Translations under genes and position numbers: made by a program
Part shown: positions 1 to 46,459 of the stretch, piece by piece
Layout: each line of letters starts with the position of its first letter
Numbering within the stretch: the first letter of the stretch is position 1
The notes under the pieces: model-generated
The model's input: the letters and a program-made list of their open reading frames with translations, nothing else
Told to the model about the DNA's origin: nothing
The model's database searches: none
Origin: an uncultured Lachnospiraceae bacterium
GTDB taxonomy: Bacteria; Bacillota; Clostridia; Lachnospirales; Lachnospiraceae
Direction of reading: 5' to 3'
Length of the DNA: 46,459 nucleotides
Assembly: GCA_900316625.1 (NCBI GenBank)
Contig: ONDO01000011.1
Span: 1-46,459, forward strand

Positions 1-49
1 CTATCTATGGTAATATATATACATTGCCTTGATAGGGCTATTTTTTATG

Positions 50-106
50 TGTGGCACTCGATGGCATTCGTTGTGGCACTCGTTTATTACATCCGTTTAT
101 TAAATC
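50..106. repeat. Short tandem duplications upstream of ychF
   Basis: TGTGGCACTCG occurs at 50-60 and again at 72-82 (22-bp spacing), with a related TGGCATTCG between them. It is followed directly by a 13-bp tandem pair, CGTTTATTACATC at 81-93 and CGTTTATTAAATC at 94-106. The pairs differ at one or a few bases. Any gene ending upstream is outside the window, so it is unknown whether this too is a gene-end repeat like the others in this window. Confidence 0.7.
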
Positions 107-143
107 CCATAAATACGTGGGTTCACAAAGGAGAAATACAAAA

Positions 144-1241
144 ATGAAACTAGGTATCGTCGGCCTTCCGAACGTAGGAAAGAGTACACTTTTTAACTCT
201 CTTACCAAGGCGGGTGCACTTGCAGCAAACTATCCCTTCGCAACCATCGATCCAAACGTTGGTGTCGTAACCGTTCCTGATGAGCGTGTTAAGGTGCTCG
301 CTGAGATGCATCACTCCAAGAAGGTGGTTCCTGCAGTTGTTGAATTCGTAGACATCGCAGGACTTGTTAAGGGTGCATCCAAGGGTGAAGGTCTGGGGAA
401 CCAGTTCCTTGCAAATATTCGTGAATGCGATGCAATTGTTCATGTTGTACGTTGCTTTGAAGATGCAAATATAGTGCATGTCGATGGTTCCATCGATGCC
501 CTTCGTGATATCGAGACCATTAATCTCGAGCTGCTCTTCTCTGATATGGAGATCTTAGAGCGTCGTTACGCTAAGACCAAGAAGCAGTCCATGCAGGACA
601 AGTCCCTGAAGAAGGAAGTCGATATGTTAGAGCGTCTTCGCCCCTGGCTGGAGGATGGCCATCTGGCAAAGACTTTCGAGTGCAAGGATGAGGAAGAGGA
701 AGCAATCTTCAAGGGCTACTGCCTGCTTACCGCTAAGCCTGTAATCTACGCTGCAAATGTTGCAGAAGATGACCTTGCAGATGATGGTGCTTCTAATGTA
801 AATGTACAGAAGGTTCGTGAGTACGCAGACAAGGAAGGTTCTGGTGTATACGTCGTATCCGCTCAGATCGAGCAGGAGATCTCCGAGCTTTCCGATGAAG
901 AGAAGACCGAGTTCCTGGAAGCCATGGGCCTTTCTGAGTCCGGTCTTGATAAGATGATCAAGGCATCCTATGAACTTCTTGGCCTGATCTCTTTCCTTAC
1001 CACCGGTGAGGATGAGACTCGTGCATGGACCATCAAGAAGGGCACCAAGGCTCCTCAGGCTGCAGGTAAGATCCATAGTGATTTCGAGCGTGGTTTCATT
1101 GCGGCAGAAGTAGCAGCTTATGATGATCTGGTTCGCCTTGGTTCTCATCAGGCACTGAAGGAGAATGGACTTCTTCGTGTTGAGGGTAAGGAATATGTTG
1201 TTAAGGACGGAGATATCATCAACTTCCGTTTCAATGTCTGA
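144..1241 (+). CDS. ychF: Redox-regulated ATPase YchF (Obg-related)
   Basis: Universal Obg-family P-loop protein that prefers ATP to GTP and binds ribosomes; linked to translation and stress control. The protein is 365 residues, normal for the family. The Walker A motif GLPNVGKST is near residues 7-15, the switch region [15 protein letters not shown] follows, and the usual NKxD specificity motif is replaced by NVAE, the feature that gives YchF its ATP preference. The C-terminal TGS domain ends with [13 protein letters not shown] 144 was chosen because it follows AAAGGAG and starts the conserved [12 protein letters not shown]; the reading frame stays open upstream but that part is not conserved. 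A strong terminator follows, so it is probably monocistronic. Confidence 0.97.
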
Positions 1242-1340
1242 TCTGAAAATGACGATATATTTCGGATGACGGCATAATAGTCAACAGATGGCGTAAGAAC
1301 TGTCTGATGGGTGGCTCTACATTTATATAATCTAAACTCG

Positions 1341-1389
1341 CTCCCGTGGTGCTTCAGCAGGTTGGCTGAAGTGGCACGGGAGTTTTTTT
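1341..1389 (+). terminator. Intrinsic terminator of ychF
   Basis: GC-rich hairpin with left arm CTCCCGTGGTGCTTCAGC and right arm GCTGAAGTGGCACGGGAG, followed by seven T. It lies 100 bp after the ychF stop codon. Confidence 0.93.
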
Positions 1390-1484
1390 GCGTATTTTTC
1401 AGTCGTTTATTGACTATTATTTTACACTTGATGCGTTCCTGAAATCTGGACGGACCAAAGTATGTTAAATAATGCACAATTGCC

Positions 1485-1513
1485 TTGCATATGCGAAAAT
1501 AGGGTGATATTAT
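1485..1513 (+). promoter_or_regulatory. Promoter of the oxidoreductase-hypA-gntR operon
   Basis: TTGCAT at 1485-1490, a 17-bp spacer and TATTAT at 1508-1513 fit a vegetative promoter. An overlapping TATAAT at 1511-1516 is an alternative -10. The remainder of the 376-bp gap between ychF and the next gene holds the ychF terminator and an operator-like palindrome. Confidence 0.55.
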
Positions 1514-1518
1514 AATTT

Positions 1519-1539
1519 CATCGTGGTAATACCACGATG
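1519..1539. promoter_or_regulatory. Palindromic operator, FadR/GntR type
   Basis: Perfect inverted repeat CATCGTGG-N5-CCACGATG centred just downstream of the -10. Its core TGGTAATACCA (1524-1534) fits the known FadR-subfamily GntR consensus TNGTNNNACNA exactly. The last gene of the downstream operon (4870-5577) encodes a FadR-type GntR protein, so autoregulation is the simplest reading. That link is inferred. Confidence 0.7.
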
Positions 1540-1617
1540 TGAACAAACCACAGAGAGGGTTTGTATTGGAGTGATAGAGTGAATAAACTCTATGTGTTAA
1601 GAAAGAAAGGCATACAA

Positions 1618-4410
1618 ATGGCAGTTAAGGGAGATCCTCATTATCCTCTTCGTCCGGATTACGCTGATGTATCCGAACCCATGAGAGAACCGATCGTTAA
1701 GCTCGGAAAACTCATCACGGACAGAATTCCTATTAAGCTTGGTAAGCAGAAGATCACCAAGGATGATCCTGAGTATTGGGCAGTAGCTCGTCTCTGCACC
1801 GATGAAGAAGCTGAACTTGTTCTTAAGGTATTTAAGAAGATTCGTCAGCCTAAGACTTTCGCTGAGATTCAGAAGATCTCCGGTGTAGAAGAGGGCAAGC
1901 TTCAGAAGATGCTGGATCATATGTCCTGGACCGGCCTTCTTGAGTGGAACTATGAGAACGATGCTCATGAGAAGCAGTATGTTCTTCCCATGTTCGTTCC
2001 CGGATCCGGTGAGTTCTCTAACATGAACAAGGATCTGATCGATGAGCATCCTGAACTTGGTTACTTCTTCGAGCATATGACTCGTCTCCCTTTGGAGAAG
2101 GTTACCAAGATCGTTCCTCCCGGAGGAGCTGGTATCGGTATGCACGTTATCCCCGTTGAGCATGCAATTGAGATGAATAACGAGGCAATCGGTGTTGAGA
2201 AGATCTCTCACTGGCTGGATAAGTATGATGGAAAATATGCAAAGAGCCCTTGCTCCTGCCGTCGTTCCCGTAAGACCTATGATGAAGGTTGCGGTGATGT
2301 TGAAGATGGTTGGTGTATCGCAGTAGGCGACATGGCTGATTATGTCGTTGAGACCAACAAGGGTGGTGAATATATCACCAGAGAAGAGGCTCTTGATATC
2401 TTCAAGAGAGCAGAAGAGAATGGTTTCGTTCATCAGATCACCAATATCGATGGTGAGAACAAGATCTTCGCTATCTGTAACTGTAATGTTAATGTATGTT
2501 ACGCACTTCGTACCTCCCTCCTCTTCAACACCCCGAACCTTTCCCGTTCTGCATATGTGGCAGAAGTTGATAAGGACAAGTGTGTTGCTTGCGGACGTTG
2601 CGTAGAGTTCTGCCCTGCAGGTGCTGTTAAGCTTGGCCAGAAGCTCTGCAAGAAGGATGGTACTGAGGTTCAGTATCCTAAGCATGAACTTCCTTCCGAT
2701 GCTACTCATGAGTGGTCTGAGGCTGACTGGGATTGGGATTACAGAGACAACAACCGTATCGAGGCTTATCGTACCGGTACTGCTCCTTGTAAGACTGCAT
2801 GTCCTGCACACATTGCAATTCAGGGTTACCTGAAGATGGCAGCAGAAGGCAGATATACCGAGGCGCTGGCTCTGATTAAGAAGAACAATCCTCTTCCTGC
2901 AGTTTGCGGACATATCTGTAACCGTCGTTGTGAAGATGCTTGTACCCGTGGTACCATCGACGAAGCAATCGCAATCGACGAAGTGAAGAAGTTCATCGCT
3001 ATGCATGATCTGAACGCAGAGACCCGTTACATCCCTAAGAAGGTTATTCCCAGAGTTGACGGTGACTTCTCTGCAGATAAGGTAGCTATCATCGGTGGTG
3101 GTCCTGCAGGTCTCTCCTGTGCTTACTACCTCGCTGAAAAGGGTTACACCCCTACCGTATTCGAGAAGAACGAGCGTTGTGGTGGTATGCTAGTTTACGG
3201 TATTCCTTCCTTCAAGCTGGAGAAGAATGTTGTTCAGGCTGAAATCGATGTTATGAAGGAAATGGGCGTTGAGTTCAAGACCGGCGTTGAAGTTGGTAAG
3301 GACATCACCCTTGATGAGCTTCGTGCTCAGGGCTACAAGGCATTCTATATCGCAATCGGTTGCCAGGGCGGTCGTAAGATCGGTGTTCCCGGCGAAGAAG
3401 GCGAAGGCGTTGTATCCGCAGTTGACTTCCTTCGTGAAGTGAATGCAAACGAAAAGTATGATATCAAGGGCGACGTAGTAGTTGTCGGTGGTGGTAACGT
3501 AGCAATCGACTGCTCCAGAGATGCAGTTCGTGTTGGTGCAGGCCATGTAACCCAGGTATGCCTCGAGACCCGTGACATCATGCCTGCATCTGATAACGAA
3601 ATCGCTGAAGCTGAGGAAGATGGCGTTTTGATCAAGTGCGGATGGGGTCCTAAGGAAATCCTTCGCGATGAAAAGGGTAACGTTAAGGGTATCACCTTCA
3701 AGAAGTGCCTTGCTGTTAAGGATGAGACCGGACGTTTCAATCCTCAGTATGATGAGAACGACACCATCACCATCGACTGCGCACACGTAGTTCTTGCAGT
3801 TGGTCAGTCAATCGTTTGGGGCGACCTTCTCAATGGTTCCAAGGTTGAACTCGGCCGTGGTAACGGTGCTGTAGCTGATCCTAAGACCTATCAGACCGCA
3901 CAGCCCGATATCTTCGTCGGTGGTGATGTTTACACCGGACCTAAGTTCGCTATCGATGCAATCGCAGCAGGTAAGGAAGGCGCAATCTCTATCCATAGAT
4001 TCGTACAGCCTCATACCTCTCTGACCATCGGACGTAACCAGAACGATTATGTTGAACTCAATAAGGACGATATCCTTGTAGAGTCCTACGATAACTCCAA
4101 GCGTCAGATTCCTGCGAAGAAGGATTCCGATAAGATGTCCTTCAGAGATTACCAGGAAGTATTCACTGAAGCTCAGGTTAAGAAGGAAGCGGCTCGCTGC
4201 CTCTCCTGCGGACGTTCCGTAGTTGATGAGAACCATTGCATCGGTTGTGGTGTCTGCACCACCAAGTGTGAGTTCGACGCAATTCACCTGAAGAGAGTCC
4301 ATCCTGAGTGCTCCGTAATGCGTAAGTCTGAGGACAAGATGAAGTACATCCTTCCTTATGCACTGAAGCAGGAACTTAGAATTAAGTTCGGCGGCAAGAA
4401 AAATAAGTAA
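1618..4410 (+). CDS. GltD-like FAD/NAD(P) oxidoreductase with several 4Fe-4S domains
   Basis: A 930-residue soluble electron-transfer flavoprotein. Domains in order: an N-terminal winged-helix-like region (about 40-130); a Cys-rich segment CSCRRS...C...C and CNCNVNVC (about 211-295) as in 4Fe-4S proteins of anaerobes; a ferredoxin motif CVACGRCVEFCPAG near 322; the GltD-type N-terminal Fe-S domain (CKTACP...CGHICNRRCEDAC, about 391-460); the FAD motif GGGPAGLSCA near 492; the NAD(P) motif GGGNVAID near 622; and a C-terminal cluster CLSCGR...CIGCGVCTTKC at about 860-890. ATG 1618 follows GAAAGAAAGG; an upstream in-frame TTG is less likely. It heads an operon with hypA-like and gntR genes. The likely role is NAD(P)H-ferredoxin or similar redox transfer; there is no partner GltB here and the substrate is unknown. 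Bases 2923-2981 recur exactly after purD. Confidence 0.85.
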   Translation: MAVKGDPHYPLRPDYADVSEPMREPIVKLGKLITDRIPIKLGKQKITKDDPEYWAVARLCTDEEAELVLKVFKKIRQPKTFAEIQKISGVEEGKLQKMLDHMSWTGLLEWNYENDAHEKQYVLPMFVPGSGEFSNMNKDLIDEHPELGYFFEHMTRLPLEKVTKIVPPGGAGIGMHVIPVEHAIEMNNEAIGVEKISHWLDKYDGKYAKSPCSCRRSRKTYDEGCGDVEDGWCIAVGDMADYVVETNKGGEYITREEALDIFKRAEENGFVHQITNIDGENKIFAICNCNVNVCYALRTSLLFNTPNLSRSAYVAEVDKDKCVACGRCVEFCPAGAVKLGQKLCKKDGTEVQYPKHELPSDATHEWSEADWDWDYRDNNRIEAYRTGTAPCKTACPAHIAIQGYLKMAAEGRYTEALALIKKNNPLPAVCGHICNRRCEDACTRGTIDEAIAIDEVKKFIAMHDLNAETRYIPKKVIPRVDGDFSADKVAIIGGGPAGLSCAYYLAEKGYTPTVFEKNERCGGMLVYGIPSFKLEKNVVQAEIDVMKEMGVEFKTGVEVGKDITLDELRAQGYKAFYIAIGCQGGRKIGVPGEEGEGVVSAVDFLREVNANEKYDIKGDVVVVGGGNVAIDCSRDAVRVGAGHVTQVCLETRDIMPASDNEIAEAEEDGVLIKCGWGPKEILRDEKGNVKGITFKKCLAVKDETGRFNPQYDENDTITIDCAHVVLAVGQSIVWGDLLNGSKVELGRGNGAVADPKTYQTAQPDIFVGGDVYTGPKFAIDAIAAGKEGAISIHRFVQPHTSLTIGRNQNDYVELNKDDILVESYDNSKRQIPAKKDSDKMSFRDYQEVFTEAQVKKEAARCLSCGRSVVDENHCIGCGVCTTKCEFDAIHLKRVHPECSVMRKSEDKMKYILPYALKQELRIKFGGKKNK
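2923..2981 (+). repeat. 59-bp segment duplicated after purD (43356-43414)
   Basis: Read base by base, 2923-2981 and 43356-43414 are identical in direct orientation. This copy encodes part of the Fe-S domain (RRCEDACTRGTIDEAIAIDE), so it is the source and the intergenic copy is derived. Confidence 0.97.
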
Positions 4411-4432
4411 TTCTACTTAAGAAGTTTTAGCG

Positions 4433-4457
4433 GACCCCTGCAGATTCTGCAGGGGTC
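4433..4457 (+). other. Intercistronic hairpin between oxidoreductase and hypA
   Basis: Eleven-bp perfect stem GACCCCTGCAG / CTGCAGGGGTC with a 3-base loop and no T-run, 20 bp before the hypA start. It may stabilise the upstream mRNA or tune hypA expression. It is not a convincing terminator. Confidence 0.7.
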
Positions 4458-4476
4458 TGTAAGAAAAGGAATCAGT

Positions 4477-4860
4477 ATGCACGAATTAGGTGTTACATTC
4501 AAGGTGATTGAGAACCTTGAAGCTGTTGCAAAAGAGAATCATCTCGAGCACATCTCCAGATGTACTCTGAGACTAGGAGAAGTATCTACGGTTATCCCCA
4601 AGCTCCTTCTCGATTGCTGGGACTGGGCTATCAAGAAGCATCCGGTTGTTGCCGACTGCGAACTGGTAGTTGAGCAGATTCCCGCCCTTACGTATTGTGA
4701 GGATTGCGGTAAGACCTATTCTACTGTCCAGAGTGGTAAGATCTGTCCCCATTGTGGCAGCGAGCACACCTATCTCGTACAGGGGCAGGAATTCATGATC
4801 AAGGAGATCGAAGTTCCAGATGATGCTCCCGTCGGAAATGAAGAGCAGACAGAAGAGTAA
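4477..4860 (+). CDS. hypA: HypA-like hydrogenase maturation metallochaperone
   Basis: HypA delivers nickel to [NiFe]-hydrogenase (and in some bacteria urease) together with HypB. This 127-residue protein has the invariant N-terminal MHE nickel site and a zinc site of two CxxC pairs (CEDCGKTYS...CPHCGS). The acidic C-terminal tail is longer than in typical HypA proteins of about 115 residues. No hydrogenase subunit or other hyp gene is in the window. Its place between a multi-Fe-S oxidoreductase and a GntR regulator suggests it serves this operon's own metalloprotein, which is inference. The start has a plausible AAAAGGA ribosome site. Confidence 0.85.
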   Translation: MHELGVTFKVIENLEAVAKENHLEHISRCTLRLGEVSTVIPKLLLDCWDWAIKKHPVVADCELVVEQIPALTYCEDCGKTYSTVQSGKICPHCGSEHTYLVQGQEFMIKEIEVPDDAPVGNEEQTEE

Positions 4861-4869
4861 GGGTTATCC

Positions 4870-5577
4870 ATGAAACTTGAGAGAATCGAAGTTCCTACGC
4901 ACAAAGAACTTTTTATTCGTAAGATGCAGGATATGATCCTGGCTGGTGAATTAGAGCCTGGTTCCCGTATTCCGCCCGAGCGTGAGCTTGCGGAAGGGAT
5001 GGGAGTGAGCCGTACCGTGATTAATTCCGGTATCGCTACGCTTGTAGACCAGGGCTTCCTGAAGGTTCAGCCCAGACAGGGTACTTTTGTTGCAGATTAT
5101 AAGAAGGAAGGCACACTGAAAACACTGCGTGCCATTCTCGAACTCAAAGGCGATATCCTGACAGATGCCGAGATTCGGTCCATCTTAGAGATTCGCTGGG
5201 CATTAGGCCAGCTGACTCTCAGACATGCAATTGAGAATGCGTCCGATGAACAGGTGGCGGAACTGGGAAAGTGCTTAGAAAAGTTAAAGAAGACGAAGAC
5301 TCCGATCGAAGCTTCGGAAGCGTGTTTCGAGTTTCAGTGGACACTCTCTGCCATCGGTGGAAGTGATATGCTGACAACTCTGATTTCTTCCTATAAGCCT
5401 GCCGTAATTACCCTCTGGCAGCGATTCTGCAGAAGGTATGGTGTGGATGTTTTGAGTGCGCATACAGAGATTACATATCAGTATGTACAGAAAAGGGATC
5501 TTGAGGGAGCCTTGCAGTGGCTGACGGAATTTATCAAGGACGCTATGGATGGAGATTACACCGTTTATAATAGTTAA
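4870..5577 (+). CDS. FadR-subfamily GntR transcriptional regulator
   Basis: 235 residues: an N-terminal GntR winged helix (residues about 8-75; RIPPERELAEGMGVSRTVI is the recognition region) followed by an all-helical FCD effector domain containing E..W.LGQLTLRHAIE and the later H...I..... metal-binding positions. FCD domains usually bind small organic acids through a metal. It starts 9 bp after hypA and so belongs to the same operon. The operon promoter contains a perfect FadR-type operator (1519-1539), suggesting autoregulation. The ligand is unknown. Confidence 0.88.
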   Translation: MKLERIEVPTHKELFIRKMQDMILAGELEPGSRIPPERELAEGMGVSRTVINSGIATLVDQGFLKVQPRQGTFVADYKKEGTLKTLRAILELKGDILTDAEIRSILEIRWALGQLTLRHAIENASDEQVAELGKCLEKLKKTKTPIEASEACFEFQWTLSAIGGSDMLTTLISSYKPAVITLWQRFCRRYGVDVLSAHTEITYQYVQKRDLEGALQWLTEFIKDAMDGDYTVYNS

Positions 5578-5663
5578 TAAGCGTATAGAAAATAATTGGG
5601 AATAATATTGGGAACATAGCGAAAAGACTCCGAAAAAACCTTGATTTTAACCCTATGATAAAC

Positions 5664-5711
5664 TAAAGTTAAATTGTGTGTTAAGGAATACACAGATACT
5701 AAATGTTGTAT
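5664..5711. promoter_or_regulatory. Two weak NrdR-box-like sites upstream of nrdR
   Basis: Sites at 5664-5679 (right half TTGTGT conserved) and 5696-5711 (ATACTAAATGTTGTAT, 12 of 16 against acaCwAtATaTwGtgt), 32 bp apart, which is the helical spacing typical of paired NrdR boxes. Each site alone is weak; the spacing is what makes them worth listing. A TGTGT-N10-ACACA inverted repeat overlaps them. Confidence 0.4.
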
Positions 5712-5728
5712 AGAAACAGGGGGAACCT

Positions 5729-6175
5729 ATGAAGTGTCCTTTTTGCGGAGATCCGAGTACCAGTGTAATTGATTCCAGACCTGCTGATGACAATACTTCG
5801 ATTCGTCGTAGAAGAGTTTGCGACGTATGTGGGAAGAGATTTACGACATATGAGAAAGTAGAAACCATTCCACTGATCATTATTAAGCGCGATAACAATC
5901 GTGAACAGTATGATCGTTCGAAGATCGAGAAGGGCATCCTTCTTGCCTGTCACAAGAGACCTGTCTCTGCGAATACCATCAATGAACTGGTGGATGATGT
6001 CGAGAAGGAGATCTTCAGCCATGAGGAACGTGAGATTCCCTCCTCTGAGATCGGCGAGCTCGTCATGAGAAAGCTGAAGGATATCGATTCTGTTGCATAC
6101 ATCCGTTTTGCCTCCGTCTACCGTGAATTCAAGGATGTTGACACCTTTATGGATGAGCTGAAGAAGCTGATGTAG
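5729..6175 (+). CDS. nrdR: Transcriptional repressor NrdR
   Basis: Zinc-ribbon/ATP-cone repressor that senses ATP and dATP and turns off ribonucleotide reductase genes. 148 residues, standard length. The zinc ligands CPFC (3-6) and CDVC (31-34) flank the RRRR DNA-contact segment; the ATP-cone runs from about residue 49 with the IIIKRDN and RPVS motifs. Start ATG follows CAGGGGG. It probably forms its own transcription unit. Its expected target nrdD is at 43883 in the same window and has three matching boxes. Confidence 0.97.
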   Translation: MKCPFCGDPSTSVIDSRPADDNTSIRRRRVCDVCGKRFTTYEKVETIPLIIIKRDNNREQYDRSKIEKGILLACHKRPVSANTINELVDDVEKEIFSHEEREIPSSEIGELVMRKLKDIDSVAYIRFASVYREFKDVDTFMDELKKLM

Positions 6176-6279
6176 GAATTGCATATGCAACTCTAAACAA
6201 TTTATGAAAACTTTTCTGGATTGTTGTTTTTTAGAAACATTTCATTTTTTAAATTTATAATTTCTTCACAATTTAGGGG

Positions 6280-6306
6280 TAATGATTTTAGGACCCCGCC
6301 CGATAT
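6280..6306 (+). promoter_or_regulatory. Sigma-28-like promoter candidate
   Basis: TAAT (6280-6283), a 15-bp spacer and CCCGATAT (6299-6306) resemble the flagellar sigma-28 consensus TAAA-N15-GCCGATAA (6 of 8 in the -10). It lies 24 bp before the start of the IRPY protein. The flagellin methylase gene at 32807 supports a flagellated host; the match alone is suggestive only. Confidence 0.4.
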
Positions 6307-6329
6307 ATATTGTGAAAGGAATCACAGCT

Positions 6330-6716
6330 ATGAATATTTCAGGAATTCGCCCTTACGCAGGGATCTATACCGGTCAAGTTCATAATATCCGCCCCGTCGA
6401 GTCGACACAGGAAGTGTCCACCGACCTCGCAACCCAGGCAGCTGGCGGTAATCAGGTAGAAGAGAAGGCAGTTGACAACGCGCCCAAGCGTGAACAGTCC
6501 TTCGGTGCTTACGATTACGCACAGCAGTACAATCCGAATGAGAAGTTCGAGATGAAGGGTGCAAACAGCGACCTTCGTACTCTCGATGTAGAGAATGCCA
6601 TTAATGCGATGCAGAAGGATTCCATTCTCCAGCAGTATCAGTACTTTGTAGGACCCGGGCAGTCTTCTCCGGAAGCTCGAAGTGATGTTCATCCTACCCA
6701 GAACTTCAACTTCTGA
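6330..6716 (+). CDS. Small IRPY-motif protein, function unknown
   Basis: 128 residues, not assigned to a named family. ATG 6330 follows GAAAGGA; the open frame upstream crosses the promoter and is not likely coding. It begins MNISGIRPYAG, which aligns with MGLSVSAIRPYSS at the start of the 118-residue protein at 20340. The middle is polar and low in hydrophobics (VESTQEVST...), and the C-terminal part has a helical stretch ENAINAMQKDSILQQYQYF. No signal peptide, membrane segment or cysteine is seen. With a sigma-28-like promoter it could be a flagellar accessory or secreted protein. That is inference. Confidence 0.75.
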   Translation: MNISGIRPYAGIYTGQVHNIRPVESTQEVSTDLATQAAGGNQVEEKAVDNAPKREQSFGAYDYAQQYNPNEKFEMKGANSDLRTLDVENAINAMQKDSILQQYQYFVGPGQSSPEARSDVHPTQNFNF

Positions 6717-6754
6717 TTCCTTCGGAAATGTAGAACAACCCATAAGATTTTCAC

Positions 6755-6797
6755 ATTCCACCTGTCACGATCTCATCCGTGTGGGTGGAATTTTTTT
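6755..6797 (+). terminator. Terminator of the IRPY gene
   Basis: ATTCCACC pairs with GGTGGAAT around an inner CAC/GTG stem, followed by seven T. Confidence 0.85.
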
Positions 6798-6915
6798 GAA
6801 TTATGCATTCCCAGAAGGTATAATAAGTAAGCCGAACAGGGATCATTGTACAGTCAGATCTTACACGGCATTTCATTAGAATTCGGATATAGTAATTAGA
6901 ATAAGGAGGCTTGTT

Positions 6916-7467
6916 ATGCGTCTTACCAAAAATCATACCGCAGCATTCATTGTCGACTACCAGGACAAGATCTTACCGGCAATCTATGGGAAAGATGAGC
7001 TTCTTAAGAATTCAACCATCCTGATCCGTGGGCTCAAGGCTCTTGAGGTTCCTATGATCATGACAACCCAGTATGCCAAGGGGTTAGGAGATAATACCCA
7101 GGTAATCCGTGATGCAGCAGGAGAACTTCCTGTCTTCGATAAGAATTATTTCTCTATCATGGATGTGGATGAGATCATGAAGGCACTTCCTGCAGGAACG
7201 CAGAATATTATTCTTATGGGAATAGAAACCCATATCTGCATACAGCAGACGGCGATCGATCTCCTGGCCAATGGTTATCAGGTCTATATTCCTGTAGACT
7301 GTGTCAGTGCAGGATCTAAGGAAGATCATGAGACAGGACTTCTTCGTATGCGTCAGGAAGGCGCCTGGATGTCCACTTCAGAATCTCTCATGATGGAGAT
7401 GCTTCGTCAGGCTTCCGGTCCTGTATTCAAAGAAATCTCGAACTTATTAAAGGAGCGCCGAAGATGA
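6916..7467 (+). CDS. Isochorismatase-family cysteine hydrolase
   Basis: 183 residues with the isochorismatase fold. The catalytic Asp is in IVDYQD, the Lys in TTQYAKGLG and the nucleophilic Cys in GIETHICIQQT, the triad of this superfamily (YcaC, nicotinamidase and related enzymes). The general reaction would be hydrolysis of an amide or similar bond; the substrate cannot be told. AAGGAGG precedes the ATG. The stop overlaps the next start (ATGA), so it is translationally coupled to yqeG. Confidence 0.85.
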   Translation: MRLTKNHTAAFIVDYQDKILPAIYGKDELLKNSTILIRGLKALEVPMIMTTQYAKGLGDNTQVIRDAAGELPVFDKNYFSIMDVDEIMKALPAGTQNIILMGIETHICIQQTAIDLLANGYQVYIPVDCVSAGSKEDHETGLLRMRQEGAWMSTSESLMMEMLRQASGPVFKEISNLLKERRR

Positions 7468-7997
7468 GCCATATACTGCCCACGGATTACGTGGACTCTA
7501 CTTATGACATTGATTTTCAGAAACTATACGACCAGGGGTACAGACTGGCTCTCTTTGATGTAGATAATACTCTGGTTCCGCACGGAGCCCCTGCAGACCA
7601 GAGATCGACAGAACTCTTTCGTAAGATGAAGAAGATGGGGTTTCGCTTTATGTTTCTCTCTAATAACAAGGAGCCTCGCGTGAAGTCCTTCTCGGATGCC
7701 GTGGGTGGTGATGGTTATACCTATAAGTCTGGAAAACCCAATCCTTCTGCCTACTTAGAGGCCATGGAGCGCATGCAGGTGGATAAGGAGCACACGATCT
7801 TCATCGGTGACCAGATTCTTACTGATGTCTGGGGCGCGAATAATGCCGGAATTCGTTCTGTGCTTGTGAAACCGGTGCTGAAGTGGCATGAGGAACCGCA
7901 GATCGTTCTGAAGAGGTTCCTGGAGTACATCATTCTGCTTCCTTATGTCTTCGGGAAGAGCAGAGGAACATGCCCTCTAAAAGATCGGACAAAGTAA
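7464..7997 (+). CDS. yqeG: YqeG-family HAD phosphatase
   Basis: 177 residues, HAD subclass IIIA. The nucleophile motif is DVDNTLV (DxDxT), with LSNNKEPRV as motif II, KSGKPNP as motif III and GDQILTDVWGANNAG as motif IV. YqeG is widespread in Firmicutes, where it usually sits next to yqeH; that neighbour is missing here and the gene is coupled to an isochorismatase-like hydrolase. The physiological substrate is uncertain. Confidence 0.9.
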   Translation: MSHILPTDYVDSTYDIDFQKLYDQGYRLALFDVDNTLVPHGAPADQRSTELFRKMKKMGFRFMFLSNNKEPRVKSFSDAVGGDGYTYKSGKPNPSAYLEAMERMQVDKEHTIFIGDQILTDVWGANNAGIRSVLVKPVLKWHEEPQIVLKRFLEYIILLPYVFGKSRGTCPLKDRTK

Positions 7998-8116
7998 TCC
8001 TTGATAAGAATCTGTTCATCATAATACGAATTACAGAAAACCGGATGCGTGAGGCTGGTTTCTTTTCCTTCACAGATCCGCCCCTTTGTGGTATCTTATA
8101 TAACCGTGGGCTGATG

Positions 8117-8140
8117 CTCTCTGCAGCTTTTGCAGGAGAG
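8117..8140 (+). other. Hairpin in rpiB leader
   Basis: CTCTCTGCA and TGCAGGAGAG pair across a 5-base loop 41 bp before rpiB. There is no T-run. Its role is unknown. A 64-residue open frame covering it has no supporting features. Confidence 0.45.
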
Positions 8141-8180
8141 TCGGCATATAGAAAAGAAGAATAATAAGGGAGATAATATC

Positions 8181-8630
8181 ATGAAGATTGCAATTGCAAA
8201 TGATCATGCAGCAACCCAGATGAAGAAAGACATCGTCGCATATCTTGAAGAGAAGGGATACGAAGTAGTTAACTTCGGTACCGATGGAGATGCATCCGTT
8301 GATTATCCTGAATATGGATGCAAGGCTGCAGAAGCAGTCGCTTCCGGAGAATGCGAGCAGGGTGTTCTGATCTGCGGAACCGGCATCGGTATCTCCCTTG
8401 CAGCCAATAAAGTTCCCGGTATCCGTGCAGCAGCTGTATCTGAACCTGTTTCTGCAAGACTATGCAAGGAACACAACAATGCCAACATTATTGCTTTCGG
8501 AGCAAGAATCGTAGGGCTCGAGGAGGCAAAGGCGATTGTTGATGCTTTCCTTACCGCATCCTTCCTGGGCGGCCGTCATCAGAGACGTGTGGATATGATC
8601 ACAGAGATCGAGAAGAAGTATTCCAGGTAA
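8181..8630 (+). CDS. rpiB: Ribose-5-phosphate isomerase B
   Basis: Interconverts ribose 5-phosphate and ribulose 5-phosphate in the pentose phosphate pathway, supplying PRPP precursors to the pur and pyr genes of this window. 149 residues, exactly the usual size. It starts MKIAIANDHA, with the conserved NDHA and the LICGTGIGISLAANK loop bearing the catalytic Cys, and R in the GRHQRR phosphate-binding motif near the end. The start was set at ATG 8181, preceded by AAGGGAG. Confidence 0.97.
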   Translation: MKIAIANDHAATQMKKDIVAYLEEKGYEVVNFGTDGDASVDYPEYGCKAAEAVASGECEQGVLICGTGIGISLAANKVPGIRAAAVSEPVSARLCKEHNNANIIAFGARIVGLEEAKAIVDAFLTASFLGGRHQRRVDMITEIEKKYSR

Positions 8631-8783
8631 TTTCTGTAGATCCATATCTTATATATCAAGTAATTCTTGAAAAAGCCCTATATTTATATTAAAATATCGC
8701 TTAGTGATGCGCATTCTGTCAGATTGTGCGCAATTTGCACTTAAATTAGATTAGAAGTTACATGTTTTAAGGAGGAATAAATC

Positions 8784-9341
8784 ATGGTTTCAGCCGGTGA
8801 TTTCAAAAATGGTCTTACGATCGAGTATGATGGTAAGATTTGTCAGATTATCGAATTCCAGCACGTAAAGCCCGGTAAGGGAGCTGCATTCGTACGTACC
8901 AAGCTTAAGGATATCGTTAACGGTGGTGTCCGCGAGACTACCTTCCGCCCTACCGAGAAGTTCCCTCTGGCTCATATCGATCGTTCTGATTTCCAGTATC
9001 TCTATGCGGATGGTGATACTTACAACTTCATGAACACCGAGACTTATGATCAGATCACTCTTACCGCTGAAGAAGTAGGCGATGCTCTTAAGTTCGTTAA
9101 GGAAAATGAGATCGTTAAGCTTGATTCTCACAACGGCAATATCTTCGCAGTTGAGCCTCCTATGTTCGCTGAACTTGAGATCACCGAGACTGAGCCTGGT
9201 GTTAAGGGCAACACTGCTACCAACGCTACCAAGCCTGCAACTGTTGAGACCGGCGCTACGGTATTCGTTCCTCTGTTCGTCAACACCGGCGATAAGATCA
9301 AGATCGATACTCGTACCGGCGAGTACCTTTCCCGCATGTGA
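8784..9341 (+). CDS. efp: Elongation factor P
   Basis: Binds between the P and E sites and relieves ribosome stalling at polyproline. 185 residues with the three beta-barrel domains of the family. Domain I carries the loop KPGKGAAF, with K32 at the tip, where many Firmicutes place a 5-aminopentanol modification. The C-terminal signature [17 protein letters not shown] is intact. AAGGAGG precedes the ATG. Confidence 0.98.
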
Positions 9342-9369
9342 TTTTTCATTCGGATATGTATTATGATGG

Positions 9370-9396
9370 CATTGCGGATTCTTCCGCAATGTCATT
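9370..9396 (+). terminator. Probable efp terminator
   Basis: ATTGCGGA and TCCGCAAT form an 8-bp stem with a 4-base loop. The T-tract is poor (GTCATTTTGG), so it may be a weak or processing hairpin. Confidence 0.5.
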
Positions 9397-9454
9397 TTGG
9401 TTGAATGTCTAATGATGCACGCTTCTGCGTTCGGCATTAGATAGGGGCAGGATT

Positions 9455-9670
9455 ATGTTGGATTTTGAGAAGAAACCACTTTCTGAATTACTTATGAATC
9501 GTGCAGTCTTCGCTGTGTTTGAAGAGGAGTTCTCTCAGGGAACATGGCTGGATGTGACGGCTCTCCTGGCTTCTGATAGTAATATTCATGATCTCTATCA
9601 GGATCTGACGGTACCTAAGGCGGTTCTTGACCGTATTGTGGAGAGACTTCGCTCCATGGAGATTGCCTGA
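9455..9670 (+). CDS. Small conserved-looking protein, unknown function
   Basis: 71 residues beginning MLDFEKKPLSELLMNRAVFAVFEEEF and ending RIVERLRSMEIA. Predominantly helical, without signal, membrane segment or cysteines. ATAGGGGCAGG precedes the ATG at fair spacing and a strong terminator follows, supporting a real gene. The FAVFEEEF / LTVPKAVLDRIVERL pattern resembles small helical domains in which a leucine-rich helix follows a short acidic one, but no family can be named. Confidence 0.65.
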   Translation: MLDFEKKPLSELLMNRAVFAVFEEEFSQGTWLDVTALLASDSNIHDLYQDLTVPKAVLDRIVERLRSMEIA

Positions 9671-9694
9671 ACGAATAAGAGAACTTATGTGAAA

Positions 9695-9735
9695 AGACCT
9701 TATGTGTGAAAAGCCACGCATAAGGTCTCTTTTTG
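9695..9735. terminator. Bidirectional terminator
   Basis: AGACCTTATG and CATAAGGTCT form the stem, with GTG/CAC extending it, and T5 follows on the plus strand. The minus-strand reading has a TTTT tract and lies just after the minus-strand CNNM gene, so it can serve both convergent units. Confidence 0.88.
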
Positions 9736-9760
9736 TCTTCCTGGAATTGTGCCGGAAGAC

Positions 9761-11173
9761 TTATTCTTCCGTCTTGTGATCGGGACCGGTCATGCTTTCG
9801 GATTCCGTCTTGTGATCGGGATCGGTTATGTTTTCGGATTCCGTCTTGTGATCGGGATCGGTCATGCTTTCGGATTCCGTCTTGTCTTCGAATTCCATGG
9901 GATTATCGAATTCGACTGCTTTGTGGAAGTTGATCTGAACCTTCTCGATACGCTGATGTCCGACAGAATCGACGCGGAAGGAGACACCGTCCTTATTGAC
10001 GAAGGTTTCGCCGCGGTTGGGAACATGATCAAACTGTCCGATCAGGTAACCGCCCAGACTGTCATAGTCATCAGACTCTAACTCGAGGGGCAGCATATCA
10101 TTCAGGTCATCGAGATTAATGGTGGCGCGTACCAGATACTTACCACTTGCCTTATCTAATTCCACGATGTCATCTTCTTCATCGACATCGTATTCATCAC
10201 GAATCTCACCAACCAGTTCTTCTAAGAGGTCTTCCAGGGTTACGATACCGGTAACAGAACCGTATTCATCCTGAACGATGGCCATGGCGATGGATTTCCT
10301 GCGCATCTCTGCAAAGAGTTCGGACAGGTTCTTCTGCTCATAGGTAAAGTAGGGCTCGCGGAGAAAATCGCGGATACAGAAGCTCTCACGGTTCTTGGGC
10401 AGGAGCAGGTCTTTCATATTAATGATACCGATCAGGTTATCGGGCTCGGTATCGTAGACCGGCATACGGGTCAACATCTCTTTCTCGAAAACTTTGATCA
10501 GCTGATCATAGGTCCAGTTGACATCGACCATAGTGACATCGATTCTGGGAATCATGACTTCACGCGCTGTGGAGTCGGAGAAATCAAAGAGGTTATGGAT
10601 GTACTGCTGTTCATTCTCTTCGATAACACCGCTTTCTGAGGATTCGTCGACGATGGTGCGGAGCTCTTCTTCGGTCATTCCCACATCGGAAGATTTGTCA
10701 CCACCGGTGATGTGGAGGAAGAATCGGGAGATGTGATTGATAAGGAAGATGAGGGGGGTCAGGATCCACATGAGAGCGGAGATGATGCTTGCTCTCTGCA
10801 GGCTGATCTTGGCCGCGTTCTTCTGGGCTCTGTTCTTGGGGGTAATCTCACCGAAGACCAGGATCAGGAAGGTGAGGATACCGGTGGCAATGCCGGCACC
10901 CATGCTGCCGAAGATCCTGACGGCCAGCGTAGTGGCGAGAGAGGATGCGGAGAGGTTGACGATGTTGTTACCAATCAGGATGGCAGAGAGCATCTTCTCC
11001 CTATTCTCTGTGACGGCAAGAACCTTCCGGGCCCTCTTATTACCATTGTCGGCCAGGGTTTTCATTCTGGTGTGGCTGACGGTGGTCAGGGCAGTCTCTG
11101 TAGAAGAGAAGAAGGCTGACAGAATCAGCAGGATGAAAAGTATGGCACATTGAAGAATGTCTTCCATATACAT
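9761..11173 (-). CDS. CNNM/CorC-family membrane protein (hemolysin C family)
   Basis: 470 residues. The N-terminal CNNM transmembrane domain (about 1-190) has several hydrophobic segments and the SAFFSSTETALT motif; a CBS pair (about 200-330) includes VMIPRIDVTMVD and VQDEYGSVTGIVTLEDLLEELVGEI; the CorC/HlyC C-terminal domain is at about 345-425. Family members are implicated in magnesium and cobalt export; the hemolysin name is historical. It transcribes towards the 71-aa gene. The last 45 residues are an unusual acidic tail made of 12-residue repeats (TESESMTDPDHK type) encoded by a 36-bp DNA repeat right at the stop codon. Confidence 0.92.
   Translation of the reverse strand: MYMEDILQCAILFILLILSAFFSSTETALTTVSHTRMKTLADNGNKRARKVLAVTENREKMLSAILIGNNIVNLSASSLATTLAVRIFGSMGAGIATGILTFLILVFGEITPKNRAQKNAAKISLQRASIISALMWILTPLIFLINHISRFFLHITGGDKSSDVGMTEEELRTIVDESSESGVIEENEQQYIHNLFDFSDSTAREVMIPRIDVTMVDVNWTYDQLIKVFEKEMLTRMPVYDTEPDNLIGIINMKDLLLPKNRESFCIRDFLREPYFTYEQKNLSELFAEMRRKSIAMAIVQDEYGSVTGIVTLEDLLEELVGEIRDEYDVDEEDDIVELDKASGKYLVRATINLDDLNDMLPLELESDDYDSLGGYLIGQFDHVPNRGETFVNKDGVSFRVDSVGHQRIEKVQINFHKAVEFDNPMEFEDKTESESMTDPDHKTESENITDPDHKTESESMTGPDHKTEE
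9769..9888. repeat. 36-bp in-frame tandem repeat at 3' end of CNNM gene
   Basis: Copies start at 9769, 9805 and 9841, with a partial fourth at 9877. Copy 2 differs from copy 1 at three positions, all C to T on the plus strand. Because 36 is a multiple of three, the repeat encodes a 12-residue module and copy-number change would alter only the length of the acidic tail. Confidence 0.95.
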
Positions 11174-11252
11174 GAACTCTTTCTAGCTTATTATTATCTT
11201 AAGTAAGTATTATAGAGGAAGCGACATTTCTCTGCAATGAGAGGTCTTCCTA

Positions 11253-11261
11253 TGCTATAAT
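11253..11261 (+). promoter_or_regulatory. Extended -10 promoter of the TPR gene
   Basis: TGCTATAAT: consensus TATAAT at 11256-11261 with a TGn extension, 51 bp before the start codon. The -35 region is poor, as is common with extended -10 promoters. The minus-strand CNNM gene diverges from here. Confidence 0.65.
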
Positions 11262-11311
11262 ATCGTAGACTACGCGAAGTATGGTCAAAAAAGAAATGAT
11301 AGAAAGTCACC

Positions 11312-12283
11312 ATGATGAGAGACGGTTTACATTTACGAAGAAAAATAGTTTCGTTGCTGGCTGGAATCGGCCTGGCTACGATGCTGGTGTCCTGTGGTTA
11401 TTCCGAAGAGGAAGAAGCGATGAAGCAGAAGGGCGTGGATTCCCTGGGGGCAGGAGACTACGCAGGGGCGGTGACATCCTTCAATTCAGCATTGTCCATG
11501 TCGAATGGTAGGGTTCGTGCAGAAGAGATCGATATCTGCTATTACAAGGCGGCAGCACAGTATCTGGCGGGAGAAGAGCAGGAGGCGCTCAATACATATA
11601 CAGCACTGCTCAGATTCGATGAGAAGAATGTGGATGCCTACTATCTGCGCGGCATGCTCTATGCCAAGATGGGCAATGCAGAAAAGGCGAAGGCGGACTT
11701 CGACAAGGCGATGAAGCTGGATCCGAAAGATTATGAGCGTTACTTACGTATCTACCGCAACCTCGCGAGCTTGAATATGGGCGAGATGGCAGATCAGTAT
11801 CTGGACAAGCTCCTGCAGACGGATTCTACCAGCAAGGAAGCGTATTCTGCCAAGGGTATGGCCTTGGAGATTCGTGGCGATTATGATTCGGCTGCCGAGA
11901 ATTACGAGAAGGCACTGAAGAAGGGGGATACCTCAGCTTATATCGATCTGGCTCGCATCCAGGGACTGAAGGGGGAGATGGATGCAGCAGCGTCCTACCT
12001 CAAGTCCTACCAGAAGGAAGTAAAGCCGAATTCTCTGTCCTACAATGCGGTTGGACAGTTAGAACTCTCCCAGGGCAAATATGCGGATGCGCTGGAGTCC
12101 TTCCAGAAGGGCCTTGCCTTAGAGAAGGTCACCAATCGCCAGGAACTGAGACGGAATGAGATCATCGCACTCGAATACACCGGCGATTTCGCACAGGCCA
12201 AGGAGAAAGCGGCATCTTACGTTTGTGACTATCCGGCGGATCAGGAGATGTTAAATGAGAATGTCTTCCTGTCGACCAGGTAG
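11312..12283 (+). CDS. TPR-repeat lipoprotein
   Basis: 323 residues. The N-terminus has basic residues, a hydrophobic segment and a lipobox LVSC (Cys near residue 28), so it should be lipid-anchored on the outer face of the membrane. The rest is a run of tetratricopeptide repeats (KQKGVDSLGAGDYAGAV, YYLRGMLYAKMGNAEKAKADF, AYSAKGMALEIRGDYDSAAENY, SYNAVGQLELSQGKYADAL), which normally mediate protein-protein contact. The partner is unknown. Two adjacent ATGs (11312, 11315) could be the start. The stop codon lies inside a 37-bp tandem repeat. Confidence 0.85.
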   Translation: MMRDGLHLRRKIVSLLAGIGLATMLVSCGYSEEEEAMKQKGVDSLGAGDYAGAVTSFNSALSMSNGRVRAEEIDICYYKAAAQYLAGEEQEALNTYTALLRFDEKNVDAYYLRGMLYAKMGNAEKAKADFDKAMKLDPKDYERYLRIYRNLASLNMGEMADQYLDKLLQTDSTSKEAYSAKGMALEIRGDYDSAAENYEKALKKGDTSAYIDLARIQGLKGEMDAAASYLKSYQKEVKPNSLSYNAVGQLELSQGKYADALESFQKGLALEKVTNRQELRRNEIIALEYTGDFAQAKEKAASYVCDYPADQEMLNENVFLSTR

Positions 12284-12416
12284 GAGGGCAGATGAGCAGG
12301 TTATCCTGTCGACCAGGTAAGAAGACAGATGAGCAGGTTATCCTGTCGACCAGGTAGGAGGACAGATGAGCAGGTTATCCTGTCGACCAGGTAGGAAGAC
12401 AGATGAGCAAGTAGGA
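12269..12416. repeat. 37-bp tandem repeat spanning the TPR gene stop codon
   Basis: Four copies start at 12269, 12306, 12343 and 12380. The unit begins CTGTCGACCAGGTAGGAGG and includes the last codons (LSTR), the TAG/TAA stop, a GGAGG-like ribosome site and ATGAGC. Copies differ only by G/A changes. The last copy runs into the pyrC ribosome site, so pyrC may start behind a duplicated termination-initiation junction. Confidence 0.95.
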
Positions 12417-12423
12417 GAAAAAG

Positions 12424-13710
12424 ATGAGAATCAGAATAACAAATGGCCGTCTCTTAAATCCTGCCGATGGAAGGGATGAGGTTACGAATCTTCTGATCGA
12501 AGATGACAAGATCGCCGCGATTGGACAGGATGCCGATCAGGGCAAGGCTGATCGCGAGATTAACGCAGAGGGATGTTATGTGATGCCAGGCCTTATCGAC
12601 CTGCATGTGCATCTCCGCGATCCGGGGCTTACGGAGAAGGCAGATATCGAATCCGAGTCCAGAGCTGCAGCCAGAGGCGGATTCACTACAATCTGCGCAA
12701 TGCCGAATACCAAGCCGGTCGCTGACAATATGGAAGTGATCCGCTATGTCGAGGATAAGGCAAAGGAAGTTGGCCTTGTCAATGTCGTCCAGGCAGGCTG
12801 CCTCACGAAAGGCATGGAAGGCAAGGAACTCTCTGATATCGCAGGTATGCTCCGGGGCGGTGTCCGGGTCTTCTCGGAAGACGGTAAGAGTGTTATGAAT
12901 TCCAAGCTCTTCCGTGATGCCATGCGCCTGATTCAGAAGGAAGATGGCGTAATCCTGGATCACTGCGAAGATATCAATCTGGTTGAGGGTGGCGTGATGA
13001 ACGATGGTGAAGCCTCCAGACGCCTGGGTTTCCGCGGTATCGCAAATGATGTTGAGAATATCATTGAGGCCCGTGATATCATGATCGCAGAAGAACTTGG
13101 TGCCAGACTTCACCTCTGTCACTGCTCCACCAAGGAGTCGGTAAGTTTCGTGAAGGATGCCAAGAAGAGAGGCATCCAGGTGACCGCAGAGGTTTGCCCG
13201 CATCACTTTGCCATGTCTGAAGAAGACATTCCCGGGGATGATGCGAACTATAAGATGAATCCTCCTCTTCGTAAGAGAGAGGATATGGAAGCTCTTCGTG
13301 CAGGACTTGCCGATGGCAGCATGGAAGTGATCTCCACGGATCACGCACCTCATACGGCAGAGGAGAAGTCGAGAGGCTTCGAGAAGGCGCCCTTCGGTAT
13401 CGTTGGACTCGAGACATCCGTCCAGCTAAGCTACACAGAACTTGTAAAGACCGGTCTCATCACGCCACTTTCACTGGCATCGAAGATGAGCTACCTGCCC
13501 GCACAGATCTTAAAGAACGGCAAGGGAGACCTCTCTGTCGGCAAGATTGCTGACCTTGTGATCTTCGATCCGAGACCGGAAGTCGAACTCCATGCGAGTG
13601 ACCTCGTCGGCAAGGCGAAGAACATGCCCTACGAGGGAAGGAAGGTCTTCGGAAATGTAGTGCTTACCATGCTTTCCGGTAAGATCACCTACTCTTCCCA
13701 ATCCATATAA
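12424..13710 (+). CDS. pyrC: Dihydroorotase
   Basis: Class I dihydroorotase, third step of de novo pyrimidine synthesis: carbamoyl aspartate to dihydroorotate. 428 residues, typical. The zinc motif DLHVHLRDPG lies near residues 58-67, followed by RGGFTTICAMPNTKP, the conserved DHCED, CHCS and STDHAPHT (catalytic Asp) segments. The ATG follows TAGGAGAAAAAG. It opens a cluster of pyr genes but pyrB, carA and carB are not in the window. Confidence 0.97.
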   Translation: MRIRITNGRLLNPADGRDEVTNLLIEDDKIAAIGQDADQGKADREINAEGCYVMPGLIDLHVHLRDPGLTEKADIESESRAAARGGFTTICAMPNTKPVADNMEVIRYVEDKAKEVGLVNVVQAGCLTKGMEGKELSDIAGMLRGGVRVFSEDGKSVMNSKLFRDAMRLIQKEDGVILDHCEDINLVEGGVMNDGEASRRLGFRGIANDVENIIEARDIMIAEELGARLHLCHCSTKESVSFVKDAKKRGIQVTAEVCPHHFAMSEEDIPGDDANYKMNPPLRKREDMEALRAGLADGSMEVISTDHAPHTAEEKSRGFEKAPFGIVGLETSVQLSYTELVKTGLITPLSLASKMSYLPAQILKNGKGDLSVGKIADLVIFDPRPEVELHASDLVGKAKNMPYEGRKVFGNVVLTMLSGKITYSSQSI

Positions 13711-13714
13711 AGTA

Positions 13715-13723
13715 TGCTAGAAT
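13715..13723 (+). promoter_or_regulatory. Extended -10 promoter candidate for pyrF
   Basis: TGCTAGAAT with TAGAAT at 13718-13723, between pyrC and pyrF, of the same TATGCT-type as the TPR gene promoter. The -35 (TTCCCA) is weak. Confidence 0.45.
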
Positions 13724-13762
13724 ACAGCGAATTTGTGAGATAGAAAAAAGTGAGGTTCGAAT

Positions 13763-14698
13763 ATGATTCATCAGCTTGCGCAGGAAATCAAAAAGAAGAA
13801 TGCACCGATTGTTGTCGGACTGGATCCGAAACTTTCCTTTATCCCGGAAGTACTTCTTCAGAAGTCTTATACCGCTTACGGTGAGACCCTGGAAGGAGCT
13901 GCAGATGCAATTTTCCGTTTCAACCGTGCCATTATGGATGCTGTAGCTGATCTGGTTCCGGCTGTGAAGCCCCAGATTGCCATGTACGAACAGTTCGGTA
14001 TCCCCGGACTGATGGCTTTCAAGAAGACGGTTGATTATGCACATTCTAAGGGCCTTCTTGTCATCGGCGATGTTAAGCGTGGTGATATCGGATCTACATC
14101 CGAATCCTATGCAATTGCTCATCTAGGTAAGATCAAGGTCGGCTCTCAGGAATTCGAACCCTTTGCAGAAGATTTTGCTACCGTTAACCCCTATCTGGGA
14201 ACCGATGGTGTAAAGCCTTTCGTTGATGTATGTAAGGAGAATGGTAAGGGTATCTTCGTACTGGTTAAGACCTCGAACCCTTCTTCCGGCGAGCTTCAGG
14301 ATCGCCTGGTAGATGGCAAGCCTCTCTACGAGCATGTTGCAGACAAGGTGAACGACTGGGGCCGCGATTGTATGGATGGCGATTACTCTGAGGTTGGTGC
14401 AGTGATCGGCGCTACCTATCCCCAGATCGGCCGTCAGCTGAGAGAAGATATGCCTAAGGCCTTCATCCTGGTACCTGGCTATGGTGCGCAGGGTGGTACC
14501 GGGAAGGACCTCGTTCCTTTCTTCAATGCAGATGGTCTCGGTGCGATCGTTAACTCTTCCCGTGGTATCATTGCAGCTTACCAGAAGGAAGAATATAAGA
14601 ACTTTGGAGCAGAGAATTTCGCTGATGCCAGCCGTCAGGCAGTTCTTGATATGCAGGCAGATATTCAGTCTGCATTAGACCACGCTCTGAACGAATGA
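13763..14698 (+). CDS. pyrF: Orotidine 5'-phosphate decarboxylase (long type)
   Basis: Makes UMP from OMP. At 311 residues it belongs to the longer type 2 PyrF group. The catalytic loop DVKRGDIGSTSESYA contains the Lys/Asp pair; PIVVGLDPKLSF is the N-terminal substrate loop and FILVPGYGAQGGT the phosphate-binding segment. It sits 52 bp after pyrC with its own possible promoter. Confidence 0.97.
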   Translation: MIHQLAQEIKKKNAPIVVGLDPKLSFIPEVLLQKSYTAYGETLEGAADAIFRFNRAIMDAVADLVPAVKPQIAMYEQFGIPGLMAFKKTVDYAHSKGLLVIGDVKRGDIGSTSESYAIAHLGKIKVGSQEFEPFAEDFATVNPYLGTDGVKPFVDVCKENGKGIFVLVKTSNPSSGELQDRLVDGKPLYEHVADKVNDWGRDCMDGDYSEVGAVIGATYPQIGRQLREDMPKAFILVPGYGAQGGTGKDLVPFFNADGLGAIVNSSRGIIAAYQKEEYKNFGAENFADASRQAVLDMQADIQSALDHALNE

Positions 14699-14705
14699 AC
14701 ATAGA

Positions 14706-14735
14706 AGTTCCGGATGCATAGCGTCCGGAACTTTA
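14706..14735 (+). terminator. Weak terminator or attenuator after pyrF
   Basis: AGTTCCGGA and TCCGGAACT form a 9-bp stem followed only by TTAT. It may be leaky, allowing read-through into pyrK. Confidence 0.5.
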
Positions 14736-14815
14736 TCTGAATGGAAGTAAGGCTGATTGGCCAGGAGAAGTAAGTGGAATGGAACAGTGTGTTCCAGGGA
14801 AAGAGGAGGACTTAG

Positions 14816-15625
14816 ATGACAGAATCAGGCAAGGTTCGGGAGACAGCGCGTATTATCCGCCAGGATCCGATTGCTGATGGTGTATTCTCTATGTGGATTC
14901 GTACAGAAGGCGCCCAGTATGCGGTTCCGGGGCAGTTTGTATCACTCTATACACCGGATAAGCGCAAGATTCTTCCTCGCCCCATCTCCATCGCTGAGGT
15001 CAACCGTGGTGCGAATGCTCTCAGACTGGTCTATCGTGTCATGGGAGCCGGAACAGAAGAGTTCTCCCATCTGCATTCTGACCAGATGTTAGAGATCTTG
15101 GCTCCCCTCGGAAATGGCTATCCGATGCAGGGCGGAAGATGCCTCCTGATCGGAGGCGGTATCGGAATTCCTCCCCTTCTCGAACTTGCCAAGGAATTGT
15201 CTGGAGAGAATCGTATCGATGGTGTCTCTCGTCCTGCACTCTCCGTTACTGCAGTGCTGGGATATCGTAATGATCAGCTCTTCCTTAAGAAGGATTTCGA
15301 GAATTATGCAGATGTCATTATTGCAACAGATGATGGCTCTGTGGGAACGCATGGAACTGTAATGGATGCGATAAAGGAGCATGAGGTCTCTGCTGATGTC
15401 ATCTATGCCTGCGGACCGACCCCCATGCTTCGTGGTGTGAAGCAGTTCGCTCAGGCTCAGCAGATCCGCTGCTTCCTCTCTCTGGAAGAGAGAATGGCTT
15501 GTGGCGTCGGCGCCTGCCTGGGATGTGTTGTGAAGACCACTGGGATCGATGATCATTCTAAGGTCCATAACAAGCGTGTCTGTGCAGATGGACCTGTATT
15601 CTTAGCTGAGGAGGTAGTTCTGTAA
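14816..15625 (+). CDS. pyrK: Dihydroorotate dehydrogenase electron transfer subunit
   Basis: FAD and [2Fe-2S] subunit that passes electrons from the PyrD flavin to NAD+. 269 residues. The FAD-binding motif LPRPISIAEV, the GGGIGIPPL nucleotide loop and the C-terminal 2Fe-2S cysteines (ERMACGVGACLGCVVKT...C) are all present. GAGGAGG precedes the ATG. The stop TAA shares its last A with the pyrD start (TAATG), so both subunits are coupled in translation as expected for a heterotetramer. Confidence 0.97.
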   Translation: MTESGKVRETARIIRQDPIADGVFSMWIRTEGAQYAVPGQFVSLYTPDKRKILPRPISIAEVNRGANALRLVYRVMGAGTEEFSHLHSDQMLEILAPLGNGYPMQGGRCLLIGGGIGIPPLLELAKELSGENRIDGVSRPALSVTAVLGYRNDQLFLKKDFENYADVIIATDDGSVGTHGTVMDAIKEHEVSADVIYACGPTPMLRGVKQFAQAQQIRCFLSLEERMACGVGACLGCVVKTTGIDDHSKVHNKRVCADGPVFLAEEVVL

Positions 15626-16569
15626 TGAGTACGAGACAGAGAGAGTATGATGCTTCTTCACTGAAGACGGCAGTGACGCTTGCAGGTGTTACCCTGAAGA
15701 ATCCGATCATGACAGCATCCGGAACCTTCGGCTCCGGTATGGAATACAGTGAATTCGTAGATCTCTCCCGTCTGGGAGCAGTTGTTACCAAGGGCGTTGC
15801 AGATCATCCCTGGCCCGGTAATCCTACACCCCGTGTTGCTGAAGTGACGGGCGGAATGCTCAATGCCATCGGCCTGCAGAATCCTGGAATTGAGACCTTC
15901 TGCGAGAGAGACCTCCCCTTCTTAAGACAGTATGACACCAAGGTTATCGTGAATGTCTGCGGTCATGCCGAAGAGGAGTACCTGAATGTCGTAGATCGTC
16001 TGGCAGAAGAGAAGGGCGTTGACCTCTTAGAGATCAATATCTCCTGCCCTAATGTAAAAGAAGGCGGAATCTCCTTTGGAACAGATCCCAAGGGAGTAGA
16101 ACATATCACAAAAGTAATCAAAGAACATGCAAAACAGCCTGTGATCATGAAGTTAAGTCCTAATGTAACTTCCATTGCGGAGATTGCAAAAGCGGCAGAA
16201 GCAGGCGGTGCTGACCTGGTATCCCTGATCAATACCATCACTGGGATGAAGATTGACACCAGAAGACGCAAGTTCGTCCTCGCCAACAAGACCGGTGGAA
16301 TGTCCGGCCCTGCGGTACATCCCGTCGCTGTCCGCATGGTCTACGAAGTCGCTCAGGCAGTCAAGATTCCCATTATCGGAATGGGTGGTGTTGAGACCGC
16401 AAATGATGCCCTCGAGATGATCCTCGCCGGTGCAAGCGCAGTATCCGTCGGAACCGCAAACTTTGGTAACCCGACAGCAACCCTTGACATCATTGAGGGA
16501 ATCGAACGCTTCATGATCGAAGAAGGTGTATCCGATATCCACGAACTGATTGGGGCTGTACACGAGTAA
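15625..16569 (+). CDS. pyrD: Dihydroorotate dehydrogenase B, catalytic subunit
   Basis: FMN enzyme oxidising dihydroorotate to orotate; class 1B, NAD-dependent, needing PyrK. 314 residues. The N-terminal KNPIMTASGTFG, the NVCG segment, the ISCPNVKEGG motif with the catalytic Cys, PVIMKLSPN, LINTITGMKID and the C-terminal IGMGGVETANDALEMILAGASAVSVG phosphate-binding region are intact. Overlaps pyrK by one base. Confidence 0.97.
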   Translation: MSTRQREYDASSLKTAVTLAGVTLKNPIMTASGTFGSGMEYSEFVDLSRLGAVVTKGVADHPWPGNPTPRVAEVTGGMLNAIGLQNPGIETFCERDLPFLRQYDTKVIVNVCGHAEEEYLNVVDRLAEEKGVDLLEINISCPNVKEGGISFGTDPKGVEHITKVIKEHAKQPVIMKLSPNVTSIAEIAKAAEAGGADLVSLINTITGMKIDTRRRKFVLANKTGGMSGPAVHPVAVRMVYEVAQAVKIPIIGMGGVETANDALEMILAGASAVSVGTANFGNPTATLDIIEGIERFMIEEGVSDIHELIGAVHE

Positions 16570-16627
16570 GTGATACGCAGCCCAGCAGGGGCTGTATTTC
16601 ACACGCAATAATAGATTGGAGAACAAG

Positions 16628-17302
16628 ATGGAACAGTATAAGAATGAGTTTATTCAATTCATGATCGACAGCGAAGTCCTTCGCTTTGGTGACTTTGTAA
16701 CGAAGAGTGGAAGAAATACGCCTTTCTTCATCAATGCCGGTAACTATACGACTGGTTCTCAGCTCATGAAGCTTGGACAGTACTATGCTCGTACCATTCA
16801 TGATAATTTCGGCCTGGACTTTGATGTCCTCTTTGGACCGGCATATAAGGGAATTCCTCTCTCTGTCGCTACCACCATTGCAATCCATGATATGTATGGC
16901 GTGGATATTCGTTACTGCTCTAACCGTAAGGAGGCAAAGGATCATGGTGAGAAGGGCATCCTTCTGGGTGGTCCGGTGAAGGATGGCGACCGTGTGGTGA
17001 TCATCGAGGACGTTACCACAGCCGGTACTTCCATTAAGGAGACCATGCCGATCCTGAAGGCACAGGGCGATGTTAAGGTCGAGGGACTGGTTGTCTCTGT
17101 TGACCGTATGGAGCGTGGCCAGGGCGATAAGGGTGCGCTGGAAGAAATCGGCGAGACGTATGGCTTAAAGACTGCTTCCATCGTTAATATGGAAGAGGTT
17201 GTAGAAGCACTTTACAATCAGCCTTACAATGGTAAGACGTATATCGGTGATGCAGAGAAGGCAGCCATTGATGCTTACTATGAGAAGTACGGCGCCAGAT
17301 AA
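16628..17302 (+). CDS. pyrE: Orotate phosphoribosyltransferase
   Basis: Adds PRPP to orotate to give OMP, the substrate of PyrF. The PRPP loop VVIIEDVTTAGTS is canonical, and FGPAYKGIPL and YCSNRKEAKDHGEKG match the OPRT catalytic loop. 224 residues from ATG 16628, which follows TTGGAGAACAAG; the in-frame TTG at 16616 overlaps this ribosome site and is unlikely to be used. The next gene starts 11 bp on, so the operon continues. Confidence 0.96.
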   Translation: MEQYKNEFIQFMIDSEVLRFGDFVTKSGRNTPFFINAGNYTTGSQLMKLGQYYARTIHDNFGLDFDVLFGPAYKGIPLSVATTIAIHDMYGVDIRYCSNRKEAKDHGEKGILLGGPVKDGDRVVIIEDVTTAGTSIKETMPILKAQGDVKVEGLVVSVDRMERGQGDKGALEEIGETYGLKTASIVNMEEVVEALYNQPYNGKTYIGDAEKAAIDAYYEKYGAR

Positions 17303-17313
17303 CAGGGAGTGAT

Positions 17314-17634
17314 ATGTTCAAAGGACGTAGAAGAAGTGATAAGAAGCCGATTGACGTTCAGAGCCTTACGGCTGCAGCGCTTGCAGCTCTGTCTCTGCTT
17401 GTCTTCGTGCTGACTTTCATTCATTCCGTAATGGTAAAGGGAGACAATGGAACCTTACTTCCGGGCATCGGAGTTCTTCTGATGCTTGTTTCTGCAGGTG
17501 CCCTCTTGAGTGGACTGAAGGAGCGGAAGAGCGAGGCTTTTAATAAGTGGTCGAGATTGCTGGGTGTGATCGTGCCTTCGATTGCCCTCTTATTCTGGCT
17601 CTCACTCTATCTGATTGGATTGTTTTTGATTTAG
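17314..17634 (+). CDS. Small membrane protein, unknown function
   Basis: 106 residues with a basic N-terminus (MFKGRRRSDKKP) and three hydrophobic segments (around residues 22-40, 49-66 and 84-105). It closely follows pyrE and precedes the aminopeptidase, so it is probably cotranscribed. No family is recognised. Confidence 0.75.
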   Translation: MFKGRRRSDKKPIDVQSLTAAALAALSLLVFVLTFIHSVMVKGDNGTLLPGIGVLLMLVSAGALLSGLKERKSEAFNKWSRLLGVIVPSIALLFWLSLYLIGLFLI

Positions 17635-17658
17635 CAATAAGCACTATTGGAGTTATAC

Positions 17659-19767
17659 ATGACACAGGATCAACTTGAAAGATTTACCCTCGCACAGGAC
17701 AAGATTCGCCAGATTCGCGAGGCTACCGATAACGTGGACGGCGAGAAGATGCCGGAAGCAGCTTTAGATTATTTCTTTGAAACCTCGAATCTCTGTATCG
17801 GTACTTTTCCGATTCTGAAGAGAAGCGAGAAGGGAGAGACCGGGAAGGCAAGTTTTGCCGATTTTGTTGAAGAGCAGGAGAAACTCTATGGCCTCTTCAA
17901 GGGAGAGCGTTACGAGAACTCCTTCCTTAATCCTTCGTATGCAGTAGAGAGACTTGGACAGAAGACCGGTGGAATCCTCTCTGCGATCTATATGGATCTT
18001 ACGGCCCTGATTCCCTGGTCTTATGAGGGAGAAGGAGCGAAGGAGAAGATTCTGATCTTCTTGGAGCTTCTGATCGAGCTTCATACCATCTTTGCTGAGA
18101 ATTATGAGGCAGAGGAGAGTGAGCAGCTGTCCCTTGAGGAACTATATTCTTCGATTCACGCAAGTCTTATGTCCTTCGAGCATGATTACACGGAGCTCTT
18201 CGTTTCCGAAGGAGTGAAGGCGCTGATTCTGCCCGAAGAGTCGAAGTTCTATACCGACATTCTGATGAATTCTGATCTGGATGATCCCAGACATCTCTAC
18301 TTCTATGGTTCTGCCGTTGGTACGAATGAACTGGGCCTCTGGGAATATATCTCCAGACTGTCCGAGAAGGAAGTGCGTTCCCTGGCGAGAACCTATGTGG
18401 ACGGATATATCAATGGCTTCGCTGTCAGTGGCCGCGATGTCAGCATCAAGGAGACAGTGTCCATCGAGTACCCCATCGGTCTCGAGCGCGTGATGCGTAT
18501 GGCAGTCAAGATGTTTGAAACAGAGGGCTTACACGTAACGATCCGTAGGGATAGCGTTCTGTCTTCCGGCCGTCGTGGCGCTAAGCGTGGACTCTACACC
18601 GATGCCATCGATCCTCAGGTCTATTATGATCACAGGGATGACCGTGCATACTACTTCGACCGTGCCTTCGTGAACCGCACGACAGAAGTTATGAAGACAA
18701 CCTATGAGCGGTATAAGAAGGAAGCACGTCTCTATGGCGGGCCGGCTGTCGTTGAGACCTTCGGCGAGAAGAAGTTCGACCCTGTGAATAAGCCGGAGAG
18801 CATCACCTATTCTGAGGAGCAGAATGGCCTGATCACCGAGCTTATGGCTCAGTCCGGTAAGATTACCAACGACTACATCCATGGCGATGAGAGATCCTTT
18901 ACCGTCATCTCTTATCCTTATCCTTCCATCGGTGACAAGTTCGGCGAGATCTTCTCCCGTACGGTCGAGGTCAATACCCTCGATGCGAAGAAGTGGCAGA
19001 AGATTCAGCAGGCTCTCGTCGATTCCTTAGACCAGGGAGACAGAGTCGAGATTAAGGGAAGAAATGGAAACCGTACCGATCTTGTGGTAGCGCTCCATCC
19101 TCTTAGCGACCCGTCGAAGCAGTCTAACTTCGAGAACTGCCTTGCGGATGTGAATATTCCGGTTGGTGAAGTCTTCACCTCCCCTCAACTCGAAGGCACG
19201 AACGGCACATTGCATGTCAGTCGTGTCTACCTGAATGGATTCGAATACCGTGATCTCGAACTTAGCTTCAAGGAGGGTATGATTGATTCCATCAGCTGTA
19301 AGAACTTCGAGACCAGGGAAGAGAACGATCGTTATATCGATGATCACATCCTCTTCCATCATAAGACGCTTCCGATCGGTGAGTTCGCAATCGGAACCAA
19401 TACGACAGCATATAAGATGGCTAAGGAATTCGATATCGAAGACCGTATGCCCATCCTGATTGCAGAGAAGACCGGTCCTCACTTCGCAGTGGGTGATACC
19501 TGTTACTCTGAATCTGAGGATGTTGCGACCTATAATCCGGACGGCAAGGAACTGATCGCCCGCGATAATTCCATCACAGAGAAGTATCGTAAGACAGAGC
19601 CGATGAAGGCTTACTTCAACTGCCATACTGATATCACCATTCCCTATGATGAACTCGGCTCCATCACGGTATTAAGACCGGATGGCAGAAAGGAAGTCCT
19701 GATCGATGGAGGCAGATTCGTTCTGCCCGGAACAGAAGAACTGAACATCCCTCTGGATGAGATCTGA
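17659..19767 (+). CDS. M29-type aminopeptidase with long N-terminal extension
   Basis: Metal-dependent exopeptidase. The C-terminal 350-400 residues carry the M29 motifs: NIPVGEVFTSP (metal Glu), GEFAIGTN (Glu), GPHFAVGD (His) and FNCHTDI (His/Asp). At 702 residues it is much longer than the usual M29 enzyme of about 370-410; the first 300 residues are a largely helical, acidic region without motifs I recognise. ATG 17659 is preceded by TTGGAG. It starts 25 bp after the small membrane protein and a YbaK-like gene follows 9 bp later. Confidence 0.85.
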   Translation: MTQDQLERFTLAQDKIRQIREATDNVDGEKMPEAALDYFFETSNLCIGTFPILKRSEKGETGKASFADFVEEQEKLYGLFKGERYENSFLNPSYAVERLGQKTGGILSAIYMDLTALIPWSYEGEGAKEKILIFLELLIELHTIFAENYEAEESEQLSLEELYSSIHASLMSFEHDYTELFVSEGVKALILPEESKFYTDILMNSDLDDPRHLYFYGSAVGTNELGLWEYISRLSEKEVRSLARTYVDGYINGFAVSGRDVSIKETVSIEYPIGLERVMRMAVKMFETEGLHVTIRRDSVLSSGRRGAKRGLYTDAIDPQVYYDHRDDRAYYFDRAFVNRTTEVMKTTYERYKKEARLYGGPAVVETFGEKKFDPVNKPESITYSEEQNGLITELMAQSGKITNDYIHGDERSFTVISYPYPSIGDKFGEIFSRTVEVNTLDAKKWQKIQQALVDSLDQGDRVEIKGRNGNRTDLVVALHPLSDPSKQSNFENCLADVNIPVGEVFTSPQLEGTNGTLHVSRVYLNGFEYRDLELSFKEGMIDSISCKNFETREENDRYIDDHILFHHKTLPIGEFAIGTNTTAYKMAKEFDIEDRMPILIAEKTGPHFAVGDTCYSESEDVATYNPDGKELIARDNSITEKYRKTEPMKAYFNCHTDITIPYDELGSITVLRPDGRKEVLIDGGRFVLPGTEELNIPLDEI

Positions 19768-19775
19768 GGTGAGGC

Positions 19776-20267
19776 ATGGGTAAGAAAGAAGAAAAAACCA
19801 ATGTAATGAGGACACTCGACCAGAAGAAGGTTCCTTACATCCCTCACCTTTTCGACGCAGACACAAGAAGCGGAGAAGAGATCGCAGAGATCTTAGGTGA
19901 GGATCCCTCCCGGGTTTTCAAGACTCTGGTGACGACCGGTAAGACGGGCCAGCATTATGTCTTCGATATTCCTGTAAATGAAGAGCTTGACCTGAAGAAG
20001 GCGGCCAAGGCGGTGGGGGAGAAGTCCATCGATATGCTGCCCCAGAAGGAACTTCTGCCACTGACCGGTTATATCCATGGTGGATGTTCTCCGATCGGTA
20101 TGAAGAAGCAGTTTCCGACGGTCTTCCATCAGACAGCTCATGACTATGACCGCATCTTCGTGAGTGGTGGAAGAGTGGGAAGCCAGGTGGAAGTGCATCT
20201 GGAGGATCTGTCTAAGATCTTTCGCTATAGTCTTGCGGATCTTGTTGTGTCGAGTCAAAATGTCTGA
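19776..20267 (+). CDS. ybaK: YbaK/EbsC-type Cys-tRNA(Pro) deacylase
   Basis: 163 residues with the YbaK/ProX editing fold. Trans-editing enzymes of this family hydrolyse Cys-tRNA(Pro) formed by ProRS. Conserved features include RVFKTLVTTGKTGQHYVFDIPVNEELDLKKAAKA with the essential Lys, and GYIHGGCSPIGMKKQFP with the GxxSPxG loop. AGGTGAGG precedes the ATG. It closes the pyr-linked operon. Confidence 0.93.
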   Translation: MGKKEEKTNVMRTLDQKKVPYIPHLFDADTRSGEEIAEILGEDPSRVFKTLVTTGKTGQHYVFDIPVNEELDLKKAAKAVGEKSIDMLPQKELLPLTGYIHGGCSPIGMKKQFPTVFHQTAHDYDRIFVSGGRVGSQVEVHLEDLSKIFRYSLADLVVSSQNV

Positions 20268-20295
20268 AAATAGGATGGACAAATCGCTCAGATAT

Positions 20296-20303
20296 GCTAT
20301 AGT
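20296..20303 (+). promoter_or_regulatory. Extended -10 promoter of the second IRPY gene
   Basis: GCTATAGT with TG at 20295-20296 and TATAGT at 20298-20303. TGGACA at 20276-20281 gives a -35 at 16 bp. It lies 37 bp before the start codon. Confidence 0.55.
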
Positions 20304-20339
20304 TGAAGAGTAGTTTGTTTGCAGTGGGGGATTTTGTAA

Positions 20340-20696
20340 ATGGGTCTTTCCGTATCAGCCATCCGACCTTATTCGTCGGTGTCTTATACACAAAAAGTTG
20401 ATAATGCATATGCTCTGGAGAACCAGTCTGAGATCTCGGATTCCTATCTTGATGCTGTGAAGAATATGAATTCTCTGGCTGACATCGATCCTTCGACTCC
20501 GGTTCAGTATGCGAATGCCCAGCGAGTATCGAATAAGGCTCTGGCTCCTCTTGATCAGATTGCCGCAAGTAAGCGTGCAAGCCGGGCTTTCAATGATCTT
20601 GCAGAGAGCTTTGGCGGTGCAACAACTTCCTACGGACAGAACATGAATGCACAGGCGTACAGCCAGATCGGTCAGAACATCGATCTCTTTGCATAA
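20340..20696 (+). CDS. Second small IRPY-motif protein, unknown
   Basis: 118 residues beginning MGLSVSAIRPYSS, paralogous at the N-terminus to the 128-residue protein at 6330 (M.(I/L)S..IRPY). The middle is polar and Ala/Ser/Gln-rich, ending YGQNMNAQAYSQIGQNIDLFA. No signal peptide or membrane segment. GTGGGGG precedes the ATG, a promoter lies upstream and a strong terminator follows, so it is a monocistronic gene. Function unknown. Confidence 0.75.
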   Translation: MGLSVSAIRPYSSVSYTQKVDNAYALENQSEISDSYLDAVKNMNSLADIDPSTPVQYANAQRVSNKALAPLDQIAASKRASRAFNDLAESFGGATTSYGQNMNAQAYSQIGQNIDLFA

Positions 20697-20713
20697 GATA
20701 AGAATACGTATAG

Positions 20714-20746
20714 ACAGGGGCTTAGAGTTAAGCCCCTGTTTTTTTT
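20714..20746 (+). terminator. Strong intrinsic terminator
   Basis: ACAGGGGCTTA and TAAGCCCCTGT form an 11-bp stem with a 4-base loop and a run of eight T. Confidence 0.96.
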
Positions 20747-20761
20747 AGGAGATAGTAATCT

Positions 20762-21919
20762 ATGAGAACATGTAAATTAATGGCACCTTGTCACTTCGGA
20801 CTCGAAGCGGTTCTGAAGAGAGAGATCTACGATCTCGGATATGAGATTACCGCAGTAGAAGATGGTAAGGTTTACTTCGAGGGTGACGCAGAAGCTATCG
20901 TCCTCGCGAATATCCATCTCCGCACTGCGGAGCGTGTCCTCCTGGTCCTAGACCAGTTCCATGCAGAGACCTTCGAAGATCTCTTTCAGGGCATTAAAAA
21001 TATTCCCTGGGAAGACTTCCTTCCCAAGAGCGCCAAGTTCTGGGTTGCCAAGGCAGCTTCCGTAAAATCCAAGTTATTCTCTACATCTGATATCCAGTCC
21101 ATTACCAAGAAGGCAATGGTAGAGCGTATGAAGCAGTACTATAAGATCGACTGGTTTCCGGAAGATGGTGCATCCTATCCGGTCCGTATGTTCTTCTTAA
21201 AGGATGAAGTTACAGTAACGATCGATACGACAGGCGACTCCCTGCATAAGAGAGGCTATCGTCTGGAGACGGGTAAGGCGCCCATCTCTGAAACCTTGGC
21301 TGCAGCTCTTATTATGCTGACCCCCTGGCACAAGGATAGAATTCTCCTGGATCCCTTCTGTGGTTCCGGAACCTTCCCTATCGAAGCTGCCATGATGGCC
21401 TGCAATATGGCGCCTGGTATGAGAAGACACTTCACTGCTGAAAACTGGACCAATCTGATTGAGCCTTCGCTCTGGGATCAGGCCAGAGAAGATGCAGAAG
21501 CCGCAGTTGATATGTCTGTGAAGGATGTCATGGATATTCAGGGATATGATCTGGATCCCAAGGTGGTGAAGATCGCCCGCGAGAATGCCAAGCGTGCAGG
21601 TGTAGCTGACCTGATCCACTTCCAGGAGAGAGCACTGAAGGATACCAGACATCCCAAGAAGTATGGCTTCATCATCTCCAATCCGCCCTATGGGGAGCGT
21701 CTGGAGGATAAGGACAGTCTGCCTCCCCTCTACAAGCAGATTGGTAAGGTGTACGCCGGCTTGGATTCCTGGTCTATGTTTCTCATTACTTCTTATGCGG
21801 ATGCTGAAAAATACATCGGTAAGAAGGCAGATAAGAATCGTAAGATCTATAATGGTATGATCAAGACATACTTCTATCAGTTCAATGGGCCTAAGCCCCC
21901 GAGAAAGACGAACCGATAA
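20762..21919 (+). CDS. THUMP-domain RNA methyltransferase (RlmL/YpsC family)
   Basis: SAM-dependent guanine-N2 methyltransferase acting on 23S rRNA by homology. 385 residues: an N-terminal ferredoxin-like region and THUMP domain (about 40-155), then a Rossmann methyltransferase with motif LLDPFCGSGTFPIEAA, IQGYDLDPKVV and the catalytic ISNPPYGERL. AGGAGATAG precedes the ATG. Only the RlmL N2-type half is present, without the RlmK domain fused in E. coli, as is usual in Firmicutes. Confidence 0.93.
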   Translation: MRTCKLMAPCHFGLEAVLKREIYDLGYEITAVEDGKVYFEGDAEAIVLANIHLRTAERVLLVLDQFHAETFEDLFQGIKNIPWEDFLPKSAKFWVAKAASVKSKLFSTSDIQSITKKAMVERMKQYYKIDWFPEDGASYPVRMFFLKDEVTVTIDTTGDSLHKRGYRLETGKAPISETLAAALIMLTPWHKDRILLDPFCGSGTFPIEAAMMACNMAPGMRRHFTAENWTNLIEPSLWDQAREDAEAAVDMSVKDVMDIQGYDLDPKVVKIARENAKRAGVADLIHFQERALKDTRHPKKYGFIISNPPYGERLEDKDSLPPLYKQIGKVYAGLDSWSMFLITSYADAEKYIGKKADKNRKIYNGMIKTYFYQFNGPKPPRKTNR

Positions 21920-21956
21920 GAGGTCCTTCGAATAGAGACAATAGAAAGCGAGACAT

Positions 21957-23666
21957 ATGAAGGCTGCGCGCAGATTTACGGCCCTCTTCCTCCTTCTGCT
22001 TCTTCTCCTCCTCTTCCATGAGGATGCTTTCATCGACCGCCATGGCGAAGTGAATGCCTTCCGTGGCGCTCAGCTCGAGGCGGATGTTTTCGATCCTCTC
22101 ATTGCTGGAAATGTAAACCAGGCGGGACTTCTCCGCCTGACCATCGATGGCAAGGAAGAAGCTCTGGATACGGGAGAGCTATTCTTAAATCAGAATATGC
22201 ATGTCATGGCATCCCTGGAATTCATCAGGAATGTCTTTTCGTGTGCTGCAAATCTATACGATGATTCGCGAATCGAAATCTTACGGAACAGCCATACATT
22301 TATCCTGAATCTGAAGACACCGGATGCGCTACAGGATGGGGAAGAGGTTAAGCTTATCGAGGCACCCCAGAAGTATAGTGATAAGACCTATATCTGTCTG
22401 GAGGACTTCTGTTCTCTTATCAATTATGACTTCCGTTATGATGCAGAGAAGACGACGGTTGTGCTTGATTCTTCGGATGCTGAGGCACCGAAGTTACGTG
22501 GGGAATATGATCTGAGAGATCATGGTCGTGTGTCGAAGATTCGGGATCAGGGTTCACTCTCGGCTTGCTGGTCCTATGCTGCCATGTCAGCGCTCGAGTC
22601 TTCTATGCTTCCGGAGCGCTCCATCACCCTGTCTCCGGATAACCTGGCGGAACATAATACCTATGGCATCAGCGCTGAGGATTCCGGAACCTATATGGTT
22701 GCCATGTCTTCCATGCTGGCCTGGAAACAGCCAATTGAGGAGAATGGGAGCGAAGTTGCCCTTCATCTGCAGGAGGTTCACTACTACAGTGGTGATGATA
22801 AGGATGCCGTAAAATGGGCAATCTTCAAGAATGGTGGCGTCTCCACCTCTCTCTATGCAGAGATTGATACCTCTAATCTGTCCAAGTCCAGTTTCTATAA
22901 TAATAAGAATAATTCCTATTACTATGATGGCGACAAGGAACCGAATCATGATGTTGTCATCATCGGATGGGATGATGATTATCCGAAGACGAGATTCTCC
23001 CGTCAGGCCAAGGAAGACGGAGCTTTCATCTGTCAGAACAGCTGGGGCTCCGAATTCGGGGATAAGGGCGTATTCTATGTGTCTTACGATGATACCAATA
23101 TTGCAAAGTCTGCGGTCTCCTATGTTAAGGTAGAATCGACGACCAATTACGACCACATCTATCAGTCCGATCTGGAAGGCCATGTAGGAAATCTGGGCTA
23201 TAACACCCCGACCGCCCTGGCAGCCAATGTCTATACGGCAAGAGGAGATGAAGAACTCCGCGCAGTTGGACTCTATGCGGTTGGACCGGAGACAGAATAC
23301 CGTATCTATACGGTAAGTGATTTTACAGATACCACCTCTCTTAGCAGGAGAAGGGAACAGGCTTCCGGTACCTTGCAGGACGCTGGTTTCTATACCATTC
23401 CCTTGCGTGATGCCTTGCCTCTGACTCAGGGAGAGAACTTCGCTGTCGTTATTATGCTAACGACGAAGAATGGAACCCTGCCGATTGCGGTGGAATATCC
23501 GAACTCCAAACTCTCAGAGCAGGCGGATATTACGGATGGCAAGGGCTACATCAGCCGAAATGGTCTGAACTGGAGCAGTGTGGAAGATACCTATGCTGCA
23601 AACCTCTGCCTTAAGGCATATACAACCAATAAGAATAATCAGAACACGAATACGGAGAATGAGTAA
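21957..23666 (+). CDS. Secreted papain-family (C1) cysteine protease
   Basis: 569 residues. N-terminal signal or anchor sequence MKAARRFTALFLLLLLLLLF; a copper-amine-oxidase-like N-terminal domain (about 45-165) as found in Gram-positive surface proteins; then a C1A protease with the oxyanion Gln in KIRDQG, catalytic C204 in SACWSYA, H331 in EPNHDVVIIGW and N361 in CQNSWG; and a beta-rich C-terminal lectin-like domain (about 395-550). All catalytic residues are intact. It overlaps the following amidase-fold gene by one base, so the two are likely made together and act on the cell surface. Confidence 0.92.
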   Translation: MKAARRFTALFLLLLLLLLFHEDAFIDRHGEVNAFRGAQLEADVFDPLIAGNVNQAGLLRLTIDGKEEALDTGELFLNQNMHVMASLEFIRNVFSCAANLYDDSRIEILRNSHTFILNLKTPDALQDGEEVKLIEAPQKYSDKTYICLEDFCSLINYDFRYDAEKTTVVLDSSDAEAPKLRGEYDLRDHGRVSKIRDQGSLSACWSYAAMSALESSMLPERSITLSPDNLAEHNTYGISAEDSGTYMVAMSSMLAWKQPIEENGSEVALHLQEVHYYSGDDKDAVKWAIFKNGGVSTSLYAEIDTSNLSKSSFYNNKNNSYYYDGDKEPNHDVVIIGWDDDYPKTRFSRQAKEDGAFICQNSWGSEFGDKGVFYVSYDDTNIAKSAVSYVKVESTTNYDHIYQSDLEGHVGNLGYNTPTALAANVYTARGDEELRAVGLYAVGPETEYRIYTVSDFTDTTSLSRRREQASGTLQDAGFYTIPLRDALPLTQGENFAVVIMLTTKNGTLPIAVEYPNSKLSEQADITDGKGYISRNGLNWSSVEDTYAANLCLKAYTTNKNNQNTNTENE

Positions 23667-24715
23667 TGAAGAAGGCTTATATCCTCCTATCTATCCTGAT
23701 CGTGCTCTTAGTAGCAGCACAAACAGTGATTTTCATCCTCTTTCCGAATCTGCATCAGTTTGCCCAAAACAGGGCGGGTGATGATTCAAACCGGATGTCA
23801 GTCATGAACATGGTACATGATCAGTCAGAACTGAATAAGATGAATACCTCCCTTGGACAGCTCCGTTTCGAGATCCCTACCGGAACCCCGGCTTCTGATA
23901 TCAAGGTAGTGACATCCCCGATTGACCGGGAGATCTCTCTCTACCTGAATAATGTGGAAGCAAGTTACTTCGAAGATCATCCGGTGGTAGGTTCGACAGA
24001 GCATATCAGCGATATGTATTTTGATTACGGTTCGGGTGAGGCAAGTATTGATTTCGCTATGGATGGCGTCTACGAGCCGGTAACAAAGGTAGATGATCAC
24101 TATATCTATCTCAGCTTCCTGAATCCCAGGGAAGTCTATGACTACATCGTTGTGATTGATGCTGCGTGCGGCGGAGATGATGATGGATACAGTGCAGGTG
24201 ACGTGCACGAGAAAGATGTTACTCTGGACGTAGTACAGCGGATGAAGCGGATTCTGGATCAGCAGGGAAGGCAGAATGTCGGAATCTATTACACCCGACT
24301 CTCGGATCGTAAGATATATCTCAAGGAGAGAGCGGAGCTTGCGGAAGAACTTGGAGCAGATCTCTTCCTGTCTGTACGGCTGAATTCGACAGCGACCGGA
24401 AGAGAGTCGGACATCAGTGGTGTCTCTGTCCTCTATCAGGTTGCTGATACCAGTGGCAGATCCTATAAATTCGCTTCCATCTGTCTGGATCATCTCTTAG
24501 ATGGCCTGGGTGCATCCTCGAGAGGGGTTCTCCCCGGTGATGAAGATTATATCGTCCGTACCGCAGATATGCCGATTGCAGTCGCAGGCTTAGGTTATGT
24601 AACAAACGCGGCAGAACGTGAGAGAATGGGACAGGAGGAGTATAGAGAAGAGGCAGCTTCTGCTCTCTGTGCGTCCATACAAGAAGCCCTGGACTCTGAT
24701 CTGACGAAGAAATAG
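23666..24715 (+). CDS. Amidase_3-fold protein, probably catalytically dead
   Basis: 349 residues: an N-terminal membrane anchor, a beta-rich region with an AMIN-like look (about 65-150) and a C-terminal N-acetylmuramoyl-L-alanine amidase type 3 domain (from about residue 160). The usual zinc motif DPGHGG reads DAACGG (His replaced by C168). The Glu ligand in HEKD (E182) remains. The second His motif SIHAN reads SVRLN (R238), and the catalytic Glu of ELGFLSN reads GLGYVTN (G308). With two zinc ligands and the catalytic Glu lost, hydrolysis is unlikely; a peptidoglycan-binding or regulatory role is more probable. The stop codon lies in a 31-bp repeat array. Confidence 0.88.
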   Translation: MKKAYILLSILIVLLVAAQTVIFILFPNLHQFAQNRAGDDSNRMSVMNMVHDQSELNKMNTSLGQLRFEIPTGTPASDIKVVTSPIDREISLYLNNVEASYFEDHPVVGSTEHISDMYFDYGSGEASIDFAMDGVYEPVTKVDDHYIYLSFLNPREVYDYIVVIDAACGGDDDGYSAGDVHEKDVTLDVVQRMKRILDQQGRQNVGIYYTRLSDRKIYLKERAELAEELGADLFLSVRLNSTATGRESDISGVSVLYQVADTSGRSYKFASICLDHLLDGLGASSRGVLPGDEDYIVRTADMPIAVAGLGYVTNAAERERMGQEEYREEAASALCASIQEALDSDLTKK

Positions 24716-24899
24716 GCTGGATGTCTCAGATCTTAAGCAGAAACAGGCTGGATGTCTTGGATCTTAAGCAGAAATAGGCTGGATGCCCCAGATCTTAAGC
24801 AGAAACAGGCTGGATGTATCAGATCTTAAGCAGAAATAGGCTGGATGTCTCAGGTCTTAAGCAGAAACAGGCTGGATGTCTCGGATCTTAAGCAGCAAT
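24714..24899. repeat. 31-bp tandem repeat spanning the pseudo-amidase stop codon
   Basis: Six copies start at 24714, 24745, 24776, 24807, 24838 and 24869 (unit AGGCTGGATGTCTCAGATC, continuing TTAAGCAGAAA). The first unit contains the TAG stop. The unit resembles the preceding coding tail (LDSDLTKK-stop versus LDVSDLKQK-stop). Copies 1, 3 and 5 end in C while 2 and 4 end in T, suggesting duplication of 62-bp dimers. Nothing else is seen in the rest of this 250-bp gap. Confidence 0.96.
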
Positions 24900-24965
24900 A
24901 AGGAAGACTATTTGTAATAGAATTGCAATAAAAAGCGACGTAAAGCGATAAGAAAGTGGATAAGA

Positions 24966-25562
24966 ATGAAGAAGATCATTTTTGCAACCGGAAACGAAGG
25001 GAAGATGAGAGAAATCCGTGAGATTCTGTCGGACTTGCCGTATGAGATTCTCTCCATGAAGGAAGCAGGCCTTGTGTCTGATCCGGAAGAGAATGGTGAG
25101 ACCTTTGAAGAGAATGCCCTCATTAAGGCAAGAGCCCTTCATGAAGCACTGGGGGACCAGGTAGTGGATACAATTGTCATGGCAGATGATTCCGGACTTG
25201 AGATCGACGCACTTCCGGATGTACTGGGTGTAAAATCTGCCCGTTTTATGGGACATGACACCGACTATGTGATCAAGAACAAGAGAATCCTGGAGATGAT
25301 GGAGGGCGTGGCAGAAGAGAAGCGTAGCGCTCGATTCGTCGCTGTCATTGCAGCTGTTTTCCCGGATGGAAGAGAAGTGACAAAGCGTGGCGTGATGGAA
25401 GGCAGAATCGGATATGAGATCTCCGGTAATGGCGGTTTCGGTTATGATCCGATCTTCTTCCTGCCGGAATTCAATAAGACTTCTGCAGATATTACAGCGG
25501 AAGAGAAGAATGCAATCAGCCACAGAGGCAAGGCACTTCGCATGATGAAGGAGGAACTCTGA
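24966..25562 (+). CDS. rdgB: XTP/dITP diphosphatase (RdgB/HAM1)
   Basis: Removes XTP, ITP and dITP from nucleotide pools. 198 residues. Starts KKIIFATGNEGKMREI (substrate-binding TxNxxK), with the metal-site Glu in EENALIKA, DDSGLEIDAL, GYDPIFFLPE and the closing SHRGKAL specificity motif. It follows the repeat array and is coupled to the phosphodiesterase gene 4 bp on. Confidence 0.97.
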   Translation: MKKIIFATGNEGKMREIREILSDLPYEILSMKEAGLVSDPEENGETFEENALIKARALHEALGDQVVDTIVMADDSGLEIDALPDVLGVKSARFMGHDTDYVIKNKRILEMMEGVAEEKRSARFVAVIAAVFPDGREVTKRGVMEGRIGYEISGNGGFGYDPIFFLPEFNKTSADITAEEKNAISHRGKALRMMKEEL

Positions 25563-25566
25563 TCTT

Positions 25567-26055
25567 ATGAGGATATTGATTCTAGGCGACACGCATAAGG
25601 AACGTCGTAACTTCATGCAGGCAGTAGACCGTACCCAGCCGGATGAAGTGTGGCATATGGGCGATGTCGAGGGAGATGCAGACTTCTTAAGAAAATATGC
25701 CAAGGTCCCCATGAAGATCGTAAGAGGCAATATGGATCGTGATGACAAGAGCCTGCCCAGAAACCTGATCTTCGTGTTTGGCAAGCACAAGGTGCTCATG
25801 GCACACGGCCACGAATATATGGTGAACTTTGATCTCAATATGATTCGACGGGAAGCAGAGAAGAATGGCTGTGACCTCATCCTGTTTGGACATCTGCACA
25901 AGCCTTTTGTGATACGGGAAGAGAATCTGGTCATTGCCAATCCCGGAAGTATAGCCTTCCCCCGTCAGGATGGAAGAAAGCATACCTATCTGGTTCTTAC
26001 CGATGATCCGGATGGAGGTATTCATCTCAAGGAATGCCAGCTGGAAGAGGAGTAA
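25567..26055 (+). CDS. YfcE-type metallophosphoesterase
   Basis: 162 residues of the calcineurin-like fold. Metal motifs GDTH, GDVEGD, GNMD, HGH and GHLHKP are all present in the usual order. Family members hydrolyse phosphodiesters in vitro; the biological substrate is unclear. Its association with rdgB is common in Firmicutes. The best ribosome site is GGAGG inside the end of rdgB. Confidence 0.92.
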   Translation: MRILILGDTHKERRNFMQAVDRTQPDEVWHMGDVEGDADFLRKYAKVPMKIVRGNMDRDDKSLPRNLIFVFGKHKVLMAHGHEYMVNFDLNMIRREAEKNGCDLILFGHLHKPFVIREENLVIANPGSIAFPRQDGRKHTYLVLTDDPDGGIHLKECQLEEE

Positions 26056-26098
26056 GAGTGCCTTTTCGAAAAAGATTCCAAGATTCGAAAAAAATTGA

Positions 26099-26127
26099 TT
26101 GACACACCCTGGTGCTTTCTATATAAT
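26099..26127 (+). promoter_or_regulatory. Consensus promoter of the tRNA operon
   Basis: Perfect TTGACA, a 17-bp spacer and perfect TATAAT, ending 36 bp before the first tRNA. A strong constitutive vegetative promoter, as expected for stable RNA. Confidence 0.93.
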
Positions 26128-26163
26128 AACACTTGCGTTTCGAGAAAACCTGGTAACGCAAAG

Positions 26164-26238
26164 CGGGGTGTGGCTCAGTTTGGCTAGAGCACCTGGTTTG
26201 GGACCAGGGGGTCGCAGGTTCGAATCCTGTCACCCCGA
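26164..26238 (+). tRNA. tRNA-Pro (TGG)
   Basis: Acceptor CGGGGTG pairs with CACCCCG, then discriminator A. Anticodon loop TTTGGGA in the stem CCTGG/CCAGG. CCA is not encoded. Confidence 0.97.
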
Positions 26239-26266
26239 TCTTTTCGAAAGAAACACAATACTTTGT

Positions 26267-26337
26267 GCGGGTGTAGTTCAGTGGTAGAACACCAGCCTTC
26301 CAAGCTGGATATGTGGGTTCGATTCCCATCACCCGCT
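26267..26337 (+). tRNA. tRNA-Gly (TCC)
   Basis: Acceptor GCGGGTG with CACCCGC, discriminator T. Anticodon loop CTTCCAA between CCAGC and GCTGG. Confidence 0.97.
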
Positions 26338-26360
26338 TTTCACTTCTAATTATGTAACAT

Positions 26361-26434
26361 GTGTTCGTAGCTCAGCTGGATAGAGCACCGGCCTTCTAAG
26401 CCGGTTGTCCAGGGTTCGAATCCCTGCGAGCACA
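26361..26434 (+). tRNA. tRNA-Arg (TCT)
   Basis: Acceptor GTGTTCG with CGAGCAC, discriminator A. Anticodon loop CTTCTAA between CCGGC and GCCGG; the T arm GGGTTCGAATCCC is canonical. Confidence 0.97.
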
Positions 26435-26438
26435 TTAT

Positions 26439-26513
26439 GGTGGGTGTAGCACAGTTGGTTAGCGCGTCAGATTGTGGCTCTGAAGGTCGTGGGTTCGAGT
26501 CCCATTACCCACC
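26439..26513 (+). tRNA. tRNA-His (GTG)
   Basis: Has the extra 5' G (26439) opposite discriminator C73, the identity element of tRNA-His. Anticodon loop TTGTGGC in stem TCAGA/TCTGA. Confidence 0.97.
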
Positions 26514-26531
26514 TTGTTGCTATAGCAACAT

Positions 26532-26604
26532 TGGGCTATAGCCAAGCGGTAAGGCACAGGACTTTGACTCCTGGATTTCACGGGTTCGAATCCCGTTAGC
26601 CCAG
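26532..26604 (+). tRNA. tRNA-Gln (TTG)
   Basis: Acceptor TGGGCTA with TAGCCCA, discriminator G. Anticodon loop CTTTGAC between CAGGA and TCCTG. Confidence 0.96.
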
Positions 26605-26631
26605 TAGTCCCTGTGCTTTTCTAGTATCCGA

Positions 26632-26659
26632 TACCAAGCTGGGTACTGCCAGGCTTGGG
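26632..26659 (+). other. Hairpin between tRNA-Gln and tRNA-Lys
   Basis: CCAAGCTGG pairs with CCAGGCTTGG with one bulged base around a 6-base loop. It may guide processing of the precursor transcript; there is no T-run. Confidence 0.6.
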
Positions 26660-26673
26660 AATGAAAAGAATAT

Positions 26674-26746
26674 GTGCCACTAGCTCAGTCGGTAGAGCAC
26701 CTGACTTTTAATCAGGTTGTCGGGGGTTCGAATCCCCCGTGGCACA
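26674..26746 (+). tRNA. tRNA-Lys (TTT)
   Basis: Acceptor GTGCCAC with GTGGCAC, discriminator A. Anticodon loop CTTTTAA between CCTGA and TCAGG. Last of six tRNAs in the operon. Confidence 0.97.
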
Positions 26747-26754
26747 CGAATGAG

Positions 26755-26798
26755 ATCCCCTGGAGATAAGGCATTACGCCATGTTTTCAGGGGATTTT
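26755..26798 (+). terminator. Terminator of the tRNA operon
   Basis: ATCCCCTG and CAGGGGAT close a larger loop with an inner GGC/GCC pairing, followed by TTTT. Confidence 0.7.
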
Positions 26799-26823
26799 GA
26801 GTCTGCAGAGGAGGGACCCCAGA

Positions 26824-27282
26824 ATGACTTTCCAGGACTTTATATCAGAGCTTATTTCAAATCGTATTCTACTGGCGGGTGCCTGTGGCTGGTTAACGGC
26901 ACAGGTGTTAAAGACGATCATCTATGCGATTACCAATCACGGGATTGACTGGACGAGACTTGCCGGAGATGGAGGAATGCCCAGCGGACATTCGGCTACG
27001 GTCACTGCAATTGCGGTCTCCTGCGGAATAGAGCTGGGATTCGATTCAGCTCTGTTTGCTCTAAGTTTCTTCTTCGCCATCATCGTTATGCATGATGCTA
27101 TGGGCGTTCGTCTGGAGACCGGAAAGCAGGCTATGATGCTGAATAATCTGGCGGAGGTGATCTACGACAAGGAACTGACACCGGAAGAGAAACTGAAGGA
27201 ATTCGTTGGCCACACTCCTTTGCAGGTAGTGATGGGATCTATCCTTGGACTTGTGATCGCAATCCTCATGCATACGATCTAG
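26824..27282 (+). CDS. yuiD: Divergent PAP2 family membrane protein (YuiD/DUF212)
   Basis: 152 residues with about four hydrophobic segments. The motif GGMPSGHSATVTA and HDAMGVR correspond to degenerate PAP2 phosphatase motifs 2 and 3; the KxxxxxxRP motif of true PAP2 enzymes is altered. Found in many bacteria and plants, function uncertain. ATG 26824 was chosen because GAGGAGGGA precedes it; an upstream in-frame start would overlap the tRNA terminator. Confidence 0.9.
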   Translation: MTFQDFISELISNRILLAGACGWLTAQVLKTIIYAITNHGIDWTRLAGDGGMPSGHSATVTAIAVSCGIELGFDSALFALSFFFAIIVMHDAMGVRLETGKQAMMLNNLAEVIYDKELTPEEKLKEFVGHTPLQVVMGSILGLVIAILMHTI

Positions 27283-27320
27283 TTTGGGGTAATCATAAGA
27301 TCGTTATAAGAGAGATCAGA

Positions 27321-27349
27321 CTGCATATACTTAGGTATATGCAGTTTTT
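27321..27349 (+). terminator. Terminator of yuiD
   Basis: CTGCATATAC and GTATATGCAG form a perfect 10-bp stem with a 4-base loop and T5. Confidence 0.93.
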
Positions 27350-27444
27350 CGCATTTTATCCGCTTTTTTGCAAAACGAGAGGGGCTTCCTTTTGCTATGA
27401 TGTGATTAATGATTATCGTATAGTACGAGAAGGTGGGGCGGTTT

Positions 27445-29535
27445 ATGAAATCTCCTGTTTCAAACAATAATACACTGCTGTACGGGGGCGACTATAATCC
27501 GGAACAATGGTTAGACCATCCGGAGATTCTCGAAGCAGACATTCGAATGATGAAGAAGGCGAAGATCAATACAGCGACCATGGGAATCTTCTCCTGGTCT
27601 ACCCTGGAACCGGAAGAGGGAAGATATGACTTCTCCTTCTTAAGGGAGCGCATTGATACCCTACATAAGAACGGAATTCAGGTGATCCTGTCTACGCCAA
27701 CGGGTGCCCGCCCTAAGTGGATGGCAGACAGGTATGAAGAGGTTCTTCGTGTGAATGAAGAAGGCCAGAGGGCATACTTCGGCTTCCGTCATAACCACTG
27801 TATGACATCCCCGGTCTATCGTGAGAAGACAAGAGAGATTGACCGTCGCCTGGCGGAAGAATTCGGCCACCATCCTGGGGTGATCGGCTGGCATATCAAT
27901 AATGAGATGGGCGGCGAATGCTATTGCCCTCTCTGTCAGCAGGCTTTTCGTGACTGGGTAAGAGATCGTTATCACAGCATTGAAGCGGTTAATAAGGCAT
28001 GGAATACCACCTTCTGGAGCCATACGTATCAGAGCTTTGACCAGATCGAGGCTCCATCCGGTCGTGGAGAGACCTTTTTACATGGCCTGAACCTGGCCTG
28101 GAAGAGATTCGTTACCGAGCGCCATCTGGACTTCACCCGCATGGAGAAGGAAGCCATTCGTTCGGCCGGATCGACCTTGCCTGTGACGATCAATATGATG
28201 TACAACTACACTGGTCTGAATTACCAGGAGTTCTCAGAGGACCTGGATTATATCTCCTGGGATAATTATCCCACCTGGCATAAGACCCGTCTCTATGAGA
28301 CGGCCCTGGACTGTGGAATGGAACACGATCGTATGCGTTCCATCAAGAGACAGCCCTTCCTTCTCATGGAATCCAGTCCGACTTCCACCAACTGGCAGCC
28401 GATCAGTAAGCTGCGTGCGCCTGGAGTGCTTGCTTTGCAGCAGATGCAGGCAATCGCGCATGGCTCCGATGGTGCCCTGTATTTCCAGATCCGTCAGTCC
28501 AGAGGCGCATCCGAGAAGTTCCATGGTGCGGTGATCGATCATTATGGTGGAGAGGATACCCGGGTTTTCCGCGAAGTCACTGCCGTTGGTGAGATTTTAG
28601 AAGAGATTCGTGAAGTGAGCGGTAGCGAGACAGAGGCCAAGGTTGCGATTCTATACGATACGGAGAATCGCTGGGCGATTGAAGATGCTCAGGGTCCGAG
28701 AAATGAAGGCATGTACTATCGCGAGACAGCTTTGTCCTGGTACAGAGCAGTCAAGGAATATGGTCTGGATGTGGATCTGATCGATGAGAGCCAGTCCTTT
28801 TGCTATGGGGATGGCAAGTCGGATTCTTACCGTCTGGTCATTGCGCCTATGCTCTATATGTTAAGAGGGGATATTACGACCCGGCTGAAGAACTTCGTGG
28901 AAGCAGGCGGTATTCTCTTCCTGACTTACTGGAGCGGTGTCGTGGATCAGGATGATCTCTGCTATCTGGGGGGAAGACCTTATGGTATGCGAGACCTTGT
29001 CGGCTTCCGGAGTGAAGAGATCGATGGCCTCTATGACGGCATGGAGAATTCGGGCGTCAAGGTGAAGGCGGAAAACCTGAGTGAGAGGGAAGAGCGGATT
29101 CTCTCTAAGATGAAAGAGAGTTACCGCATCGATCGTCTGGCAGAGATTGAAAAGATCGAAGGTGCAGACGTGCTCTATACCTATGGTTCTGATTTCTATG
29201 AGGGCAGGGCAGTCCTTAGCTCGCATCGTGTGGGTCAGGGATATGTCTATGGCATTGCTGCAGCTCTGGAGCAGGATTTCTGTACAGACCTTGTGCGTGC
29301 GGTATTAGAGGAAGAGGGGGTTACTTCGCTCCTGGGAGAGGGACACAAACTTCCGGACGAGGTTACCGTGAATTCCCGCACCGGAGACGATGGTTCGGTC
29401 TATATTTTCCTGCAAAACTGGAAGGATGAAGAGCAGGAACTTCATCTTCCGGCAGACTGCAGTGTGATCCTGGGCAGGGATGATGGGAAGATTGATGCAC
29501 TGGGGAATCTGGTGTTGAAAAAAACTCTTGTCTGA
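27445..29535 (+). CDS. GH42 beta-galactosidase
   Basis: Intracellular glycoside hydrolase family 42, no signal peptide. 696 residues: a TIM barrel (about 10-385) with the acid/base Glu in GWHINNEMGGE and the nucleophile Glu in LLMESSPTSTNW, the zinc-cluster cysteines CYCPLC just after the acid/base, a trimerisation domain (about 395-610) and a beta-sandwich C-terminus. ATG 27445 has AAGGTGGGG upstream; the GTG at 27433 is inside that site. It stands alone, without a transporter or regulator beside it. Likely acts on short galactosides taken up from plant or host glycans. Confidence 0.93.
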   Translation: MKSPVSNNNTLLYGGDYNPEQWLDHPEILEADIRMMKKAKINTATMGIFSWSTLEPEEGRYDFSFLRERIDTLHKNGIQVILSTPTGARPKWMADRYEEVLRVNEEGQRAYFGFRHNHCMTSPVYREKTREIDRRLAEEFGHHPGVIGWHINNEMGGECYCPLCQQAFRDWVRDRYHSIEAVNKAWNTTFWSHTYQSFDQIEAPSGRGETFLHGLNLAWKRFVTERHLDFTRMEKEAIRSAGSTLPVTINMMYNYTGLNYQEFSEDLDYISWDNYPTWHKTRLYETALDCGMEHDRMRSIKRQPFLLMESSPTSTNWQPISKLRAPGVLALQQMQAIAHGSDGALYFQIRQSRGASEKFHGAVIDHYGGEDTRVFREVTAVGEILEEIREVSGSETEAKVAILYDTENRWAIEDAQGPRNEGMYYRETALSWYRAVKEYGLDVDLIDESQSFCYGDGKSDSYRLVIAPMLYMLRGDITTRLKNFVEAGGILFLTYWSGVVDQDDLCYLGGRPYGMRDLVGFRSEEIDGLYDGMENSGVKVKAENLSEREERILSKMKESYRIDRLAEIEKIEGADVLYTYGSDFYEGRAVLSSHRVGQGYVYGIAAALEQDFCTDLVRAVLEEEGVTSLLGEGHKLPDEVTVNSRTGDDGSVYIFLQNWKDEEQELHLPADCSVILGRDDGKIDALGNLVLKKTLV

Positions 29536-29549
29536 ATCGAATCTAACCA

Positions 29550-29578
29550 TTGTATTTAGGGCCGAAAATCGGTAAGAT
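29550..29578 (+). promoter_or_regulatory. Promoter of the small Cys-motif gene
   Basis: TTGTAT, a 17-bp spacer and TAAGAT, 49 bp before the start codon of the 62-residue protein. Confidence 0.55.
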
Positions 29579-29627
29579 AAAACATGCATCTGATGTGACG
29601 CCGTGAGGCAAGAGAAGGAGGCGTAAT

Positions 29628-29816
29628 ATGGCTGAGATCATGAACCTCGAGGGTGCACCTGAGAATTGTGCACATGACTGCAATGCCTGCAGTGCGGGAT
29701 GTGAAATGAATCCTGATGGAAAGCAGGGAAATCTGTGGAAGGCAATGGAGGAATTCTCCAAGATCGAAGCAGATGATCTTCTTGATGCACTGAATTCCAT
29801 CAGTTCAGAGGACTGA
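29628..29816 (+). CDS. Small Cys-motif protein resembling the Mrp N-terminal tail
   Basis: 62 residues with a strong GGAGG ribosome site. Residues 14-25 form C-x3-C-x2-C-x3-C (CAHDCNACSAGC), the only cysteines in the protein. The same spacing, including CxHDC, is familiar from the N-terminal tail of Mrp/ApbC-type Fe-S carrier ATPases of clostridia, but no ATPase domain follows here; the rest is an acidic helix (WKAMEEFSKIEADDLLDAL). A metal or Fe-S binding role is plausible and inferred. A promoter lies upstream and a hairpin follows. Confidence 0.78.
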   Translation: MAEIMNLEGAPENCAHDCNACSAGCEMNPDGKQGNLWKAMEEFSKIEADDLLDALNSISSED

Positions 29817-29841
29817 AGATTCGTTCAGAGTTATGGGAAAT

Positions 29842-29859
29842 AAGGCACTTCGTGTGCCT
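29842..29859 (+). other. Hairpin between small gene and tRNA-Leu
   Basis: AGGCAC and GTGCCT enclose a TTCGT loop just before tRNA-Leu. Could be a weak terminator or a processing signal. Confidence 0.5.
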
Positions 29860-29864
29860 CTTAT

Positions 29865-29946
29865 GCGGACTTGGCGGAATTGGCAGACGCGCAGGATTTA
29901 GGTTCCTGTGTCTATAGACGTGAGGGTTCAAGTCCCTTAGTCCGCA
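29865..29946 (+). tRNA. tRNA-Leu (TAG)
   Basis: 82 nt, class II with a long variable arm. Acceptor GCGGACT with AGTCCGC, discriminator A; anticodon loop TTTAGGT between CAGGA and TCCTG. proB begins 19 bp later and may share the transcript. Confidence 0.96.
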
Positions 29947-29965
29947 CGAAAGAGAGACTGTCATT

Positions 29966-30763
29966 ATGGGAATTAGAAGAAATCGTATCGTAGTCAAGGT
30001 TGGTACGTCTACGCTTACCAATGAGAATGGACAGAGTAATCTCCGTGAGATGGAGAAGCTCTCCCGTACCTTGGCAGACATCCAGAATCTGGGGAATGAA
30101 GTGGTGCTTGTCTCCTCCGGCGCGATTGCTGTTGGAGCGAATAAGCTGCATCTTCCTGAGAAGCCGACAGAGATGCGTATGAAGCAGGCTGCGGCAGCGG
30201 TTGGACAGTGCGAGAATATGTTCCTATATGACAAGTTCTTCGGGTATTACAACAAGACGGTTGCTCAGATTCTTCTGAATGCAGAAGATATCAAACAGGA
30301 AGAGAAGAAGGAGAATCTTGCCAATACCTTCGAGGCTCTTCTGGAGCAGGGAATCATTCCGATTGTCAATGAGAACGACTCTGTATCTTATACCGAGATC
30401 GAGTCTGAGGACAGACTCTTCGGTGATAATGATATGTTATCTGCTGTGGTTGCAGTTCTCTGCAAGGCGGACCGCTTAATCATCCTCTCGGATATTGATG
30501 GATTCTATGATCGCGATCCTCGACTCTATAAGGATGCGAAGCTGATCTCTCGCATTGAGAATATCGATGAGAGTGTATACGAACTTGCAGGAGGAGCAGG
30601 TTCGAGAAGAGGCACCGGCGGCATGAGAACCAAGCTGCAGGCTGCAGATCTCGCAACCCGGAGCGGGATTGATACAATTGTCATGAATGGGCAGAATACA
30701 GATGGCCTCTATGATCTTGCAGAAGGCAGGAAGGTGGGCACCCTTTTCGTGGCACATCACTAA
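29966..30763 (+). CDS. proB: Glutamate 5-kinase
   Basis: First step of proline synthesis: ATP-dependent phosphorylation of glutamate. 265 residues, an amino-acid-kinase domain only, without the C-terminal PUA domain of E. coli ProB. Motifs RIVVKVGTSTLT, VSSGAIAVGANKL, NENDSVS, FGDNDMLSA, LILSDIDGFYDRDP and GTGGMRTKLQAA are intact. proA and proC are not adjacent. Confidence 0.95.
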   Translation: MGIRRNRIVVKVGTSTLTNENGQSNLREMEKLSRTLADIQNLGNEVVLVSSGAIAVGANKLHLPEKPTEMRMKQAAAAVGQCENMFLYDKFFGYYNKTVAQILLNAEDIKQEEKKENLANTFEALLEQGIIPIVNENDSVSYTEIESEDRLFGDNDMLSAVVAVLCKADRLIILSDIDGFYDRDPRLYKDAKLISRIENIDESVYELAGGAGSRRGTGGMRTKLQAADLATRSGIDTIVMNGQNTDGLYDLAEGRKVGTLFVAHH

Positions 30764-30772
30764 TGAAGATTT

Positions 30773-30802
30773 GCCGTCGGCTTATGGTCCGGCGGCTTTT
30801 TT
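30773..30802 (+). terminator. Terminator of proB
   Basis: GCCGTCGG pairs with CCGGCGGC (one G-T pair) around an 8-base loop, followed by six T. Confidence 0.9.
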
Positions 30803-30814
30803 GATTAAAGATCG

Positions 30815-30889
30815 GATGCTATCGTCTGTGCCAATGATCATATCGCAGCCGGTGCGGTCATCGGTGCTAAGATCATGGGCCTTCCTTGA
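30815..30889 (+). pseudogene. Vestige of a LacI-family regulator
   Basis: A 24-codon in-frame remnant reading DAIVCANDHIAAGAVIGAKI, then MGLP and a stop. This is the characteristic sugar-binding-domain segment of LacI/GalR regulators, just before the VPxDI strand. A stop lies nine bases upstream and no other LacI motif is visible nearby, so only a scrap remains in the 239-bp proB-apt gap. Confidence 0.65.
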
Positions 30890-31002
30890 CAGAAGGAAGA
30901 TTCATGAGTATTCTATAAAACGTTGGGAAAGTTCCAACAGCGCATGAAGTTTTAGAAAATGATTTACTGATCCCATATGGGAGTCAGAGTAAGGAGAAAA
31001 TC

Positions 31003-31530
31003 ATGGCGAAGACAGTTGCAGATTACGTACGTACCATTCCCGATTTCCCTGAGAAGGGTATCATGTTCAGAGATATTACCACCGTTCTTGCAGATCCGGA
31101 TGGTTTCAAGCTTGCCATCGATGATCTTGTAAAGGCTCTTGAGGGCCTTGATTTTGATGTGATCGCAGGAACCGAGTCCAGAGGCTTCATCTTCGGAACT
31201 CCCCTTGCATACCTGCTTCACAAGCCCTTCGTTCTCATTCGTAAGAAGGGCAAACTCCCCGCAGAGACCGTTGAGCAGACCTATGACCTCGAGTACGGTA
31301 CCGCAACCATCGAGATGCATAAGGATTCCATCAAGCCTGGCCAGAAGGTTGTTCTCGTTGATGATCTGATCGCAACCGGCGGTACCATCGAAGCTGCAGC
31401 AAAGCTTGTTGAGAAGCTTGGCGGCGAAGTTGTTAAGATGCTCTTCGTTATGGAACTTGCAGGTCTGAAGGGCCGCGAGCGTCTTAAGGATTACGACATA
31501 TACGCAACCATCACCTATCCCGGTAAGTAA
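31003..31530 (+). CDS. apt: Adenine phosphoribosyltransferase
   Basis: Salvages adenine to AMP using PRPP. 175 residues. The PRPP motif VVLVDDLIATGGT, the N-terminal VRTIPDFPEKGIMFRDITTVLADP and AGTESRGFIFG are characteristic. AAGGAG precedes the ATG. Monocistronic, convergent with lysR. Confidence 0.97.
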   Translation: MAKTVADYVRTIPDFPEKGIMFRDITTVLADPDGFKLAIDDLVKALEGLDFDVIAGTESRGFIFGTPLAYLLHKPFVLIRKKGKLPAETVEQTYDLEYGTATIEMHKDSIKPGQKVVLVDDLIATGGTIEAAAKLVEKLGGEVVKMLFVMELAGLKGRERLKDYDIYATITYPGK

Positions 31531-31588
31531 TGGAATCGTTCAGGTCCCCTTCAAAAATGCAGGGCAGACCATACGATATGAAAAAAAC

Positions 31589-31628
31589 AACCCGTCCATG
31601 GTATCGATTGAAGATCCATGGACGGGTT
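31589..31628. terminator. Bidirectional terminator between apt and lysR
   Basis: AACCCGTCCATGG and CCATGGACGGGTT form a 13-bp stem. The T-run is strongest on the minus strand (GTTGTTTTTTTC), serving lysR; the plus strand has TTTCTT. Confidence 0.9.
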
Positions 31629-31646
31629 TCTTAATCTGCTGAAGGA

Positions 31647-32519
31647 TTAATAATGATTAACGAACTCTCTAATCTGTTCGGTCATGGCATTGGCTGCCGG
31701 AGAGAGGAATTCCGGATTCAGGCAGACGATACCGAGCGTTCTGTGCTGCTCGGGTTCGAGCGGGAAGATATCGACATTACGCTGGATGTTCTTAGTGACC
31801 ATCTCAGGCATGATGGAGATACCGGAACCACATTCGACCATAGCCATAGCGGACTGGTCATCTAAGATGCGGCAGTTTGCACGAATCTCGAGGCGATAGG
31901 TATCAAGGAAGGTGATAACGTCCTTATCACAGGAGTCCTGCTGGATGACAAAGGGCTGATTGGTAAGGTCTTCCGGCGTGATGGTCGTTGTGCCCTTAGG
32001 GAAGTAGCCCTTGGGAGTGACACAAACCAGAGGATCCTCGTAAAGGGGAATGAAGGGAAGGCCTTCCTCCACGGCATCAGAGACGATACCGATATCAATC
32101 ACACCATTTCTAACCCAGTTGGTAACATCTGTATAAGAACCCTGATATACCTGAATATCAATCTGAGGATGAACTTCAGAGAAGGCTTTGATCACACCGG
32201 GGATCCAGGCGAGGCAGACGGAGTTGACACAACCGATCTTAACGGTACCGGTCTGCAGTCCCTTCATCTGGGATACTGTCTGAAGTAAGCTGTTGTTGGC
32301 CGCTACGATCTTCTGGAGATAAGGACAGATCTGCTCACCGGCACTGGTGAGCTGAACACCATTCTTATTACGGATGAAGAGAGGAAAGCCTACCTCTTCT
32401 TCCATGGATGAGATGGAGTGGCTGACAGCCGAGGGGGTCAGGTGCAGAAGCTGTGCCGCTTTGGCGAAAGACCCCTGCTCAATGATGGTCTGGAAAATTT
32501 CGTAGGATAGTAAAGTCAC
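31647..32519 (-). CDS. LysR-family transcriptional regulator
   Basis: 290 residues: an N-terminal winged helix (GSFAKAAQLLHLTPSAVSHSISSMEEEVGFPLF, residues about 16-50) and a periplasmic-binding-like effector domain (about 90-285). It is divergent from the FliB-like gene across a 287-bp gap. LysR proteins commonly control the divergent neighbour, but no clear ligand or T-N11-A site could be assigned. Confidence 0.93.
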   Translation of the reverse strand: MTLLSYEIFQTIIEQGSFAKAAQLLHLTPSAVSHSISSMEEEVGFPLFIRNKNGVQLTSAGEQICPYLQKIVAANNSLLQTVSQMKGLQTGTVKIGCVNSVCLAWIPGVIKAFSEVHPQIDIQVYQGSYTDVTNWVRNGVIDIGIVSDAVEEGLPFIPLYEDPLVCVTPKGYFPKGTTTITPEDLTNQPFVIQQDSCDKDVITFLDTYRLEIRANCRILDDQSAMAMVECGSGISIMPEMVTKNIQRNVDIFPLEPEQHRTLGIVCLNPEFLSPAANAMTEQIREFVNHY

Positions 32520-32641
32520 AATTATTCTCCCTGTGAATAAAATTCAAGATATAGTTGAATATCCTGAACTTTACTGTTGGCTGTCTTTCTAGTAATATAA
32601 TTCTAGACAGTCAAATGTTGAGTAATCTTTTTTCTTTTTCC

Positions 32642-32663
32642 GGCAGCCGCGAGGCTGCCTTTT
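32642..32663. other. GC-rich hairpin in the lysR-fliB gap
   Basis: GGCAGCC and GGCTGCC with a GCGA tetraloop, followed by TTTT on the plus strand. A terminator in a divergent gap with no upstream gene suggests a short leader RNA or attenuation of fliB. It is also possible that it is an old terminator. The remainder of the gap is AT-rich with an inverted CTGTCT/AGACAG pair near 32580-32608. Confidence 0.5.
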
Positions 32664-32806
32664 CCTGTATATGGAATACATTGTATCATAAGCCGTGAAT
32701 AAATGTATCTTTGTATTTGAATTTCTTTCATTTTATTTCATACAATCCGGTTCTTTGGCGCTCGCCTTCCGGACATAGCGCCGGCTTCTAATGCTTGGAG
32801 TTACAT

Positions 32807-34168
32807 ATGTCAGACAGACACAGCATTTCCGTAATTGATTTTTATCAGCAGTTTCACTGCCTGGGGGCATCCTGTCCTAAGACCTGTTGCTTCGGCTGGG
32901 TCATCCTGGTAGACGATGATTCGCATGCAGCCCGTAAGAGGGAGAAGGGGCTCTATGGCCTGATCCTCCGCATCTTCCTAAAACCCAGAAAAGATTCTTT
33001 CCCCTGTATCCGTCTTCTTATGGGGCATTGCCCTCACCACATCCATGGTCTCTGCCAGATGCAGGTGCGCGGCCGGCCAGATCTCATGCCCATGATCTGC
33101 CGCACCTATCCCAGACGGAATATAGACTTCGGCCCCGACACAGAGATCACCTTAGAACTCTCCTGTGTGGAGGCGGCACGTGTTTTCCTCGAAAATGCAG
33201 ACCACAGGCTTCAGTTTGTTCCGGTCCTCTCAGGGAAGAAGCCTGAGGCAGGACATCTTGATGGAATCGAAGATGCGCTATCCCATCAAGATGTGAACAG
33301 GCTTGAAGTGGACAGCACGGACGACCTGAAACTGACAGAATATGAAACTCTCTGGAAGCAGGAGAATGAAGATCCCTCCTTTCTCAGCTTCTTACGCCGA
33401 AGCAGGGAGGAGATGTTAGACCTCCTCTGGGAGAGGGATGCAAGTCAGGTGGTGGAAGTGGAAGATATTCTCTTCGACTATGTAAGACGCATCCACAGAC
33501 TGATCGTAAGGGACCATATTCCGGAAGCCATGGAAGAGAAGATCCTTGCTCCTTTGGATGAAGCAGAGAAGAGAGATTACCACGGAGGACCGGATGTGAA
33601 GCCTGACAGAGCACTCTTCTTTCCCATCAGTATCTTGAATGATGTGATCTATAACCAGGTCCCCTTCTGGGAAGAAGCGCTAAAGGATCTCGACTTCTTC
33701 CGTCTGCTTGTCTTATATAGAAGAAAGATCGGAAGACTTGAGGAAGATAAAGCGGACAAGATCATACAGTCCTGGTATGAAGAGATGGTAAGAGAGAATC
33801 CTGATATTGAGAAAAAATACAGAGCATATCTCTCATATTGCATGCAGGAAATGTGGTGCAATGCATATGAAGACTACCATGTGCTCCGTCAATTTATCTA
33901 CGCAGCGGTTTGTCTGGACCTCCTCAAAATATGTGACATTTTAGCCTCGAATAGTTCGAGGACTACGAAATCCGGAATGTATACGAAAAAAGACAAAGGA
34001 CTATCAGGCGAAGCCTATCAAAGGGGTGACGGAAACTTAAATAAGGGAAACAGGTTTTCAGTTGCAGAAGAGGTAAGAGTACTTTCCGCATCAGAACGTG
34101 GTTTTCGCCACTCCATTTATATAAGAGATAGTTTCCTTGACTTGATCCGTAGAAAAATTCTTTCATAA
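32807..34168 (+). CDS. fliB: FliB-type flagellin lysine N-methylase
   Basis: 453 residues. The N-terminal Cys pattern FHCLGASCPKTCCFGW, then C...GHCPHHIHGLCQMQ and LMPMICRTYPRR, is diagnostic of the FliB family that methylates lysines of flagellin. The C-terminal 250 residues are helical and variable, as in the family. Start ATG 32807 follows TTGGAG; the TTG at 32795 is inside that site. No flagellar structural gene is in the window. A motile host is implied, or a different protein substrate. Confidence 0.88.
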   Translation: MSDRHSISVIDFYQQFHCLGASCPKTCCFGWVILVDDDSHAARKREKGLYGLILRIFLKPRKDSFPCIRLLMGHCPHHIHGLCQMQVRGRPDLMPMICRTYPRRNIDFGPDTEITLELSCVEAARVFLENADHRLQFVPVLSGKKPEAGHLDGIEDALSHQDVNRLEVDSTDDLKLTEYETLWKQENEDPSFLSFLRRSREEMLDLLWERDASQVVEVEDILFDYVRRIHRLIVRDHIPEAMEEKILAPLDEAEKRDYHGGPDVKPDRALFFPISILNDVIYNQVPFWEEALKDLDFFRLLVLYRRKIGRLEEDKADKIIQSWYEEMVRENPDIEKKYRAYLSYCMQEMWCNAYEDYHVLRQFIYAAVCLDLLKICDILASNSSRTTKSGMYTKKDKGLSGEAYQRGDGNLNKGNRFSVAEEVRVLSASERGFRHSIYIRDSFLDLIRRKILS

Positions 34169-34256
34169 AACACTGACATTTTTCCCCTTTCCGTGTTATA
34201 ATCTTCAATGTTCGGTATTGCAATTGGTTTTAAAGAATGGTAAGGTATGTGATTTT

Positions 34257-34772
34257 ATGAGTAATTATGCAATTGGTGACTATGTTATGCATGAATCCGC
34301 AGGTGTCTGTCAGGTAGCTGCTATCAAAGAACTGGCACTCCAGGGCAAGGGTACGGAGAAGATGTACTACGAGCTCGATCCTGTGTTCCAGCACGACAGT
34401 CAGGTAATTACTCCGGTCGACGACAAGATGCATCGCTTAAGAGACGTAAAGAGCGCCGATGAGATGGAGTCGATTCTTGAAGATGTTAGTGAGCTGGATG
34501 TGATTCAGGAGAAGAATGAGCGTGTTCGTCAGGAGAAGATGAAGGAACAGATCGCACTCTTTGATCCCCGTCCACTGGCAGGTGTTGTTAAGACCGTATA
34601 TCTTCGCAAACGTGCACGCCTTGCTTCCGGTAAGAAGTCCATGTCCTCTGATGAGAGAGTTCTGCAGAGTGCAGGTAAGAAGCTGTTCGAAGAGATGGCT
34701 TTTGCTATGCAGGAAGACATCGTGAAGGTCCGTGATAACTTCTTCCGCAGACTTGATGTTCTTGAAGCGTAA
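34257..34772 (+). CDS. CarD-family transcriptional regulator
   Basis: 171 residues. The N-terminal CarD/TRCF RNA-polymerase-interaction domain (YAIGDYVMHESAGVCQVAAI, residues about 3-65) binds the beta subunit and stabilises open promoter complexes in known members; the C-terminal helical domain follows. ATG 34257 starts the conserved YAIGDYV; the frame upstream is open but lacks homology. Monocistronic, with a terminator 93 bp on. Confidence 0.9.
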   Translation: MSNYAIGDYVMHESAGVCQVAAIKELALQGKGTEKMYYELDPVFQHDSQVITPVDDKMHRLRDVKSADEMESILEDVSELDVIQEKNERVRQEKMKEQIALFDPRPLAGVVKTVYLRKRARLASGKKSMSSDERVLQSAGKKLFEEMAFAMQEDIVKVRDNFFRRLDVLEA

Positions 34773-34864
34773 TAAGAGACGAAGTTTTACTGAGTTCTCC
34801 CTTGCTTGATGACAGTTCTCTGTCAGTGTATAGTTATGGAGATGGCTTAGTAGCTAATGTATGA

Positions 34865-34895
34865 ATCGCTCTGCCATCCGGCAGGGCGATTTTTT
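34865..34895 (+). terminator. Terminator of carD
   Basis: ATCGCTCTGCC and GGCAGGGCGAT pair (one T-G) with a 4-base loop, followed by T5. Confidence 0.93.
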
Positions 34896-34950
34896 GATGA
34901 TTTGTTCAGTGACGCATAATTTTATGTGGCACTTGAATGAGGGGAGAAAA

Positions 34951-35283
34951 ATGGTACCACTTATTGTGAGACAGGCCGTGGATCGCAAGATTCGCAGGCA
35001 GATCTCCGTTCTTGTAGGGAATTACGAATACTATTATGCAGTCGGCCTTGCGGCGGATCGCATCAAGCTTCCGGTGGATGGAAGTACTGAACCTGCTCTG
35101 CTCGAGCCTGCGGTTAAGGAAGCAGTGCATGCCTATGCCGTGAATGAGGATGATCCCGAGGAGAAGTATCTCTGCTATCTGATCGAACGCTATGAAGCAA
35201 ATTCGGACTTCGATGCTACGATGACTCGGCTCTTCTTAGACGGGAAGAGAGTGACAGCGGGGGAGGATGTCGGACTTGAGTAA
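34951..35283 (+). CDS. Protein of unknown function
   Basis: 110 residues from ATG 34951, preceded by GAGGGGAG; the frame extends upstream through the carD terminator but that part is not credible. Soluble, mixed alpha/beta look, with VPLIVRQAVDRKIRRQ at the start and an acidic C-terminal half. It overlaps the next gene by 17 bp, so translation is coupled. No family recognised. Confidence 0.7.
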   Translation: MVPLIVRQAVDRKIRRQISVLVGNYEYYYAVGLAADRIKLPVDGSTEPALLEPAVKEAVHAYAVNEDDPEEKYLCYLIERYEANSDFDATMTRLFLDGKRVTAGEDVGLE

Positions 35284-36052
35284 GGGGAGAGAGGTTAGAA
35301 ATGTAAACCGGCAGCCATTGCCGGACCTGCCAGATCTGGGCGAAGACAGAAGACATGAGCGGATTCGAAAGAAGAAAAGAAAACGCCGGAAACGGGCGCT
35401 GATCCGAATTACGATAGCGAGCATTCTTCTGGCTGTGATGGCCTTGATCGGACTTGTTCTACATTTCCGAGGGAATGTGGGAATCCTTAGCCCAAAGAAA
35501 AAGATCGTGGCGGAGCGTCCACCCATCGACGTGGAACTTCTGACCATCAATCCATATTCGAGGCCGGGGATAGCAAATGATGGCGTGAAGGCTGTCGTGG
35601 TGCATTACACAGCGAATCCCGGAACGGACGCGCTACAGAACAGAAACTATTTCGAGTCCCTGAAGGACACGGAAGAAACCTATGCTTCCAGTCAGTTCGT
35701 CATCGGCCAGGACGGCAGTATCGTGCAGTGTGTGCCGACGGCTGAGATCGCCTATGCGTCCAATGACAGGAACCACGATACGGTCTCCATCGAGTGCTGC
35801 TACAATAACGAGGATGGCAGCTTCGAGGATGCGACTTATGACAGCCTGGTCTATCTCCTGGCCTGGCTTTCAGGCAGGTTTGACCTGGATCCTGAGACGG
35901 ATATCATCCGCCACTATGATGTGACGGGCAAGCTCTGTCCGCTCTACTATGTGGAGAATGAAGATGCCTGGGACAAGCTGAAGGATGATGTTGCAGACTA
36001 TATTGAGAAGAATGGAAGCTATGTTGATCCGGAAGACGTAAGAGAAGAGTGA
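35267..36052 (+). CDS. Membrane-anchored N-acetylmuramoyl-L-alanine amidase (Amidase_2)
   Basis: 261 residues: a cytoplasmic basic stretch (RIRKKKRKRRKRALIR), one membrane segment (about 45-65) and an extracellular PGRP-like domain. The zinc ligands VVHYTANPG (His), RHYDVTGKLCP (His and Cys) are intact, with SIECC and QFVIGQDGSIVQCVP in between. It should cleave the MurNAc-L-Ala bond of peptidoglycan. Unlike the amidase-fold protein at 23666, it keeps its active site. Confidence 0.92.
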   Translation: MSDLSKGREVRNVNRQPLPDLPDLGEDRRHERIRKKKRKRRKRALIRITIASILLAVMALIGLVLHFRGNVGILSPKKKIVAERPPIDVELLTINPYSRPGIANDGVKAVVVHYTANPGTDALQNRNYFESLKDTEETYASSQFVIGQDGSIVQCVPTAEIAYASNDRNHDTVSIECCYNNEDGSFEDATYDSLVYLLAWLSGRFDLDPETDIIRHYDVTGKLCPLYYVENEDAWDKLKDDVADYIEKNGSYVDPEDVREE

Positions 36053-36124
36053 TCGGCCATGAAGACAGGGAGAAATCTGCACTGAGAGGTGTGAATCCGG
36101 ATGACGGGACGATGGGAGAATGGG

Positions 36125-36637
36125 ATGACAGAAGACAAGTATCGGAAAATTACAGAATGCATCTCTGGAATCAAGCACGGCCCTAGGATGGTACGTCTCT
36201 TAGATCAGTTAGTGACCATGATCATCTTCCTGCTCTATCCGGTGCTTCTGGGAGAGCTCTATCTCCTGGATCGAAGTGACCTTCTCCTGCCTGTTCTGGT
36301 GGTGCCGGCGACCGGCTTCGTGGTGGTCAGCCTCATGCGCCATGTGATCCACAGTAAGAGACCTTATGAAGTCTACGACTTTACTCCCATCATACAGAAG
36401 GAGACCGTGGAACACAGTTTCCCCAGCCGCCATGTCTGCTCGGCGGTACTCATTGCCATGGCCTTTCTGCAGCTGGATGTCTCGAACGGGTTAGAGATCC
36501 TGCTTCTTGCAGCAATCCTGTCTGCCCTTCGGGTATTGGGAGGCGTTCATTTCCCTAAGGACGTGATCGCAGGATATCTGATGGGACTGGGATTCAGCCT
36601 GCTTGGTTACTATCTGGTGTTTAATATCTCGAGGTAA
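36125..36637 (+). CDS. PAP2-family membrane phosphatase
   Basis: 170 residues with several membrane segments. Motifs HSKRPYEVY (K..RP), HSFPSRHVCSAV (PSRH) and GGVHFPKDVIAG (motif 3 His/Asp) fit active type 2 phosphatidic acid phosphatases, which in bacteria act on phosphatidylglycerophosphate or undecaprenyl pyrophosphate. ATG 36125 is preceded by GGGAG at good distance; an ATG at 36101 is an alternative with a poor ribosome site. Confidence 0.9.
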   Translation: MTEDKYRKITECISGIKHGPRMVRLLDQLVTMIIFLLYPVLLGELYLLDRSDLLLPVLVVPATGFVVVSLMRHVIHSKRPYEVYDFTPIIQKETVEHSFPSRHVCSAVLIAMAFLQLDVSNGLEILLLAAILSALRVLGGVHFPKDVIAGYLMGLGFSLLGYYLVFNISR

Positions 36638-36639
36638 GA

Positions 36640-36906
36640 ATGGAAGAGAAGAAAGTAAGACTCTGGCGTCATGCCATTATTATATTACTGGACCTCCTGG
36701 GCACACTTCTGGCCCTCTATGTCGGCGGTGTCCTGATGTTTGCGCTTCCCTTATATCATATGGTGACGGATCTGAAAGCGAATACGCTGACCAGCGGGCA
36801 GCTGATCAGAAGCGTGATCAGTATCCTGCTTGCATCAACGTCTGCCGGTGGGATCTGGTGCATCTTCGACATCTTAGCCAGCCTCTTTCGCGTAAAGGAG
36901 GACTGA
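36640..36906 (+). CDS. Small two-helix membrane protein, unknown
   Basis: 88 residues: a basic N-terminus and two clear membrane segments (about 11-40 and 58-80). It starts 2 bp after the PAP2 stop and ends 2 bp before the acylphosphatase start, so it is part of a tight operon. No family recognised. Confidence 0.75.
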   Translation: MEEKKVRLWRHAIIILLDLLGTLLALYVGGVLMFALPLYHMVTDLKANTLTSGQLIRSVISILLASTSAGGIWCIFDILASLFRVKED

Positions 36907-36908
36907 GG

Positions 36909-37196
36909 ATGGAGAAGATCAGGAGAAGATACCGGGTCTTTGGCGATGTACAGGCAGTGGGCTTCCGTTATACAGCCCGCATGGTGGCAGGGCGATATGA
37001 CCTCACAGGCTATGTGCAGAACGAATACGATGGTTCCGTAACAGCGGAAGTGCAGGGAGACCCGGATGCGGTGCACAGCTTTCTTGCGAATGTGGAAGCA
37101 GCCTCTCACTGGATCAGAATCGATCCTTATCTCACCAGTGAGAAGGATCTGCCGATCGATGATGAGGAGCGATCCTTTGAGATTCGGGGATATTAG
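36909..37196 (+). CDS. acyP: Acylphosphatase
   Basis: Hydrolyses acyl phosphates such as 1,3-bisphosphoglycerate. 95 residues, typical. The signature GDVQAVGFRYTAR holds the catalytic Arg, and GYVQNEYDGSVTAEVQG the catalytic Asn. ATG 36909 follows GTAAAGGAGG; a much longer open frame upstream in the same frame is a shadow of the PAP2 and membrane genes. Confidence 0.96.
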   Translation: MEKIRRRYRVFGDVQAVGFRYTARMVAGRYDLTGYVQNEYDGSVTAEVQGDPDAVHSFLANVEAASHWIRIDPYLTSEKDLPIDDEERSFEIRGY

Positions 37197-37213
37197 ATGG
37201 GTGATATAGATAC

Positions 37214-38215
37214 ATGTATCTGGAAGATATAATTCAGGAAGAACAGAATGGATGGACAGTGAAGCGGTACCTGGGTGAATGGCGCCGCTTTTCTTCGCAT
37301 ATGGTAAGAAGGCTCAAGTTCCGCGAGAACGGCATCCTCCTAAATGACGCCAAGGTGACCGTGCGGGCCGTCCTCCATAAGGGAGACTGTCTTCGCATGC
37401 GTCTTAGCGACGTCGAGACGGATGATGAGAGTTCTCATTCCGTCTGGTGGCTTCCGCCCAAGGACATGCCGAAACTTGTGATCCTGAAGGAGGATCCTCA
37501 TCTGATCTTCCTCGATAAGCCGGCGGGCCTGGTCTGTCACCCCTCCCACGGGCATTATGCCGATACGGTGGCGAATCAGGTGGCAGAGCATCTCGGCATC
37601 CGCCGCGGTGGTATCTATCCCATCGGCAGGCTGGACCGGGACACATCCGGAGTGGTCTGCTTCGCCAAGCACGAGGATGCCGCCGGTCAGATGACTCTCC
37701 TCCAGAAATGTGGAGCTTACCATAAGACATATCTTACGGAAGTGGAGGGGTGTCTCGAAGGCTGCGGAGAGATCACAGATTCGATTGGCATCTTGAAGAA
37801 GACGCCGCTACGTATGGGACTTCTCGCTGTAGATCAGGGTGGAAGACCGGCAGAGACCTACTGGAAGGTGCGAGGCTACAGGAGAGATGACAGAGGAGAG
37901 ATCTGCTCTACATTTCTCGAAGTGACCATTTCGCATGGAAGGACACATCAGATTCGGGTGCACATGGCCAGCATCGGGCATCCGATCGTTGGAGATCCTA
38001 TCTATGGTAAGGATGGGGACTTTCGATATGAGACGGGGCGGGATGCCTATGATGGGACCCGGCATGTGGAGGATGTCTTCGCGGGGTATATCGATCCTGC
38101 GGGGGTGGATATGCATCTGCATGCCTATCGTGCGACTTACCTGGAACCCTTCTATCCAGGAGTACCGGAGGAGTCCTGCGTGGAGACGAAATATCCTTCC
38201 TGGTGGTGTAGATAA
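37214..38215 (+). CDS. RluA-family pseudouridine synthase
   Basis: 333 residues: an N-terminal S4-like RNA-binding segment (about 15-75) and the RluA catalytic domain with GRLDRDTSGVVCFAK (catalytic Asp), IFLDKPAGLVCHPS and TGRTHQIR-like GRTHQIRVHMASIGHPIVGD. Target is 23S rRNA or tRNA uridine; which one cannot be told. Confidence 0.94.
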   Translation: MYLEDIIQEEQNGWTVKRYLGEWRRFSSHMVRRLKFRENGILLNDAKVTVRAVLHKGDCLRMRLSDVETDDESSHSVWWLPPKDMPKLVILKEDPHLIFLDKPAGLVCHPSHGHYADTVANQVAEHLGIRRGGIYPIGRLDRDTSGVVCFAKHEDAAGQMTLLQKCGAYHKTYLTEVEGCLEGCGEITDSIGILKKTPLRMGLLAVDQGGRPAETYWKVRGYRRDDRGEICSTFLEVTISHGRTHQIRVHMASIGHPIVGDPIYGKDGDFRYETGRDAYDGTRHVEDVFAGYIDPAGVDMHLHAYRATYLEPFYPGVPEESCVETKYPSWWCR

Positions 38216-38300
38216 TATAATGACTAATATTCGAAGAGGCATAGGAAGGATATGCGTGTTATAATGAAGGCCAATGTGAATGTCTGTTAGGGAGTATTGA

Positions 38301-39182
38301 ATGAAACTTCTGGAAGAGAATCAGTCCTATACCTATACTTGCGTGGGTCATCCGGCTTCGACGGATGGAGAGGGAAGGCATTACTGTCGTGCTGTCCGGG
38401 CCTTTCTTCAGGATGGCTATGCCCTCTGCAATGACTGTCCGCTCTATGGTGGTGAGTCATCGACGCTGGGAGACAGCGTTCCCATGTGTTATTACTATGA
38501 CTTGGATCTGTCGGATGCAGAGGAGATCAGCGGTGTGGAGCAGAATCTTCGTACCGAGTCCCTGATCAATGCAGGCATGATCCCTAAGTTCCCCTTCTAT
38601 CTTACGGAACTTGAGGCGGTAAGAAGATTTGGTATCATGGAGCAGGCAATCCAGTTTGCTGCTGATGCACATGCCGGCCAGACGAGAAAGGGCTCAGAAC
38701 TTCCTTACATCTGTCATCCGCTCGAGGTGATGATGCTTGTCTGCAAGATGACATCTGACCCGGAGGTGGCAGCGGCAGCGGCTCTGCATGATACGATCGA
38801 AGACACCAAGACGGAGTACGAGGATCTGAAGGAGTGCTTCGGTAAGCGCATTGCAGATCTGGTGGCGGCAGAGTCTGAAGATAAGAAGCGTGATCGCCCG
38901 GCCGGGGAGACCTGGAGGGAGCGCAAAGAGGAGAATCTTCTGCGCATCGCAGACGAGCCCTATGAAGCAAAGCTCATTATGCTTGCGGATAAGCTGTCGA
39001 ACCTTCGCTCGAGTTACCGGGAGTACCAGAAGATCGGTGATCAGATCTTCGAGCGCTTCAATATGAAGGACAAGAAGGAACATGAGTGGTATCACAGAAG
39101 TGTGGCAGAAGCCCTGTCAGAGCTCCGTGAACTCTCACAATACGGTGAATACAAGCATCTCATCGAGGAGATCTTCGGATGA
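38301..39182 (+). CDS. HD-domain (p)ppGpp hydrolase-like protein with Cys-rich N-terminus
   Basis: 293 residues. The C-terminal domain (about 110-275) matches SpoT/MESH1-type hydrolases: AGQTRKGSELPYICHPLEV, ALHDTIEDT (HD pair) and MLADKLSNLRS, with no synthetase domain. The first 65 residues hold five cysteines (C14, C29, C43, C46, C63) in a zinc-finger-like arrangement, not part of the standard family. A small alarmone hydrolase or another nucleotide phosphohydrolase is likely. The GAGTATTG leader offers a moderate ribosome site. The stop codon lies in a 16-bp tandem duplication. Confidence 0.85.
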   Translation: MKLLEENQSYTYTCVGHPASTDGEGRHYCRAVRAFLQDGYALCNDCPLYGGESSTLGDSVPMCYYYDLDLSDAEEISGVEQNLRTESLINAGMIPKFPFYLTELEAVRRFGIMEQAIQFAADAHAGQTRKGSELPYICHPLEVMMLVCKMTSDPEVAAAAALHDTIEDTKTEYEDLKECFGKRIADLVAAESEDKKRDRPAGETWRERKEENLLRIADEPYEAKLIMLADKLSNLRSSYREYQKIGDQIFERFNMKDKKEHEWYHRSVAEALSELRELSQYGEYKHLIEEIFG

Positions 39183-39204
39183 TGAGATCTTCGGATGATG
39201 AGAT
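39168..39204. repeat. 16-bp tandem duplication spanning the stop codon
   Basis: GAGATCTTCGGATGAT occurs at 39168 and again at 39184 with GAGAT starting a third at 39200. The unit contains the last codons EIFG and the TGA stop of the hydrolase gene. Confidence 0.95.
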
Positions 39205-39332
39205 GCTGGTAGAGATATAGAACGTATCTTGGAATGTGTATAATATGATACGCACAATAGTAAGCAATGTGTGGTGCTGTATCGTATGATATGGAATGCT
39301 ATGCATGGGCTATGCAAAGAAAGGAAAAAGAA

Positions 39333-39851
39333 ATGGGAAAAGCATTAGTTGGTATTGTTATGGGCAGCGATTCTGATATGCCGGTCATGGCAGAGGCTGC
39401 TAAGATCTTAGATCAGTTTGGTATCTCTTATGAGATGGATGTTATCTCTGCTCATCGTGAGCCGGACGAATTCTTCGAATACGCACATGGCGCAGAAGAG
39501 CGCGGCTATAAAGTGATCATCGCAGGTGCAGGCAAGGCAGCACATCTTCCCGGAATGTGTGCAGCACTCTTCTCCATGCCTGTTATCGGTATCCCCATGA
39601 AGACTTCGGATCTGGGTGGTGTAGATTCTCTCTATTCTATCGTACAGATGCCCAGCGGCATTCCTGTTGCTACCGTTGCCATCAATGGTGGTAAGAATGC
39701 CGGAATCCTGGCAGCGAAGATTCTTGCTACGGGAGATGCAGAACTTCTTGCGAAGGTTAAGAAGTATTCAGAAGACCTGAATGAAGAAGTGAAAGAGAAG
39801 AACAAGAAGCTGAAGGAAATCGGCTGGAAGAAGTATCTCGAAGAGAAGTAA
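39333..39851 (+). CDS. purE: N5-carboxyaminoimidazole ribonucleotide mutase
   Basis: Converts N5-CAIR to CAIR in purine synthesis (class I PurE, which needs PurK; purK is not in the window). 172 residues. Motifs GIVMGSDSDMPVM and ISAHREPDEF are diagnostic, with GAGKAAHLPGM. ATG 39333 follows AAAGGAAAAAG. The C-terminus KKYLEEK and the stop are tandemly duplicated downstream. Confidence 0.96.
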   Translation: MGKALVGIVMGSDSDMPVMAEAAKILDQFGISYEMDVISAHREPDEFFEYAHGAEERGYKVIIAGAGKAAHLPGMCAALFSMPVIGIPMKTSDLGGVDSLYSIVQMPSGIPVATVAINGGKNAGILAAKILATGDAELLAKVKKYSEDLNEEVKEKNKKLKEIGWKKYLEEK

Positions 39852-39982
39852 TGCGGTCGCAAGGAGCATCTCGAAGAGAAGTAATGCGGTCGCAAGAAGC
39901 ATCCCGAAGAGAAGTAATACGGTCGCAAGAAGTATCTCGAAGAGAAGTAATACGGTCGCAAGGAGCATCCCGAAGAAGTTTA
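39837..39982. repeat. 33-bp tandem repeat spanning the purE stop codon
   Basis: Copies start at 39837, 39870, 39903, 39936, with a partial copy at 39969. The unit contains the last purE codons (LEEK) and TAA. Because 33 is divisible by three, every copy ends in the same frame as purE: KEHLEEK-stop, KKHPEEK-stop, KKYLEEK-stop. Variable positions are all A/G or C/T. Confidence 0.96.
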
Positions 39983-40021
39983 CTACAGCATGAAGTGACA
40001 TCAGGAAGTGAAAGACTTTGA
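39851..40021 (+). CDS. Possible 56-residue repeat peptide coupled to purE
   Basis: The purE stop overlaps an ATG (TAATG), opening a 56-codon frame through the repeats that would give an 11-residue repeat peptide (MRSQGASREV, MRSQEASREV, IRSQEVSREV, IRSQGASRRS). There is no separate ribosome site apart from GAAGAGAAG, and a 33-bp repeat easily creates open frames by chance. Listed as a possibility only. Confidence 0.2.
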   Translation: MRSQGASRREVMRSQEASRREVIRSQEVSRREVIRSQGASRRSLLQHEVTSGSERL

Positions 40022-40059
40022 TATAAGTGGCATTAATAAATACACCAAGTATTTATAAA

Positions 40060-40089
40060 TTGTCTTTCTAAAACTGACAGACGTATAAT
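40060..40089 (+). promoter_or_regulatory. Promoter of the purM operon
   Basis: TTGTCT, an 18-bp spacer and perfect TATAAT (40084-40089), 86 bp before purM. The leader contains a TGAAGCC/GGCTTCA hairpin (40101-40117). Confidence 0.7.
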
Positions 40090-40175
40090 ACATATGCGAA
40101 TGAAGCCTCTGGCTTCAGCTGCCGGAAAAAGAAAAAGATTTGGTAATGAAGGCTTGGTAAGACCAGGAGGTCCAT

Positions 40176-41201
40176 ATGGATTACAAGAGCGCAGGTGTTG
40201 ATATCGTAGCTGGTTATGAATCTGTTGAACTGATGAAGAAGTTCGTCAAGGGAACCATGCGTCCCGAAGTTCTCGGTGGTTTGGGTGGATTCTCCGGTGC
40301 CTTCAGTCTTGCACAGATCAAGGAGATGGAAGAACCTGTTCTTCTGTCTGGTACGGATGGTGTAGGAACGAAGATTAAGCTTGCTTTCCTTCTTGATAAG
40401 CATGATACCGTTGGTATCGACTGTGTTGCAATGTGTGTAAACGACGTTGCATGTGCAGGTGGTGAGCCTCTGTTCTTCCTGGATTATATTGCCTGTGGTA
40501 AGAACTTCCCTGAGAAGATTGCGACCATCGTCTCTGGTGTTGCAGAGGGTTGTAAGCAGTCCGGATGCGCTCTGATCGGTGGTGAGACTGCTGAACATCC
40601 TGGCCTTATGCCGGAAGAAGAGTATGACCTTGCTGGTTTTGCAGTTGGTCTTGCTGATAAGAAGGACATCATTACCGGACAGGAGATCCGAGAAGGCGAT
40701 GTTCTGATCGGTCTTGCTTCCACAGGAATTCATTCCAATGGATTCTCTCTTGTAAGAAAAGTATTCCCGATGACCCTTGAGGCTCTGAACACGCATTATG
40801 ATGAACTCGGTAAGACTCTGGGCGAGGCTCTGATTGTTCCTACCAGAATCTATGTGAAGGCTATGAAGTCCATTAAGGATGCCGGCGTAAGAGTGCATGG
40901 TTGCAGCCATATCACCGGTGGTGGCTTCTACGAGAATGTTCCTCGTATGCTTCCGGATGATAAGCTTGCAGTGATTGAAAAAGATAGTTACGAGGTTCCT
41001 CCCATCTTCAAACTCCTCCAGAAGACGGGCGGTATCGATGAAGAGATGATGTACAACACTTATAATATGGGCCTTGGTATGGTTCTTGCAGTTGCTCCGG
41101 AAGATGTTGATAAGACACTTGCAGCAGCAAAGAAAGCAGGAGATACCGCTTATGTCGTCGGTCATATCGAAGGCGACAGGAAGGGTGTTAAGCTCGTCTA
41201 A
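40176..41201 (+). CDS. purM: Phosphoribosylformylglycinamidine cyclo-ligase
   Basis: AIR synthetase, fifth step of purine synthesis. 341 residues. Characteristic YKSAGVDIVAGYESVELM, LLSGTDGVGTKIKLAF (ATP/metal loop), MCVNDVACAGGEPLFFLDYIACG and GGETAEHPGLM. GACCAGGAGG precedes the ATG. purN and purD follow in the same direction. Confidence 0.97.
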   Translation: MDYKSAGVDIVAGYESVELMKKFVKGTMRPEVLGGLGGFSGAFSLAQIKEMEEPVLLSGTDGVGTKIKLAFLLDKHDTVGIDCVAMCVNDVACAGGEPLFFLDYIACGKNFPEKIATIVSGVAEGCKQSGCALIGGETAEHPGLMPEEEYDLAGFAVGLADKKDIITGQEIREGDVLIGLASTGIHSNGFSLVRKVFPMTLEALNTHYDELGKTLGEALIVPTRIYVKAMKSIKDAGVRVHGCSHITGGGFYENVPRMLPDDKLAVIEKDSYEVPPIFKLLQKTGGIDEEMMYNTYNMGLGMVLAVAPEDVDKTLAAAKKAGDTAYVVGHIEGDRKGVKLV

Positions 41202-41218
41202 TTGATTGCTTTTGTTCA

Positions 41219-41246
41219 GGCCGGTGCGTAATGTTCCGGTCTGTTC
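41219..41246 (+). terminator. Possible terminator or attenuator after purM
   Basis: CAGGCCGG and CCGGTCTG form an 8-bp stem (one G-T), followed by TTCTTGTC. Weak T-tract; read-through into purN is likely. Confidence 0.45.
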
Positions 41247-41318
41247 TTGTCTAAGGGATAGAGCAGACGGATGGCCTTGCTCTATATTTACGAAGATGTA
41301 TGTGAAGGGTAAACAGAT

Positions 41319-41945
41319 ATGAAAAATGTGACAGTTCTGGTATCCGGTGGTGGAACCAATCTCGAGGCGATTCTCAAGGCTTGCGAGGATGGCAGTATCA
41401 GCCACGCCAAGGTAACCCATGTCATCTCGAATAATCCGGGTGCTTATGCGCTTAAGAGAGCGAAGAATCATGGAGTAGAGGGTGAGGTCTTATCCCCTAA
41501 GTCCTTCGAGAGCAGAGCAGCCTTTAATGAGGCTTTCCTTCAGAGGCTGGAGGAGATCAATCCGGATCTAATCGTTCTGGCGGGCTTCCTGGTCGTGATT
41601 CCGGAAGCTGTTGTACGTGCTTTCCCACATAAGATCATTAACATCCATCCCTCCCTGATTCCGTCCTTCTGTGGAAAGGGATTCTATGGACTGAAGGTTC
41701 ACGAGGGGGTTCTCTCCCGTGGAGTTAAGGTGACGGGAGCTACCGTCCACTTCGTAGATGAGGGAACGGATACCGGCCCTATCCTTCTTCAGAAGGCAGT
41801 CTATGTCGAGGAGGGTGATACGCCGGAGGTTCTGCAGCGTAGAGTCATGGAAGAGGCGGAGTGGAAGATTCTGCCCCAGGCAATCGAGCTTTTGGCTGCA
41901 GATCGTGTTCGTGTTGATGAGAATCATGTGACGCACATCCGGTAA
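41319..41945 (+). CDS. purN: Phosphoribosylglycinamide formyltransferase
   Basis: Formyl-THF-dependent GAR transformylase. 208 residues. NVTVLVSGGGTNLEAIL is the GAR-binding loop; LAGFLVVIPEAVVRAFPHKIINIHPSLIPSF holds the catalytic Asn and His, and VHFVDEGTDTGPIL the Asp. The last codons and stop are repeated once in diverged form downstream. Confidence 0.97.
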   Translation: MKNVTVLVSGGGTNLEAILKACEDGSISHAKVTHVISNNPGAYALKRAKNHGVEGEVLSPKSFESRAAFNEAFLQRLEEINPDLIVLAGFLVVIPEAVVRAFPHKIINIHPSLIPSFCGKGFYGLKVHEGVLSRGVKVTGATVHFVDEGTDTGPILLQKAVYVEEGDTPEVLQRRVMEEAEWKILPQAIELLAADRVRVDENHVTHIR

Positions 41946-41983
41946 GTGTGATGACGATCATGTGGCTTACGTCCGGTAAGCGT
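41916..41983. repeat. Diverged 34-bp duplication of the purN tail and stop
   Basis: Two copies, at 41916 and 41950, identical at 27 of 34 positions. The first encodes DENHVTHIR-stop, the second would read DDDHVAYVR-stop. Five of the seven differences are transitions. Confidence 0.85.
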
Positions 41984-42055
41984 ACATTAGAAGAATGCGT
42001 TTTTGTTTCGAAATGTGAATCGTTCATTATGTTTTAGAAAACGAGAGGTTGTCTT

Positions 42056-43327
42056 ATGAAAATTCTTTTGGTTGGTGGTGGCGGCCGTGAGCACGCGATC
42101 CTTCATGCGATTGCTAAGAGTCCTCGTGTGGATAAGATCTATGTAGCACCTGGCAATGCAGGTATGGCTGACATGGCAGAGCTTGTGAATATCGGTGTGA
42201 TGGAGTTCGACAAGCTGGTGGCTTTCGCCAGGGAGCATGAGATTGACCTTACGGTCTGCTCTCAGGACGATCCTCTCTGCGCCGGTATCGTGGATGCCTT
42301 CGAAGAGGCTGGTCTTCGCATCTTCGGAACCAGAAAGAATGCTGCTATCATTGAGGGCTCTAAGGCTTTCTCTAAGGACCTGATGAAGAAGTACAATATA
42401 CCAACAGCTGCTTATGAGACCTTCGATGATCCTGCGAAGGCAGAAGAGTATCTGAAGAGCCAGAAGATGCCAATCGTACTGAAGGCGGATGGCCTTGCAC
42501 TCGGTAAGGGGGTTCTGATCTGCCAGACTCTCGAGGAAGCAATCGAGGGTGTTAAGGAGATCATGGAAGACAAGAAGTTCGGCTCTGCAGGAAATGAACT
42601 TGTTATCGAGGAATTCATGACAGGTCGTGAAGTGTCTTGCCTTGCTTTCGTAGATGGTACGAACTACGCTCTTATGACTTCATCTCAGGACCACAAGAGA
42701 GCAGGAGATGGTGATACCGGTCTTAATACCGGCGGTATGGGAACCTTCTCTCCCAGCCCCTTCTTCACTGAGGATATTCAGAAGATCTGCGATGAGAAGA
42801 TCTTCCGGCCTACCGTGGATGCCATGAAGAAGGAAGGCAGAGAATTCAAGGGTGTTCTATATTTCGGACTGATGCTGACGGCAGATGGCCCCAAGGTTGT
42901 GGAGTATAATACCCGCTTCGGTGACCCTGAGACCCAGGTCGTTCTTCCTCGTATGAAGACCGATATCATCGATGTCTTCGAGGCTTGCATCGATGGAAAA
43001 CTCGATGAGATCAAGTTAGAGTTCGAGGACAATGCAGCAGTCTGTGTTGTATTAGCTTCCAAAGGATATCCGGTATCCTATGAGAAGGGCTTCCCCATCG
43101 AAGGCTTCGATAAGTTCGACAACCGGAAGTATTACTGCTTCCATGCAGGAACCAAGTTCGATGCAGAGGGCAGAATCGTCACCAATGGTGGACGTGTACT
43201 CGGTATCACAGCCCTTGGCAGCAACCTGAAGGAAGCGAGAAGGAACGCTTACGAAGCAACCGAATGGATCAGCTTCAAGAATAAGTATATGCGTCACGAT
43301 ATCGGTAAGGCAATCGACGAGGCGTAA
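42056..43327 (+). CDS. purD: Phosphoribosylamine-glycine ligase
   Basis: GAR synthetase, second step of purine synthesis. 423 residues, ATP-grasp fold. KILLVGGGGREHAILHAIAKSP N-domain start, ATP-grasp KADGLALGKGV and the signature RFGDPETQVVLPRM are intact. ACGAGAGG precedes the ATG. The tail (GKAIDEA-stop) is copied about 95 bp downstream together with a fragment from another gene. Confidence 0.97.
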   Translation: MKILLVGGGGREHAILHAIAKSPRVDKIYVAPGNAGMADMAELVNIGVMEFDKLVAFAREHEIDLTVCSQDDPLCAGIVDAFEEAGLRIFGTRKNAAIIEGSKAFSKDLMKKYNIPTAAYETFDDPAKAEEYLKSQKMPIVLKADGLALGKGVLICQTLEEAIEGVKEIMEDKKFGSAGNELVIEEFMTGREVSCLAFVDGTNYALMTSSQDHKRAGDGDTGLNTGGMGTFSPSPFFTEDIQKICDEKIFRPTVDAMKKEGREFKGVLYFGLMLTADGPKVVEYNTRFGDPETQVVLPRMKTDIIDVFEACIDGKLDEIKLEFEDNAAVCVVLASKGYPVSYEKGFPIEGFDKFDNRKYYCFHAGTKFDAEGRIVTNGGRVLGITALGSNLKEARRNAYEATEWISFKNKYMRHDIGKAIDEA

Positions 43328-43428
43328 GGCGGTCGTTTAGGCGCAATCAGGCAATCGTCGTTGTGAAGATGCTTGTACCCGTGGTACCATCGACGAAGCA
43401 ATCGCAATCGACGAGGCATAAGGCGGTA
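43304..43428. repeat. Chimeric duplication of purD tail with a 59-bp oxidoreductase fragment
   Basis: The purD end CAATCGACGAGGCGTAAGGC recurs at about 43405-43424 as CAATCGACGAGGCATAAGGC. Between the two copies, 43356-43414 is a perfect copy of 2923-2981 of the oxidoreductase gene. The junctions lie in shared sequence: GCAATCGACGA occurs in both parents, and CG at the left end. Confidence 0.93.
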
Positions 43429-43491
43429 CGTGCATCGGACCCCGGATGATAGCCGATCTGTGATGAAATTAAATAGAAGATATATATCAGA

Positions 43492-43520
43492 CCCTCCACA
43501 AGATCTTGTGGAGGGTTTTG
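43492..43520 (+). terminator. Terminator of the purMND operon
   Basis: CCCTCCACAAG and CTTGTGGAGGG form an 11-bp stem around AT, followed by TTTTG. The rest of the 555-bp purD-nrdD gap holds the purD-tail chimera, a CACATATAGTG palindrome at 43586-43596 and the nrdD control region. Confidence 0.92.
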
Positions 43521-43660
43521 TTGTCGCAAACTATATAAAGATTTCAGACGATAATCCACAAAGTACGCAAAATAGGGCATGATAGCACATATAGTGGTAT
43601 GGAGGAGTGGCAGAATATCACTTAATATGCAGAAAATATGCATTGGCTATTCTGGCTAAA

Positions 43661-43676
43661 ATACTACATCTTGTGT
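43661..43676. promoter_or_regulatory. NrdR box 1 of nrdD
   Basis: ATACTACATCTTGTGT matches the NrdR consensus acaCwAtATaTwGtgt at 13 of 16 positions. It is upstream of the -35. Confidence 0.8.
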
Positions 43677-43691
43677 CTGACGAAAAAATAT

Positions 43692-43707
43692 AAAATATAT
43701 CTTGTGT
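43692..43707. promoter_or_regulatory. NrdR box 2 of nrdD
   Basis: AAAATATATCTTGTGT, 31 bp after box 1, which is the usual three-turn spacing of paired NrdR boxes. It covers the -35 element. Confidence 0.82.
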
Positions 43708-43730
43708 TTTTATCATAGGTCGACTATATT
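43702..43730 (+). promoter_or_regulatory. Promoter of nrdD
   Basis: TTGTGT (43702-43707), a 17-bp spacer and TATATT (43725-43730). The -35 lies inside NrdR box 2 and box 3 covers the start of transcription, a good arrangement for repression. Confidence 0.6.
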
Positions 43731-43738
43731 AGTAGAGG

Positions 43739-43754
43739 ACACAATATCTAGTGC
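43739..43754. promoter_or_regulatory. NrdR box 3 of nrdD
   Basis: ACACAATATCTAGTGC matches the consensus at 14 of 16 positions, the best of the three. It lies 47 bp after box 2, at or just after the predicted transcription start. Confidence 0.83.
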
Positions 43755-43767
43755 CAATCGAACTTTC

Positions 43768-43799
43768 AGTTCTACATCTGTACAGATGTGGGGCTTTTT
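43768..43799 (+). terminator. Intrinsic terminator in the nrdD leader
   Basis: AGTTCTACATCT and AGATGTGGGGCT pair over 12 bp (four G-T) with loop GTAC, followed by T5. It is downstream of the nrdD promoter and upstream of nrdD, so it can only act as an attenuator or end a short leader RNA. Confidence 0.7.
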
Positions 43800-43815
43800 A
43801 AAGGGTAAATGACAC

Positions 43816-43842
43816 TTATCCCGATCAGGGGAGACGGGATAA
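43816..43842 (+). other. Leader hairpin near the nrdD ribosome site
   Basis: TTATCCCG and CGGGATAA form an 8-bp stem with an 11-base loop, 20 bp before the AAAAGGAGAG ribosome site. Could take part in attenuation or mRNA stability. Confidence 0.6.
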
Positions 43843-43882
43843 CCCAGGATGATGAGAACAGAAAAGGAGAGAGTATTTTATC

Positions 43883-46120
43883 ATGTCAACAGCAGTAAGA
43901 GGCGATGAGATGGAGGTTCGTACCAAGGTTATTAAGCGTAATGGATCCGAAGTGGAATTCCACATTGATAAGATCGTTAATGCAATCTCAAAGGCAAATC
44001 ATGAGGTGGATGAGATTCATCAGATGAATTCCCACCAGATTGCGGCTATCGCTGACAACATTGCGAAGGAAGTTTCCACCGCACCGCATGCCGTCAATGT
44101 CGAAGATATCCAGGATATGGTTGAGACCGGCATCATGGAGATGCGTTGCTATGAAGTAGCACAGAAGTATGTCCGCTACAGATATAAGAGAGAAATCTCC
44201 CGTAAGTCTAATACTACCGATGATGGAATCCTCTCCCTGATCGATCAGGCAAATGAGGAAGTAAAGCAGGAGAATTCCAATAAGAATCCCGTGATCAACT
44301 CCACTCAGCGTGACTACATGGCCGGCGAAGTATCTAAGGATCTGACCAAGCGTGTGCTTCTTCCGGAAGACATCGTTCGTGCTCATGAGGAAGGTATCAT
44401 TCATTTCCATGACTCCGATTATTTCGCTCAGAGAGAGCATAACTGTGATCTGATCAACCTCGAAGATATGCTGCAGAACGGCACGGTTATCTCTGAGACC
44501 ATGATCGAAGCTCCTCACAGCTTCTTCACTGCATGTAATGTAACAACACAGATCGTTGCTCAGGTTGCCTCTAACCAGTATGGTGGACAGTCCTTTACTC
44601 TGTCCCATCTGGCTCCTTTCGTTGATGTCAGCCGTCAGAAGATTCGTGAGCAGGTTATCGAAGAACGTAAGGAATGTGGCGAATCTGTCGATGACGAGAT
44701 CGTTGCAAAGCTTGTTGAGACCCGTCTCGACCGTGAGATCCAGAATGGTATCCAGACCATCCAGTACCAGCTCATCACACTGATGACCTGTAATGGACAG
44801 GCTCCCTTCGTTACCATGTTTATGTACCTCGATGAGGTTCCGGAAGGCCAGACTCGTAACGACCTCGCGAAGATCATCCGTGAAGTGTTAAAACAGCGTA
44901 TTAAGGGCGTCAAGAATGAGAAGGGCGTATGGATTACCCCTGCATTCCCTAAGATCATCTACGTTCTCGATGAGGACAATGTAACTCCCGACAGCCCCTT
45001 CTACGATCTTACCGTGCTCGCTGCAGAATGTACTGCAAAGCGTATGGTTCCTGACTATATCTCCGCTAAGATCATGAAGCGTGATAAGGGCGATGTATAC
45101 CCTTGCATGGGATGCAGAAGCTTCCTGACTCCCGATGACGGAACCTGCAATAAGGAGAATATCGCTAACGTCGGTGGCTATGTTGCCGGCAAGCATAAGT
45201 ATTATGGACGTTTCAACCAGGGCGTTGTTACCATTAACCTCGTTGATGTTGCATGTTCTTCTGATGGAAATATGGAACGTTTCTGGGAAATCCTCGAAGA
45301 GAGACTTGAGCTCTGCCATAGGGCACTGCGTTGCCGCCATGAGCGTCTCATGGGCACAAGCTCTGATGTAGCTCCCATCCTTTGGCAATATGGTGCTCTG
45401 GCACGTCTGAAGAAGGGTGAGCCTATTGACAAACTGCTCTTCGGTAATTACTCCACCATCTCCCTTGGTTACGCAGGTCTCTATGAGATGACCATGAGAA
45501 TGCTGGGTGTATCCCATACTGATCCTAACGGCGAAGAGTTCGCTCTCAAGGTTATGCAGAAGCTGAACGATAAGTGTGCTGAGTGGAGAGCAGCTGAGAA
45601 TATCAGCTATTCCCTCTACGGAACTCCTATGGAGTCCACGACTTACAAGTTCGCCAAGTGCCTGCAGAAGCGTTTCGGAATTATCCCGAATGTTACCGAC
45701 CACAACTACATCACGAACTCTTATCATATTAATGTTCGTGAAAAAATCGATGCATTCTCCAAGCTGAAGTTCGAGTCTAAGTTCCAGAAACTTAGCCCGG
45801 GTGGTGCAATCTCTTATGTTGAGGTTCCGAACATGCAGCAGAACATTCCTGCAGTTATCTCTGTTATGAAGTTCATCTACGATAACATCATGTATGCAGA
45901 GCTTAACACCAAGTCTGATTACTGCGAAGTCTGCGGTTATGATGGAGAAATCAAGATCGTAGAGGAAGAGAGCGGCAAGCTCGTATGGGAGTGCCCTAAG
46001 TGCGGTAACCGTGATCAGGATAAGATGTCTGTAGCACGTCGTACCTGTGGATACATCGGCACCCAGTTCTGGAACCAGGGCAGAACCCAGGAGATTAGGG
46101 ACAGAGTACTTCATCTGTAA
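43883..46120 (+). CDS. nrdD: Anaerobic ribonucleoside-triphosphate reductase
   Basis: Class III, glycyl-radical, oxygen-sensitive reductase making dNTPs under anaerobiosis. 745 residues: an N-terminal ATP-cone (about 10-100, KVIKRNGSEVEFHIDKI) for allosteric control, the catalytic ten-stranded barrel, a C-terminal zinc site CEVCGYDG...CPKCGN and the radical loop RRTCGYIGT with G723. GAAAAGGAG precedes the ATG. Its activase NrdG would be expected next to it but no nrdG is seen in the remaining 339 bp. Three NrdR boxes and a leader terminator precede it. Confidence 0.97.
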   Translation: MSTAVRGDEMEVRTKVIKRNGSEVEFHIDKIVNAISKANHEVDEIHQMNSHQIAAIADNIAKEVSTAPHAVNVEDIQDMVETGIMEMRCYEVAQKYVRYRYKREISRKSNTTDDGILSLIDQANEEVKQENSNKNPVINSTQRDYMAGEVSKDLTKRVLLPEDIVRAHEEGIIHFHDSDYFAQREHNCDLINLEDMLQNGTVISETMIEAPHSFFTACNVTTQIVAQVASNQYGGQSFTLSHLAPFVDVSRQKIREQVIEERKECGESVDDEIVAKLVETRLDREIQNGIQTIQYQLITLMTCNGQAPFVTMFMYLDEVPEGQTRNDLAKIIREVLKQRIKGVKNEKGVWITPAFPKIIYVLDEDNVTPDSPFYDLTVLAAECTAKRMVPDYISAKIMKRDKGDVYPCMGCRSFLTPDDGTCNKENIANVGGYVAGKHKYYGRFNQGVVTINLVDVACSSDGNMERFWEILEERLELCHRALRCRHERLMGTSSDVAPILWQYGALARLKKGEPIDKLLFGNYSTISLGYAGLYEMTMRMLGVSHTDPNGEEFALKVMQKLNDKCAEWRAAENISYSLYGTPMESTTYKFAKCLQKRFGIIPNVTDHNYITNSYHINVREKIDAFSKLKFESKFQKLSPGGAISYVEVPNMQQNIPAVISVMKFIYDNIMYAELNTKSDYCEVCGYDGEIKIVEEESGKLVWECPKCGNRDQDKMSVARRTCGYIGTQFWNQGRTQEIRDRVLHL

Positions 46121-46133
46121 TGACACATCCTTT

Positions 46134-46160
46134 TTCTTCGGACCTTGTTGGTCCGGAGAA
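46134..46160 (+). other. Hairpin after nrdD
   Basis: TTCTTCGGACC and GGTCCGGAGAA form an 11-bp stem with a 5-base loop, without a T-run. Probably a 3'-end stabiliser ahead of the terminator. Confidence 0.65.
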
Positions 46161-46192
46161 GAACCCTTTCAAAAAACATCATATGGAAATAG

Positions 46193-46230
46193 AAAAGATC
46201 TCCGGAAACTAAGCTTTCCGGAGATCTTTT
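46193..46230. terminator. Strong terminator after nrdD
   Basis: AAAAGATCTCCGGAAA and TTTCCGGAGATCTTTT form a 16-bp perfect stem with a 6-base loop. The symmetric A/T flanks would work in both directions. Confidence 0.92.
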
Positions 46231-46261
46231 CTTACTTGGAAATTGATGACGTTCCATGGAT

Positions 46262-46312
46262 CGTGAACTACCCCAACCTAAGCTATCGCTTTGAAGTCGG
46301 GGCTTCCTGCCC
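46262..46312 (-). mobile_element. Possible IS200/IS605 (TnpB) element end
   Basis: CGTGAACTACCCC...GTCGGGGCTTCCTGC with imperfect arms (46271-46302) has the look of the hairpin found after tnpB genes of IS200/IS605-type elements (minus-strand reading GGAAGCCCC...GGGGTAGTTCA). If so, a tnpB would lie on the minus strand to the right, mostly outside the window. No TnpB protein motif is visible in the last 150 bp. Confidence 0.35.
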
Positions 46313-46459
46313 TGCAGCATTGGTGAACGTTTGGTGATGTAGTTTGTATGGTTGATATATCTTGTGCAGTCTGGTGGTGATATTTCAAAAATAGTTTGTG
46401 CGGACTAGGTGGTTGGAACTTCTGCAGAATCGGCCTTTTTCTTATGATGGATAAATCCG

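Follow-up and report, generated by a model that had tools for sequence, protein, structure and literature searches.

Several unrelated genes at this locus end within short tandem repeats whose unit contains the stop codon, which raises the question of whether a process targets the 3' ends of genes, as claimed in the initial annotation, or whether ordinary tandem duplication suffices. The window, i.e., the whole stretch of DNA analysed, was an entire contig of 46,459 bp from a 1.93-Mb draft genome (52 contigs, 83.65% complete), and was evaluated within a sample of that genome (G000) comprising 978 kb including the window, approximately 51% of the genome. Gene ends were taken from a simple gene finder based on hexamer-scored open reading frames, not from a curated annotation. 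Arrays were counted across the genome with TRF at a score of at least 50 and a period of at least 10, dropping arrays with a period below 10, and a direct-repeat scan with +1/−2 scoring served as a second detection method. The scan returned 24 pairs in real sequence and 0 in block-shuffled copies (5 of 34 stretches, 317,644 bp), so its repeats were not chance matches. Two stretches without any G or C (L002 and L023) were treated as masked and excluded.

Across the whole window, the stop codon lay inside the unit in five TRF arrays, at the ends of the genes for the TPR lipoprotein, the Amidase_3 protein, the HD/SpoT-like protein, purE and purN, and in each of them it sat in the first unit (Table 1). 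The first four, which had already been described as gene ends inside stop-containing arrays, were recovered by TRF and by reading of the sequence; TRF likewise confirmed the diverged 34-bp copy reported at purN and the in-frame 36-bp array reported at CNNM, and the copied tail of purD was found by the direct-repeat scan. The gene names were backed by Pfam (AIRC, TPR, Amidase_3, HD_4, CNNM, formyl transferase, and GARS). The two purD copies lie apart from each other and fell below the TRF threshold, while the purN copies (unit identity 0.76) were found by TRF and missed by the direct-repeat scan, which re-found the other five arrays. The purE array begins within the conserved purE end, KKYLEEK-stop.

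Table 1. Tandem repeats and associated genes in the window.
Feature	Position	Strand	Description and evidence
CNNM/CorC-like gene	9761-11173	minus	
CNNM/CorC-like array	9767-9885	minus	36-bp unit x 3.3, in frame, with its end immediately ahead of the CNNM stop; TRF, Pfam
TPR lipoprotein gene	11312-12283	+	last codons and TAG stop (12281-12283) in unit 1
TPR lipoprotein array	12267-12409	+	37 bp x 3.9; TRF, sequence
Amidase_3 gene stop	24713-24715	+	TAG, in unit 1 of the 31-bp array
Amidase_3 array	24694-24900	+	31 bp x 6.5, also scored 62 bp x 3.3; TRF
HD/SpoT-like array	39168-39204	+	16 bp x 2.3, TGA stop 39180-39182; TRF, sequence
purE array	39828-39976	+	33 bp x 4.5, TAA stop 39849-39851; TRF
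purN second copy	41915-41980	+	34 bp x 1.9, 81% matches, TAA stop 41943-41945; TRF, sequence
purD tail and copy	43309-43333 and 43403-43427	+	offset 94 bp, stop inside; direct-repeat scan, sequence

Full copies were mostly 81–97% alike (76% at purN), and TRF reported 100% matches only for the 16-bp array. Units of the amidase array alternated between T and C at one site, and its copies 2–7 had three changes in common that the in-gene copy 1 lacked; the purE units were mosaic in their variants. As read from the unit tables, these variants show later re-expansion and exchange. The 16-bp array carried a trailing partial unit of 5 bp (GAGAT), which would fit slippage between short direct repeats, as a single case and not as proof.

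The origin of the units was addressed by comparison with eight congeners, one genome per species, which provided 52 orthologous gene ends (8 per gene, 4 for the amidase). No array crossed the stop at 51 of these 52 ends, the sole exception being the amidase end of G008, which carried a weak one (score 50); downstream of purD, arrays were present 36 bp away in G007 and 120 bp away in G002. Congener stops were mostly at the same alignment position as those of the window genes. PurE ended in KYLEEK-stop without an array in G001 and G005, PurD ended in GKAIDEA in G006, G002 and G004, and the purN and amidase ends varied by a few residues. The TPR proteins ended in FLSTR or FLETR in six of the eight congeners; one ended two residues later and one ran on (G005, whose frame continues past the usual end and therefore says little about the stop). 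At the TPR gene end, none of the eight congeners carried an array. More distant relatives of the TPR lipoprotein numbered 17 in named genomes, at 23–37% identity.

In a comparison of 182 units (126 from the G000 arrays, 55 from the congeners G002 and G004, plus the purD tail), the window units matched no other, except for purE and a unit at L036 33259 (20 bp, 90%). A common or dispersed unit family was rejected on these grounds, and the earlier statement that the units differ at every locus and do not form one family was upheld by both this comparison and the congener ends. Since nearly all congener ends lack arrays and the units, apart from the one purE match, resemble no other, each array is a recent duplicate of the gene end at which it lies, formed locally, most likely after these species parted.

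The gene order around the arrays also differed. From the TPR lipoprotein to purE (12283-39267) the distance was 27 kb in the window and approximately 3–7 kb in the six congeners with both genes on one contig, and in G005 both the amidase gene and the HD/SpoT-like gene were located on another contig. A rearrangement or an insertion of approximately 20 kb between the TPR lipoprotein and purE is likely from this gene order.

Of the 126 TRF arrays in the genome sample, 64 lay inside genes and 45 in intergenic DNA, 14 fell on a stop codon and 2 on a start codon, and 1 was partial. Requiring genes of at least 90 or 120 aa left the stop and start counts unchanged and kept the nine stop-spanning arrays outside the window. 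Expected numbers came from a null in which the unit of every array was assigned a random position in sequence that was not entirely coding. With the window included, 14 of the 62 non-coding arrays spanned a stop vs. 7.4–9.5 expected (P 0.01–0.08). Outside the window the sample held 9 of 57 vs. 6.5 expected for placement inside the stretch of origin and 8.7 for placement anywhere (P 0.2–0.5), i.e., no significant excess; the direct-repeat scan gave 8 of 55 there (count only).

Distance from the stop was resolved in three steps. With the window, 17 of 62 arrays lay at a stop (10.3 expected, P 0.02), 21 within 10 bp (12.9, P 0.01) and 29 within 50 bp (21.3, P 0.03); without it, the corresponding numbers were 12 of 57 (9.4, P 0.22), 16 (11.8, P 0.11) and 24 (19.4, P 0.13). 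By the measure proposed in the initial annotation, enrichment within 50 bp of stops, the excess was nominally significant with the window and not significant without it. Pooling G000 outside the window with the congeners G002 and G004 gave 19 of 96 arrays at a stop (15.4 expected, P 0.19), 26 within 10 bp (19.3, P 0.06) and 39 within 50 bp (31.7, P 0.07), a pool for which G002 and G004 were picked after a first look at some of their stretches had shown arrays, three of them stop-spanning, and in which those initial stretches were kept. All three stop-distance measures leaned the same way outside the window, which would be compatible with a weak 3' preference of approximately 1.2–1.35-fold, and the proposed process targeting gene 3' ends was not borne out by the stop-spanning counts outside the window.

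The clear placement bias was the avoidance of start codons. In the same pool, 4 of 96 arrays touched a start vs. 15.7 expected (P 0.0002), 11 lay within 10 bp of one vs. 19.7 (P 0.015) and 27 within 50 bp vs. 33.4 (P 0.10), indicating that the avoidance fades with distance.

Taken alone, the window was an outlier. All five of its not fully coding TRF arrays spanned a stop, compared to 0.8–0.9 expected (P 1e-4 to 2e-4), it differed from the rest of the sample (Fisher 3e-4), and the purD pair found by the direct-repeat scan added a sixth stop-containing repeat. Because the window had been chosen for its pattern, and the genome amounts to approximately 42 stretches of that size, we regard the five of five as a post hoc cluster that mostly reflects selection of the example.

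The period was divisible by 3 in 58 of 64 coding arrays vs. 27 of 62 non-coding arrays, among the latter in 8 of the 14 that spanned a stop. Stop-spanning arrays reached less than one TRF period into the gene in 13 of 14 cases (7–45 bp), as expected if the gene owns the first copy only; the exception (L036 33259) entered 16 bp with a period of 15.

We consider it very probable that the arrays are ordinary young minisatellites, generated by tandem duplication and filtered by selection, with gene ends not targeted. Short tandem duplications (unit lengths in the sample were 10–117 bp, mostly 15–75 bp) would arise fairly often in this genome regardless of gene ends, probably by replication slippage or template switching, and additional slippage or unequal exchange could then lengthen them. 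Duplications that break the frame, or that disturb the start codon and its upstream signals, would be purged by selection, and a unit containing the start could introduce spurious start codons or break up the ribosome site. A unit containing the stop would do no damage regardless of length, since the first copy preserves the gene and its stop, and additional copies would become 3' UTR. Owing to this filter, stop-straddling arrays would survive like intergenic ones and starts would look depleted, with no targeting involved. An in-frame array that loses or displaces the stop would become a novel protein tail, of which CNNM looks like an example. Within this model, three elements are inferred: that the arrays are neutral, that slippage generated them, and in which order the events took place.

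A weak or regional mutational bias, by which duplications start near stops, for instance at sites of replication-transcription conflict or R-loops after genes, would account for the five of five in the window and for the nominal excess that appears once the window is included, and the consistent, non-significant 3' lean elsewhere (P 0.06 within 10 bp) points the same way. Outside the window, however, enrichment was not significant, and intergenic arrays in co-directional gaps were not shifted 3' (13 nearer the stop vs. 16 nearer the start), and we hold this bias to be unlikely. Slippage at replication-transcription conflicts had been suggested earlier; of this, replication slippage is possible, but a tie to transcription is not needed. 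The other cause suggested then, reverse-transcribed mRNA ends, or any other copying machine that inserts gene ends in tandem, would agree with units that begin in genes and include the stop. It found no specific support: the majority of the 126 arrays were wholly in genes or between genes (64 and 45, respectively), and the shallow entry of 13 of the 14 stop-spanning arrays is what simple tandem duplication predicts, which makes such copying exceedingly improbable.

Functional 3' UTR elements under selection, acting in RNA stability, termination or regulation, would be compatible with the array of the TPR gene, which folded better than its shuffles (z −2.50), and with an intergenic array of 37-bp repeats in M. 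tuberculosis for which excerpts of PMC2734929 report a correlation with the next gene's expression. The six other folds were ordinary (z 0.73 to −1.04 vs. shuffles; the amidase array was folded at 24714-24860), terminators showed no excess in 38000-44000 (3 found vs. 4.1 in shuffles), and RNA structure and terminators were rejected as explanations on these two results. Together with the absence of a common unit sequence and of arrays at nearly all congener ends, this renders a functional role very unlikely. Assembly artefacts might be suspected in a draft of 52 contigs and 83.65% completeness in which array-rich stretches were often on short contigs. Collapsed or looped identical k-mers, though, would not produce full copies that differ as these do, and arrays of the same kind occurred in congeners; an artefact is highly improbable.

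Among known systems, the window arrays would by their sequence fit bacterial minisatellites or VNTRs, which consist of head-to-tail units of approximately 10–100 bp, intergenic or coding in frame; all six TRF arrays of the window had units of this arrangement and size. Copies in the window arrays were contiguous, with no spacers between them as in a CRISPR array. MIRUs lie at gene junctions with stop/start overlap and form one dispersed sequence family, whereas the window units are unrelated to each other. In unit length (40–100 bp in the excerpted text of PMC2734929) MIRUs are similar. The same excerpts describe the M. tuberculosis rnc-fpg1 VNTR, which resembles the arrays here in having 37-bp units between two genes. 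It starts 40 bp after the rnc stop, where related species outside the complex have a short gap, and it differs in that it extends to the next start codon instead of lying across a stop, and in its reported link to expression (PMC2734929).

The published precedent is the tandem repeats of Borgs (Schoelmerich et al., 2023; PMC9879509). In the available portions of that paper, Borg repeats likewise have a unit sequence unique to each locus, are recent and of local origin, occur both in genes and between them, have coding units divisible by three (all in the paper, 58 of 64 here) and add amino-acid repeats where coding (PMC9879509). Borg arrays are, however, described there as nearly perfect and A-rich, and Borgs as extrachromosomal elements of a methane-oxidising archaeon (PMC9879509), whereas the copies here are diverged and the window genes are bacterial-type chromosomal housekeeping genes, orthologues of which occur in eight congeners; for these reasons the window arrays are not members of the Borg set. 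Among the literature matches listed, judged by titles and the starts of abstracts, no bacterial study of stop-straddling arrays appeared, which is not proof that there is none; in the accessible part of PMC2884548 the term 'stop codon' was absent.

Arrays of a score of at least 80 that were not fully coding numbered 51 in the 978 kb of G000 and 15 in 287 kb of the eight congeners. Outside the genus, 20 genomes (15 sharing its family, 5 sharing its order) gave 5 such arrays in 400 kb, and a set of 17 named but unrelated loci gave 4 in 169 kb. Gene calling in small samples drew on the few stretches of each, so that their non-coding share may be inflated. The density was uneven within the genus, with zero arrays of a score of at least 80 in 58 kb of G001, and arrays were clustered, with a variance-to-mean ratio of 3.0 across 86 10-kb bins. 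Five stretches of short contigs (L106, L025, L105, L032 and L030) held approximately 43–78 arrays per 100 kb at a score of at least 80, coding arrays included, among housekeeping genes; four 40-kb stretches (L026, L028, L034 and L039) held none at that score. Loss of a repair gene was rejected as a cause of the many arrays, as MutS and SbcD, the two genes examined, were both present in the genome.

A separate intergenic tandem repeat of approximately 61–69 bp, with mutually related units, occurred at L106:7347-8003, L025:14578-14839 and L105:12217-12354, and another related set was found in G002 and G004 (L211, L111, L213, L203 and L116). The L025 unit had inverted ends, CCGCCCTAT...ATAGGGCGG.

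At CNNM, the match to congeners ended at residue 419–423 of the protein's own 470 in five of eight cases and at 432–439 in three, and these three carried other CNNM tails. As the match stops before the tail, approximately 40 of the last 47 residues were supplied by the array, and the tail may be a novel C-terminus that originated from a tandem array. The repeat of this tail (9767-9885) is acidic, ESMTDPDHKTES, and was absent from the eight congener C-termini read.

A genus-specific mutational process, in which tandem duplications were several-fold commoner than in neighbouring genera and favoured stops in some regions including the window, appears quite unlikely to us; if it operated, it would provide a steady supply of new 3' UTRs and, upon in-frame loss of the stop, new protein tails. 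Ordinary duplication filtered by selection offers a simple null model for testing claims of 'targeted' gene-end repeats, and the pattern shows selection shaping the survival of duplications, which are frame-preserving in genes, free across stops and avoided at starts.
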